Shown here: positions 1 to 64,000 of the stretch, piece after piece
Layout of the letters: every line of letters begins with the position of its first letter
Position numbering within the stretch: the first letter of the stretch is position 1
DNA from: Sinohyriopsis cumingii
Lineage: Eukaryota > Mollusca > Bivalvia > Unionida > Unionidae
DNA length: 64,000 bases
NCBI GenBank assembly: GCA_028554795.2
Contig: CM068832.1
Coordinates: forward strand, 85,770,511-85,834,510
Reading direction: 5' to 3'
Translations under genes and position numbers: made by a program
Notes under the pieces: model-generated
Database searches by the model: none
The model's input: only the letters and a program-made list of their open reading frames with translations
What the model was told of the DNA's origin: nothing

Positions 1-251
1 TATAACCGTTTATTGTCACGCTTTTCCCATTTGTAGTGTATATAAGACCATGTTTTCTATAATAAAATTGAACAAGCCCCACTCTTTTGAACAGAAAAAA
101 AATATAGCCCCTAATTTATTTATTGATAGCAAGAAACGTTGCTTCAAATATTTATCCTCAAAGTAACCATACTATAATTTATTTTCCATCTTAAAATTTA
201 TATGTATGCTATACATAATATAATAATAGTATTGATATACATAATGCTAAT

Positions 252-509
252 GGGGGCCCCGAGTGGCCGAGTGGTCTAAAGCGCTCTTCGTTACGGATCA
301 CTGCCATCTCACCTCTGTCTGCGGCGGTTCGAGTCTAAGATTCAGCCAGTGTGGGTATGTGAGAAAGCTTGCCAGTAGCTTCTCGTGGGTCGGTGGTTCT
401 TTCCTGGGTTTTCCCAGGTTCTTCCTCCACCATTAATACTGGCCGCCATGTATAGCCAATCAAGTGCTGAAAAATGGCGTTAAACCCCACAACAACAACA
501 ACAACAACA
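252..509 (+). mobile_element. tRNA-derived SINE (copy 1) with (CAA)n tail
   Basis: The 5' part resembles a tRNA of the Leu/Ser type, with an A-box-like stretch TGGCCGAGTGG near 264 and a B box GGTTCGAGTCT at 326-336. An unrelated body follows, and the element ends in a (CAA)n tail. A 13-bp direct repeat ACATAATGCTAAT lies exactly on both sides (239-251 and 510-522), which is a clear target-site duplication from LINE-assisted insertion. A second copy of the same family lies inverted at about 55.16-55.42 kb. It is not a functional tRNA gene. Confidence 0.88.
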
Positions 510-522
510 ACATAATGCTAAT

Positions 523-3449
523 AAATGGTTTGTTTAGACTTAACTTTTATATAAAATAATTGATTTATATATCAAGCATTCGTTCCAAATTCTAGGGACA
601 TTATTGTTAACATAATATTTACTTCTTAAGCTATCAAAGCATATCCAGTAACATTCATTATTAACAAATTAGTTACACATGTAATACACTTCTGAAAACA
701 TATTTTGTCGGATGAACGTTTGCCCATTAAAGTAATTAAGGGATAACGTTATACTTTGTATCGTACTGTATTCCTAAAGTGTGTTCAGCTAAACCATGTT
801 AAATCATTCAGTTAATTATGCATATGATTTAAAATGTATTCAGATATGATTATCTACTGTTTTTAAGAGATGGAGATTTAGAAGATAGGATTACTAGAAA
901 TGCCTAATTCTATTTGCTGTCACAGTTTCTAACTTACCCTATATAACTTCAGCATATCGCCTCATGTTCAAAGTCACCATACAGAACTATAACCTCCATT
1001 TTAAATCTTATGAAAGGGTGTACAGCATACGTCAGTTAGTGCACTTATTATATATATACATGTCTCCGTATTATGCTACACCTGTCAATATATAGGTTAG
1101 TACTTGCAGTTTTCCGTGCAAGCGAGTTAATACGCGTCTACCATTAAACATAAAACAAAAAGGTAGTACTGTTAGGTAGATTATAAGGTCTTTTTGTTTC
1201 AACTGACAAAAGGCAAGATCATTGCAAATATGGGAACGGCAAGAATAATTACTGCCTTCTAAGAAATTTGATAACCTGGACACATGAAGCCTGTGTTATT
1301 GGTATTGTATATGCACGTTGTTAAGTGTGGCTTCCTTCTTGTTTTATATCGATTTAATAGGAAAACAATTTTAAAGGCACATGTGAGGAAACTAGTTCAA
1401 CGTTTCAAGCGATATATGCTCTCGCTAGAATATATATAATACTTAAGAACATATAGGAATATTTATAGTGACTTAACACAATATTTATTGGGGTAATTGC
1501 ATGATGGAACAATTTAAATTTCCATATCAGGATGAAATATAGGTATAGTGAACGAGTTGATCCAAATGTAACTATATGTGATAAGAAAATGACAAGAGTT
1601 TGCGCCATGAAATAACGTACGTGAAAGGTACACAGAACTGAAAGTGTGAGAGTTATGTAGTGGAAATCCGTTGAATCGATATCACACTGGAAAAGAAAGG
1701 AATGAAACGGTTGGTAATAGGGCTCGCTTTTATTGATATAATCGGTATATGATTTATTCTAAGAAATACAGGTAAAGCTAGTACTGAGATAAATATAAAC
1801 TGATACAAAACAAAACAAAATAACGGTATATTCGACTCAACCCTTGAAGTTTTGTTAGTGAGGCAGCACAAACTTTTTGGTTCAATGAATTTAAATATAT
1901 GCTTGAATAACACTGAATCGAAAACATCACAGGTAGAAACAATACAAACTGTGGATAAAAAATAATAATTAGGGTTGATCTGAGTTATTCTGTATTATGT
2001 GTGAGCGTTTCAACTAATTTCTTGCAAACTTAAACTGTTGACGATCGTTATAGAAGTATGGAAGGTAAGAGCAGAATAGTGCCGTACAACAATATGTATT
2101 TTACCCAATTTAAATGCACAATTGTGTCAAAACTATTAGCTCTGTCTAAGATATTATTCTCCAAAATATTTATTGTCGAAGGTTTAGTAAAGACAAATGT
2201 GGTGGGAAAAGTAATAATGTCAGAGATATTCCATAATTACATTTCGTATGTGTCAACTAAGTATTCCCGCTTTTTCTTATACTTCGTGAGTCAGATATGA
2301 CAGTATAATTCGACTGAAAGGTGAATGGCCTGAATTCGAGGTCAACTGACATACAATCAGAACTACATGTTCGGTCGATATTTGTTCAGCGTATAGCACT
2401 GCAGTGAATCTATTCTCTCTCTAGACAGCCTGACTATACTCGCAGTGTGGTACGTTCAAAGCACGTGAGCTTTTGGTTCGTGATTGGGTATCAATGGATG
2501 GTTCGTGAATCAACATTATCGCTGTTCATCTTTCTCTATAATTCTCTCGATGGGCACACAAACCACTAGATGTAGAATTCTGTTTTAATTCATAATGCTA
2601 TAAATACTTTTTGAATGTACACATTTTAATTTACACATTTGATATGCCAGTAAAGAAACATGTTGATTTTATTAAAATACTTGGTTTCATTTTTTCTATA
2701 AAATATACTGTAACACTTAGAGAGTCAACACAAAAATAGGGGGAAGAAACGGGACCTGGATTTCTTTAAACATTTCATTGATATTATGAATTGCCTTTAC
2801 AATTTAAACTGACTTTAGAATTTGCATTGCTGAGGTAAAGTTTTTAATAAAACTTATTTCATATATATTTAGCAAGCATTCTATTTTTTCACCTAATGTG
2901 AAGAACTTTGTTTCAAAATGAAACCCTGCCCAGGATGGCCGCGGTGTCTATGAAAGAGGACGAGTTTCTTGGCAGTGTCAAATACAATATTTCTAAAGCG
3001 ACAACAACATAAGCAGAGCAAGAAGATCAGGAACATTTTAATTATGTATTTGATGGGAAAGGAAAATGTGGAGAAAAAAAAAATGTGCTATTGGCTGGGT
3101 TGGTAAGTCTCGTCTTTGATAAGAAATTAATGGAATTGTTGTTTAAAAAGATGGAAGTGTAAAAAAGAAAACCTAAACGTAAGAAGGAATGATGAACATG
3201 AAAATGGAGAGACAGAGATAGAAAAGAGAAAGACATGCTACTGCAGAGAGAATAAATGGAGAGGCACATAAAGGGATAGAAGAAGAAATGCAGATTTATG
3301 GACAGAAACTGATGAAGATATGCATTGAGAGACATACACTGGAGATGGGAAATACACATTTAGATGCAAATATAAGCAAGGGAAACACAATTACAAACAT
3401 AACAGATATAGAAATAGCAGACGGATAACCACGAACCGTTTACACAAGT
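523..3449. other. host-like intergenic DNA, no gene seen
   Basis: AT-rich sequence with only short, chance-length open frames. I see no domain, RNA gene or repeat structure here. Confidence 0.6.
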
Positions 3450-5600
3450 AAATATTTGGATGTTACCAGAATTACTAGGTTTTCATAAATAAAGTTCAAA
3501 AGTACTTTTTTACTTTGAGAAAATGGATGAAAATTTGTAACGGCAAAGGGAGCAATTAACGCTCATACATTTGAATTACTGGCAAAACTCTTGAAGTCTA
3601 CACGTCACTCTCGATACTGAATGCACCAACCCATTGTCGAATTTGCAAGGGAAAGACAATAGCAATTTGACTTGTGGTGTTCAGCCAAAACGATTCATGA
3701 AGAGTACGATAAATTAAGACAGTGCATATTAATTCAAGCATTCACAATGCGCAGCCAATGCGATGCTGAGATGTAACTTGACGATAAAGAAGTGGATAAT
3801 GTTGCTAGATTGATTCACAAAGTTTCATTTGTCAGTAAGACTGGAGACTATTTTTTAGTTATTAGATGAGTAGTTCCAAATTTCATTCATGCAACAACGT
3901 CTAGAAATAAAACTTCTTACAGGAATATTAAACTAACTTATCTCTTTCTAAGTGAGCTTATCGTAAAGCGAAAGTTAACCTTGTTTCTAATTACTAGAGG
4001 TTGAAATGTAAGCAATACAAATATCATCCTAAATATCTTTGTTGTACAAAGAAAGGGCACGTAATTTATGATTTCTGCAGGTTGCAAAAAAAGCAAAATC
4101 ATAAAGACGGAGCTATCATAATGTTGTTTTGCCAACGAGGTGAAGGTAATAACCTTGTAGTTAAAGTAAAACAAGTGCTGTATTAAACAAACACAAGTCA
4201 GTTTCTATTTTGGATACGCATGGTCCATTCGTATAGAACATGAGCAATATAGTGAGATTTCTTGCTCACTCCAGAGTACTATTAGTGAAACTGATGCTAC
4301 ACAAATAGCACTTTCGTAGGTCGCAGTTAATGTTAACTATGAGAAAAGGGAGACCATATTAGGTACGAACTGGTGAAGTGTGATCATTGACCTATGAAGT
4401 TGTCATTCCGAGGATATATCGATAGATATTTCTTAAACTATCCCATAAAAATAAAATTATTGGACATCTATAAGCAAATGGGAATGATCAAACCATCTAG
4501 AATTTGTTAGTGTCCGAAAATCATGATTTAGGTTTCTAAAAGCTGCAGATATTGTCACACTTATCAAATTGAAGGAAAACATAATCAGATGATACAAAGT
4601 CTCACTGACAACCACCTTTTGAACTTGACAAACCATTTAGCAGAGTAATAGTAGACTGTGTTTGTCTCCTAATAGTGAGGCAATAAATATTGTTCGACCA
4701 TGACGTATCGGTCCATGCGATTTACAGTGGCACTTCCATTGGGTCTCACCAAATCAATCAAATCTTATCAAGGATCAAATTGAATGCCTGGATTTACTAA
4801 AACAATTTTTTGAATTAGACATTCAACAGTTTATCTCTTCTTCCTGTCAACCCAACAGTCAAATATCTTTTTAAAGATTTCACCATACCTTGCAGAACAT
4901 GAATCGGTCATATTTGCTTGAAAAATAAGGCATAATTAGGATGAAGGCGTCCCTTTGCTGTCTTTGCTTTTGTGGAAGCAGTACAAGAATCATTGATTTT
5001 CGGTCATCTTGCACTGGTTTTTTGGACATACTATCCGTGGACCAATGAAGTTACTAAAAGTGAATTTTCTTTCAAAATAATGATTTAAAGTTTAGTTTTC
5101 TTGACTATATCAGTGATTGCAACTATTGGTTGTCAAAGGCTTGCAAAATGCCAAAAGCCAATCTTCTCTAGACTTAGTCAAGACTGAACTGAAGGGATGA
5201 TAGAAATACACAGGACAATAATTTTCATCCTTGTGATAAATTTCTAGATTTTCTTCCCATTGATGAAAGTTGTCTTCTGGCAAAACTTATGATTCTTGAG
5301 CAATTGACAGGAACGTAAATGACAAATTACAACATTAAAACATCTGTGCGGCTGAAACAGAAACAGTTTTGTGATACAACTATTTCAAATGAGGATGTTG
5401 ATATAGATAAGTTATTTAATCAATTAATTTGCACTGATCACAAAACAACGATGATGTTAACTACTCTTCAGAATTCATGAATACGAACTAATCTGGACCA
5501 AAGCGCTGCCCGTCATCAGCTATAGGACACAAATGAACTCAATTTGCTATGTAGTGAATATAAGCACATGTTTAATTATTTTAAAACACGAACACATACA
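3450..5600 (+). other. possible eroded retroelement, otherwise no gene
   Basis: Short + strand peptides in several frames loosely recall an LTR-retrotransposon polyprotein. A zinc-knuckle-like C-C...GH...C patch lies near 4040-4085, and a segment with the spacing of the start of a reverse transcriptase domain (MGMIKPS) lies near 4475-4500. No frame stays open and no LTRs were found, so this is a weak reading and may be chance. Confidence 0.2.
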
Positions 5601-5819
5601 ATATGTCATAACGTTGAGGTTGAAGATTGATTCATTTGAAACAGCAACTACATAGCAATACCCTCTCAAGAAGCAATAATTATATGCTTAATATTTAATG
5701 GAGAACGATTTTATAGAATGAAGCAAACATAACTGAAGCTCAAAAAGTTTTCTAGCGACTAAAGGAGATACTACAGTCCCATTCTATACTGGCATCAAAA
5801 TGCTACATTGTTTATTGTG

Positions 5820-6480
5820 AATATTGAAGTGGGACACTTTAGCAAAAAAGGCGGCTTAATGTTAAAAATAGGTATATCCACTTTGGCGACAATGGGAAAA
5901 TTTAACATGGAGTGAATTGTAGTTGAATTTAGCGACAAGCGATTGGGACACTTTATTGACAAAGGGACCTTAATATTAAAAAGGGGTATATCCATTTTAG
6001 CGACAATGAGAATTTAACATGGGAAATTGAACATGGAGTTAATGTGGAATTGAAGGTAGGGACAATAGATTGGGGCAACCTAGCGACAATGGGACTTCTA
6101 TGTTAAAAACGGTCTTGGCACTTTGGCAACATGTGAAATTTAGCAAAGGGAAACATTGGATTGTCTAGCGACAAAAATATTTAGCCTGTCTAGGGATTGT
6201 TTAGCGTCAGTTATAAGTCCCACTCCTCCAGGCGTTTTATACAGTTATATGTCCCGCCCCGCCGAACGGCGATTCTCAGACAAAGTGAATCACCATTACA
6301 CAACACATTGAGAAGATCCGCGGAGAGGATTTATTCGGCCTGTATAGCCACAACAAAACAAACCTATTGGGTCTGTACAGGGACAATATGAATGGAACAT
6401 GTGGGGTGATGTCACCTAAGTAAAATAGTTAGTGGTTATAGTCACACTACTCCACATTTGCACAAAACACATTGAGCAGC
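5820..6480. repeat. left terminal inverted repeat of element A
   Basis: The sequence from GAAGTGGGACACTTTAGC (5826 onward) reappears in reverse complement at the right end up to about 12428. The match continues with indels through blocks such as TATATCCACTTTGGCGACAA, a CCCGCCCCGCC block near 6255 and GTTAGTGGTTATAGTCACAC near 6430. Internally it is built of reiterated GGGACAA...TTTAACATGG phrases, the same phrase style as the repeats of element B. Confidence 0.85.
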
Positions 6481-6489
6481 GACATTTGT

Positions 6490-7640
6490 TAAGGGATAAG
6501 TTTTTCTCTTAAGGGAAGAAAGCAAGCACACACACATAAACACAAACACATATACACGTACGCGAACGCACACAAACACATTCGACACTTTTTATTAAGG
6601 GATACGTTCTTTGTTAAGGGAAGGGAACAAACAAAAACACATAAAAACATCATTTTGTTAATATACATGTTGTTTTGCTAAGGGAAGAAAACAAATACAA
6701 ATTAACACACATACAAACGTACGCGAACGCACACAAACAAGTACAAATACATAAACTGTTTACTTAAGGGTTAAACTTTTTGTTAAGGGAATAAAACAAA
6801 CACACATACATAAAAAACAAACACACACAAACAAACGTACGCTATTGCACACAATCACATACAAACACAAACCCATACACATACACACACTTTTTATCAA
6901 GGGATGTCCTTTGCTAAGGGAAGAAATAAACACACATACACATAAACACACAAATAAAAGTACACGAACGCACACAAACACATACAAACACACACATGCA
7001 CACACATACAGTTTTTGGTTAAGGGGGTTGTTAATCGCAGAAAACAGACATACACATACACTTTTTGTTAAGGGATACGTTTTTGTTAAGGGAAGAAAAT
7101 AAACAAGCATACAAACACATACAACCGTATGCGAACCCACACACACACATACAAACACTTTTAATTAACGTATATGTTTTTGCTAAGGGAAGAAATAAAC
7201 GCATCTACACACAAACACACACATATACAAATGGACGTTAATGCACAGAAACATACAAACTCACACACACACACACGTGCAAACACTTTTGGTTAAGAGA
7301 TGAGGTTTAAATAAGGGAGGAAAACACACACATACATGCAAACAAACACAAAGAGATGCAAACATACGCTAATGCATACAAACACATACAAATAACACAA
7401 ACACATACATACGAACACTTTTTGTTAATGGATACGTTTTTTGGGAAGAAAATAAACACACATAAACGCACATACAAACGTACGCGAACACACACAAATA
7501 CATGCAAACACATACATACACATAGATACAAACACTTTTTTGTTAAGGAATACGTTTTTTTCGCTAAGGGAAGAAAACAAGCACACATAAACACATACAA
7601 ACACCAACTATCGCAAAGCCAGTGAAACGATGTGTTTATA
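6490..7640. repeat. left subterminal tandem array (about 110-bp unit, AC-rich)
   Basis: Roughly eight imperfect units, spaced 110-160 bp apart, repeat two motifs. One is TTTTGTTAAGGGATACG followed by TTAAGGGAAGAAAACAAAC; the other is a core of type CGTACGCGAACGCAC within ACA-rich sequence (cores near 6557, 6720, 6835, 6958, 7122, 7231, 7362, 7478). The array recurs in inverted orientation at 9.75-11.28 kb. Long open frames here, rich in Val/Cys or Thr/His, are artefacts of the repeat. Confidence 0.85.
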
Positions 7641-7730
7641 GGCACATTTCTATTTTTTAACTGCCAAACACAAAGACAGACAAATAGACTGGTATTTTGA
7701 CTTGTATCTCTTTCCTAGATTGTTGTGGGT

Positions 7731-7746
7731 AGCCCCAACAATGACT
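7731..7746 (-). promoter_or_regulatory. decayed histone-type 3' stem-loop downstream of the X3 homologue in A
   Basis: On the - strand AGTCATTGTTGGGGCT is followed by ACCCA and, about 10-20 nt further, AGGAAAGAGATA. The 3' arm, the ACCCA flank and the purine element match the intact sites of element B, but the 5' arm no longer pairs fully. It lies in the same relative place as the stem-loop after X3 in element B. Confidence 0.55.
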
Positions 7747-7908
7747 GTTTTGTTAACAGGGTTATATCAATGCTATTATTGTCTAGGATTGTGCCCCAGT
7801 CTACCTGGATGCTCACTCACAGGATAGGGTCTGCTTCTTTGGAAGGAGAAGAAGCACTATTTCGTGTCCACATGGCAGTCCACAAAACCTGTCTGGCTCT
7901 TGCTGTTG

Positions 7909-8118
7909 TTAGCACTGTTGAAGTTTCTGAAGTCTGTAATTCTCCGTCCAATCTTCTTGCTCCTTCATGATTTTGTCTTTAAATACCTCTTCTATTAGGT
8001 ATTGTGCCACTTTATACATCCTGCCGTTCTCTATCTCTTCGTATTTAGTTATCAGGCTTTGCCTGACACGATGGAAATTTACTTTGGCGTAATTCATTTT
8101 TGCTAGTATGGAACACAT
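7909..8118 (-). pseudogene. X3 homologue of element A (truncated)
   Basis: The ATG at 8118 opens a 69-residue frame that aligns with B accessory gene X3 (20.2-20.5 kb). Shared pieces are an N-terminal MCS-LAK, HRVR-SLI, a YLIEE-F segment and a W-E-YRLQK segment. The frame stops where X3 enters its Gln-rich stretch, consistent with a frameshift in CAG/CAA repeats, and the C-terminal half is out of frame. No known domain is recognised. It probably was a charged helical protein. Confidence 0.7.
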
Positions 8119-8360
8119 CGTTATAGGTGGACTAGTAAATAATGAAAAGTCAGACTGGAGATCAACTCGCAATATAGGTCTCAAGTGCAGACGCGATTCA
8201 AAACATCCCTGCGAGTTTTATGTAGTAGGAACGCTATATCGATAATGTATAATAATGCTTTGAAGAAAACCCACTAACACTTGTTTCTAAACATAATATT
8301 GTTTATCCATAACAAACAACAACTAACGAGTAATAATACATATAATATAAAATAACACTT

Positions 8361-8366
8361 TTTATT
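8361..8366 (-). promoter_or_regulatory. possible poly(A) signal AATAAA (- strand)
   Basis: TTTATT on the + strand lies just beyond the end of the - strand coding remnant at 8366. It is the only canonical signal near the d/e/f block of element A. Confidence 0.4.
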
Positions 8367-8569
8367 CAAATAACAAAAAAAATAAAATAAAAGAATTCTT
8401 TTGAAACACTTGGTTCGTTTAAAGATTGCGATTCGTTTTGTAGCTGGGGATATTCGTTCAAATGAAGATTGGGAGGTAAATGAGGGGTCTCTTGTTCTTG
8501 CCAAGATTTGATTTCATCCGTTGTTTGTAAAGGCTGTTTTTTGTCACGTATGAGATCTTTGGACCCCAA
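8366..8569 (-). pseudogene. fragment of Polinton gene f (homologue of 26.2-26.96 kb)
   Basis: The peptide shares a WQEQ-TPHLPPN segment and a following L-Q-E-QSL segment with the corresponding frame of element B near 26.75-26.87 kb. No ATG opens it and it ends in T-rich sequence. The rest of the gene and the downstream integrase are missing, so a deletion junction lies between here and 8118. Confidence 0.6.
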
Positions 8570-8597
8570 AGGTCTCTTTCATCTTGTTTGTCCTTTT

Positions 8598-8998
8598 TCA
8601 TCTGGCTCCCATGAGTCTTCCCAGCACTGTTCCCAATACTGCTTTCAACAAAGATCTTACAAGCATGGGTAACAATTCTTTACGTTGTACCGACATTTTT
8701 TTATTTGATGGATTGGTATTTTCTTTTGTGTCATATGACAAAGAACGTGTTGATGCCTGGATAAGCATTCTTTCTGATGTTGAGACAAAGTTATTGTCCT
8801 TTTTCAAGACGTTCAGGCAACAGTCACACACGGTATCGACGGCGTCTTTGGAGGCGGTTTGAATGGGTTGTTTTGCATGAAAGGAATGGCTTTGGAAAGG
8901 ATGGACATCATGTCCAAAAATTTGAATAAAAGAGGATGCAGTTCTTTTCTTTTCTTTCCTTTCGGGTTATAAGAATGATCACTTCTTTTGGGTGGCAT
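8598..8998 (-). pseudogene. homologue of Polinton gene e (27.0-27.4 kb), frameshifted
   Basis: Starting at the ATG at 8998, the peptide begins MPPKRS and continues with GKKRKELHPLL, matching the B gene at 27369-26965. A frameshift near 8820 moves the frame to the second half, which retains the CCLNVLK segment, the K-rich SVQRKE segment and the hydrophobic LLK-LGT-LG-L tail. A TATA-like GCTATAAAAAG lies upstream at 9052-9062 on this strand. Confidence 0.75.
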
Positions 8999-9066
8999 CT
9001 TTGTTTTTTTCCAGAGTAAAAAAACACTGATACCCGTAGTTTGTCCCATGTCTTTTTATAGCGGAA

Positions 9067-9740
9067 TGCTTCGCCACTGATTGTCTCTACGTCGTATCAA
9101 CATGATTAGAGGCATCACTAGACGTGGATGCGTTGGCAACAGACTCATTCGGGACAGTTCTTCCTTGGATAAGTCCACTAAAGTCTGTAACATACCCGAT
9201 CTCTCTTGGAGTTAGATTTTCAGTGCAGGTACTTTATGAACAGCTGCCGGAGCGTCTAAAGACGAGGTGTGTGCAACATCTGGAGGAAACGTTCCTGGAA
9301 ACACTGGTTTCTAAATTGTCCCCAAAGATGGAAGAAAGGGTGTCAAATTGAGGTAGGCTGACATCACCAGGAACGAAAAAGTGGAAGATGCTCAGGCTAC
9401 TGGAGATGCGGTCACCCTCACTGCATGTCGTTGCTTGCAGTTGGGAATGTAAGGTTGCGTCCTGGTCGAAGTGACTCTCTTGCGAGTAAAAGATGATGTT
9501 TGTGGTCTTTTCTGTGGGCGTTTCTTATTCTGGGGATTTTTTCTAATTGGAGACTGTGACCGGATATTACCTCGACTGCTCTTTGTTCTGTGTCATTTGG
9601 GGCCGGGGAGTGGCTTGTTTCTTGGGGCTGACGCTGGGGGCATTGGGATCTTGTTTTAAGATGGAGTGAATGATGAAACCTGCTAGAGAACCTGCTTGCT
9701 TCAGGTTTCAAAATGTTTTGTTCTGTGGTCTTAATGCGCG
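9067..9740 (-). pseudogene. homologue of Polinton gene d (C-terminal two thirds), broken
   Basis: DNA-level similarity to 27.43-28.12 kb of element B begins at the codons for the C-terminal Q-W-R segment. It runs to a stretch encoding the GG-L-GG-I-HS segment, where it joins the AC/GT-rich array. Reading frames are interrupted, and the N-terminal helical region is deleted. The retained middle shows that A and B share one ancestor. Confidence 0.7.
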
Positions 9741-9744
9741 TACC

Positions 9745-11190
9745 ATTGTATGTGTATAGGTGGGTTTGTTTTTTTCCCTTAGTAAACCCTGTATCTTGTA
9801 AAAAAAATAAGTGTTTATATGTGTGTATGTGTGCTTGTATTTGTATCTGGTTGTGTGCATTATCGTACGTTTGCATGTGTATGTGTGTGTATTTGTGTGT
9901 TTGATTTCTTCCCCCAGCAAAAAAACTTATACCTTAACAAAAAAGTGTTTGGTTGTGTGTGTGTGTCTGTATGCCTTTGTGTGCGTTCGCCTACGTTTGT
10001 ATGTGTATGTGTTTCTTTTACTTCTCTTACGTTTGCATGGATCTGTGTGTGTGTGTGTGTGTTAGCTTTATTCCCTTAACAAAAACTTATCAGCTAGCGA
10101 ATGTGTACAGGCATGTGTGTATATGTGTGAGTTTTTATGTGTTTGTGTGCCTTCGCGTACGTTTGTATGTGTGTGTGTGTTTTCTTGTGTGCATGAATGT
10201 GTGCTGCTTTCTTCCTTCAACAAAGAACGTATTCTTTAACAGCAAAGTGTTTGTATGTGTATGTGTGTGTGTGTTTGCATGTGTTTGAGTGAGCGTATGT
10301 GTGTTTGCTTTCTTCCCATAGCAAAAACCTTATCCCTTTTAAAGTGTTTGTGTGTTTGTGTTTATGTATTTTGTATGTGTTTGAATGCGTTAACTTACTT
10401 ATGTATGTGTGTGTTTGTTTTCTTCCCTCAACAAAAAGGTTATCTCTTAATAAAAGAGTGCGTGTTTGTATGTGTTTGTTGCGTTCGCGTAGGTTTGTAT
10501 CTATGTGTGCATGTATGTATATTTTCTTCCCTTAGCAAAATACGTATCCCTTAACAACAAAGGGTTTGTGTGTTTGAGTGTATTTGTTTGCTTACCTTGT
10601 CAAAAACGTTCCCTTAACAAAAATATGTTTGCACGTTTATGCATGTGTATTTGTGTATTTGTGAATTTGATTTCGTTCCTTAAAAAACATATCCCTTAAC
10701 AAAACGGGTGTGAGTTTGTGCGTTTGTTTTCTTCCCTTAACAAAAGACGTATCCCATAAAAAAGTGTTTGTTTGTGTGGGAATGTGTGTGTTTGCGTGCG
10801 TTCGAGTACGTTCGTATGTGTGTGTGTTTGTGTGTATGCATGTGTGTTTGTTTTCATCCTTGACACAAAGCTTATCCCTTAACAAAAAACGGTTGGTATG
10901 TGTGTGTGTTTGTATGTGTTTGTGTGCGTTCGCGCACATTTGTATGTGTGTATGTGTGTTTATTTTCTTACGATAGCAACAAAACGTATCCTTTGACAAA
11001 AAAGTGTTTGAATATGTGTGTTTGTTTTCTTCCCTTAATAAAGCTTATCCCTTAACAGAAAAGTGGTCATATGTATTTGTATGTATGTGTTTGCGTGAGT
11101 TCGCGTACGTTTGAATGTTTGTGAGTATATGTGTATTTATGTTTGTTTTCTTCCCTTAACAAAAGTCTTATCCCTGAACAAAAACGTGTT

Positions 11191-11230
<40 letters not shown>

Positions 11231-11285
11231 AGTTTGTTGCTGAATGTGTTTTTGTATTTGGTTTTACCATAGCAAAAACAAAAAA
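9745..11285. repeat. right subterminal tandem array of element A
   Basis: The reverse complement of the left array: about nine or more units with TTCTTCCCTTAACAAAA, CTTATCCCTTAAC and GCGTTCGCGTACGTTTG cores (near 9863, 9985, 10153, 10388, 10486, 10800, 10930, 11100). The two arrays place the unit symmetrically on both sides of the residual coding core. Confidence 0.85.
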
Positions 11286-11289
11286 ACTT

Positions 11290-12434
11290 TTCCCCGCTCA
11301 ATGTGTTGGTTTTGTGTGAATGTGGAATAGTGTGAATATAACCACTAACTCTTTTGATGATGGGATTGTAGGTAATGGTGTGTTTTGCAGATACAACAAA
11401 TTCCTTCTGCATAATGTATTGATATTAAATAACTTTAATTTTGTATGAAAAATTATTTTAGATCAGCATTGTCGTCACTATGGATTGATGGATAGGTGAT
11501 TCGATGTCTATAAAGTTATCTGTCCCACCCCGCCAGGCATTATATATTACTTTCCGCTCGCTATGTTTAGTCCGGTTGAGGTCATCCCCTTGTATTATTG
11601 TTGCCAATGTCCAGTATCGTGACGTCACCCCACTTGTTCCATTCTTATTGTCCCTGTACAGACCAAATGTTTTCTGTCAGTATACAGGCCCAACTTTTGT
11701 CCGTTTAAATCTTGTCCGTTAATCCCAGGTTGTTTTATAATGGTAATATATATTGTCCGTGAATCGTCGTGAAAAATATAACGCTTGGCGGGGCGGGACA
11801 TATGACTTTATGAAACACCTGGCGGAGCGGGACATGTACTTTTGTATAATGCTTGGCGGACATTGTTGCCAATGTCCAGTACTGTGACGTCATCATTCAT
11901 ATTGTCCATACACAGTCGCAATCCATTTTCGCTATACATCCTTCTGTTCAAATTTCTTTGACCCTAAACAGACCCGATGTGTTTGTATTGCTAGACACGC
12001 GAAAAAAAAAATTGTCCCTGGACAGGCCTAATATTTTTGTCGCTAGACAGGCCCAATATATTTTGTCGCTTTACAAACCCAATATTTTCCCATGTCAAAT
12101 GCCCCTTGTCGCCAGAGTGCCGGCACCCAGTTTTAACATAGAAGACTTATGGTCGCTACGATGCCTCACTCCCTTGTCGCTATGTTCAATTCCCCATTCA
12201 ATTGACGTTAAATGTCCCATGTTAAAATACTATTGTTGCCAAAGTGGATATACCCCTTTTTAACATTAAGATCCCCTTGTTACTAAAATCTATCTATCCC
12301 TAGTTTCTACGTTCAATTCCCCATTCACTCCATGTTAAATTTCCCCATGGTAAAATTCTCATTGTCGCCAAAGTGGATATGACTATTTTTAGCATTATGT
12401 AGCCATTGTCGCTAAAGTGTCCCACTTCACTACT
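11290..12434. repeat. right terminal inverted repeat of element A
   Basis: Inverse of 5820-6480 with insertions. It contains CCCACCCCGCC blocks near 11520, several copies of the AACATGG/GGGACA phrases, and ends TCACTACT at 12427-12434. It is longer than the left copy because of extra reiterated blocks between 11.6 and 12.1 kb. Confidence 0.8.
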
Positions 12435-12799
12435 ATCGTGTGACTGTCTAACGAGATTTCAAGCAAGTTCAAAGTGGTACGGTCTTATTAAAAAGAGATC
12501 ATTGTCAAGGATTACATTCATGTTCCTGTCTTCTTACTATAATGTAATGATAAAAAAAAACTTTGCCATAGCTCAGTCGTCTTTCCTGTAACAAATTCTG
12601 CAATCGTCGGTTACAAACGTTACAGTCAATACATTAAAAGCGAGTACATTAATGGAATAGTAAAGTCCTTTTTGAATTTAAGGAACTCTATAATTCAAAT
12701 CATTAAAATAAACCTTAGGATTATTCTATTAGGATTTATGTAGAAAACCGTCCGAACAATAAGCTAGGTCTTTAGAATAGAGCATAGTACTATTGGTTC

Positions 12800-12831
12800 T
12801 GCTGCCTCAACTGCAACTACTACTACTACTG

Positions 12832-12865
<34 letters not shown>

Positions 12866-12930
12866 AACTACTACTACTGCTGCTACTACTACTACTACTA
12901 CTACTGTTACTGCTACTACTGCCATTTCAA
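12800..12930. repeat. (CTA)n trinucleotide microsatellite
   Basis: Imperfect CTACTACTA tract. The Leu-rich open frame across it is a repeat artefact. A smaller GATGAT tract follows at 12.98-13.03 kb. Confidence 0.9.
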
Positions 12931-14202
12931 TTACAATGGAATAATATGTTTGCTACTACTACTCAGATTACTGTAACCGATGACGATATTGATGATGATA
13001 TTGATGATGATATTGATGATGATGACGCTGAGGAAGGAGATTAAGACAAAAATAGAAATATCAATATATATCAGATTACCAACTTTCCCACCTCCTTATA
13101 GTCAATAATTCACCTTTCTGCAGAAGATGTTGAATTAAAGTGTTAAAATAACACAAAATAAAGAATGGATAATCACAGCTTTGGAACAAATATATTCACG
13201 CAAGCGACTTTATTCACTTTAATAATATCCCTACCAAATTTAAATGCAGGTATGTAATTGGGGTATAGTCTGAACGACATGCATATTGTGTTTGCTTTAG
13301 AAATAAAATATATTCTATGGCGATCCATCCAATTATATACCTCTCTTTGTGCAACTTCAAGCTGATTGAATGGCATGTGCATTTATATTCATTGTTGCTG
13401 ACCCATTTACAAATAAGACCAACTTAGTTTTTCCTCATTAGTTTACAGCAATAAAGCATGAACCTATCGCATGACCCTGATATTAAGTTCAGTTATACAA
13501 TAGCGCTCAGATCGAGTTAATTTATTTAAAGCATTGCTACTAAAACTAGTTTAGACTCGGCATTGGCAATACGGCTTATTTACCGCAATGCAGAATTGTA
13601 TGAAAATAAAGAGATTGTTGTGCTTTTGTTCCTATTATAGGTAACGTTTGCGTAAATAAATCCTAAGCGATAATTATGAGAGTTTATTTAGGGATTTTAA
13701 CTACCCTGATCCTGCTAATCAAAATACCTTCATTCTTTTGTTCGATGTGATCTCCGTTTTCTGTAAAACTACAGACGTCTTAAATGCGACATGCGAAGTT
13801 ATCTTGAGACCATGTATTGTTTTACCATGATTGACATACAAAATAGATATTGGCCTTAATATAAAGACTTGCTGCTAGATTCTTTACATTTAACTAATTT
13901 AACGATTGAGGTTTATTTGTAACAAGTACGATTTAAAAACGTGCATGAATGATCAAGTATCATTGATGACCTCATAATTAAACCGTTATTTGTTCTGCAT
14001 TCAATGCTTGAAATTAGCCCGCTTTCCTTAAAAATATTGCACTCTATGTCCATGTTTGCATTTTGTTTTGATTTTGCTGCTTTTCCTGACGTATTTATTC
14101 TGCTTTGTTTGCCGTTTTCTCCTAGTTTTGTTTCCTTTGTTTTCATAAGCAAATAAATATGATCATTTTTGTCAAGTATTTAAAAAAGCAATATATCAAT
14201 AG

Positions 14203-14203
<1 letters not shown>

Positions 14204-14281
<78 letters not shown>
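14204..14281. repeat. (TA)n microsatellite
   Basis: Uninterrupted alternating TA over about 78 bases. Confidence 0.95.
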
Positions 14282-14286
<5 letters not shown>

Positions 14287-17200
14287 TCTATTCATGCTTT
14301 TTTTGAATTAGGGTATTAGAAGTAGAGGATGTGTGTGTTTCAAGCTCGGTATAACACAAAACAATAATTGTTCAATGTAAACTTTTAATTTTCGTACGTT
14401 TTGCCTTTAGCCAGTATTTTGTTTATTGCTAACTAAAGAGATAATAGCATATGTGATTTAAGTAACAGCCACTCATCAAACGCACGCATATATGTATAGA
14501 TGCAACTAATATAGAACAAACTATGCAAACACGAATTGAATAACAGATCGATTTATTTCAAGGACCGCTAATAACATTACAAATGGGGGAAGAAAAACAG
14601 CCATACAAGTTTATTGCGTGAAATACGTCTTTTCAAAAAATACTAGTCAGGTTGATTTTCAGTAAAGGTTTTAACCTTGTCATTGATATAATTTCCATTC
14701 AGACTAAAATAGCTTCGATTACAATATATACATTTCCCAATGTGTACACTGCTTGTGGTTTAACACTTACCTTGGTTTGAACTATTTGATTTTATATTTA
14801 GGAATATAACATTGAGGGATTAGACAAATATACCAATAATACAAACTCAGGGTTTAGTTTAATATATGTGTATACATACAGGATGTAACGGCGCTGCCTA
14901 CTTATATTTAATATCAACAGTAAAGTTCAACTCATGGAGATCCTGTGTTTTCAAAGAAATATTCTACTAGGGTCAAACTTCTTTTGTTGATTCAACTAAT
15001 TTATTTAAGAAAATTTCCTATACCCTCAGACCTATTTACCACGACTGAAATCGAAGTATAATTCTAGTTGAACACGAGTGAAAGATAAATTAAATACATA
15101 TATGAAACATGATAATATATAATGAGGAAAATTGTAAACTTTTGTACTGAGGTTCAGTTACCGTTCAGAGTCATTAAAAGTTTTATACAAATCTAATATA
15201 TCACCATTGCAAAATACAATTCTTTTACATTTCTTTCGTAACTGAATCATTAATATTATTTGTTTCGATTCTCTTACTATTATTCATCCTTGGACATTAA
15301 TCACAACTTTCTGCAGCTTCTATCTGTGATGTGCAAATACTTTACACAAATGTTGTTGGATGTTTGTACGCATCTGAGTGTCAAGTATGCTACATGGGTC
15401 CTTTAAATAGGTAATGATGCTAGATTTTCTAAGAGCGCATATATGATACAACAAAGATTCTGCATTTATCTGATGTAATGTGTTATCCGTCCCGTTTTTA
15501 AATTATCTCATTTATGTTTCCTTTTGTTGTATTATTTGTTTGTTTCTGTTTTTTTACATCTACAAACGATAGTTTAATATTTTTACAGCGGTGCACCCTT
15601 TTAAATTTATAAAGCGTCAATAACTGTTCTCCTGCAATTACCATAGTTCAGATTGTCTTTATTCTTATCCATTCGAGAATATTGTGTTAGTCTATTCCTT
15701 AAGGAACTAATGTATTTCTTTATCGGCACACATATATCGATTTGCTTGAAAAGAACACTGCAGATAGTTACCTGTTATTTGACTCATGTAGGCTATCATG
15801 AAGAAATGTATACAAATAAATGCACTTACTAGCATATGCTATACATGTCTTTCGTAACAGCCGAAATGGAGGTTTGATATCTGCATGTTGGCTCTGAGGA
15901 TACGGCAATGCTCTGAAGTTGTCTTGGGTAAGTTGTAAAATGTCGTATTAAATGCAAGTAACAAATATTCAGTGTTGGAAAAGAGAAAAACTTTTAACAC
16001 ATACCACTACAAAACTTATGAATAAACTGAACAAGTTTTAGAAATGAAACATGGTTTTAACCTCGTACTACCATAGATGAAAACTATATATTACGAAACA
16101 TGGTTTCAGAAGCGTAACAAGCTTGTGAATATGTTTCCTAATGAGCATGTTGTAATTTTAAGAATAGGTATCAACATATATGTCATATATATTGAAGGAA
16201 TGCGTGCAGCTATTTAGTCATGCAAAATCAGATTAGTACTTAAATTTAAGTAAATTTGAGTACATTCTATAACATCCGTTTCCTTAGATTGCTATGCAGA
16301 GTAGTATGTGAAGGCAACATTATAATATACGTGATTAAAATGGGCAGCAATTGTTCTCGTTAACATTGATGCTACAAATTCCCAAGAGTATACCTATTTA
16401 CAGCTTATCACAGATATTTTTCTCTGCGAGTGTATATCTCATCAAATTTAGGATTATTTCAAGTGGGTTCTATTCGATTTGTGTGTTATGAACTGAGAGC
16501 ATATCTCACGTTATGTCGGATTGTGACATGCCTGCGATCATGCGATTTGTCTTTTGTGAGACAAGAAACAATATGAAAGAATGTGTAACAAGATGGCACA
16601 GCCACATATATAATGTCGATTTCAGAATAATACCTTGTAGGTCTTTGCAATTAGAAACAAAACTAGGGTTGATGATACAATTCGTTTCATAAAATGATCA
16701 AAGCAGGATACACACATAAATTAATACATGTTCAAAAATAACAATGCTCGCCATGATCACACAGTCAAGCTCTTCACATCGGTACTTTGTTAGATGTATG
16801 AAAATAATCATTTAATCCATGCCTCATCATTTCTCTCTGTTTTTGACATTAGTCTCGAAAACAAATTATATGTGCTTCAGAACGACCAGAATTCAGCAAC
16901 ACTTATCTTTAAACTGCATTTACAATATGATTTTATATTATATTAATATCTGCATGCATTACTTATCATTTGGGGAAATAAACTTGTGGGTCACACTGAT
17001 ATTGATGTTATTAGTTCTTACTTGGATAAAGTTTCTCAAATAAAAGCATATTCTGTTATTTTAATCAGCCAGTTCTATTTTGTTTGAAAATATCTTTCAC
17101 AACATTAAAAATAACGTGAAGCTTTGCAAATTTTTGATATTTTTCTGGTATTCATCAATCATTCAGACCGGCCTTTTTAAACTCTGAAGCAAAGGTATTG

Positions 17201-17792
17201 ATTTGCAGTGGGTTAGTTCAGGAAAGCAAACACGAAAGGTTAATTGTTTAAATTGATGTGAATTTATCAGTGCTGTAGATTGGCAGGAAGCCACCTTATA
17301 CTGATCAATCAGACATCACAAGCGTCATCCAAGTTCCTAGTTTATCTTCATATACGGCCAATATAGTATTTGCTGTTGTGCAGGCGATCAACTGTGACAG
17401 ACGGCCATGCAGATGACAGCGATTTGATTGTCCTTTTGTACTGGTAGATTATTTAATCTTCCATTTACCTGGTTGAAAATCTGAGTTACTACGAACTTAA
17501 GAAAGCTTCCGGCTGCAAGTACACCATTTATATAGCTCGTGTTTGGTGCCTTGTTTTCATTTCCAAAGGCAACTGCTATAAATACTGCAAGATTTTGGAC
17601 GATATGGATGGTCATGCTCTTAAATCTAACTAGCTGGAATTTAATATAGGCTATGGTCATAATGTTAACAGGTGGCTAGTGAGGCACGCAATATGATAAA
17701 GCTAAGCTAGCATATTATGAAAAGAGGACCAGAGAATCGATTTGTATACGATCGGCGGCTCTTTTTATATTAATGTCTTTCTAAAATCCGTT

Positions 17793-17801
<9 letters not shown>

Positions 17802-17887
<86 letters not shown>
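17802..17887. repeat. (TA)n-(GA)n microsatellite at the left edge of element B
   Basis: About 48 bases of TA pass directly into about 38 bases of GA, then into the conserved repeat of element B (ATGGGGACACCC from 17888). The right edge of B also abuts (TA)n, which fits insertion into a TA tract, with the terminal AG of the element expanded into (GA)n. Confidence 0.8.
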
Positions 17888-17890
<3 letters not shown>

Positions 17891-18250
17891 GGGACACCCT
17901 AGGGACAATGGGACTTGCCATTAAAAAACACTTTGGGACCCTCTGGGAAGAATGGAAATTTAACATGGGAAAAATTGCTGGGACACTCTAGGGACAAGGG
18001 GAATTGAACATGGGAATAGAGTGTGGGTCAGTCTAGGGACAAGGGAAATTTAACATGGGAGAAAAAAGCAATTCTAGGGACAAAGGGAATTGAACATGGG
18101 ATTTTTATTTTGTTTTTTTTTTTTTAAAAAATAAATAAAATAAATAAAATAAAATAAAATAAAAATTAAAAAAAATAAAAAAAATGTGGTAGGCAATTGA
18201 AAGTCTATCTCTTTTCGAGAGATGTGGGTGGCTCTGAAAAGGGCCTTTGG
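17888..18250. repeat. left terminal inverted repeat of element B
   Basis: Matches the reverse complement of 37700-38060 almost base for base over the outer 130 bases, then with small differences. It consists of reiterated 'TCTAGGGACAAGGG-AATTGAACATGGG' style phrases, a poly-purine/(AAAAT)n stretch at 18107-18185 and, at its inner edge, the histone-type 3' end of gene X1. The repeat therefore includes a functional-looking gene terminus. Confidence 0.92.
18200..18245 (-). terminator. histone-type 3' end of X1: stem-loop plus U7-like element
   Basis: The - strand reads GGCCCTTTTCAGAGCC at 18245-18230, a 6-bp stem with one C-A mismatch and a TTTC loop. ACCCA follows immediately, then CTCTCGAAAAGAGATAG about 10 nt later. 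This is the order and spacing of metazoan replication-dependent histone mRNA 3' ends, in which SLBP binds the stem-loop and U7 snRNA pairs with the downstream purine element. The stop codon of X1 ends 26 nt upstream. Confidence 0.75.
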
Positions 18251-18270
18251 TTCATCATCATCTTTTTCTT

Positions 18271-18861
18271 TTATTTCCTCCACTGCTTCCACCAAGTTCT
18301 CACTTTTACCAGTATTCCTTTCTTCTTCTCCTTCTCTGGCATCCAGTCTGGATGACCTATTGCTCGGAATTTCTCCTGTATTATGATGCAACTGTTGATG
18401 AGTTTGTCAAAGGCCTCTTTTTTCTTTAAGTTTTCCTTATCCTTTCGTTCTTTATTCCACTTGTCTTTGATCTTCTTTACTTCTTCCTCCATTACTTTTC
18501 TCATAAGTTCTTCCGATTTCTTAAGCTGGTCCAGGCCTTTTTTGACAAAGGACCACTCTGTCCATTCCATTACATCTTCCAAAAAGCACCTTACTTCTAT
18601 CACATTATCCATGGCTTCCTTTAAGTGACCAATCTTTACATACTCTGGAGCTATAAAGCCTCTTAGTCTTTTTACTTCTTCTTCTATCATCTCTTTGACC
18701 AGATCCATAGCTAATTTCAGGTTGGTCACTTGCCTTCTGACAAAATCTCGGGTAACTTCATGCTTCCATTCTCGTTCAATCATTTCCACTGCATAAGCTC
18801 CATCCACTATCCAATACCAAATGTCCTTCAACTGGTTAAACAATTATGTTACAGCTACCAT
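18271..18861 (-). pseudogene. X1: charged helical accessory protein (one internal stop)
   Basis: No homologue is recognised. The frame from the ATG at 18861 contains a TAA after five codons (18844-18846) and then runs open for about 190 codons; initiation at a later in-frame ATG (about residue 21 of the long segment) is possible. The protein is rich in Lys, Glu and Trp and looks all-helical, with a likely coiled coil in the second half (KKSEELMRKVMEEEVKK). A TATA-like AACTATAAG at 18913-18921 and two copies of the GCGCGGACGTGAAGG cassette lie upstream. The mRNA would end at the stem-loop 26 nt beyond the stop. Confidence 0.55.
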
Positions 18862-18899
18862 CTTCCTTGTCTTTATTCCGTAGAATGGTTCCAACATCA

Positions 18900-19010
18900 A
18901 ACCTAGTGGGTTCTTATAGTTAAAGCGCGGAGGTGATGGAAAACATCCCCCTAAAACAAAATTGATATTACCTAGATCATTACTTAAAACGCGCGGACGT
19001 GAAGGAAAAC
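18900..19010 (-). promoter_or_regulatory. promoter cassette of X1
   Basis: On the + strand the motif AAAGCGCGGAGGTGATGG (from 18922) and a second copy AACGCGCGGACGTGAAGG (from 18988) precede X1. Between the first copy and the ATG is TATA-like CTTATAGTT. Equivalent pairs lie upstream of X2 (19722, 19790) and X3 (20592), so the module was duplicated with the genes. Confidence 0.55.
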
Positions 19011-19304
19011 TTCCCCTACTTTTCTCATTTCATATGATCTGCTATCCACATACGTAAAGCAGCAATAAACAAACCCAAAATCTACTATTCACACACGCAA
19101 AGCATTAAAATGAAACCCCAAATTTACTATCCACACACGCAATGCATTAAAATTAAACCCAAATCTACTATTCAAACAAACGTACGTGAGCGCTTACAAA
19201 CATAAACACAAACACTATAAAAAAAGAGTGAGTGTTTATATTCACACTACTCTACATACACACATTGGCAAATAGATTACTATATCTTTTCTAGAGACTG
19301 GGGT

Positions 19305-19320
19305 AGCCCTAAATGACACC
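19305..19320 (-). promoter_or_regulatory. decayed histone-type stem-loop after X2
   Basis: The - strand reads GGTGTCATTTAGGGCT, then ACCCC and, 10-20 nt on, TCTAGAAAAGATATAG. The 3' arm, flank and purine element are recognisable, but the 5' arm has lost most pairing. It occupies the same cassette position as the intact sites of X1 and X3. Confidence 0.5.
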
Positions 19321-19371
19321 TGGTTAATGATGGCACCTTCCAGGCCTGGCACCACACACACATCTTCTTCC

Positions 19372-19665
19372 CCAGTCTCATTTCACTCCTTTTGGGGGGA
19401 GAGCAGAGGCGGGATAAGTGGCTTCAGAATCCCAATCTTCTGTCTCTGGGATTCTGAAATTTCCTCTCTCCTTTTCTTCCTCTTCTTTGTTTCTTCATTC
19501 CTCCTCTTCTTTGTTTCTTCTCTCCTCCTCTTCTTTGTTTCTTCTCTCCTCCTCTTTCACCCTTCCCTCTTCTACTAGGGCCTCTGCAGCCAGCTCATTC
19601 ACTATACACCTGGCATATTCCAGGTGTACATGAAGTTCAAGCAGTTTTGCTAGTCTGGTGTTCAT
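19372..19665 (-). pseudogene. X2: Glu/Lys/Arg-repeat accessory protein (frameshifted)
   Basis: The ATG at 19665 starts MNTRLAKLLELHVHLE. A helical segment follows, then a tandem repeat of about seven residues (EERRNKE). The frame is lost inside the repeat near 19495 and another frame carries an acidic tail to about 19372. No family is recognised. TATA-like GTATAAATTG at 19711-19720 lies 46-55 nt upstream of the ATG, within the shared promoter cassette. The C-terminal extent is uncertain. Confidence 0.5.
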
Positions 19666-19710
19666 TCTCTTGATCAATCAACAAGGGTAGCTAGACTGCC
19701 GAGCGAGTTT

Positions 19711-19810
19711 CAATTTATACTAAAAGCGCGGACGTGAAGGAAACCATTCCCCTAAGACCAAAGTTATATTACCTAGATCATGATCAAACAACGTGCGGAC
19801 CTAAAAGAAA
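19711..19810 (-). promoter_or_regulatory. promoter cassette of X2
   Basis: TATA-like GTATAAATTG (19720-19711, - strand) is preceded by the AAAGCGCGGACGTGAAGG motif (+ strand from 19723) and a second, diverged copy near 19790. The phrase ATATTACCTAGATCAT between the copies also occurs upstream of X1 (18966-18981), showing cassette duplication. Confidence 0.55.
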
Positions 19811-20083
19811 CACTCACTCACTTTTTATACTACCCATTACTAATTTAAAAATTTTCATTAATCACTTCAATATACTATCCACATACGCAAAGCAATCAAA
19901 TCAAACCCCAAATCTACTCTCCCCACACGTCAAACAGCAAAAAAAAAAAACATGATCATGATCTACTATCCACACAAACTTACGTGATCACTTACAAACA
20001 CACAATCATATACACAAGCACATACACTCTATAAAAAAGAGTCAGTGTTTATACTCACACTACTCTACATACGCACATTGGCA

Positions 20084-20133
20084 AATGGATTGTTATTTCT
20101 TTTCTAGAGTATTGGTTAGCCCTGAAAAGGGCT
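20084..20133 (-). terminator. histone-type 3' end of X3: perfect stem-loop plus U7-like element
   Basis: The - strand reads AGCCCTTTTCAGGGCT at 20133-20118, a perfect 6-bp stem with a TTTC loop. AACCA follows, then CTCTAGAAAAGAAATAAC. The outer pair is A-T here but G-C in the terminal-repeat copies, a compensating change that keeps the stem. It begins 40 nt after the X3 stop codon, a normal distance for histone mRNAs. Confidence 0.8.
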
Positions 20134-20172
20134 GTTTTTTTGCTTGTGCAAAGTTGAAGCTAGGGCGATCTT

Positions 20173-20530
20173 TTAGTTTCTAAGAATGCGACGTCCTCTG
20201 ACAATAGACTTTCTGACGATAGGTCTGCTTCTTCGGAAAGAGAAGAAGAACTCTTTGATGTCGATACGACAATCGATAAAGCCTCTGTCAGGTTCAGGTT
20301 CCTGCTGTTGTTGTTGTTGCTGTTGCTGCTCTCTCTGCTGTTTCTGAAGTCTGTACTTCTCTGTCCATTCTTCTTTTTCCCTGTTCACTTCTTCTCTGAA
20401 GTTCTCTTCTATCAGGTGTTCAGTGACTTTTAACATTCTCACATTCTCTGTCTCTTCTGGCTTCGGTATCAGACTGTGTCTGACCCTATGCAACGTAGGC
20501 TTCGTTTAGTTTAGCTAGTTTGGAGCACAT
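20173..20530 (-). pseudogene. X3: charged protein with Gln tract (single frameshift near the start)
   Basis: The ATG at 20530 opens MCSKLAKLNEAYV. One base is missing relative to the element A copy near 20494, and the rest reads in the neighbouring frame: HRVR-SLI, an acidic helical stretch, a run of about nine Gln, then a basic tail (FRRSRPIVRKSIVRGRR) that looks like a nucleic-acid-binding or nuclear-targeting segment. No known family is recognised. The homologue in element A (7909-8118) keeps the N-terminus in frame. Its 3' end is the best histone-like stem-loop in the window. Confidence 0.65.
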
Positions 20531-20858
20531 CTTCGTAGGAGGATGAGTCGACAATGGATGGTTAGACTGGAGGCTACCCCGGCTTTGAAGTTAAAGCGCG
20601 GACTTGAAGGAAAACATCCCTCCACGGTTTTCGAGCCGCAACGTTCAATGAGTGTCATGAGAGGGATAGTAAGAAGTCAAAGAGCATGAATCAAATTTCT
20701 ATAGCCAAACAAACCACAAAGGCATTTTTTTTTCAAAACACATTTTGTATTCAAAATCACTTAACACTAACAAACAACTCTAACATTTTTAACAATAATC
20801 CAACAATATAACATCAAACATTTTTTTCAAATCACAAACATTTTTTTTAATTAACTCT
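20531..20858. promoter_or_regulatory. spacer between the protease and X3
   Basis: Holds the X3 copy of the GC-rich cassette (AAAGCGCGGACTTGAAGG from 20593) with only a degenerate TATA. T-rich sequence beyond the protease includes ATTAAA on the - strand near 20848, a possible weak poly(A) signal for the capsid/protease transcripts. No ORF is seen. Confidence 0.4.
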
Positions 20859-21419
20859 TTACTTTACACAGGGTTGACAACGTTGTGAATGAAATTGTGA
20901 TTTCCACTGTTGGAAGTCATTAGGCCATTCATGGACACTACGTTTCCTAGCTTGAGACAAAAGATAAGCATAATGGTCACAAAACCATTGATCTACTTTC
21001 ACATCGTTTCTTGAAGAAGAACGAGTATCAAAATGAGTCACTAAATGTTCTAAGGAATAGCCCAGGCTGCGATGATGCATAAAATACACACAATATTGTC
21101 CACACACCAAGGAATCTGTGCCTTGTAATTTCACATTATTGAATCAGGTGGTCTGAGCATTTCTTCTCATAAAGTCAATGATATCGTCTTCCAAAGGGGG
21201 CAATCCATAGGAATCGAAATATTCCACACATCCTTCTTGAGGAAAGTAGACGGCTACCCAGTGGGTTCCTGGGAGATGAATGTCGTCCGTGTTGATCACA
21301 TAACCTTGATGGTCTTGAGGTTTACGATGAGGGAGTTCATCTTTAGCACAGACGACATGATTTGAAGAAGCCGTGTACGAACTGTGGTTCAAAAGGTAAT
21401 AAAGTTCCCGGGTATCCAT
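20859..21419 (-). pseudogene. adenain-like maturation cysteine protease, one in-frame TGA
   Basis: Adenovirus-type (C5/C48 clan) proteases cleave capsid and core precursors during virion maturation. The ATG at 21419 starts the frame. Visible active-site features are H53 in GTHW, D69 in FDSYG, Q99 and C106 in VCGQYC; the 7-residue Gln-Cys spacing equals that of adenain. A single TGA at 21144-21146 (codon 92) interrupts the frame between the His/Asp half and the Gln/Cys half, and both halves are in the same frame and otherwise well preserved. It follows gene l and is the last gene of the structural block. Confidence 0.88.
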
Positions 21420-21463
21420 TGATTTGCGTGTTTTTCTTTTTCTTCACAGGTAATGATAAGTCA

Positions 21464-21922
21464 TCAATTCGATCCTGACTTTTTGAAAATGTCTGACAAA
21501 TAACCGTTTCTTCGTTTCGTCTCCTCACTCTGATTCAGGAGAGCTTCGATACGATGGATCTCTTGAGTGGTTAATGGTGGACAAGAATGTTCATGCAAGT
21601 CTTTATACCACTGATTCAACACGACTTCGTCCGAGATGAGACTCCAAGCTTCGTCCAGATACTCGTCCAATTTTTCTTCTTGACTCAGCATCAGGCATTT
21701 ATCGTGTTGAATTTGACTGGGATGATCGTTTTGACATCCATAGCAATCTTTTTTGATCAATTCCGTCATTTTTTCGACCAAGTGTTTGGCAAAACAGGAG
21801 ACTAAATCCGCTTCTTGTTTTGGCCATCTTGACTTCATCATGATAACTTCTTCTTCCACGGTTTCCTCACATTCCATCTCCAAAGTTTTTACACTAGGTA
21901 AAGAGGGATAACAGTCTTCCAT
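21464..21922 (-). CDS. Polinton-conserved Cys/His protein (gene l)
   Basis: Intact 152-residue frame from the ATG at 21922, 5 bases after the capsid stop. It shows an acidic N-terminus, a helical segment, and a C-G-C...HPSQ...H-C motif near residues 60-76 (CYGCQ-HPSQ-QH-CL) that could bind a metal. It sits between major capsid and protease, and I recall similar small genes at this position in other Polintons, but its function is unknown to me. A role in the virion or in late expression is only inference from position. Confidence 0.75.
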   Translation of the reverse strand: MEDCYPSLPSVKTLEMECEETVEEEVIMMKSRWPKQEADLVSCFAKHLVEKMTELIKKDCYGCQNDHPSQIQHDKCLMLSQEEKLDEYLDEAWSLISDEVVLNQWYKDLHEHSCPPLTTQEIHRIEALLNQSEETKRRNGYLSDIFKKSGSN

Positions 21923-21927
21923 AGCTT

Positions 21928-23267
21928 CTAATAGTCTAGAATGACTTCTCTCAAACTGTTGATTTCTATGGTATTATCGAATTCTGCATACAGGATGACG
22001 TTCACCGTGTGGTTTGGAGGTGGGTCTGCAAACTGAAGTTCCACACGAATCTGGCCAGATTTTATAGGGTGGAAATATCCCTCGTCGCTGCCTTGGTCTG
22101 GAGTGAAATCGAAAGCCCACAAAGCATAGCCTCCTGCGTAATCTTCGTACGTAATGCCGTGACTGGTGTTGGTTCCTAACTGACCGGTGGCTTCGTACAG
22201 GGACAAGTACGATCTCAAGTAATTGTTCTGGGTAAAGTTAGGCTCAAAGGGTCGGGTACACAAGGTCTTGCCATCGCGACTGACTTCGATTTTCTTCACG
22301 TTGAAGTGTTTAAACTTAAAAGGATTTTTATCGAAGGCTCCGTTGAAGGCTTCATTCTTGACCATACCAAGGATTAAACGCTTGGGTAACTGTCCTTGAA
22401 ACAGATGATCTTCGATGATGGAATGATGGTTAGCAGGAATGGTGAAGGTTTTCACTTCCACGCGTCGTATGGGATACTTGGCGGTCGTTCTGCTCAAAGT
22501 GTTACTGATGTCATTTCCCACTTTAGGTAACACTTCCACGCGTCGTACGTAGAGTTTGGCCTCCTCGATTTTGCTTTTAGGATTACCACCAGTAGTAGCA
22601 TCAGCATCAGCCAACAAATGGAAAGCAGCACTGCTACGATTCAGTCTCAAGCGAACATTTACACCGTTCAGCAAATATTTCTCTTGCAACTACATGTCCA
22701 AATGCAAATGATCCATCAGTTCTAAACTCTTTCCATTTAATATTTTGTTTCTTCGTTCTACAAATCCCTCATTGGTGTCTGCTTTTTTTTGGGTCATCAC
22801 TAATACCTGTTTTATCAAAATCGCCCGCCCGCTTCGTCAGGTTCCCATAGCACGCAAGCATTGGGATGGGTGTTCTTGGCATCTATTCCGTACGTCAAAA
22901 GATTTACCAGGTACGCTTGATAAGGATAAGTATCCATGCTGCTACTCACCAGTTTGTTATTCAAGTACAAGTCCACTGAGCTGAATAAGGAATGCATGAA
23001 ATTGTTGACGGGAGCTACTTTCTCTTCGCCGGTTATAGAATCTCCTCCCTTATCTAGAACTTTGACTTTCAAGTACAAGTAACTGCTGTTCAGATCGATG
23101 TAATCTTCGGGCTGTCCTTTGATTTCAAACTCGATGGGAGCGGAATCTGTCAGTGAGGAGACGGGGTGAAATTCCACCCACTGGGATTCTTGCATCGTCA
23201 TCATGGTAGGTGGCATGGCAAACAGATCTAGTTCCGACTTGGAACAAGCGCATGACTCTCGGTGCAT
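21928..23267 (-). pseudogene. major capsid protein, double jelly roll (one frameshift, one stop)
   Basis: Forms the hexon-like capsid shell. The ATG at 23267 starts MHRES and is followed by ELDLFAMPPT, the QWVEFHPVSSL segment and the SLFSSVDLYLNN-KLV strand typical of Polinton capsids. The frame shifts at a GGGCGGGCG run near 22820, and a TAG lies at 22690-22692. The second jelly roll reads openly from 22689 to 21928 and ends near EFDNTIEINS. Total length, about 445 codons, is normal for the family. Core gene j lies upstream and gene l downstream, all co-oriented. Confidence 0.9.
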
Positions 23268-23284
23268 GATTTTTTTTCTGTGTC

Positions 23285-23710
23285 TCAATAATCAAAAACG
23301 TCTAAGTCTCGAACGGTTCTTCTTTTCTTTGTCTTTCTAGCTTTAGAAGTGTGAAGTCTGGTGAAAGGGTGTTTTCTTCGTCGTCTCTTTCTGCCTTGTC
23401 CTTGCTGAATGCCTGACTCGGTAGTGTGCAGGGCATTTATAGGTGTTTCTCGTCGGCCCAAAAGGTCTTTGCCCGTTTTCATCAAGACATTTTTGCCTGC
23501 CCTCATGAAGGCTTCTTTAGGGTTTTGTTTGTCGATGATGACATTTTGGAGAAATTCTTTGCCTTGTGTCAATGCCGCATCTTTCAAGGCATGCAATCCG
23601 CGTGTCACCATCGGTTTCAACACCGAAGCCACCGAACGAAAGGCTGATTTCAACATATCTCCTAAACCGTGTCCTCGCTGTCGTGCAACCCCTCGGTACA
23701 CTGGATACAT
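23285..23710 (-). CDS. basic virion core protein (gene j)
   Basis: Intact 141 residues from the ATG at 23710. It begins MYPVYRG with a GLGDML-SAFRSVASVLKPM amphipathic helix and ends in Arg/Lys-rich patches (RKRRRRK, RKTKKRR). The composition and position between penton and major capsid resemble adenovirus core or protein-VI-like precursors seen in adintoviruses, so DNA condensation or membrane interaction is likely but inferred. It starts 4 bases after the penton stop codon. Block C carries a comparable protein at 49221-49664. Confidence 0.8.
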   Translation of the reverse strand: MYPVYRGVARQRGHGLGDMLKSAFRSVASVLKPMVTRGLHALKDAALTQGKEFLQNVIIDKQNPKEAFMRAGKNVLMKTGKDLLGRRETPINALHTTESGIQQGQGRKRRRRKHPFTRLHTSKARKTKKRRTVRDLDVFDY

Positions 23711-23713
23711 GAC

Positions 23714-24674
23714 TTACGAGTCGTGAGAAAACCATTTTCGAAAATGGAGTTTCACCGTGACTTTTCCTTTGGTGAATGGAATATTTTGTCCCAGATCTCC
23801 TTTTATAGCATTGTTGACCGTGTCCAAATACGACTTGCTGACAGGCAAATAATGAGGATGTACAAATTCGCGGTGGACGTGATAAGTGTTTCCACCTTCC
23901 TCGTCAGTGTTCGTGGCAGAATTTACTTTGAAAGGAATGACATGCAGTAACGGCACGGAGGTGTGTCCCACCACGTTGTACTCCACCACATCGGAGTACA
24001 CGAAGATCAAATTCAGTCCCTGGTTCAGTTCTACCGGGAAACGAAAATACCTCGCAAAATGCCCGTTGTTGTCAATGTCTGCTTTCTCAATCTTTTTGGT
24101 CTTTTTATCCGTGACCATATTGAGGTCTCCACCCAAAATGTCATACAATTCAGGGTAAAATTTAATACGTATACTTTTTTCCTAACTTTCAAATTTGATG
24201 AGTAGACGATGAGACAGTTTGAGGTACTCAATGGTGACACGTTTTTTTTAGTGCGGTCAGAACTTTATCAAATGCTGCATAGAATTTGTCAGCGATTGCC
24301 TCCACCAGATGTTGACCACTAAAATAATGGCCTGGGTTAATTTTAAGTTCATAAACGTAAAAAGGAGGAGAGGTGTCACTGCTGCTACGGGGTATTAGGG
24401 TCTTCGGAAGTGATTTATGTTGATGAGTGGTCATCATTGTTTGCTGCACTGTTTGGTCCAGAATTTCGACCTCAAAATTGTTTTGAGTTTCAGTGATGTT
24501 TTTGATTTGTGTTGGGTAAATCATTTCTACCAAAGCCACTACCCAATGGGCTTCGTGATCTAATGGGATGGCCTGAGGTAATTTGGCCGTGTAACAGCAC
24601 AACGTGTTGTGGGGAAACACCTCCATGGAACTGTCACTGGGTAAGGTTAAGTAAAATTGGTTTTGGTGACTCAT
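23714..24674 (-). pseudogene. penton-like minor capsid protein (frameshift plus TAG)
   Basis: Single-jelly-roll vertex protein of Polintons. The ATG at 24674 overlaps the stop of the preceding gene (ATGA). The first 148 codons are open, with the QFYLTLPSDSS start and the VVALVEMIYP segment. The frame is lost in an A8 run near 24245, and the next frame carries a TAG at 24182-24184 before reading open (from 24148) through DILGGDLNMV and the VVGHTSVPLLHVIPF segment to 23714. The A8 slip could be an assembly or sequencing error; the TAG is independent of it. Confidence 0.85.
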
Positions 24675-25084
24675 AATTCCAGAGTTCTGTGGCTGTCCGA
24701 GGGGTTACTGGACGTCAGAGGCGTGTCTCCGCCCAAAATGGGGTTCTGATTGAGGTTGTTATTGGAGTGACTGGCACTGGCACCGGACACAAGGTTCCCG
24801 TGGTTCCCGTTCGAGGAGAATTTCAGGGAGGGATTGGGAAGCAGGTAACCGATGCAACTGCTCAATAAAATGGTCCACAATTGTTTGTCTCCTTGTTGCA
24901 AACTCAAATTGGCGATGGCTGCCCCGATGACACAATACACCACGAAGATTTGACAGAAAAAGACGATTTGCGTTTTAGGCACACGTTCTCCACACCACAC
25001 CCACAAGGGCAGTTTTTGTAAATCTTGCAGAGAAGAACTATGTGAAGGAGTGGTCGACGTAGCTGCGTCTGTGTGAAAGGGCAT
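24671..25084 (-). CDS. small membrane protein with two hydrophobic segments (gene h)
   Basis: Intact frame of 137 residues from the ATG at 25084, 6 bases downstream of the integrase stop. Two membrane-length hydrophobic segments are visible, about residues 40-60 (QIVFFCQIFVVYCVIG) and 69-84 (LWTILLSSCIGYLLPNP), followed by a Ser/Asn-rich tail. A protein with this second motif is, to my knowledge, widespread in Polintons between integrase and penton. Its function is not known; a virion membrane or cell-exit role is speculation. Confidence 0.75.
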   Translation of the reverse strand: MPFHTDAATSTTPSHSSSLQDLQKLPLWVWCGERVPKTQIVFFCQIFVVYCVIGAAIANLSLQQGDKQLWTILLSSCIGYLLPNPSLKFSSNGNHGNLVSGASASHSNNNLNQNPILGGDTPLTSSNPSDSHRTLEL

Positions 25085-25089
25085 GATGG

Positions 25090-26199
25090 TCACTTCTTTT
25101 TATAGTCGGTGACGTGCGAAGCGTCGATCCAAGAATCAAAACTGGGTGGATATCCTTTCCAACGAACTTTGACTTCTTTGACACGTTGTTTGCCCACTAT
25201 ACGGGTTCTGCGTTCGAGATTACTTTCGATGTCGTACACGTCGTCTTCTTTTTTGGTGACACTTTGTAACTCGGGCAAATAAAACGTTCTTTTGAGCACT
25301 TCTCCGTTCATGTCTTCCAATTTATAGACGGCAGGATGACGGCCATGCACTCGTCCAGTGACACGAAACAATTCGGTCGTCCAGTTAGGTAAGTAACCCT
25401 TGTCGAAAGTGCGTTTGGTTTTGCCAATGCGCACCCAATCTCCTACGGCCAACACTCCACTTTTCTTGGGGACAGCCCTCGTCGGGGACGTACCAAACAG
25501 GCGCTCAAACACCAACACTTCGTTTTCGGGAGTCACTTCTTGCGGGGCACGTCCGATGCTTCGATGGTAAGATTGGTTGCACGCTTGCACCAGGTGCGGT
25601 AAGATGTCGATGTACTTCAGAGTGTGGTGATGCGTGAAATATTTCCACATGCGTTCTTTCGAAGTGCGTTGAAAACGTTCCACGATGCTGGCTTTGGTTT
25701 CGGGATTCTCGGTGGTAAAAAAATGAATGTCACGTTTCTTTAATTCTTTTTGGAAAGCTTGGTTCAGAAATTCGGTACCTTTGTCCGTTAGCCATCGAAG
25801 AGGGTGACGACCGCTTTGTTTCAACACTCCTTGCAGGGCTCGCACTAACTCTTTGCTAGATTTGGAAGTCAAGGGCACGACCCAGGCAAATTTGGAAAAG
25901 ACGTCGATGACACATAACAAATATTTGTAGCCACGATTGTAGCTGGCCAAATGGGAGACATCAACTAAATCGGCTTGCCATTGATGATCGATGCCTTCCA
26001 CTCGGGTGCGACTTCTGGCAAACTTGCGTCGAATGGGTTTGTGTAAAGTGTAGGTAGTTTGTTCTTGTAACCATCGTTGCACTTGAGGTAAACGGAGACT
26101 TTTCAGTCGCGTTTTGGCAGCACGATACAATTTTTGAACTCCTGCGTAACCTGCAGGATGGGACGGATCGTAGTAAATGCTGGCTAAGACTTTTTGCAT
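25090..26199 (-). CDS. retroviral-type DDE integrase with C-terminal chromodomain
   Basis: Intact 369 residues from the ATG at 26199. The rve core shows D77 (WQADLVD), D139 (WLTDKG) and E174 (ASIVERF), a D-D-35-E arrangement. An N-terminal helical region precedes it, and an SH3-like DNA-binding segment follows (GDWVRI...KGYLPNWTTELF). The C-terminus is a chromodomain (YDIESNLERR...VRWKGYPPSFDSWI, about residues 320-365) that may direct insertion to marked chromatin. It inserts the linear element with 6-bp duplications. It is the best-preserved enzyme of element B and could still act on its own or related ends. Confidence 0.95.
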   Translation of the reverse strand: MQKVLASIYYDPSHPAGYAGVQKLYRAAKTRLKSLRLPQVQRWLQEQTTYTLHKPIRRKFARSRTRVEGIDHQWQADLVDVSHLASYNRGYKYLLCVIDVFSKFAWVVPLTSKSSKELVRALQGVLKQSGRHPLRWLTDKGTEFLNQAFQKELKKRDIHFFTTENPETKASIVERFQRTSKERMWKYFTHHHTLKYIDILPHLVQACNQSYHRSIGRAPQEVTPENEVLVFERLFGTSPTRAVPKKSGVLAVGDWVRIGKTKRTFDKGYLPNWTTELFRVTGRVHGRHPAVYKLEDMNGEVLKRTFYLPELQSVTKKEDDVYDIESNLERRTRIVGKQRVKEVKVRWKGYPPSFDSWIDASHVTDYKKK

Positions 26200-26214
26200 T
26201 TGTTGGTTTGTGTG

Positions 26215-26960
26215 TTAATAAGGCACCCACTCTTCCAGGATGCTACTTTGGGTGGGTCGATAGGGTGGTTTTGAAACGGATTTACGTGTCCGATGGGCTA
26301 CAGGAGTAGAAGTCGAAGGTAGTGGTGGTGGCGGTGGCAATGGAATGGCTTTGGTCTTCTTTTCTTTTTTCACTTCTGGTTTCCCTTCTTTCTTTTTCAC
26401 TTCTGTCGAAGGAGGAGTGGACATCATCTTTTTAACCCAAGCTTTCATTTCTTCTCGTTGGGGTGCGGGCGACGGGGTCAAAAAGGATGCTGCAATCTTA
26501 CTTGAAATGGGAGCTGCTGACGGTGTTTGAAACACTTCTCGCATCTCTTCTTCCTCAGGTCTTCGTGGGGTAGCATCTCTGGTGACCCCTGGGGATGGTA
26601 GTAGTGGTGGTGGTGGTAGTGATGATGGTGCTGGACTTTTCATCAAGGTCTTAAAATCTTTCAGAGTGGTAGAGCTGTTTCGTCTAAAGCTTTCTGGTGA
26701 AAGAGTTGCAGTCATTGCAAGAGTTGACCGTACTTTTGCGATTTTTCTGTTTCGGACAAATCTTGGCGATCCATCAAGGACTGCAATTCGTGTTGTAACT
26801 GGGACATCTCGCTCAAATTGGGATTGGGAGGTAAATGCGGGGTGCGTTGTTCTTGCCAACGATGGTATTCCATCCATCGTTTGCAACGCACTAAAGCTAG
26901 TTTTCGTCCTTCCGTGGGGTTGTCAGGGGTCGATTCTGAGATCTTGGGACTTCAGAGGGC
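26215..26960 (-). pseudogene. Polinton gene f: Pro-rich protein read in two frames
   Basis: The N-terminal part (ATG at 26873 or upstream) reads in one frame with the RWQEQRTPHLPPN segment shared with element A, then an L-Q-EL-SL helix and a stop near 26700. The downstream part reads in another frame from before 26877 to 26215, with SPAPSSLPPPPLLPSP, Lys/Glu-rich and Pro-rich stretches and a final EEWVPY. Because the shared segment lies in the first frame and the long tail in the second, a frameshift near 26.7 kb is likely. Function is unknown. It lies 15 bases upstream of the integrase ATG. Confidence 0.6.
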
Positions 26961-26964
26961 CTTT

Positions 26965-27369
26965 TTATCTTGCTCCCACCAGTCCTCCCAACATGGTTCC
27001 CAAGTCTCCTTTCAGCAATGGGCCTAACAAGAGGGGTAAAATGCCTCCACGTTGGACCAACATCTTCTTCTTTTGACGAAGGGGAATTTTCTTTTGAACC
27101 ATTTGGCGAAGAACGTGGCGATGTTTGCCTAAGCATTGTTTCTGGTGTTTGGACAAAGGGATCGTGCCTTTCAACACGTTCAAACAACATTTGCACACGG
27201 TATCGATGACCTCTTTGGAAGCTGATTGAATGAGTTTTTCTCGTAGGGGTGGAGAAGCTTTGGACAGGACAGATAGCATGTCCCCATGTTTGACTAAACG
27301 AGGAGGCAGTTCTTTCCTTTTCTTTCCCTGAGGCTGTTTAGAAGAGGGATGTTTTCTGGAGGGTGACAT
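26965..27369 (-). CDS. Polinton gene e: small basic protein with hydrophobic C-terminus
   Basis: Intact 134 residues from the ATG at 27369 (MSPSRKH). Basic N-terminus, a C-K-C-C-LNVLKG segment, a Lys/Arg-rich stretch (IPLRQKKKMLVQRGG) and a hydrophobic Gly/Leu tail (ILPLLLGPLLKGDLGTML). I recall this tail type as common in Polintons and reminiscent of short adenovirus core peptides. A TATA-like GTATAAGAAA at 27415-27424 lies upstream and is conserved as GCTATAAAAAG in element A. Function unknown. Confidence 0.8.
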   Translation of the reverse strand: MSPSRKHPSSKQPQGKKRKELPPRLVKHGDMLSVLSKASPPLREKLIQSASKEVIDTVCKCCLNVLKGTIPLSKHQKQCLGKHRHVLRQMVQKKIPLRQKKKMLVQRGGILPLLLGPLLKGDLGTMLGGLVGAR

Positions 27370-27418
27370 CTTCAGGAGTACCAAAACACTGATGCCCCGA
27401 CTTGGACACACACCTTTC

Positions 27419-28372
27419 TTATACTGGAACGCGTCGCCACTGACTGTCTTTACCTCGCATCAACTTCAGGACAGGCATGACACGTCGTGCAGGGGTACGC
27501 AACGGACTAAATCGAGCCAGTTCTTGCTTGGACAAATCCAGTAAACTTTGTAACATGCCCGATCTTTCTTGGATTTTGGGAGCAGGTACTTTGTGAGCAG
27601 CGGCCACTGTCACTAAATTGGAGGGTCCTGCTACTGGGGAAGTTCTTGGGGTCATCAATGGAGAAGTTCTTGGTGTGATCAACGTCTCCAAGTACTCTTT
27701 AGTTCTTGGTGTCATCAACCGGGAAGTGGATGAACGTGAGGCTGCCGGAGACGCGGTCACCGCCGTGGCAGGTCGTGGTTTGCGAGTGTAAGGTTGCGTC
27801 CTGACCGAAGTGCCTCTCTTGTGACTAGTTTTCTTTTGTGGACTTTTCTTTTTCTGGGGACTTTTTCTCTGTTTCTTTCTCTGTGGGCTTCTTTTCTTTT
27901 TCCGGGGTGGTGTCTGGTAAGAGGAGGGTCCCGCCACTGGAGAAGTTCTTGCAGACACGGGTCTCCTTGGGGACCTGGTCTTTTTCTTCTTCTTGGAGCT
28001 TCGTTTGACTTTTTTCTTGTGGAAAACTTTGGGGGCATTAGGATCCCATCTTAAGAGAGAGTGAATGATGACCCCTCCTAGAGTACCGCTCCCTCCAGGT
28101 TTCAAAATTATTTGTTTTTTGGTTTGAGTGTCGATGCGGGGATCGGCCAGTTGGGTCAAAGCGACTTTGTTTTGATCAAAAAAGCGTTTGGTTTGATGAG
28201 GAATCTGAATGATTCCTTGGAGTAATTGACGTGCCGTCACCGTGAACCATCGTAAGACTTCTTTGAGACTAGCTTCTAAGACACGAGCCCGTATTTGTGG
28301 ATTTTTTTCTCGACTGATGACATACAAGGCACGAATCAATTTGACGGGAAGATGCGACTGAAGGGACGTCAT
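27419..28372 (-). CDS. Polinton gene d: helical N-terminus with Lys/Ser/Pro-rich tail
   Basis: Intact 317 residues from the ATG at 28372 (MTSLQSHLPVKLIRALYV). Residues 1-130 look helical and well conserved in style (REKNPQIRARVLEASLKEVL, then ILKPGGSGTLGGVII). The rest is a highly basic low-complexity tail with KKKKSPQRKK and repeated TPRTSP motifs, ending in a conserved C-terminal QWRRV-V. Likely nucleic-acid associated; I know no assigned function. It lies between ATPase and gene e, and its 3' part survives in element A. Confidence 0.8.
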   Translation of the reverse strand: MTSLQSHLPVKLIRALYVISREKNPQIRARVLEASLKEVLRWFTVTARQLLQGIIQIPHQTKRFFDQNKVALTQLADPRIDTQTKKQIILKPGGSGTLGGVIIHSLLRWDPNAPKVFHKKKVKRSSKKKKKTRSPRRPVSARTSPVAGPSSYQTPPRKKKRSPQRKKQRKSPQKKKSPQKKTSHKRGTSVRTQPYTRKPRPATAVTASPAASRSSTSRLMTPRTKEYLETLITPRTSPLMTPRTSPVAGPSNLVTVAAAHKVPAPKIQERSGMLQSLLDLSKQELARFSPLRTPARRVMPVLKLMRGKDSQWRRVPV

Positions 28373-28437
28373 GTTGACGCTGTGTGAGACAGACGCAAAG
28401 GGTCTGAGGTGTTTATAGATTTTTTTGTGGAGTGAAG

Positions 28438-29166
28438 TTAAGTCGAGGACGGAGACGTGTACAGGACAGGCCCTACATCTTGGCACCAGTGGTGAAACAA
28501 GTGGGTACGAAATCGCAAATCATCGGGGGTCGTAGGTTTCAAATCGACGAGTAAATAGGCGTGTGGAGTTTGAGTGGCATCCTCGTACGCCTGAATCAGC
28601 CAAGGTGTCCCTAACTGTTTGGCTAAGACTCGCACTTGCGATTTATCTCGAGGGCTTTTAAACAAGACCACGTAATGCGCATTGAGACTGATGATGCGAT
28701 GGGCCTTACTTTGTTGAAACAAATTTTGAGTGATGTAAACGACACTGGCATTACGATGATGCCCTTTGCGCTTGAACGACAGTTTAATTTCTTCTTCATC
28801 TTCTTCTAACATGTCGTCGAAAATGACCAAATGGGTTTGACGGGAGTCAGAGACGATGCCGTCGTCTTCTTTAGGAATGCCTTCCACAAACACGATGGAA
28901 TCGCCTTGACTTTCTCGCAAGAGGCTGTACGCCGATTGCCACACTTTGTAACACCACACGATGCGATGAAGTGGACGATCGATCAAATGATGTTTATGTT
29001 CGATCAAGCGTTTGACGAATTCGGTTTTGCCTGAACCGCTAGGCCCAGCAATGAGCATGTTAAAGAGATGGCGAAGATACAAAGCCTCCCAACTGGCACG
29101 ATCTAAGTGTTCGTCGATGACATTGACAGTGGAGGAAGAGGGAGCAGAGACAGCAGAGGTAGCCAT
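28438..29166 (-). CDS. FtsK/HerA-type genome-packaging ATPase
   Basis: Drives DNA into preformed capsids. Intact 242 residues from the ATG at 29166. Walker A is GPSGSGKT (41-48), Walker B is LVIFDD (113-118), and a conserved Gln-containing sensor lies in SVVYITQNLF. Length and motifs are typical for the Polinton/adenovirus-like packaging ATPase. A TATATAAAC box lies at 29212-29220, about 46 nt upstream of the ATG, so it appears to have its own promoter. Confidence 0.93.
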   Translation of the reverse strand: MATSAVSAPSSSTVNVIDEHLDRASWEALYLRHLFNMLIAGPSGSGKTEFVKRLIEHKHHLIDRPLHRIVWCYKVWQSAYSLLRESQGDSIVFVEGIPKEDDGIVSDSRQTHLVIFDDMLEEDEEEIKLSFKRKGHHRNASVVYITQNLFQQSKAHRIISLNAHYVVLFKSPRDKSQVRVLAKQLGTPWLIQAYEDATQTPHAYLLVDLKPTTPDDLRFRTHLFHHWCQDVGPVLYTSPSST

Positions 29167-29211
29167 AGTGTGAGGAATGTCACTTGTGACACGAAAACAG
29201 ACAAGACGAGA

Positions 29212-29220
29212 GTTTATATA
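29212..29220 (-). promoter_or_regulatory. TATA box of the packaging ATPase gene
   Basis: TATATAAAC on the - strand, 46-54 nt before the ATPase ATG at 29166, in sequence otherwise free of coding potential on this strand except the tail of the upstream gene. Confidence 0.55.
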
Positions 29221-29248
29221 CATTTTCAGGACACGTTTATTGAATGTT

Positions 29249-29968
29249 TTAAACATGAACACGAAAGACAAAAATATACAAAAGCCAAAGGCTTAAGTAC
29301 AACGATAAAAGGCACATGATAACCATCAACGTGGAATAGAAACAAGTGTCTGTACAACATGTTTTGGGTAAGGTTCTGACCAGTTCTATAGGGGGTAAGG
29401 TCACACAAGTGTCCTCCCGAGAGGGTCTTTCAGGCCTGTCCACGACAGTCCTGTCCTGGGTGACGGGTTCTTCTGGTACCGTCACTAACACTGGTTGAAA
29501 AGTGACTTTTTTCCTTGACCAACTGTCGTGCATACTGGGCCACTTCTTGGGTCCAAGCCTCAAAATCCCATTCTTTCCAGGCACGGACATCTGTCCAATG
29601 GGGGTGTAAGTCACAAGCTACACACACATCGTCATACACGTCTTGGGTAGCTAAAAGTTGACGAATATTTTTGTCCCGAAGAGGTCGAGAAGTATCCAGA
29701 TGAAAACGCAAGGCTTTGTGCAAAAGGAGTCTTTCGTGACCATTTAAGACCATTGGGGTGGTAAGTACTGATCGTAAAGAGTCCACAAGGAATCGGCTGG
29801 TAAACGAAATCCCAGAAAACAAGTCACTAAGACACACACCACTTGTCGACCCAAATTGAATGGATACAGTTCTTGTAATAATCGATGGTAATGATCCACG
29901 GTTTGAATATGGTCATTGAGTTCCTTCCACGGAATCTGTTCAATTACATGTGACATAAGCCGTGGCAT
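29249..29968 (-). pseudogene. C-terminally membrane-anchored protein of element B (two frameshifts)
   Basis: Not recognised. Three overlapping open pieces continue one another: 29968-29744 (ATG at 29968), about 29760-29510 (H-P-W and W-WDF segments) and about 29510-29249. The final piece ends in a long hydrophobic stretch of about 24 residues (VIMCLLSLYLSLWLLYIFVF), suggesting a type II or tail-anchored membrane protein with a mostly cytoplasmic helical body. Frames run 1-2-1, so two small indels break it. It lies between the F-box-like genes and the ATPase. Confidence 0.5.
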
Positions 29969-30431
29969 GGCAGCCTGATTTTGTAGTCTCTTTGTTTCGG
30001 AAGCAATAAAGGTAATTTCTAACTAGACATCTTCGTTCTCCAGTAGGGAATCTAAATCTTGCATACTGTAACCGAAACGTCAGAGTTTGTCTAGATGTTT
30101 CGTCTTCCGCTAAGCAGATTCCACGTAAAATATGTTGGTAATCCTTTAACTCGTCTTCCTCAATACGTTGCAGTAGGTGAATCTCGAAGTAACCAAAATT
30201 ACGAACGTTTAGTTCATTCACTAACTGAAAGTGTTCAACAAGGTCTGACCATTGAAACAATTTCTGACGAATCAGTCCTCTTATACCATTCAGGTACCAG
30301 TAGTTAAAGATCTGGTGACGTAACGGATGCAACTGTTCTTTACGTTTGACTTGTATTTTGACCAGCTCTCGGTAAATGCGTTCTCTCAACTCCACAGGCA
30401 AGCCCAAAATGTTCTCTTGTAAAGTATCCAC
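29940..30431 (-). pseudogene. F-box-like paralogue 3 (start codon changed to GTG)
   Basis: Third of three tandem paralogues sharing an opening DTLQEN-LPVELRERIYREL-KIQVKRK. This copy has GTG (30431) where the others have ATG, so the normal start is lost. The frame stays open for 163 codons with a Leu-rich helical body. The LPxELxxxIYxEL pattern matches the start of F-box domains, which tether substrates to SCF ubiquitin ligases via Skp1; this assignment is inference from the short motif. Confidence 0.5.
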
Positions 30432-30666
30432 AAGTATATACACTGTTTTTGGAATCCTTGGGTGGTGGCCAATAGCCTCGTTTACCTTTGTGCCTGATGT
30501 AATATCCACTCATAATCAGTTTTCTTATACTTTGGAACAGAGCATAATTTAAAAACGGATGAATAACTTTGCGTTTGCGTTTCACTTGTATTTTGATCAG
30601 TTCTCGGTAAATGCGTTCTCTCAACTCCACAGGCAAAGCACGAATGTTCTCTAGCAAAGTATCCAT
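30340..30666 (-). CDS. F-box-like paralogue 2 (C-terminally truncated)
   Basis: The ATG at 30666 gives 108 residues. The first 35 match the other two copies (MDTLLEN, LPVELRERIYREL). After about 70 residues homology ends and the frame runs out of register through the start of copy 3. It overlaps the 3' end of copy 1 by 16 bases. The truncation fits unequal recombination between tandem copies. Confidence 0.45.
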   Translation of the reverse strand: MDTLLENIRALPVELRERIYRELIKIQVKRKRKVIHPFLNYALFQSIRKLIMSGYYIRHKGKRGYWPPPKDSKNSVYTCGYFTREHFGLACGVERTHLPRAGQNTSQT

Positions 30667-31082
30667 GAATAGGTCATACTAAATCCTCTTTTGTCTGACA
30701 CAATAATAATCACTAATTTACACATTGCAATTCGTTCAGAGGTTTCCTCTTTCACTAAGTCGACATTGCGTAAAAGATGTTGGTAGTTCGCTAACTCTTC
30801 CTCTGGAATTGGATCCAGTAAGTTTACAATGTAGCAGATCGAATTATCAATACCAAACCAATTCTTTTTAAAACCAGGAGGTCGTTGATCAATGTCTGTC
30901 CAATGCAACACTTTCAACTCAATCAGTCCTTGTATAGCATTCAGGTACCAGTGGTTCAAACACCGGTGACGTAACGGATGCAATTGTTCTTTACGTTTCA
31001 CTTGTATTTTGACCAGCTCTCGGTAAATCCTGTCTCTCAGCTCCACAGGCAAAGCGCGAATGTTCTCTTGTAAAGTATCCAT
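30651..31082 (-). CDS. F-box-like paralogue 1
   Basis: Intact 143 residues from the ATG at 31082. It opens MDTLQEN with the LPVELRDRIYREL pattern typical of F-box helices 1-2, then a Leu/Trp-containing helical region shared with copy 3 (HPLRH, WYLN-I-GLI). Viral F-box proteins in poxviruses redirect ubiquitination of host factors; a similar host-directed role is plausible here but unproven. It lies directly downstream of the BIR gene. Confidence 0.55.
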   Translation of the reverse strand: MDTLQENIRALPVELRDRIYRELVKIQVKRKEQLHPLRHRCLNHWYLNAIQGLIELKVLHWTDIDQRPPGFKKNWFGIDNSICYIVNLLDPIPEEELANYQHLLRNVDLVKEETSERIAMCKLVIIIVSDKRGFSMTYSWILC

Positions 31083-31104
31083 AAACAGATTATGGTAAGT
31101 TACT

Positions 31105-31740
31105 TCAATGTCTCGGTCCCACTAAGGGTAAGTAATGACAATTCGGTGATCATCGAGCATGTTCTACGTAGGCCGAATCTTGTGGTTCCCAGTGGTGAAG
31201 TGACACACCGCAACTGAAGCACTTGACTTTATCCCCTTCGCCCAAGTAGAAAAATCCGGCTCTGGCTAATTCTTCGGGGGTCGGGCCTCCCAGATACTTA
31301 GGCCACTTTCCTTTGAACGATTGAAGACGATTTTCAAAAGTCGCAGTATTCCGACAAACGCACAGGAAACGAATATTCGTCTTTCACAGGTTCGTTTCGA
31401 TGAAGGTTGGGTGACATGGACAGGAGTTTGCTCAGGGCTGGATGATATCCGTAGGGGGGTAGACGTGAAGGTGAACATCCACCTTTAAAACGAAACCCAG
31501 TAAAATGTCCAAGAGGACGAGGGCATCGCTTTCGCATCCCTCAGGTTTGACACGCAGAGCATCACTTTCCATGATAGGGGTAGTGAGAACAAAGTTCCCA
31601 TGATGCTTTACGGCATCGCTAAGGTCACAGCGTACAGCATCGTTCCCATCGCAAGGCTCACAATCACATTCCACTTCAGAAGCCCCACACTTGAATTGTG
31701 CCTTTCTAAACTTGTTTTGTGTTTCTCTGAAAGTATTCAT
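31105..31740 (-). pseudogene. BIR (IAP-like) gene interrupted by three in-frame TGA codons
   Basis: BIR domains bind and restrain caspases; baculoviruses and other DNA viruses use them against apoptosis. The frame from the ATG at 31740 has no stop but TGA at 31432-31434, 31384-31386 and 31150-31152 until its natural end at 31105. The BIR fold is clear at 31.13-31.34 kb: a NRL-SF start, the GPTPEELARAGFFYLG segment, C-F-S-C, then H and the final C of the zinc set. The third TGA falls inside the domain just before the last zinc ligand. The ~100-residue N-terminus is Cys-rich and unrecognised; a neighbouring frame (31537-31334) is also open, so the N-terminal reading is uncertain. No RING is seen. 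Confidence 0.75.
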
Positions 31741-31772
31741 CTTGTTCGCTTGGTCTTGGTAGTCACAATGAA

Positions 31773-34700
31773 CTATCGATCTTGCCTAGGGTTCCGTTTT
31801 ATATACAGACCAATACCGACGTGTCCATACGGTAAGGTGAAATGATTGGGAAGTCGCACTCGCTTCTGGTACACGATTTGATAGACTTTTTCCAAGGGCC
31901 GACTGATACGATGTGGTGAGTGGGTAAACGTACAATCTTGTTGGGTTGATAGGTGGTCACTTTAAAGTGTTTATCCTCTCCAGATTGCAAGGCTTCTTTC
32001 AATACCCCAAAGTTGACCACACGACTGGTACGATAATTCAGAGTCAATCCTTTCACTTTACACTCCTTGTTTGTCCCGGTATTCGTAGCCGTAATTTTTT
32101 GGACCGCCACTGACGAAACTTAGAATCTTGTCGTCGGGATGCTCGTCTGTCCAGGCTCCTAAACGGTCTCCTTTGATGTCAGGGTGCTGTTGACTCGGGT
32201 GATGGATGTAAATGCAACTGTCCGCGTCAAAGTACAGGACGCGTTCCCTTAACAGTTCTAAAGCTTCGTACAATTTTAAGCGAGCATGGGCTGTCACGTA
32301 AGCCGTAATGATGACATTTCCAAAAGGGTCGTCTTGTACAAAGTCCAGATCTTCTTCGTAATTGACCAAGATCAAATCCTCACGAACGACGTCCACATGT
32401 TTCATGTATTTGGTTTTGTCGTGAATCATCTGAAAGTAGCGGGAAGGTTCTGTCAAATATTCCGTCTTGGGTAAACACGGTCGTTGTGCCATTTTACCCC
32501 ACAAGCAATTTAACATCACTTTGGCAAACGATCGCCTTCCTTCGTTTTTCTCGATGTGATCTAAAGTAATGCCTTCTTGTGCCCAGTATTTCTCTTTGAA
32601 TTTTATTTGGTCTTCGGGAGTGTGACACGAGGAAGGATAGCCGCTGGCTTCTTGCTTCAGTTTCAAAAAGGCATCCACGTAGTCGGCGAAAATGCTTTTC
32701 TGACTGGGGTCACCCTTGTGATATTGTTGTGTCTTGGGAAAATGACAAATTTCGTACACTTCTAACACTTGGTATCCCATGTCCAGAGCTTTGAACAATT
32801 CTACGCTGACCCAGGTTCCCGTCAAAGCCCGTTCTTCCTGGGTGTGCTGACAAGTTTGGTCTTGGTTGCACGTTTCGGCACAAGTACGGCACAAAGGAAA
32901 CATCATTTTGCCTTGGCAATGGTGAGGTAAGACGGGATGGTACAAGTCCTTGGGAGGCAAAACTTTGCACTTGATCAAGCCTTCGTATTGTCGAACGTTT
33001 TTCAGGTCGATGTGTTCCGTCAACAATTGTGGGTGCCCTGCAGGAAAGCGACAATATTTGCACACGTAGGGATACAGCAAACACACGTCCAAGTATTTGA
33101 TTTCTTCTCCTTTCTCTTCGTCAGCTTGGTACAGCAAACAAGTGGCATTGGTCCTTCCTCCGTACAAACTATCCCTCGGGTTCAGGGAGTCCATGAACTG
33201 GTAACTTTCCACGAGGCGTTTAAATTTGGGATCAGTTTTCAAACGGTGATCGTATTCGTGTTCCCACATTTCCACCACTTGGTATCCTTGCTGTTCTAAC
33301 TTTAGGCGTCGCTGACAAGTGGCCTGGTACAAGTCTTCCATGATTCGTTGTAAAAACTGATTTTTAGTGCCACGGTCAGGGTAACAGACGGGACATCCGT
33401 GAAATAAGCAACCGTTAAACTCGTACACGATCTTGGGGTTTTCTAAGTCCCAGCCATCGACCGAATGCTTTCTAATGGTCTTTTCGCCCCCTCCGTTGCG
33501 GGCATGCTGAATCCATTTGTCTTCCTTGTCGCACAAGTAATGTAACCAGCGTAGGGCTTTGACCGAGTATTGACGTTTGACAAAGTTGGTCGTTTGAGGA
33601 CTGATGACAGCTACGGTGTTTTCAGGCATGAATCGTTGCCGGTACACTAAGGAACACGCTTTGGCAATGGCGCAAGCTTCTTTCAAAGGATCGACCCCTC
33701 CGTGTTCCATGAACAGTTCTCGAACTTTTCCACAGCAACGTCATAAAATGTCCACGTCGGAACGACACTACTTTAACATTTCTTCCTGAAAGTCGAAAGA
33801 TTCGGAGGCGTGAGCCTGGTACCAAGCGTAGAAAGCTTCTCGTTGATCGGTACGCATGTTGTCAGGGTCGTAATAGTGAGCCTCAGGCAAATGGGGTAGA
33901 ACGGCGTGTTGATTGGCTTCCGTATTGAAAAAGTGTGGAAAGTACCCTTTAGCCATTTCTGTCATTCCAAATGTTTTAGGCATTCGACTCAAAGGCATGG
34001 CTAAGTAGCTCATCGAATCTTTAAACTGCACTTGTCCCACTTGCATGAAAATGATTTTGGCTCCGTTCAAAGTGACTTTAGGACGTTCGGTGCCTTGTTC
34101 CGTATAGTATCTCAAAAGAAACTGTCCATCGTATCCGGAGAAATTGTGAGCCATGACGATGACAATCTCCGTAACGTTCGATGTCCTCTTGGCTCCACGT
34201 CTTGTCGATGGCGTCTAAGACTCATTGGGCAAAATCAGCTAGCTTGTTCGGTCCTAAAAAGATTTTTTCACGCCCTCCGGGAATCTTGCTGCAGTGAGGG
34301 CAATGACTGAAGATAGGTTCTTGAATGCACTTCTCGCACGCTCGATGAGCCACGCAGAAATTAGGAATGTGAATGCCGGTCTCTTGCATGCATTCGAAAT
34401 CGAAAAAGATAAAATTGCCTTTCTTCTTGTGTCCATCCTCTTTCTCTGGTTGGGGTTGGTATTTTTGCACGTAGCATTGGTGTTCCAAGTCCACGATGTG
34501 GCGACAAATGTGACATTTTGTCTTTCCTGAACATACGTGTGCGTTGGTACTATTGGTACGTAGACCTTGTCCACACGTAGGGCACAATCTCAGCAGTTGA
34601 CAAGCACATTTCTGCTGTGAACCTTGCGTCTTCAGATGTTGTTGGTAACAGGTAGGACTGACAAACGTGCGCTGACAAGCTGGACAATGCACTGGTTTTT

Positions 34701-35818
34701 GCCCTTCGCTCAGACAGGGTGGAGAGGCCAAACATCCTGAGCATTTCGATCCGCAATGTTTGTGTTGCTCTCGATTTTTATAGCCATAGTCACATTACTC
34801 ACAATAATAACCGTATCCCAGGAATCCGGTGATACTGGTAATGGTATCAAAATGGTCATCGTGATGATAGACGTGAATGTATTTTCCATCCTTAAAGTCT
34901 TTCCCTCGAAACAACAGAGGCCCACGCATTTCTTGAGGGTGCACTTTCAAGGTGTAGCGTGGAGCTAGGACATCTTGCAATTTTTGCATTTCAGGAATGC
35001 CGCAGGGTGTTTTCTTTGGGCAAGTCGGCTTGTTGCAACAGGAGTTCTGCTTCACTTCGTTGTTTGGCTCGGTCCGATTTTCGAATATTCTCCCAGGCTC
35101 TTTTCCATTCTACCGTGTCGTTTTTGTTGGCATAAGTTCGTCCCACCAATTTGGCCCTGGCTAAACACATCTGGTCTTGAGGGTTGTGAATTCGGACGAG
35201 ACTTGTTTTGGTGCTGCGAAGCTCGACCACCAATAACATCTTTTTGCGTCCAGTCCCTTGAGGAGGAGAGACGTGGGTCATGTCCAGTGTGGCTTTTCCA
35301 TCGGTGATGTCAAACTGGTCATTGGATTGTTGTACGTGTTGAATTTTGTCCATGACTTTGGAAGCGGTCAATTCTGCAGGGCTGGTAAACTCGATACGAA
35401 CAGGGGATTTCAAGCCGTCGTGTTGTATGGAAAGTCTCAAACGATCGTCTTCTTTGGGTTGACATTGTCTCTTGAGTGTGGTGAGTAAAGAATCCCACAC
35501 CCCGGTGATGAACCCCTCTGCTTTCTCCAACGGTACTTCGGACTTGAAATCTTTAAACTTCACCGTGTATTTGTAAGCCGTGGTTCTAAACGTTCTAGAG
35601 GAGCGCTTTTCGGTCTCTCAAATGGAATAGTATTTTTCAGGGTTAACTAAGGGTGGTGAACTTTGTTTAGAGGGTTTGGATTCTGGTTCACTCATGTCCT
35701 CTACAAAATCACTGGCATGAATTTGTGCCAAGACTTCAGTTCTGGTACGAGGCGATAGATCACGTTTCTGCATCTTACTTTCTTCTTCTTTCTTCTCAAA
35801 TGAATTGGATCGTTTCAT
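31773..35818 (-). pseudogene. polB: protein-primed-type family B DNA polymerase (multiple breaks)
   Basis: Replicates the linear element. It reads from the ATG at 35818 to a stop at 31773-31775, about 1,340 codons, normal for Polintons. Exonuclease motifs are visible as FFDFE near 34.40 kb, HNFSGYDGQF near 34.13 kb and CRSDVDIL near 33.75 kb. Polymerase motifs are D-x-x-L-L-Y-P (33089-33069), KVMLN...WGK (about 32.50 kb) and YFDADS (32234-32217), where the usual Thr between the Asp residues is Ala. A Cys-rich region (34.45-34.73 kb) resembles zinc fingers. Breaks: TGA 35618-35620, frameshift near 35.02 kb, TAA 34795-34797, TGA 34222-34224, frameshift near 34.15 kb, TAG 33768-33770, TGA 33741-33743 and frameshifts near 32.08 and 31.88 kb. 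The 550-codon palm region (33710-32058) is open. Confidence 0.92.
31796..31806 (-). promoter_or_regulatory. TATA box of the BIR gene
   Basis: GTATATAAAAC on the - strand, about 56-66 nt before the ATG at 31740, located within the last codons of the polymerase gene. Confidence 0.5.
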
Positions 35819-35860
35819 CTTGAGTGAAAAACGTCAAATGACTCAAGTTTAACACCATGG

Positions 35861-35898
35861 ACTAATTTATAGTCATGGCAGACCAGCGTATATAAAAG
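35861..35898. promoter_or_regulatory. bidirectional promoter between polB and the zinc-knuckle gene
   Basis: The 133-base gap between the ATGs at 35818 (-) and 35952 (+) holds TATAAATT on the - strand (35871-35864) and TATATAAAAG on the + strand (35889-35898). Each lies 46-63 nt before its ATG, so the two genes diverge from one short control region. Confidence 0.65.
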
Positions 35899-35951
35899 GG
35901 TATTTGTCTTGTCCTTTCACTATTCATTTCACTCTCAAACCGAGCACAACG

Positions 35952-36425
35952 ATGGAAGAGACTACCCAGATGGAACGTTTCATCAGAGCTTTGCGAGGGG
36001 TCGTTAGAAAATTCTCTTCAGACCAGCCGACGGACTACTCTCCTTCCTTTCGAGATAAAAGTGAAGATACTTGTTATATCTATCAGAAGAATGGGCATTG
36101 GTCTTCAGAGTGTCCAGACCGTCAAAATAGAAAAAAAGGGGTTAGAAAAGACAAAAGTCAAGATACCTCTTATTATTGTCAAGAAAAAGGACATTGGTCT
36201 CCAGATTGCCCTAAGAAACAAGAGGAGCAAGAAGAGAGGGATTCTGGAGAGGAAGAAGAAGAGGAAGAAAGTAAACAATTCTATTTACAAGAGGCAAAGA
36301 AAAAGAAACAGGAGAAGAAAAGAAGAAGGGAAGAAAGTGAGGAAGAAGAAGAGGAAAAGACTGTGACGGTGAAGAAATTGAAAAAAAACAGAGAGAGTAA
36401 ACAAAGAAACAGAAGAAGTCTATGA
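35952..36425 (+). CDS. protein with two degenerate zinc knuckles and an acidic/basic tail
   Basis: Intact 157 residues from the ATG at 35952, the only clear + strand gene of element B. Two CCHC-like units of retroviral-nucleocapsid style are seen. In the first (about residues 38-52) the second Cys is Tyr (C-x2-Y-x4-H-x4-C); in the second (about 68-81) the first Cys is Ser (S-x2-C-x4-H-x4-C). The C-terminal half alternates Glu-rich and Lys/Arg-rich runs. It probably binds nucleic acid or a partner, though neither knuckle has all four ligands. A TATA box at 35889 and AATAAA at 36482 suggest ordinary poly(A) transcription, unlike X1-X5. Confidence 0.7.
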   Translation: MEETTQMERFIRALRGVVRKFSSDQPTDYSPSFRDKSEDTCYIYQKNGHWSSECPDRQNRKKGVRKDKSQDTSYYCQEKGHWSPDCPKKQEEQEERDSGEEEEEEESKQFYLQEAKKKKQEKKRRREESEEEEEEKTVTVKKLKKNRESKQRNRRSL

Positions 36426-36481
36426 ACTTTTTAAAGTGCTCTGTTGTGAATTGTGAATTGGATTGTAACTATTGATAAAAG

Positions 36482-36487
36482 AATAAA
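36482..36487 (+). promoter_or_regulatory. poly(A) signal of the zinc-knuckle gene
   Basis: AATAAA 57 nt after the stop codon at 36425, followed by GT-rich sequence (TAGGTGTCTTTGAG). Confidence 0.6.
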
Positions 36488-36614
36488 TTAGGTATAAAAA
36501 GGTAGGTGTCTTTGAGTTTTGATTTTAAATAAGAAGCTACACTCACGCACTCATATACACGTACTATAGGGGTAAAATGTTTTTTTTTTTTTTTTTTTTG
36601 AGTTATTGGCAATT

Positions 36615-36661
36615 GAAAGTCTATCTCTTTTCGAGAGAAGTGGGTGGCCCTGAAAAGGTCC
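36615..36661 (-). terminator. histone-type 3' end of X5: stem-loop plus U7-like element
   Basis: The - strand reads GGACCTTTTCAGGGCC at 36661-36646 (one A-G mismatch in the stem), then ACCCA, then CTCTCGAAAAGAGATAG. The stem-loop begins 26 nt after the X5 stop, the same spacing as X1 at the other end of the element. It lies outside the terminal repeat, so it is an additional copy. Confidence 0.72.
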
Positions 36662-36686
36662 CTTGGATTTTGGTGTAGGGGTGAGT

Positions 36687-37260
36687 TTAAGCAATCAACT
36701 TTAACTGCCTTAAGCCTTTGCCACGGCCGAGGCCTACTTCTGATGATGATGATGATGATTTGGTTGAAATCACTAAGGGTGGTGCGGTAGCCTTAGTCAC
36801 AGGGTTGGCGTGTTTAGCTCGGGAAGGTCGTATTCTCTTCGGTCGTGATAAAGAAGTCTGATACATTTGTTTCAGACTTCTTAACTCCGCTAAAATGTCT
36901 AACAGTACCGTGACCGTTTGAATTTCACCCTCTTGTTTCTTTGCTGCTTCTTCTTCTTGTTAATTTTTTTCTTACCTCTTCTTGCTGTTCTTGCTGTGAA
37001 AGAAAAGCTTGTTCCGCTTCCTTTTGTCGTTGTATAAATTTCTCCAATTCTTCTTTCTGTCTCTGTCTAAAATTCTCCACTTGCGGTAATGAAGAAGGTG
37101 ACGAAGGTTCCGGAACAAATTCTTGCGAGGTAAGAAAATCCACAAAATCCCAGTTTACCTCTTCTGAAAGTAAGTCCGGGTTTCCTTGGGTGTTCTCCAC
37201 TGCTGGTGCACCCCAATGGATCGTTTTCTGAGTTTCCATCCTGTTGAATAACTGTCGCAT
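36687..37260 (-). pseudogene. X5: coiled-coil accessory protein, frame change in an A7 run
   Basis: The ATG at 37260 (MRQLFNRM) opens a frame with an acidic middle and a Gln/Glu/Lys coiled coil (FRQRQKEELEKFIQRQKEAE). It stops at 36925, while another frame continues from an AAAAAAA run near 36968 through a Leu-rich helix, basic SRPKRIRPSRAKH and a poly-Ser stretch to a VGLGRGKG tail, stopping at 36687. The correct distance from this second stop to the stem-loop supports the frame change, which may be a mutation, an assembly error or a programmed shift. A TATATA at 37290-37296 and an E-box CACGTG at 37300-37305 lie upstream. An open but ATG-less extension reaches 37386. Confidence 0.5.
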
Positions 37261-37699
37261 AGATTGACTGCACACAGGCGCTAGCGAATCTATATAGACC
37301 ACGTGACGCCACAGACTGTTCTCTTTGGATTGGATGCGGGCTGACTGAATTTTGTAACGCGTGTTTGGATTGGTGAATGAACTCAATCAGTTTCAATCCT
37401 TCCTGTACCTATAAATAAGCGCAGTTCACTGCATTGATTCACCTGTTCTCGGCGCCTCAAGATGTGGACCACAGTCGAATCATCAACCCTTGTGTCTTCG
37501 ATGATGTTCAGGACGGACATACCGATGTATGTCCGATCCGAATGACAGTTGTCCATAGGACCGCCAGGATGCCTCAAAAAACAGATGAATGGAGAGGCAA
37601 GGATGCCTCAAAAGGGTCCTGATTTACGGTCCTACAGTGAGACGAAGCCTAAGGACAAGAAGAAGTCACAGATGCCCTTTATGTTAAGGGCATATATAA

Positions 37700-38060
37700 A
37701 CCCAAAGGCCCTTTTCAGGGCCACTCACATCTCTCTAAAAGAGATAGACTTTCAATTGCCTACCCCATTTTTATAATTTTTTTTAAGTTTTATTTTATTT
37801 TATTTTATTTTATTGTTTTATTTTAAAAAAAAAAAACAAAAAAAATCCCATGTCCAAATCCCCTTGTCCCAATAATTGCTTTTATCTCCCATGTTAAATT
37901 TCCCTTGTCCTTAGGCTTACCCACACTCTATTCCCATGTTCAATTCCCCTTGTCCCTAGAGTGTCCCAGCAATTTTTCCCATGTTAAATTTCCGTTGACC
38001 CCAGAGTGTCCCAAGGTGTTTTTTAATGGCAAGTCCCATTGTCCCTAGGGTGTCCCCATT
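37700..38060. repeat. right terminal inverted repeat of element B
   Basis: Reverse complement of 17888-18250, ending GGGTGTCCCCATTCACTACT at 38067. It includes the outward-facing histone-type stem-loop and an A/T-rich (TTTTA)n block at 37.77-37.84 kb. Confidence 0.92.
37707..37753 (+). terminator. histone-type 3' end in the right terminal repeat
   Basis: The + strand reads GGCCCTTTTCAGGGCC at 37707-37722, a perfect 6-bp stem with TTTC loop, followed by ACTCA and CTCTCTAAAAGAGATAG. It is the terminal-repeat counterpart of the X1 site and faces outward. The only upstream + frame with a TATA (TATAAATAAG from 37412) and ATG is 27 codons (37462-37545), so it may serve a vestigial transcript. Confidence 0.6.
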
Positions 38061-38065
38061 CACTA

Positions 38066-38240
<175 letters not shown>

Positions 38241-41200
38241 TTGGAAATTCCTGCTCACAGATTTGCTCGCAGCATATATTTGCATGAATATTCACCCTTC
38301 ATCCACAACACCTGCTTATCAAAGCCTTTGCGAAAAATTTATTTGTCTCAACAATGCCCCTAGAACTGAGGATTGCGACTGAGATGAGAAAATTGTGCGC
38401 AAGCCTTTTTCGTATGCCATATCCCAGTGAAAGAATCCGTGATCCAGCATACAGATCGCAATGATGCCCATTTAAAGACAAGCTCTATTATTAAACAAAT
38501 ATTGAAAAATCAAACCTTGTCGACGATGCAATAACGATAGATTTGGAGCTACGCTGTTTGGTGCCCGATAATACATATAACTGATTGGTAACGTTACAGC
38601 CGGTCACAACCGTGTCAAAGATATATTAAAGAGAGTTTAGGACAAACATTTACACTACTGATCAGAATAACAAAATATATAACAGATACGGCACCAAAAA
38701 CTCGCGGCATTAACCGAACGTACAACAGCGGCTGATATGAAAGCAGAGGAACGTTTTCAAAAAAGTAAAAAAAAAATTAGCAAAGCAGCGGAAATTTATA
38801 TAGTTTTATTATGGCAGAAAGAAACACAAAAATGAGCTAAACAAACCCGAAATAGTTGATCAAGACACTAAATACTAGCAAGCTCTCATGGGAAATCATG
38901 ATTCTTCTGGAAACACTAGTATAGTCTGTATATTCGCTCACGAAACAACGCACGAAAAGTCATTAAAGAGTCCGCATCGATTTGACAGCTGTTGTTCACC
39001 AAACATATCATGGAGCGGGGTCGTCATTGTTTACGTCAATGCTTAACGTAGAAACTACAACATATATATTCACCCAGATGATTACAATTTAATCAACAAA
39101 ACCAGATTGTTATGGGACACATCAACATTTCTTACCCTTTTATTACAATTCGCCTATTATTCGAACACGGCTGTTTAGGGTCTTAATGAAAATGACCTGC
39201 TGGTGTTTTCTCTAGACTGTGGATAACTTGGGGTCAGGCAGAAATTCCCAGAGGCGCATATGATATTGCATCAATTAATGATGAAGTCGGACGAAGGCTT
39301 TCATTGGTGTCCCAGGCAAAGACTATAAACGTTTCATACATTAAAACACTCAGATAAGTCATCCCGACTGAATCTCGACATTACAATATTAACCTTACCC
39401 TGCAGTCGTTGAGAACAGTTTTCGGTTTGCCAAATATATTCTCGACAATAAACAAATTATGCGCCCAGGATCTGGAGGGTCTACATACCATATCACGCAA
39501 GATATATCCCGTATTTTTCGATGAGTCAGATCAATCTAACCTGTGACGCCATTAGCAGCTGTTAGAAAAACAGGACTTCCAAAGGAGTATACGGTCAATT
39601 TTGTTTATCATTTGGTCTTTCTAAAAATATGGATCCATGTGACTTAACATCATTTACACTCTCTCCTGTTTGTTTCACGTTATAATGTACGCTTAATAGT
39701 ATGATAAAGTGTTACATAATAAGGCAAGATATAACTTGGATTCGCCTTAGATCGATTTGATCATTTTTGTTGTACATTCGTACAACGTTACCTAGGGTGG
39801 ATAATTGTTTTTCTAGTTAAGCAACTGAACTAGCATGTATCTCGTTGTAGATCGCTTGCAGCGAGACACATTAAATCACAGTATGCACGGGTATTTTACC
39901 CTAACTAATACTCAATCTTGTGTAGATTTAAGGCACATTGCTTTTGTAACTGACACACTTGTCTTTGGATCTGTTCAAGGAGATTATATTCTCCATCTTT
40001 GTTCTACAGCATTGGGGTAAGTGTCACAATTTTATTTTATTTGATATGTGAAGCATATTCAGTTTTTAATGTTTTAGCGTAAAATGATGTCTTTATCACC
40101 ACTACGCAGATTTGAAACGTTGTGAACTTTTGAATTATTAGAACTTGTTATCAAGAGTTTAATTTAGTAGCATGTTTGTAAAAAAAATTAATTCCGTACC
40201 TTTTATTATGACCAGTTACGATTTATTGTAGCTGTCTGTGTGTACGTGTGTGCGGGTATATCAGGCTGTCGGTCTGGCCGTGCGTGTGTCTGTATGGGGA
40301 TGGAAGATGACGTGACCATCAGGGCCATACAAGTAAGGAACCGTTGGTTTGTAAACTTATGCGCATATTTGATCCAAAAATGGTGTGTGTGTGGTCAATA
40401 CAAGTGTGGGCCAACCCAAGAATTCAGGACAACTGTGTAATTTGTCAATGGACACGTTTGCAACAAATTGCTGCGTCACGAGTGATATGTTTGTTTCAAT
40501 TGATTATGTTGTTTACAACTGAATCATTTTCGTTACATGATATTATTGGAATCGTACTTTCATTACTTGAGTTTATTTGATCTTACTTTCATTGCACGAG
40601 ATTAAGTGAATCTTACTTTCATTATCTGAGATTATATGAATCTTACCTTCATACATGAGAACATATGAATCACATTATTAGTTTCCCATTTGTGAATGAT
40701 TGGGTGAAGCAATTGAACGAATCGTGTGTTTAGAGTTTGAAATAATAACACTGTATTTGTAGAGTATATACATATTTGTATTAATTCATTTAATAAACTT
40801 ACATCTTTCGTCACATTGTGTTGTGTTGACATTTAATACAAGCGTCCATGCAGGTCAAGTCCTGTTACAGAAACGCTTATTAAAATTTACGGACATGATT
40901 CATAATAAAACGGAGTTAACAGCGGAATTGTTGATGAAGTTGAACCATGCGATATTGTGGTTTTTTGGATATCAAACTGGAAGACTCAGGATATCCAATG
41001 TAGAAATTGAAGATGTAGTGAAACCGCAAGGAAAGCATTCTTTGAATGACTGCATACAATATAATCAGAGATTTTGGTGTGCGGTTTTCACGTTTACAAA
41101 CACGTGAAAACTAGGACAAAATTAGGATGACCATCCGGTGTAACAGCAGACAAGCGCTGTTTCTACTATGGTGAAGTGACGTTCACCGCTGAATTAACCA

Positions 41201-43249
41201 CGTTTACATTTTCCAGGGAATGTGCCAACATATATTGACTCACCTATAGAGAGCAAGAGCTTTCTACTGTTATTCAACAAGGACGCACTTGTCGGAGTGA
41301 TATATCTCGGACGAAAATGATCGATAGAGTAAATCAAGGTACAAGGGTAATCGGTCTATTTATAAATGAATGTGGCACTAAACCTTAAGAATGCACAGCT
41401 GCGGAATAGGTTGATCTTCCCCCAAATATATTCCTTATGATTCTATGAAATAAACTGCTTGGTTGGCAGAGGATGAACATAATGCACCTGAAGAAAGAAA
41501 AGCATGTCTAGCAATTATAATACGCGATCACAATATTTATATAAAGACTAAGAGAGACCCTCGATGCCATCGATGGGAGAAAGATATCGAATCGGAACGT
41601 CAAATAAGAGACCAAATCCCAAAGAGAAAGAGTGCGTGTGCTTGTACATACTTAGGGAATCGTTGTTCCATCACTTATTTAGCCGTGGTGTAGAGAGAAT
41701 CGAGACTACATCGACTGTTATAATACACCAATCAGAATTGATGTGGAAGCATATCAATAGTATCAAGTGTGACTGGCTGCGTCGGTAAAATACTCTCGTC
41801 ACAACTGCATGCGCGTCCATTCAGTGCAGCTCTAGGTGGCAGATATCATCAATATAATTACCAAACTGTACACGATGCCTATTGAGAATAAAACGAGATT
41901 CACACTTTGTTGTATGAAATCGGAAAATAACGTCCAGATTTGTAACCGGCGTAAACATGCAGTAAAAATATTAAACTATATATATGTCAAGCATTTCCAT
42001 TACATACTATTGCATACATACATCACCTGCATAAATTATATTCATGTACAAGAAGTCTAATAAACGCATGGAATCAGCTCAGCCAGATTTATTTTAGAAC
42101 CATTAAATAGGTTCGTAGGACGTGCAGCAAGTTCAGCTGTATCGCAAAACTAATACATTATATTATAGAACCACGATATAGAAAAGTAGCCCAACATATA
42201 GCAAACGACATTATAGATAACACCAGAGAAAAAACGAAGTTTGAATACCCAGGTCATAATTCATCTGTTTTACTCAATCATTGTCAATATTAGGTACCAC
42301 GTGATCATTAAAGCAGAGAATGTATGTGCCGCACTTGTTGAGTATTATAGTAAAATATCGTGTTTTTTGCTGATTGATCAAGTTGGAAGGCTCCTAAGTC
42401 GCATGTCATGTCTCGTCTAGGGATCGTTATGGTAACGATGTTCAACATGTGATGACAAAATCATTTGATACCAGGCAGTAAAAGGTTTTAATCTGGACAA
42501 GTGCAGATATAGAAAACCTCCATTATAATACTACTACAACGAAACCAGCTGTTTATCCTGTGTATTCAATTTGAATACACAGGGTAAATTGTTTTACACT
42601 GCTGGATAAAATCGCCGCATGTGTTAGTGATCAGAAATGTTCTTTTACCTATTTGAGACACTTTTAAGCAATTTTTGCATATCACTGATACCGTAAGATC
42701 TTGCAATTTACTTCCTTGAATATTGTACTACTGTACGGTGCAAGAACGATCTATAAATGGTCAACATATATATGACATTAGTCGATAACAACATTTTATC
42801 AGATCGAAGCATTCTGTTCCAGCCAGATTACTTCAGCGTAGTTGGGTAAGTTTGCTTATATACCCAACTCACTGTTTATAGTGACATATTTTAGAAGCCA
42901 CTTCATTTCATTGCACATCTACTTGCAAATATTGATCTGTCAATGTTCTGATTTGTAACCAATTCAACAACTTGAGGTAGTTCCGTTCAAAAATAAATAT
43001 TAAGGAAAAGGCAAGAATGCACGTTATAGGACTGGTGTAAATGAGGCTACCTGCAAGTGGAGTTTTATGTTTTATCTGCTTGATTTGGGTTTCCATTATG
43101 GTTCTTTATTACTTGTAAACTTACTGAAAGAGGCACTCCTTTTCAAGGTAACGATAAAACATTTCTAATACGATATAAGCACAATTGCACATAATTATGC
43201 AATTTAAATGATTATCTTTCTTCTTGAGAACCTAAAACCTAACATACAA
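38241..43249. other. host-like intergenic DNA, no gene seen
   Basis: AT-rich, short frames only. It contains an 18-bp-arm palindrome at 42552-42588 and a smaller hairpin near 42839-42868, described separately. Confidence 0.6.
42552..42588. repeat. near-perfect palindrome (18-bp arms)
   Basis: TTTATCCTGTGTATTCAA and its reverse complement flank a single base at 42570, with 17 of 18 positions pairing. This may be the centre of a palindromic MITE; no flanking duplication was recognised. Confidence 0.7.
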
Positions 43250-43345
43250 ATATAATATAATATAATATAATATAATATAATATAATATAATATAATATAA
43301 TATAATATAATATAATATAATATCAAATTATATAATATAATATTT
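43250..43345. repeat. (TATAA)n pentanucleotide microsatellite
   Basis: Regular 5-base repeat for about 75 bases with a short interrupted extension. It lies immediately before a SINE. Confidence 0.95.
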
Positions 43346-43371
43346 TTCTTCCTTATGTCTTTGTCACGTAC

Positions 43372-43585
43372 TGACCGACCCGGTGGCCTAGTGGTTAGTG
43401 CGTTCGCCATGGATGCGGGAGGTCGCAGGTTCGAACCTCGATCGAGTCATATCAAAGACATAAAAATGGTACTAACAGCTGCCTTACTAGGCGCTCAACA
43501 TTAACAGGGTAGTGTTAGGACTGGTCATTCTGGTCTCATGATAATGCGACTAGGTGGAATATCATGCTTCATGCCTGCGGCATGA
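43372..43585 (+). mobile_element. tRNA-derived SINE with molluscan Meta-type central domain
   Basis: An A box TGGCCTAGTGG (43384-43394) and B box GGTTCGAACCT (43428-43438) mark a tRNA-like head. The body includes a GCGCTCAACATTAA...AGTGTTAGGACTGGTC segment and a GGTGGAATATCATG segment that I recognise as the conserved central region of SINEs common in bivalves and gastropods. The 3' limit is approximate. Confidence 0.75.
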
Positions 43586-44453
43586 CACTGTAGACATCGT
43601 AGCGATAGGACTGAAACTTGTTAAAGCTATATTACAAATCAAAATCGCACACACATTTGTCAAGTACTTGTGTGTACGATAGGGTTTCGCTTTCGTGAAA
43701 AGCATTACCCGAGAGTGATTTACGTAAGTCGCAATAATTTTAAAGTACGAATTTGGTGGTCCTATGATGCACAAGGAAACCGATAACCTTAAATTCTCTG
43801 GTCTAGGATTTCACTATAACCTTGTCGAGAAAGACAGTAGCGTCACAACATAACATTTATTCAGTATACCAATATACATATATATTCAACACAAAATTTC
43901 AACTCTGCTTAATTTGTTTAATAAAATTGCCCCATTTTACAGTGATATAAATTTTTAGTTAGTACTGGCGATGGATATGTTGATCACAAACATTTCTCAG
44001 TTTGAATCGAAATTACAAATATTAGATTCGTATGATCATTATAAGACAAACTGATATCATACTTCTGTGCTTCAACTAGTAAACCATGTTTAAAATCCGT
44101 GCAAGTAACCCAAAATCACCCCAAAAGGAAATCATAAAACGATCAAGATGAAAAACCACTGCGTCCAGTAAAACCAAAATAAACAATAAAAAAAAAGTGT
44201 TGATCGTCTGAATTTGAGAAGAAATTTGATAATAGTAGATAATCATAAACATTCTTGAACTACGTATTTATAAGCGTTTAACTAATGGTGAAGAGACATT
44301 GTTTCATTTTCTTCATTGTCTGAAGATTTCATGATAAATTAAAAAAGTATAAACGTGCAATGCAATAAAACAAAAAACGAACATTTTAACTAGTTACATA
44401 TGAAGCTATTTAAATCCAGAGTTAGCAAAATTATAAATAAAGTTATACCAACA
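43586..44453. other. host-like intergenic DNA, no gene seen
   Basis: AT-rich sequence with no supported coding or RNA feature. Confidence 0.55.
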
Positions 44454-45240
44454 TCAGCAATTATATAGGCTTTTGAATAATAATCTTAAAGTGAATTTTT
44501 GTGCAACGAATTTTGTACCGTCACTTGTTTTGAATTGTTGTCCAATGTTAGAAGATAATTCATTGAAATGTGAAATATACGTCCAATCCTTGTTGTTCCA
44601 TACAGGCGACTCAGTCCACAGTTTGCTTTCATTTCTTGCATTAATATCGCATATTCCATCTGTTATAATTGGGTCAGTATAATCAAGTTTCTGCAACTGA
44701 TACATGTGTGGTCCTGGATTAATGTTTAACAATCGACCGAATGCCTCCATTGGATATTTGATAATCATTTAATGTTCTCCAACACATCACATTTTCTTGC
44801 AAATTTGTCTGTGTTACTTTGCGATGAAAACTTCAAGTGATAATAAAGACGTTGCGATTTTGTTCTAAATCGAATTTTTTGAGCACAGTCTTCTTCTCAT
44901 ATACAAAGGAATTATCGCTATAAATGTGGTCAACAATGCAATTGATAACAGTCCAGAGGAAATTCTGTCTGCGATTAAATGTTGTGATGTTTAATGCATG
45001 CGACCTAAAAGTAGAAGTTTTTCGTTATTTATGCTAGATTCCATTGTAATCATTCCGAATCATGTTGTAACAGACCCAATAGTCGATCACAAACTAAAAC
45101 CTTGTACTCTTACGGCAAAATATCGTTTCTTTTTCTTCGATTTGTCACTGCCATGTTACGTTATATTAACCCATAGTTCTGAGCCATACAAAGCAGATTT
45201 CATTATCACTCTTTCCCAGGCTTTCGCACAAAATTAAATG
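44454..45240 (-). pseudogene. eroded C-terminal part of a non-LTR retrotransposon ORF2
   Basis: On the - strand near 45.17-45.23 kb, KAWERVIMKSALYGSELW resembles the W...LLYG-E-W motif found after the reverse transcriptase domain of LINEs. A 104-codon frame downstream (44768-44454) with two W-rich patches may be its 3' end. Stops interrupt the middle. Clade not determined. Confidence 0.35.
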
Positions 45241-46326
45241 TTCTTTGTATTTAAATTTAATTAAATTTAATATAGTGAGTGTAGTATTATTACAGTAGCC
45301 ATTACTCTCAACTCCCAAGCAAGGAGGCAATATCGCTGTTTGACTATCAACTTATCAGTCTGGCAAAACAGTTATACATTGATAAAGTTACTAACCTCTC
45401 AAAAGGAATTAGGACTTGGGGTATTGGTATATAATTTTCTTAGCCAAGAGGCCTAGCAATCCCTTACCTTATCCAAATAAAATCGTCTTGTAAGGAAATC
45501 TACAAAACAAGATACACACCCAAAAAAGATGAGATGATTCTAAAACAGAAGAAATAAAAGACATGTTGTGCAGATCAATATCCGAAAAGTTAAGGCTATC
45601 TGGATGTTCAGTTCTATAACTCTGCTTGCAAACAAATCAATCCATTTGCAAAAGTAATAGATATACACTGAAATGGAGCTTCAGCTTCAACATTGATAAA
45701 AGCAGTATATTAGTTTTATCCAGATTAGCGCAACAACATGAAGAAATTTACATGAGGATTTGTCAACCAAAATATTCATATTCTAAATGAAACTGAACAT
45801 GCTGGAATACCTCTCCTTTATCTAAAGTAGGTATGGCTTGTATTAAAGGAAGAACGGCATTTTATTATCTTGTAGGTGTTTGCATAAATGATGTTAGAGT
45901 CAATCATCTTAGGTACGTCAGTTTGTAAAGAACAATTGTGATAATCAGCCATTTGTGACTGTGACGTTTGCTCGAATATGTGTTCCATAATGATATATTA
46001 GGCTACTAATTTCCTCAACCTCTCCTGGGTGGTTTAGATTTTCCCATCGGTACCGTCTTGGAAGAGCCAGTAATGCTATTGTGTTATGTCTAATACATGG
46101 ATTCTTTTTTTAATCATAATGACATTCCTATCTTTTGTACGGTATTTATGACATAACATATACGATATTACTTATTTTACACTATACATTATGATGCGAA
46201 CAATAATTAAGTATTCGTTTTCGAAGGAATTGGCCTTACATAACAATACCAAACGTGTTCTTGTATGAGAATCATCGAAACGAAGCTGCGCTTTTAAAGA
46301 TATCTTCTCGTGTTCAGCTAAGATAA

Positions 46327-46328
<2 letters not shown>
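45241..46328. other. host-like intergenic DNA, no gene seen
   Basis: AT-rich. It may contain more of the eroded retrotransposon, but no readable frame supports it. Confidence 0.5.

Positions 46329-46411
<83 letters not shown>
46329..46411. repeat. (TA)n microsatellite
   Basis: Uninterrupted TA for about 82 bases followed by (TTTA)n. Confidence 0.95.
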
Positions 46412-46415
<4 letters not shown>

Positions 46416-48231
46416 ATTTATTTATTTATTTATATAACTATAACAAATGCAGTTTGTGTTCTTCATTGTTTCGTGTCTGAAACATTCACCTATGTTTGTA
46501 TCATTATCTCTAAAAGACGAAATAACGATTGATGATTATATTCTAGGACCATCGTGGAATTCCAAAGTAATTCCATTTCATGAAAACACTTCTGTTTTCT
46601 ACTGACTATCACCTAAGTACTTATTGAAGGATTACGTTTCAATTTACACTTATGTATATATTGATACATTGTATTCACGGGTACCTGTAATACACTCAGC
46701 GTAGAAGTTAGCCTAGTAGAATCGTCTGCTAAAACCACGCCATATATTTTCATTTAACTCATTATTAATCCGCCATTGTTCATTATGTGTTTTTTTAATA
46801 TATCATGTATTTTCACGTTAGAGAGAGAGGCAGAGATAGGGGGAAGATAAAGAGATGACGAATAGAAAGAGAGAGAGAGAGACGGGGAGAGTAGGTGGAG
46901 AGAGGTATATAAAGAGCTATTTGTAGACAGGTAGAAAGTGATATAAGAGGGATATGAAAAGAGAGGTTTGATTTTTAAAAAATTCTCTGTTTGTTTGTTC
47001 AATGTTTTTATGTACCACAATTGCCAAATCTTTTATTTCAGAATAGCTGAACGACAGTCATTGTTAGTCTGCATTTGATCTTTGTGAGAATAAATTCCGT
47101 ATCTACGAACTCTATGATACAAGATTGAAATGGACTCGGCCAGAAAGGAGAAAGTAAGATTTTGAGTACAATACAAGATCGGCAAGATCTAACCATTGAT
47201 TCGAAAACTAACTCAAAGCTATATTCACGTCACTATACATATTTTGTGTACTTTATTGACTTAAGTAATTAAATCGGTTTAAGAAACGTGTAATCGCACA
47301 AAATAAACTGCCAGTAAACAAGGCGTACTAATTTAAACGTGTCTTACATTATAAAAGTGCATATTTGCTTCTCACATATAATAGTCAGATTATTATTATA
47401 GATGACAGTATTTGACCAATTCAATTTGCTTGCTGGGTTACCTGTATGTTTGATAAAATGATCTTCTAGAAGGAAAACGAAACAGCATTGGAAAAGAATA
47501 ATAGCACGTAATTATGTGTAAGGTATTTTGGCCTCAATACCTGCCGTTAAAGACAGTTACCGTTATGTTCATCTCATATGAGTGCCTTATTTCAGTTCGA
47601 CGTGTCTTTAAATTGTTCCACGAAATCATTTGATCCATGTGCAATATTACCTTTCGTTATGTTCCTTTATTAATCTCTATTCAAAGCAATAACACAATCC
47701 TTTGGTTAACATTTTGATCAGCTTACTTGGATACACATAATTCACACATACAAAAATCACGCCAGTGATCTAGTAACTAATATTATATAAAACAAAACAA
47801 AACAAAAAGCTAAACAAATGAATACAAATCACAAATATGACAAATGGGGACTGGACTAAGAGGTAGTAAGGAGTAGACTCTTTGTGATTTGATAAAGTTT
47901 GCGATAAGTTACAGTTATTAGGTAACATTTTCCAATTTCAAGTAATATCTTGACGAGACAATCAGTCTAAGACGTTTGTGTTGGCAAATATAACCTAGTG
48001 GTTTTTGATTGTTTTCGCAAAGTGGTTTCTAGTCCATACATGGATGGACTGTAGCAGCAGGAGGGTGAACTAACCGACCGAGATTTTCTCTAATTGGCTT
48101 AGCTCATTTTGTTACTTTATCGTTTGTCGTTCTTGTTTTCAAATTTGTATGTGCTTTGTTCACCTTTCGGACACTAACTGTTGGTCGCAACCTCCGTGTT
48201 GCTGTAGTGTGTGAGTAATTAAACCATTACT
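46412..48231. other. host-like intergenic DNA, no gene seen
   Basis: AT-rich with short AGAG tracts near 46.82-46.90 kb. No gene seen. Confidence 0.55.
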
Positions 48232-48918
48232 ATGTCAATAATGGAATTTCACACATCTAAACTAGGTTGACAGTGGCTAGAGGCAATTCATAAATATATC
48301 CCTGTTCGTGATGCTGTAAAGCAGCAACTACAAGCGCTTCAGGAGTCTCAGGTGGAATTTGCAGGAGGTATAAAACATTTACTTAAACCAGATGCGAACG
48401 TTACTGAAGGAGTTACAGAGGCTAGCAAAGGTCTGCTTCCCACCCTGGAGCAAACCGCTAAAGCAACTGGTAAAAATAGCAGAAAAAACGAAGAACAATA
48501 AATAAAACTATTCTACGAAAACTTCAAAGTGAAATAGTTGCTGTTCAACCAATGCGAATAATACTTAAGGGTAGTGATCAAGCTCATGCTGACATAGGTT
48601 TATTTAAATGATAATATAGCAGAACCAAAGTATTAGCCAAAACAAGTATGAGTCAGAACTGAATTGAATGATCAATTTCTAAAGTTCAAGTAAGCTAATG
48701 ATACTTTAAATCGTGAAACTAAATAGAAATCGTTATTTTGTGTACACTACAAAATTGATCGGGCCGGAATTGATGATCTAAGATATATTGCATTTATCAG
48801 TGGAATAAATGAATATCATGTACAACAACAACGACAACAGCAACCACAGCCAGTATTACAACAACCACAAAAACAACTATCAAAGCAGACAATCTGTACA
48901 ACACGTGAGGAAGAATAA
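48232..48918 (+). pseudogene. C1: helical protein with Gln-rich tail, broken
   Basis: The ATG at 48232 starts a 90-codon frame with one TGA. The peptide is helical (VRDAVKQQLQALQESQVEF, then LLPTLEQTAKATG). The following 400 bases hold co-linear peptide fragments in shifted frames, ending in a Gln/Pro-rich tail (HVQQQRQQQPQP) at 48918. No family is recognised. Confidence 0.4.
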
Positions 48919-48929
48919 GGATGTCATGG

Positions 48930-49212
48930 TGTAAGCTCTACATCTGGTGCCACCGAAAGTGATATTGATACAGGGGGAGTGGTCATATTTATCCATGTTA
49001 CAGCAACAACCTTCCTGATTCTGAAAGACTTGAAATTCTGATTAGCGGAAAACGAACCAGTAATACTGTCCCAGAAATCATCAATGAAGCAACTGATATT
49101 TGTGAACAATTATATGCAGGCGTTATCATGGACATGTTTATCAGTTTCTCATCGATGAAAGTGTTCATGATCATCACAGTGATTGAGGATATGCAATTAG
49201 ATCAGTGACAAG
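48930..49212 (+). pseudogene. C2: small unrecognised gene remnant
   Basis: An open + strand stretch encodes LPDSERLEILISGKRTSN followed by an acidic helical part and ends just before the next ATG. The codons look ordered, but no domain is recognised and no start is clear. Confidence 0.3.
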
Positions 49213-49220
49213 AAAATAAG

Positions 49221-49664
49221 ATGATCATACATAACGCTCAAAGTGGACCTAAACTGCTCAGGGTAATAGATTCACGATTACCAACATATAAAGCAATCTA
49301 CGGTGATGGAGTTGGTGATGTCGTTCAAAGTCTATTTAGAAGAATAGCCCCAAAAGCAATACCGGTTGCAAAACAATTAGCAATGAAAGATATTGACGTT
49401 ATTCGTGATAAAGTTATTGGTGCTACTAGTAAAGCATTCTCAGCAATCAAGGATAGACTAACACGATTAATGCGACGAAAACCTCAGCCAATAAAATTAC
49501 CGAACACTGAAGAGATACATGAAAAGGTCAGTAAAATAATTAAAATAATAAAACAAGCTGCACATCAAAACCTAGCAGATTTGGCTGGTATAGCACTATC
49601 AGAAAAAGAACAAAACATTAATACAAGTCTGATAGCAGGAAGTGGTCTTCGTTTTAGACGATAA
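49221..49664 (+). CDS. C3: basic core-like protein
   Basis: Intact 147 residues from the ATG at 49221, the only undamaged gene of block C. It has a GDGVGDVVQSLFRRIAPKAI amphipathic segment, then a long helical, Lys-rich body ending SGLRFRR. The Gly-Asp-containing amphipathic start followed by a repeated helix and basic tail resembles core gene j of element B (GHGLGDML-SAFRSVASVL), and both lie beside the capsid gene. A role in DNA condensation is inferred. Confidence 0.55.
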   Translation: MIIHNAQSGPKLLRVIDSRLPTYKAIYGDGVGDVVQSLFRRIAPKAIPVAKQLAMKDIDVIRDKVIGATSKAFSAIKDRLTRLMRRKPQPIKLPNTEEIHEKVSKIIKIIKQAAHQNLADLAGIALSEKEQNINTSLIAGSGLRFRR

Positions 49665-49676
49665 TAACCATAATAA

Positions 49677-50960
49677 ATGTTTAGACGTGCATCCGATACT
49701 GCGTTTGACATGGACGCACCTGTTTTTTGAGCTTGGTCGACTTGAGCTGCAAGTTCAGGATACAAGAACAGATTTCTTACCCGCTGGAGCATTTATTGAA
49801 GTAGAAGAAAAAATAGTAACATACTTCGCCGCTAATGCACCATACGGAGCTCATATCAGAGATGGTTTTGTTAATAATGGCATCATGACGTTATTCAGAA
49901 GTGCTATATACATGATTGATGGAGTAGAGATTGAATCAATTCAAGATAGTGTTGACGTTGCCACAACGATACTGGGTCTAGCAAGATATTCACATGATTA
50001 TACAAGATCAGCTGTTCCGTCAGTGATGTTTGACAAGGAGAATATTGACCAACCTGATGGCAGACTGTATAATATAAAAAAACTAAGAAACAATGCCGAG
50101 ATAACCCCAATTTCAACTTAGGGTTCAGGACGCCGGAATCAATGGTACTGAGTGAACATAAAACAGTTTCGTGTGTAATTCCATTCTCACATGTTTTTGG
50201 AATTTTCAGAAATGTCAGAAAGATCATTTTCGGAACCAAGATTACAATCATACTTGTGAAAAGGGTAATGATAATGATGTTATCTGGCGCGATAGTGGCA
50301 CTGCTGGTAAAGTAATATTATTTAAACTTTCATTGTGGATGCCAGTAATGACTCCATCGATCGACGAAGAACAACGGTTACTTTCTTTTATGAGTCATGG
50401 TGGTAAATCAGCAATGTCATGGTTGACGATGATCACAGTACTCAAAACGTAGTTAACGGTTTATTGACATGGCATATATCATCTCAGCAAGGTGTTTATG
50501 CACCAAGACATATATGTATTGCTTTCCAAGATGCTACACTATTATACTCTTAGGAACACAGTCCAATTATATTTGACAAGCGTAGAGTTAGTAAAGTTTC
50601 CTTAACAATAAATGGACATCCAGAGCCATCTGAAGAAGTGTTATTACACTTTGAGAATAGTCATGATGCACGTGTATATCATCGTTCGATGTCATTCATA
50701 GGACGTGATCAAATTGTTTATTCCGGTCAAAAAAATCCCAACTAGATATTACAACACTTTGTCTGATTTATTACTTTTCGCTGCAATATTTAGACTTACT
50801 CAGGCTATCTGTCGTTGATATACACTTTCGAGCTTGTGTGACTAGAGGAACTATTGCTAAGTACAGAGCAATCGCTCTTTTGCTCTAAGACAAAACAATT
50901 CTACTTGAAGGTGTTGGTGCACGAATGAGAGTCGTTGATGCCCCAGCATAAAACATGTAA
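49677..50960 (+). pseudogene. C4: major-capsid-like protein, several breaks
   Basis: The ATG at 49677 opens a short frame that shifts near a T6 run at about 49725. The next frame is open to 50121 (FLPAGAFIEVEEKIVTYF, then MTLFRSAIYMIDGVEI), and co-linear fragments continue to about 50960 with VSKVSLTINGHPEPSEEVLL and an R-V-Y-HRSMSF segment. The MTLFRSA-Y segment with following GLARYSHDYTRS parallels the SLFSSVDLYL...LLTYG region of the B capsid, and total size suits a double jelly roll. Homology is inferred by pattern, not alignment software. Confidence 0.5.
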
Positions 50961-50999
50961 TTAAATCGCTCATGGTATTATAATTTCATACCATCATGT

Positions 51000-51428
51000 T
51001 AGTGTAAGTCTGACTCCTGGTCAGATTAAGAAACTACAATCAATATCTGTGGAAAAAAATATCATTGAAAAACAAGACTAATCGCAGGCGGTCCAAACAA
51101 ATTTCAATAACCAAATCTCAACTCAAGCACATCAGTAATGCCAACGATCAAATACCGGTGCTAGACCTAATATTTCTGCTAGTGCTATTCAAGACGCAGC
51201 AGGATGGGTGGTCTATTTCCACTTCTTGCAGCTATACCAGCGTTAATAGCCGCTCTAGATGTTACAAAACAGCGGCACTTGGTGATGTTGGAACCGCTGA
51301 TGGGATGGCATTCAGGAATGCAACCGGAAAGGGAATACAGACTTTTAAAAAAGGGAAAGGGTTTACGATTACCAGGAACCTCTCATTGGCACGGAAAAGG
51401 TCTGATACTCGCAGGAACACTTCGTTAG
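51000..51428 (+). pseudogene. C5: hydrophobic core-peptide-like gene
   Basis: A broken N-terminal part (LTPGQIKKLQSIS near 51.01-51.05 kb) is followed by an ATG-led segment at 51204 with MGGLFPLLAAIPALIAAL and a tail containing KKGKGLRLPG and HGKGLILAG. The Gly/Leu/Pro hydrophobic stretch plus GKGL motifs recalls small adenovirus-like core precursors. It lies directly before the protease fragment. Confidence 0.4.
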
Positions 51429-51449
51429 ACGTACATCGTCTTCTTCCTA

Positions 51450-51760
51450 TGTCCAGTTTTTGATTTACTTGATCCTTCTTAGCGATTCAATATCAAAACC
51501 TTCAGAGGTGTTTAAATGCGTGATCAGTTACCAAAACAACCAAACCGTGTTGAAACCAATATCATTATTCTCGATAAACGTTCTGGTCCAGGCACACATT
51601 GGGACACGCGATTGATCCACGTGGAATTATTTATTTTGACTCGTAAGCGTTGGTGCCACCAAAAGAATTTTTCTAATATATCGGCAGTGATAAAATTGCT
51701 GTGGAAAGCAATCCCTTCTGGTATTCAACATTGACAATACAAACAATAACCGATCCACCA
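51450..51760 (+). pseudogene. C6: adenain-like protease fragment
   Basis: The frame from 51516 encodes LPKQPNR, then a Leu-Asp segment and RSGPGTHWD, the Gly-Thr-His-Trp motif that carries the catalytic His in Polinton proteases (compare LPGTHWVA in element B). Immediately afterwards the register is lost. No Gln/Cys half was identified, so the gene is truncated or scrambled. Confidence 0.5.
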
Positions 51761-52890
51761 ATACGTGGCCGTGAAGTAATTGCTGATACTGATTTGTCGA
51801 ATTATGCGACTAGAGATAATCTGGCTGATCTTACGAACCTTTTTTTGATTTTACCGGGATGAAGTTTTTTTTGACGATAAATACGGTGTTTTAAGTACGA
51901 TTACTATTAGATAGGTCGACATAGTTCTTAGAGTTCTCGATGCTACCACGGACATCATTCCAGTGTTTACTGACAGCGGTAGAATCAGTGATTCAAATAT
52001 ATCAATCGCAACTATTAGAAATGAAATTATAAAAAGTGTTGCTAATAGTTTATGATCCACCAGTGATACAATGACAGCTGAATACAATATGCATAAAAAA
52101 TAAAATAGTTGTTTTAAGAGAACCAATATCCTATGAAGATGCCGTAAAAAAATGTAGACAATAACTATACTACAGTAGATACCAAATTAACCATGTTGCG
52201 ATCTGAGTATAACGGTCACGTCCACAGGTTTTAAAAAAATCGTATACAGTTTCAAAAACTCAGCAAAATCACATATGATTTCTTTGGAAATCCGTCGTTT
52301 TCTGACATAAAACTCTCCAAAATGAGCACAGATCTCGGCGATATTACAACAGCTATGTCATACATAAAAAACATGAATCAATGATTAGGTGTTATCAGAG
52401 ATCCTAAATCAGTTTCAGAGCTAGTCACGATAACGTAGAGTAATATCGATGACATTAGGAAAAAAAACTAGAAGATCTTATCATTGGAATTCCTGATATT
52501 GTTAATCAATTTAATCTGATCAAAATTCTTAATACACAGATCATCAACATGGTATACAGAGTATCATCATTATTATCAACATGGTCACAGTAAAATAACA
52601 CTGTCAAACATACCGCTGAAATCACTGGTGTGTATAGGATGTCCGTGTTCAGCGGTACAATATTTAGTATATTTACCATGTATGTATGTCGTCATTGAAC
52701 CGATACTTTTTCTGGAACCGTGTCTATTGTATTAAATAAAGGGGAGGAAGAAACATTTATGCTGGAACCATCTGACAAAAAAATTAACCTCAGCGTCTTA
52801 CTAGTGGTATCTGGAATTTGTCGCTGAAACAACTTAATTGATTACTTAGTAATTAAAATATATTGAATTCCCCAATCAACGTTCAACATT
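51761..52890 (+). pseudogene. C7: unrecognised remnant, possibly structural
   Basis: Co-linear + strand fragments (DLSNYATRDNLADL, SGRISDSNISIATIRNEI, SDIKLSKMSTDLGDITTAM) suggest one long gene broken by many stops. Alternating Asp/Ser/Thr with short helical heptads could fit a fibre or tail-like protein. Function unknown. Confidence 0.3.
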
Positions 52891-52979
52891 ACATATACAA
52901 TCAAGCATGTGAGTGACAAACAAAACTGAACAATATTGTTGACGAGTAGAAAGTAAAATTAAAAGAATATTGCAGAAGT

Positions 52980-53346
52980 ATAATTGTTGTTCACATAATT
53001 GTGTATTCGGCGTCCGATGTTACCGCTGTAACCGGCGTATTGCTATCAACAATGACGTCACCAGTACTTATAACAATTTGTGTTTCAGCTGCAACAAGAA
53101 TTGCTGGTATTCTTAATACAATCGCGAAAAAATATGTACGTAAACAAATACACAATTGCATGAGTATGCAATAAAGTTGCCTACAGCGACGCTAACATAC
53201 ATCAAATTATCGTCGTTGTTGTCATCAGGCCTTAGCGATGGAATAGCATCAGATACTGAGTTTACATAAATGATTAAGATTAACAACGAGGTAGTGACTG
53301 TATCAGAATCTACGTCCGATTTAGAAAATAGGGATTTAAAATCCTG
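52980..53346 (+). pseudogene. C8: small membrane-like protein remnant
   Basis: A + strand segment encodes SDVTAVTGVLLSTM followed by ITICVSAATRIAGIL, then a KKYVRK basic turn and, in a shifted frame, an acidic helical tail. It looks like a short hydrophobic-plus-helix protein of viral type. Assignment is weak. Confidence 0.3.
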
Positions 53347-53370
53347 ATTCAAAATCAGGTTTTAACAATA

Positions 53371-54040
53371 ATGTCTTAATCGCAAGAATTACTGTAATAT
53401 ATCGTCACTAATACAACTCCGTCAAAAACTACGACGACATCTACAAGCTCAACCTATCTTGAATTTAGTGTTAACTTTCCAACTGCTATTCCAGAGAAAG
53501 AAATAGCATTAGCACAATTACGAATATATCATAGTTGGCCAAATATTAGATCAAAATCATTTGGTGGATTGCAGCAAATATTGTAAATATAACATCAACA
53601 CTTGCAGTCAATCTTGTATGTGACGTAATTGAATGAAGCTATCAAAAAGATCTTGAGAAATCAGACCGGGCTCAACAAGGATATATTTTGTATACATATA
53701 CACATCAGGTACCTCCTGGATATTTGATCGTACAAGAAATAATTAATTCGGTTTAACTGTGATGTCGTAATCGACTATTATCCAGGATACATTTCAAACG
53801 TACTGACCAATCCGGACACCTTGATTTGAGATATAAAGTTTTCAATTTAAATCTGTATGTAAGACCAAAGATGTTTTCGTAGATCTTTACGCTCGTGATA
53901 GAGTCGAGGAAGGTAACAAAATATATTTCTGAGTCGAAGTTAGCGTTTTACAAATGATTATTTCTTGACATGGTTTGAGGGTGTGCTTTTCCATTGAATT
54001 TGTAGCTAATGGGGTGAACTCCGCAAAAAACACGGGTCCT
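53371..54040 (+). pseudogene. C9: penton-like protein remnant
   Basis: ATG at 53371 with stops in the first ten codons, then TSSTYLEFSVNFPTAIP and IALAQLRIYHSWPNI. The layout (short start, Y-EFSVNFP strand, then an ALAQLR strand) parallels the start of the B penton (FYLTLPSDSS, then VVALVEMIYP). Later fragments with VPPGYLIVQEIIN fit the same type. Order after capsid and protease genes supports it. Confidence 0.4.
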
Positions 54041-54135
54041 ATGCCATATTAGCTAAGCAATACTTAGAAATTCAATGTTGGCTCACGCAATATGCGTTGC
54101 TAATTCGCTGTTGTATTTTTTTCGAATTAGTCGCG

Positions 54136-54291
54136 ATGACAAAATCTAGAGGAAGAAAGAAACCTGACAGATTCAGAAAAAAAAGGATAATGTTTTATAA
54201 AAAGACAATCAAAAAATCATTATTCATCAGTAAAGAACAATTATGTATAAGATACAGGTCCTACCTTTATCTGACAGAGTTATTCCCTTGA
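54136..54291 (+). CDS. C10: very basic 51-residue peptide
   Basis: The ATG at 54136 opens MTKSRGRKKPDRFRKKR followed by a Lys-rich segment. Mostly Lys, Arg and aromatic residues. It could be a DNA-binding peptide of block C or a fragment of a larger gene. Confidence 0.3.
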   Translation: MTKSRGRKKPDRFRKKRIMFYKKTIKKSLFISKEQLCIRYRSYLYLTELFP

Positions 54292-54560
54292 TTATATCAG
54301 GACGATGTCAAGGATCCTATTAGGTCACTTTGTTATCGACGAGGTCATACAATCTTAATTTACTGTCTCTTACGTTAGGAGTATTTCCTATTTTACTTCT
54401 GGAGTGCAATACTGAAAATATTAGTTTTCGTAACGCCAATTAAGTTTGTTGTACCGAAGGAGAAAAAAAAAACAACCAAAAATATATAATTAATTTATAA
54501 GCGGATATTGTAAAAAAAGGTGAGATTACTCTTTAGCTGCACTACGTATCCTTATCAGAG

Positions 54561-55645
54561 TTATATCCGTTCATAACTTTTGTTATATGCAATACTGAAA
54601 TGTTTTGCTTTTTTAACATTTCTTTGAAATTGCTGATTTGTATGTTTTATCCGCGATGCGCTGAAACGAAGGCATGCAAACATCAAAATGTTTGCATACT
54701 GCCTTCTTTCATCGAAATAGTATTTCTTCACCTTTCTCTGTATTTGCCGATTTAACCATATTTTTCGCAAATATTTTGTGCATACCAGTTTGACCCAATT
54801 TGCAATTTTGACTTTTTTAATGGACTGTAAATTACTCAAGTAATAATATTTTGGATTTGAATTATTGTGGTTGATCTCGAGACCGTCTTCGATTCCTCCG
54901 TGAAAACACTCGAACCTGCGAGAGTAATACTTTATCTTTCTATCATTACCAAACATTAGATAACCATTATCATCAACAAAACAGTTCATGCTGATACCAT
55001 TACGAGATACTTGATAATTATTGATTATAGGATGTTTTACACATTTATTTTGCTGCTTTTGTATAATAGCATTTTTGTCTATATTTGTTTGAAAATCTGG
55101 CTTAATAGTATTCTTCGTTTTTATGAGAGATTCAATTGGCGTTATTTTTATCATAATATTTGTAGTTGTTGTTGTAGTTGTTGTAGGGTGTAACGCCATT
55201 TCTCAGCATACGATAGGCTATACATGGCGGCCAGTATTAATGGTGGAGGAAGAACCCGGAAAGCCCGGAAAGAACCACCGACCCAAGAGAAGCTACAGGC
55301 AAGCTTTCTGACATACCCATATTAGCCGAAGTTGAGACTCGAACCCACGCAGACAGAGGTGAGATGACAATGATCCGTAAAGGAGAGTGCTTTGGACCAC
55401 TCGGCGACTCGGGGCCCCTTATCATGATATCGCTTCAGCTCTCTGTATTGTGTACCACCACATTGCACACACAACTGCGTTTCTCCTCTAACACCAATAC
55501 CACACTTGAAACACGGTTTTGGTCCTAAACATCCGCGACGCATGCTTTGTATGTGAAGTCCACAGAATTCGTTTACGCAAGCTTTATTACAGGTTGTTGT
55601 AGAATCTATCCTTAACCATTTACATTTATTCTGTTTTTGAATCAT
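54561..55645 (-). pseudogene. C11: Cys-rich/HNH-like nuclease gene split by a SINE
   Basis: From the ATG at 55645 the N-terminal 75 residues hold many Cys in pairs (CNKAC, C-G-H, CFKCG, CVQCGG), likely zinc ribbons. The SINE at 55.16-55.42 kb then interrupts the gene. The frame resumes on the other side with NYQVSRNGISMNCFVDDN, a GLEINHNNSNP...LSNLQ segment with H-N...N spacing as in HNH homing-type endonucleases, and a long basic tail ending at 54561. It is the only - strand gene of the + strand block. The HNH call rests on one motif. Confidence 0.5.
55158..55418 (-). mobile_element. tRNA-derived SINE (copy 2), inserted in gene C11
   Basis: Inverted copy of the family at 252-509, with the same GGGGCCCCGAG head, B-box region and tail (here GTTGTTGTAG on the + strand). 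Target duplication TTATCATAAT at 55148-55157 and TTATCATGAT at 55419-55428. The single mismatch indicates moderate age. Confidence 0.85.
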
Positions 55646-55702
55646 TATATAAATATATATAATTATAGTTCAATTTAAATATATATTTGTCTTAATTATA
55701 AT

Positions 55703-57711
55703 ATGGAAGAGTTTGATAGATTATCTGCAATCGAACCTTCTAAATCTAGATTCTATCTTGATAGAAGAACCCCTGACTTGCCGAAGAGTGCTCTGGTTGA
55801 TCCGACGAAAAATCTGATTAAAAGTATTCATGAAGCCAAAAAAGAATTTCGCGTCGATGGTGCAACTAATGCGTGGCCAAATTCAGAATTATGCGCAACA
55901 CCGATTATTAAATATCTCGACAATCAAATATATTTTTTAGAATAAAATTTACTGAAGCGGTAGATACCGCAGAAGATGATACTTGGATCATCCGTGAAAA
56001 AACATGACCCCATCCGTCTTCACACTGGAAATAGCGTTACGTTAAATGACAATTCCGAGCCAGGACTGTTGACTGGTATTGATAAACCGTATCATTAATG
56101 AGCTTATCCTGTGAGTGCAGTTTTTGATACAAAATATCCGCTGAATAATAAACCTGGCGTTCATGATCTCAAACCAAAAATAATTTGGAAAATAAATTGT
56201 ATAGCCGAACAATTTACAGAACACTTCACAAATGCGATACGTAGAAATGAACAGATCTACGACGTGAAAAATAAATGGGCTGAATCAGTCAACGATAAGG
56301 GAGCTACAATAAACGATGATGCTAAGTTTGAAAAAAACACTCAATTTCACAATAATGTGACAAATAATAAACGAAGAGATCTTATACGAATCGAAATATA
56401 AATCGAAATGAGCTCCGATAAATATTATTGATCATAATGCGCATGTGTGGACTTCGGCTATAAACTAATTCCTCGAGATCAAACTGCTAGATTTTACCAG
56501 GGAGATATATTTGATTTTATCAGAAATATTAGTAAAAACGATCCCGTATCAGTATGGTTATTTCAGAGTTCCGATGATGGAAATTATGATATTTGTCGTA
56601 CAGAATCTCTCCCCGATGATATGAAATTCTTGCGTGAAAATAGACCTATGAGGATGATAAACAATTACTGAGTAATTTTGTTAGCGTTCCGTCAGTTCCG
56701 GCTCAATTTACTTAAAAGAAATATCCATGAAAACCACCAATTTCGGAATTTCTTGAAGAAATACAAGGCAGTTGTGTTGAATACAGACATGTTGAGTTAT
56801 GGAATACCATATACGATTATAAGGATGTTATCTTGGTTGATATGGTTGCATGTTATCCTTGGAGATTTTTTTGGAATGGGATAATGTTCTGAGTATTTTA
56901 AAAGATTCCGTCATACAACACAAGAAATGAACAGAGATGCGATAAACACCCCATTACATGATTTTGACCTGATTGGATTCGCTATTATTGAGTCACTTAA
57001 GTTTACTGAAAATCTTCATTCGATTTGTTACGTCTGGTTTAGCAAACGCTTTTCAGAGAAAACAATCGGGTTTTAATAGTTTTATTACGATATATGCTTG
57101 ATGTAAAACTATTGATATCGTTGATTGTAAGTAAAGCAGTCATATAATATAGTCGACAGAAACAAATTTGGTTACCAGAACAAAAGAAATAGTCTGATGA
57201 TGAAAATCCTGATATAACGAATTTTGAGAATAAAATCTCAAACGTTCTTGATATAAAAGTAATTGGTCACTTTACGCAGGGAGGATCATATTATCTTAAA
57301 TGATATTGTACAAAATTATATATAGATGATGCTGAACTAGATTTTATAATTACTAATACAACGGAGAAAACATACATTTATAAATCGAAGAAATGTTAGT
57401 TAATCGGACGGAAATAAATTAGGTACAATTGCGAGTTACACTGATGGCGAGTCACTGTAGTTTACTCAATCAAGATCTTCAATGCTTGCGTACGTTTCGA
57501 TAAATGTATTATCGATGATAAGCATATTTCGTGATGCTGCTGTTACAGTCGCCATATATTCATTTTAAATCAATCAAAAGAATACAGGATTGGTAGAACA
57601 ACTACATATCGGTGATGATGCATCATGGGGAGAATGGAGAATAAAACAAGAAAATATAGTTATTCTGAATCTGCAGACGTTGAAATCAAAGATATTTATT
57701 ACAAAACTAAT

Positions 57712-57785
<74 letters not shown>

Positions 57786-58990
57786 GACTTTGTATAGCGC
57801 CTAATCTTTAGAAGCTCTAAGCGCTTTACAGCTTTAGACAACACCAATAAGATAAGAAACATAATAATATTATTTCAAAAACAAACAACATGAAATTAGA
57901 AAACAAATTTAAAAAAAAAAAAATAATAAAAAACATGCTGAGAATATTGCAGGTAGGAAACGTTATTAGATCTTTAAGTTTGTTCTTGCTGTCGAAATAT
58001 AAATGAGTTTTGAGAGCCCTCTTGAATATGATCACTATGTCTTTTTTCTATTTGTAATCTGCACCATCGGTATATGATCCTGTCGCCAGACATTAGAATG
58101 TTTATATCAATGGGCCTGGATGATCTGGTAAAACAACACGTGCGATTGAATTGTTTCGTCAGAGTTTGAAGAACTCTGCTGATAGTATTATGTTAACCCC
58201 TATGAAGACTCGCCATAGAAGTGAACGAACGAAGAGTTAAATCTCATACTTATAACATCTTTTTTTCGATGGAAGGGAGATGCATGGACTCCTGAGCGAA
58301 TGGGTTAGAAATATATTCCAAAGATTATAATCTGAGTTGAAATATGTTCCATGTCGTTAGATACATTAAAAATATTTTTGATTGGTTGTTGACAAAATAT
58401 TCTGCTGTGAGAATGTATGGTGATCATGATCAACTTCCACCTTTTGTTGTACCATCTCCTCATGAATGATTAAGTAATTGTGTTGATTATTCTGAAGTAA
58501 TCCATGGTGGTTTTAGAGCGCTTCATCCACTATTAAGAGAGCATAATAATTTAATCAGACTACAACGAGATACAATTCAGTGCGAGGTAATACGAACAGT
58601 AATTTCAGAAACACCTATGAACAATTTCTGGAATATATGGATACCAGATGATTTGATAGCTGCAAAGTAGAAAAATAGTTCGTGATACACTTCAAAAACA
58701 GTACGTTATGTTACATAAAGGAAAGTTTCCAGAATTACCTGTACCGTTGGGATATCGTTCAGCAGATACAAGGCTACATAATATTGATATCGTCCAGCAG
58801 ATACAAGGCTACATAATATTGAAGTTGAAATTCCAGGCACAGTTTCAATGAAACAAAATCTTGTATTACATGTTATTGCTTTAGTTACTTTAATATTGCT
58901 GATGATGCTTTGATGATGGACAAAACTCCATTTTCACTACGATTCATTTGAAAATAATAATCAAGCTCAGGAAGGAGATATCGATAATGC
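55703..58990 (+). pseudogene. C12: polymerase-like protein leading into an SF1-helicase-like region
   Basis: The ATG at 55703 starts an 80-codon N-terminus. Fragments continue in several frames through 56447-56671, a polymerase motif-A-like D-M-V-A-C-Y-P at 56839-56859 and a SSMLAYVSINVLSM helix near 57480 resembling the motif B region. After an inserted repeat (57.71-58.05 kb), a Walker A G-P-G-x-S-G-K-T-T-R appears at 58106-58140, with TGA in the x position, followed by further helicase-like fragments. This suggests a polymerase-helicase fusion. Motif C could not be read cleanly. An inverted second copy supports gene continuity. Confidence 0.5.
57714..58050. repeat. (ATA)n tract plus inserted dispersed repeat
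   Basis: A (TAA)n run of about 65 bases is followed by GAGGACTTTGTATAGCGCC and CTCTAAGCGCTTTACAG, which form a short imperfect hairpin, and further AT-rich sequence to about 58.05 kb. The inverted copy of block C has no counterpart here, so this is a later insertion. The family was not identified. Confidence 0.55.
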
Positions 58991-59541
58991 ACTATGAAAA
59001 AAATAGTTATAAACAGAGTGAAAAATAAAATAAACGTGACTTTGATCTCGACGCAGAATTTATCATGACATTGAAAAAGCAGAAGAATAATCATTGTGCA
59101 AGCAGTAACACAGTAATGTTCTGGCAGTATTCAAATAATACTCTAAAGACAGTTTACCGTAGATAGAATTCATAGTAGTTTTCGTCACACAGCCGAAAAT
59201 GTGATTCTGACCTGTCAGTTCACAAAAAGTTAATGCGGTGGTAATTTTGTGACTCAACGAATTACTTGTAATTGTTCGCGTACAATGCACGTAGAGGAAC
59301 AATCGAATCTAGTTTGAAGATTGCATGTCTACCCGTGGAACTTACCACGCTTGAAATTGTTTGTGTCGTCACACTCCAAATAGGATCAGTCGCTCTTTTT
59401 AACCACCTTTAAGTTGACCAGGTTCATATAAAGATCTGACAATTACATTATCTAGTACAGGCTGTTTTTAAATGTCATTTCGTTGTTTTGGTATATATTT
59501 GTTGTGATTGTATTGGTAGGTTTCATATAAATTGCACGAGT

Positions 59542-61678
59542 CATCATCATCATTGGCGACTCGGTCTCGAAAGACCATGCGAATAGCGCCCTTGGGGTGT
59601 TGTCTGTCTCTGTTGGCAACGTCTGCTGTGGCTGTGCAGGCCTATACGTGAGTGACAGTCCCTACTGCAGTTGGTGCAGACATACTGGGAAGTCTGCGTT
59701 ACTGTGGTTGCTGTTGCGTTCTTCTTTCTCTTACGTTTCTCTGCCGCCAACTGGTCTCTCCTCGCATCAGCGACTGATATGCCATTGTTTATCATCAGTC
59801 TCCAGGTGCCTCAGTCCTCAGCCAGCTCTTCCCAGCCATCGGGTGAAATGTTGCATGCCTTCATGTCCCTCTTGCACACATCTTTGAAACGGAGTGAGGG
59901 GCGTCCGACTCTTCTCATGCCAGTGGCCAGCTGTCCATATAAGATGTCCTTTGGCAGCCTTCCATCCTCCATGCGTTGGACGTGACCCAGCCATCGAAGG
60001 CGGCGTTTAATTAGCAGGGAGTACATGCTGGGAGTACTTGCACGCTGCAGGATCTCGCTGTGTGGAACACGGTCTTGCCAGCTGATTTTCAGGATGCGTT
60101 TTAGGCACCGTATATGGAAGGAGTTGAGCCGGCGTTCTTGCCTCATGTAGGTACTCCACGTCTCACTTCCATATAGAAGGGTGCTGAGAACGCAGGCCTT
60201 GTAGACTCGGACCTTGGTGTGCTCTGTCAGCGCGTTGTTTTCCCAAACCCTCTTTGTTAATCGAGCCATGATGGTGTTTATTCCAAGCTGATTGTGAGAC
60301 CAAACTGCGTGCAGGCAACAGCAAAACGGTCTCCCAGTCTCTGGAGGGCTTCCTCGGTGTGGGCCACAAGAGCTGCGTCATCTGCAAAAAGCATCTCCCT
60401 GATGAGCACAGCTCTCACTTTGGTCTTTGAGCGCAGTCGTGCCAGGTTGAACAGCCTCCCATCAGACCTGGTGTGTAGATATATGCCATCCCTGGACGTG
60501 TTGAAGGCATAGGACAGGAGCAGGGAGAAGAAGATCCCAAAAAGTGTTGGTGCCAGCACGCAGCCCTGCTTCACACCACTGTTAATTGGGAAGGAAGTTG
60601 AGGATGATCCATCATACAGGACTGTTCCCTTCATATCTGCATGGAAAGAGATTATCATGCTGAGGAGTTTTGGGGGGCAACCGATCTTACTCAGAAGTTC
60701 AAAAAGGCCCTTCCTGCTGACCAAGTCAAAGGCCTTGGTGAGGTCGATGAACATCATGTAGAGTGGTTGACCTTGCTCTCTGCTCTTCTATTGGAGTTGT
60801 CGTAGGGAGAAGATCATGTCTGTCGTCGACCTGCCTGCTCTGAAGCCGCACTGTGATTCCGGGTACACACGGTCTGCCAGCAACTGCAGCCTGTTGAGTA
60901 TGATGCGGGCGTACACTTTACCAACAATGTTCAAGAGCGAGATCCCTCTGTAATTATTACAGTCACTGCGGTCGCCCCTGTTTTTGTAAAGGGTCACAAT
61001 TGTGGCATCACGCATGTCTTGGGGGACTACTCCTTCCTCCCAGCAGCGGCAAAGTAGCTCGTGCAGTGGTTTAATCAATGCTGGTTTTCCACGTTTGATA
61101 GCTTCGGGCGGGATGCTGTCACTACCTGGTGCTTTGTCGTTTGGAAGGCAGTCGATTGCTTTGCTGAGCTCCTCTAAGGTTGGCACTTTGTCGAGCTCTT
61201 CCATGGTGGGCAGATTCTTTATGCTGCTGAGGGCTGCATCAGTGACTGACGTTTCTCGGGAGTATAGTTCTGAGTAGTGCTCCACCCATCTGGCCATCTG
61301 TTGCCCACGGTCTGTGATCTTCTCTCCCGTCAGGGATTTCAGGGGAGCGACCCCTTTCACTGTAGGGCCTAGAGCCTTCTTGATGCCACTGTACATGCCT
61401 TGGATGTGTCCGGTCTCGGCACTGCGCTGGATCCCTTCACACAGTTGTTGCCAGTACTCGTTCGCACACTGTCTAGCAATTCGTTGGGTGTTACTTCTGG
61501 CACTTCTGAGAACAGCAAGCGTCCGTTCATTAGGGCATTTTTTGTAAGCTATGAAGGCTTTTCGTTTCTCCTCGATTTGTGGTTCCATCCTTGATAGGTG
61601 TTGTCCTCTCCAGGGCGCAAGCCTGGGCGTGGAGTATGGAGATCCTGGGCTGCCCAGACGTCAGGATCCCCCTCTCGT
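59542..61678 (-). mobile_element. 5'-truncated LINE (non-LTR retrotransposon)
   Basis: Flanked by a 7-bp duplication CACGAGT (59535-59541 and 61679-61685). The 3' end carries a short (ATG)n tail (59542-59553 on this strand). It inserted into block C', so it is younger than that copy. The 5' part, including any endonuclease, is missing. Confidence 0.85.
59550..61588 (-). pseudogene. LINE reverse transcriptase ORF, broken
   Basis: The reverse transcriptase begins with the DKAPG-DSIPPE segment, the NYRGISLLNIVGK segment and the ESQCGFRAGRST segment, then a TAG at 60788-60790. It continues in the same frame with FIDLTKAFD, GVKQGCVLAPTLF and the catalytic FADDAA (about 60376-60392). Near 60278 a deletion with frameshift removes the region after the palm. 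The C-terminal domain follows (LLYGSETW, RRLRWLGHVQRM), with a TGA at 59811-59813 and a final C-x2-C...H...C finger (CTNCSRDCHSRIGLHSHSRRC region). The clade was not assigned. Confidence 0.85.
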
Positions 61679-64000
61679 CACGAGTAATTTCACTATTAAA
61701 CGCAGCTATCACACTTGGTAGACTTGCAACCAGTTCACGAGATCTCATATCATTTTGAATTATTTGTTTTGCATTCTGATATCCAAACAATTGCTCAGCA
61801 AGTTTATCAACAGAGTTTAAAATACAGTTATGAAAAAATTCAATTTCAAGTGTTGGTTTGCCAGAACCATTCCGGTCCGTTTAAGTAAACTGTTTTATGT
61901 CTGAACACAGAATCATATACCGATGGCTTTGATGACAAATCCTGATATCTGATCATTTCTGTACTAAATATTTTTGATTTCAACGTCGGCAGATTCAGAA
62001 TAACTGAACATCGTTTCTTGTTTTATTCCCCATTCATTCCATAATGCACAATCATTTTTATAGAAGTGTGCTATAAATCCTCCATGGTTAATTTAGAAAA
62101 TCATAGAAGATCATAAATGAGTAAACTGCGGTGATTCACCATCAATATAACTTACAATTTTATCTAATTTAGTTCCATTTGACATACAAATTGTTTCTCG
62201 ATTAATAATATATTTCTTTTCGTTGTATCTGCAATTATGAAATCTAACTCAGCATCATCTGTAATTAAGATTTACAATGTCATTTACGATCATACGAATC
62301 TACCTGCGTACATTATCCAATTATTTGTCTACCAAGATCTTTTGCTTGTTTGTTTTCAAAATCACTAAAATCAGATTTTCCTCATCAGAATATTTCCTTT
62401 GCTGTGGTAACCGAATTTGTTTCTGTGAACTATATGATATAATTACTTCACTTACTGTTAACAAAAATAATATTTTTACATCAAGCATATATGGTTATAA
62501 AACTATTGGTGCCCACATTTTGTCTGAAAGTGTTTGCCAAACCAGAAATATCAAATCGGATGAAGATTTTCGACAATTTTAAATGACTCAATACAAGCGA
62601 ATCCAGTGAGGCAAAAATCTGGTAATGGTCCAATTATTGCACCTTTGGTCACTTCGTGTGTTGGATGTCCAAATATATTTAAATATTTAGAACATTATCC
62701 CGTTCCGAGAAAACTTCCAGGATAACATGCAACCAGATGAACTGACATGACATTATTATAATAGAATCTATATTCAACACAACTGCGCTGAACATCTTTA
62801 AGAAATTCCAGTCGTATTGGTTTATATTAATTTTCCTTCTGGGCAAAATAATGAAAATCGTTGCGCAAGATTTTTTATTTCTTCGTGGAGACATTATGTA
62901 TGATAAATATCTCCATTAGGTCTTACAAATTGATCATAATTTCCATCATCGGAATTTTGAAACTGCCATACAGATACAGGATTGATCTTGCTAATATTTC
63001 CGATATAATGAAACATATCACCGTCATAGGATTTAACAGTCTGGTTATGTGGAAACATTGTAACCGCATACGTCCACGCATGCGCTTTATCATCAATAAT
63101 ATTTATCAGAGCTGCATTATTATTATATTTCGATTATACAAAATCTCTCCGATGAATGTCTTCGTCGTTATTGGAAATCAACGTTTCTTTTCCAGTTCAG
63201 TAACTTCTTTAATGGACGATAAGGTATCTTTATCTGTTTCTGACCACTTATCTATTTTTTTTACTTTTTAAATCTCATAAAACGTTTCCGGGTATTGCGT
63301 TTGAAAATGTTGCTTCATTCTTTCTGCAACACAATTTTTCTTTCCTTGATTTGTGCTTGACAAGGTCAGTGAAGAAAATTTAAACGGCATACGCTCATTA
63401 ACGCTAGGTTTATTATTTAGTGGATATATTGAGTAAATAACTAAAGTTGCATGATACTCTTGTTCATAACGCGGTTCATCAATTCTGTAAATTTTTCTGA
63501 CATGGAATTTGTTTCTATTGTAACAATTTGTCCTCCATTTTGAATAAGAATGGGAAGCGCCTGTGGCGGATCATCCAAATAATTTCTAGTAACTTTTCAT
63601 CATATTTCACTCTGAAAGATACGTAAAATCGTCTAGATAAATAAACATCATCGCTTATCGTTGATCTTTCATTGCAGCATCAACAACATTTTTGTTGCTG
63701 ATAAGTTTAAATGTTGTCCACACATAAGTTGTGCCATCTTTGCGAAATTGTTCTTTGGCATGACGAATAATTTAAATTAGATTATTATTTGCTTGATCAG
63801 CTAGAGCTTGTCTTCGTGAGTCATGAGTTATTTTATCAAAATCAAATTTGTAAGAGAGATCCTTTCAGGTTCGAATAAAAATTCGATCATGTGGTATTTA
63901 AACAATTGGATGTTTAATTAATACTTTATGTTATTATATTGTCCGAGAAAACAAAGAAATGTAGTTGGTTGTTAATTGGTTCGACAGACCTTTGTGATCG

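Follow-up and report, generated by a model that had tools for sequence, protein, structure and literature searches.

Architecture of the element and its hairpin sites

The analysed window (64,000 nucleotides of the Sinohyriopsis cumingii assembly GCA_028554795.2, contig CM068832.1) contains a copy of a Polinton-type element, whose features are collected in Table 1. Of the hallmarks of Polinton/Maverick elements, a retrovirus-like integrase, a type B DNA polymerase, a packaging ATPase and terminal inverted repeats were found in it, and the combination of an integrase with chromodomain, a type B polymerase, an A32/FtsK ATPase and terminal inverted repeats is shared with both Polinton/Maverick elements and adintoviruses. 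Matches to the integrase core (PF00665) and the polymerase (PF03175) were each above their own cut-offs, and the chromodomain match (PF00385) was under its curated cut-off. The polymerase of this copy is split over at least two separate ORFs, and one ORF of the presumed capsid region, checked for a double jelly-roll capsid protein, gave only weak, unrelated matches by sequence. The outer ends of the terminal repeats merge into AT microsatellites. Regarding the accessory genes, the N end of X1 is shorter than in its relatives, five of which were found (49–61% identity, none of them with a precomputed Pfam domain), and the predicted fold of X1 had a mean pLDDT of 57.

Table 1. Features of the Polinton copy and hairpin sites, in positions of the window.
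Feature	Position	Strand	Details
Left terminal inverted repeat	17797..18250		89% identical to reversed 37702..38150 over 454 aligned columns
Right terminal inverted repeat	37702..38150		pairs with 17797..18250
Accessory gene X1	18271..18783	-	170 aa counted from the first ATG
Accessory gene X3	20173..20436	-	87 aa
Integrase, open frame, core and chromodomain	25090..26199	-	PF00665 E 1.3e-13; PF00385 E 5.2e-5
A32/FtsK-type packaging ATPase	28438..29271	-	PF04665 E 2.8e-6, 27.4 bits against a cut-off of 22.8
Protein-primed type B DNA polymerase	32058..34154	-	PF03175 E 5.9e-24 (32058..33710) and 9.3e-7 (33768..34154)
X4, opposite strand	35952..36425	+	two CCHC-like motifs by eye; AATAAA 57 nt past the stop
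Accessory gene X5	36687..37260	-	two ORFs in the window copy: 36925..37260 and 36687..36866
X1 hairpin	18230..18245	-	5/6 pairs (one C-A mismatch); 31.9 bits, E 1.3e-5; AAAAGAGATA at +14 nt
X2 decayed hairpin unit	19267..19325	-	purine element retained as AAAAGATATA
X3 hairpin	20118..20133	-	6/6 pairs, A-U outer pair; 26.6 bits, E 0.0012; AAAAGAAATA at +14 nt
X5 hairpin	36646..36661	-	5/6 pairs (one A-G mismatch); 22.2 bits, E 0.055; AAAAGAGATA at +14 nt
Right-repeat hairpin	37707..37722	+	6/6 pairs; 39.4 bits, E 4.5e-8 (whole window); AAAAGAGATA at +14 nt
Element A decayed site	about 7746..7731		purine element GGAAAGAGATA

The Rfam covariance model of the histone 3' end (Histone3, RF00032) matched the sites at X1, X3, X5 and the right repeat, the four positions at which a preliminary description of this DNA had placed stem-loops of the exact histone class. 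The qualification "exact" was too strong, as the X1 and X5 stems each form five of six pairs, and the model check held for all four sites but left X1, X3 and X5 below its 34-bit cut-off, which was passed by the right repeat alone. The fourth site, described as perfect, indeed shows all six pairs, and the decayed sites after X2 and in the element A copy were found as reported. Altogether, signals of this kind follow X1, X2, X3 and X5, and each terminal repeat has one at its inner edge that points outward, the X1 hairpin being the one carried by the left repeat. The gap between stop codon and hairpin, taken from the ORF coordinates, was 25 nt for X1, 39 nt for X3 and 25 nt for X5. The motif following the stem is ACCCA at X1 and X5 and AACCA at X3, as in the earlier account, and ACTCA at the right repeat; beyond it comes the purine element, with AAAAGA starting exactly 14 nt past the stem at all four sites. 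The lowest-energy folds of the X1 and X5 sites of the window copy did not include the hairpin.

These sites are not independent of one another, since one unit is repeated at X1, X5 and the right repeat and another at X2 and X3. The 59-nt unit of X5 is 93% identical to that of X1, and the 94-nt repeat common to X2 and X3 shows 87% identity. The exchange of a G-C for an A-U outer pair at X3, which had been read as a compensating change, was confirmed and is seen again after X2 in further copies (A-U in 11 of 12, A-C in the remaining one), but it is weak as covariation because it may represent a single old change dividing the two site lineages.

Agreement with host histone genes and conservation among copies

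The H2B, H3 and H4 genes of the host carry a similar hairpin followed by AAAAGA exactly 14 nt later, as at the four element sites, and the H2A gene carries AAAAGG 15 nt after its hairpin. Exact composites of hairpin and purine element were detected at least 3,625 times in the genome, compared with none for the reversed pattern. This genome-wide count, together with the match in hairpin, spacing and purine element to the four host genes, strongly supports, at the level of sequence, that the element sites are histone-type 3' ends. As in the replication-dependent histone mRNAs of metazoans (RF00032; SLBP, U7 snRNP), there is a six-pair stem with a 4-nt loop, placed close after the stop codon, and a purine element at +14. 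In contrast to those mRNAs, the signals here belong to a mobile element and its accessory genes, which are not known to encode histones, the purine element is missing in some copies, and processing is a prediction.

Downstream of the hairpins, AATAAA or ATTAAA was rarely present within 150 nt (1 of 11 and 9 of 44 hairpins), whereas X4 has its own AATAAA. An AATAAA also lies 162 nt past the X1 stop, which leaves the poly(A)-free ends of the earlier description a prediction. A model search for the host U7 RNA gave no match among the 65 of 801,960 candidates that were scored, with no match to any control either, and a pattern search gave 21 matches compared with 38 for its reversed control. As no U7 RNA was identified by these searches, the evidence for pairing of the purine element with U7 is indirect.

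The best 30 genome-wide RF00032 loci were all copies of the window Polinton family, and all 75 scored genome matches, ranked by the search itself, were above the cut-off of the model. Among copies that had not been picked by the site, six pairs were present at 19 of 25 X2 and X5 ends, and AAAAGA lay at +14 in 24 of them; separately, these values were 10/13 and 13/13 for X5, and 9/12 and 11/12 for X2. The count of 25 leaves out the X1 site of locus L036 (six pairs) and the right-repeat sites of loci chosen on X5. A hairpin followed X2 in each of the 12 other copies holding this gene, and the signals after X2 are better conserved than their flanks, with identities of 0.94 for the hairpin, 0.97 for ACCCA, 0.93 for the purine element and 0.91 for a distal motif, compared with 0.64–0.81 for linkers and flanks. 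At X5, the 44 nt upstream were conserved like the hairpin (0.96 vs. 0.95), and 65 of 344 sixteen-nt windows were conserved at least as well as the hairpin there, the corresponding number at X2 being 30 of 344. No exact composite was detected within 100 kb of eight integrase copies of a recently amplified subfamily (those on C1 below 76 Mb).

Weighing the explanations

Chance resemblance was considered because a loose regular expression for hairpin and purine element yielded on average 10.6 matches per shuffled window (1.14 with six pairs), so the expression was no longer used to judge significance. Chance is exceeded instead by the covariance-model match, the constant 14-nt spacing and the number of composites in the genome. 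RF00032 gave no match at E <= 5 in a control set of 66,100 bases (50 kb of random host DNA and 16 kb of other-Polinton loci), and the E value of 4.5e-8, a layout identical to that of host histone genes and the 3,625 composites against none refute an accidental origin. The sites could also be passive passengers, derived from a histone 3' end captured once and spread by terminal repeat and gene duplication with no present role in RNA. The near-identity of the X1, X5 and right-repeat sites and the stem mismatches at X1 and X5 of the window copy would fit such a history, as would the loss of the purine element in locus L022 and in the single copy read of the amplified subfamily (L083), which has a hairpin at its X1 end. 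We nevertheless regard it as unlikely, because after X2 conservation covers the hairpin, ACCCA, the purine element and the distal motif but not the linkers between them, and because unchanged stems were found in 9 of 12 copies at X2, where a star tree predicts 0.24 for each (tail 0.00025), and in 9 of 13 at X5 (star tree, tail 0.013), both tails being optimistic given the relatedness of the copies.

A role at the DNA level, with the hairpin as a terminal-repeat structure serving replication, integration or boundary function, would fit its position, which in each repeat is precisely the inner edge. It seems very improbable, given that the X2, X3 and X5 sites are internal, those of X3 and X5 lying on the coding strand 25–39 nt past the stops, and it leaves the purine element at the host histone spacing unexplained. 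We give equally little credit to the idea that the many sites act mainly by binding host SLBP or U7, thus disturbing the supply of histone mRNA rather than serving the genes of the element: the composites (at least 3,625) do exceed the 662 first-look histone-domain candidates, 150 of which were scored, but the sites come after particular genes in a constant arrangement, and copy number alone implies no transcription. The explanation that we favor, with a probability of about 70%, is that the host-type histone 3'-end signals carried by this family serve the accessory genes X1, X2, X3 and X5, the signals being observed directly and their processing deduced from them. Against it speak the amplified subfamily, with its missing purine element and composites, the X5 end, where the upstream stretch is as conserved as the hairpin, the mismatched stems and lowest-energy folds of X1 and X5 in the window copy, the negative searches for U7 and the nine loci of distant Polintons discussed below.

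Relation to other elements and proposed use of the signals

Extending these signals to Polintons in general, as had been proposed, was too wide: they are present in many copies of the window family, but RF00032 found no match in nine loci with distant Polinton-type integrases (35–47% identity), most of which are short pieces, so that in this respect the family differs from the distant Polinton loci compared. Searches of viral contigs by polymerase, integrase, integrase alignment, X1 alignment or hairpin revealed no relatives. Two regular-expression matches in the viral collection (L084 and L085) were taken as chance, since neither showed an RF00032 match at E <= 1 and the ORFs of L084 looked phage-like by eye. 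In the titles and abstract openings covered by our literature search, no Polinton, virus or transposon was described as having 3' ends of this type. According to one report (PMC11071296), adomaviruses, which are DNA viruses of animals, have "Histoid" genes encoding a histone-like protein; this is likewise a viral borrowing from the histone system, although there the protein resembles a histone and here it is the RNA 3'-end signal that does.

That several genes of the family end in these signals suggests that it borrows the S-phase RNA-processing machinery of its host. Host SLBP and U7 snRNP would cut the accessory pre-mRNAs just past the hairpin, and the resulting mRNAs, lacking poly(A), would be stable, with translation largely confined to S phase. 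For X4, and probably for the main gene block, ordinary poly(A) signals would serve. The element would likely profit from having accessory protein at hand while the host replicates its DNA. In its broadest form, to which we give somewhat better than even odds, the proposal is that a virus-like family took over a supposedly histone-only 3'-end pathway for its own non-histone genes, producing accessory mRNAs without poly(A) timed to host replication, and that its copies now carry thousands of such sites, probably more than the host has histone genes.

The 3'-end pathway with this hairpin is not known to serve any genes but those of histones. If the proposal is correct, the recruitment of this pathway by a mobile element for other kinds of gene would demonstrate that it is open to hijacking and would provide a simple means of tying viral gene expression to S phase, through transcripts that would escape poly(A)-selected RNA sequencing.

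Histone-type hairpins in the element and in host histone genes

Analysis of the Polinton revealed terminal inverted repeats 89% alike across 454 columns, an integrase with an open frame and a chromodomain, an A32/FtsK-type ATPase, and a type B polymerase split over at least two ORFs; accessory gene X5 of this copy is also broken. Named integrase relatives, among the 120 matches listed, were from oysters and amphioxus.

The preliminary description placed histone-mRNA-type hairpins after the accessory genes and suggested that these genes would be expressed in S phase, with mRNAs lacking poly(A). The placement was borne out in sequence and layout when the sites were set beside the host histone genes. 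These genes form tandem arrays in which successive H3 matches are spaced by about 8.3 kb, and each is followed by a hairpin (table). The hairpin of H2B and that of the right terminal repeat are identical. H2B, H3, and H4 have the purine element AAAAGA from 14 nt past the stem, as do all four element sites; in H2A it reads AAAAGG and begins at 15 nt. By eye, a TGCCA motif further downstream is also shared with H2A and H3. The H3 hairpin and the 50 nt following it were identical in 30/30 fetched loci; that of H4 was present in 29 of 30, with one variable downstream base.

The Rfam Histone3 covariance model (RF00032) matched the right repeat (39.4 bits), X1 (31.9), X3 (26.6), and X5 (22.2), but only the first passed the cut-off of 34 bits. 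Two stems are perfect, and those of X1 and X5 have one mismatch apiece. Folding alone backed the hairpin at the right repeat (z −2.78) and X3 (z −2.23), and gave no support at X1, X5, X2, or element A, a diverged second copy in which the stem near 7.7 kb is decayed and the purine element beside it is retained. Two groups of related sites can be told apart, one comprising X1, X5, and the right repeat, the other X2 and X3; the sites are not independent inventions. X1, X2, and X3 have an upstream stretch in common (85% identity between the first two), and thus may share an upstream control module in addition to the 3' end.

Features of the window, the host histone genes, and single fetched loci
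Feature	Position, or distance to downstream hairpin	Sequence	Remarks
Window	C9:85770511-85834510		in 2.9-Gb host genome
Element	~17797-38150
Tandem units in terminal repeats	17891-18101; 37846-38056		short, ~45 nt
Stretch upstream of X1, X2, X3	18914-18980; 19715-19781; ~20590-20650	GTCCGCGCTTT-like
Direct repeats inside element	30233-31098		100-200 nt, 78-85% identity
X4	35952-36425, +		strand opposite to other genes; two CCHC zinc-knuckle-like motifs by eye
Element A	7823-9729		~68% identical to 20218-20572 and 26776-28123
Reverse transcriptase ORFs	60278-61588		from another retroelement
H3	28 nt	GGCCCTTTTTAGGGCC	ORF + hairpin
H4	27 nt	GGCCCTTTTTAGGGCC, as in H3	ORF + hairpin
H2B	34 nt	GGCCCTTTTCAGGGCC	ORF + hairpin
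H2A	35 nt	GGCCCTTTTAAGGGCC	ORF + hairpin
L083, X1 end of one burst copy	868-930		2 kb read
L009, contig with distant Polinton-type integrase	14146-14210		weak twister-P1 ribozyme-like match, 28.9 bits (cut-off 67.2)

Copies and conservation across the genome

All 75 candidates scored with RF00032, among 589,472 first-look candidates in the host genome, exceeded the cut-off, and the best 30 of them were all element copies (L034 and L035 included); one control genome (Lactococcus lactis) gave a match, which fell short of the cut-off. The exact composite of hairpin, ACCCAC, and AAAAGAGATA occurred 3625 times (1770 and 1855 by strand), and its reversed control, 0 times. Among the 100 places listed of these 3625, several composites paired in opposed orientation with a separation of about 1.1 kb, similar to the spacing of the X5 site from that of the right repeat.

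Conservation was tallied at sites on which the fetched locus had not been selected, to prevent circularity; as the choice of each locus had depended on another, good site in the same element, better kept copies may be favoured, a bias that affects comparison with a site's own flanks less. X5 sites, placed on the hairpin only, kept six pairs in 10/13 (one via G-U) and five in 3/13, with AAAAGA at +14 in all 13. X2 sites kept six pairs in 9/12 and five in 3/12, with an outer pair A-U in 11 and A-C in one; AAAAGA stood at +14 in 11/12, a spacing partly built in by a placement score that rewarded it together with the hairpin. Pairwise identity at X2 was 0.94 in the hairpin, 0.97 in ACCCA, 0.93 in the purine element, and 0.91 in the distal motif, against 0.79 in the spacer, 0.64 in the next linker, and 0.74–0.81 in the flanks, with 30/344 sixteen-nt windows matching or beating the hairpin. 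At X5, the values were 0.95 (hairpin), 0.91 (purine element), 0.76 (distal motif), and 0.69–0.96 (flanks), with 65/344 such windows. These profiles thus show the expected conservation mosaic in full at X2, and in part only at X5. Unchanged stems were commoner than expected under a star tree (tail 0.00025 at X2, 0.013 at X5), both values being too favourable given shared ancestry.

Other subfamilies, poly(A) signals, and expected use

Several results stand against the use of these ends. The integrase search scored 111 matches among 44,800 candidates, 110 of them without stops, including the window's own; the 110 matches other than the window's are 94–95% identical to it, which suggests a recent, large burst of a subfamily distinct from the window copy. 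Around the eight burst integrases below 76 Mb on host sequence C1, the range of the composite places listed, no exact composite was found by eye within 100 kb. The X1 end of the one burst copy read (L083) has an intact hairpin without the purine element, and in another locus (L022) an A-run replaces this element; the burst subfamily may make do with the hairpin alone, or its X1 end may have lost the function. RF00032 found no match in nine loci with distant integrases, and U7, the snRNA expected to pair with the purine element, was not found in the host genome by either model or pattern.

Other gene ends offer a contrast in their poly(A) signals. X4 has AATAAA 57 nt 3' of its stop, with 7/16 copies having it at 53–59 nt, so X4's own signal is retained in under half, and an ORF ending at 20859 has ATTAAA 8 nt downstream. 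AATAAA or ATTAAA lay within 150 nt downstream of the hairpin at 1/11 X2-type and 9/44 GGCCC-type sites of fetched loci. X1 in the window has AATAAA 162 nt after its stop, which makes a backup poly(A) signal possible for this gene.

A literature search, covering titles and starts of abstracts, found no description of such histone-type 3' ends among the papers listed. Judged by their sequence and layout, the sites of the element are histone-type 3' ends, matched to Sinohyriopsis cumingii and kept in many copies, and they are likely in use; expression of the accessory genes in S phase would follow from the known histone 3'-end pathway.
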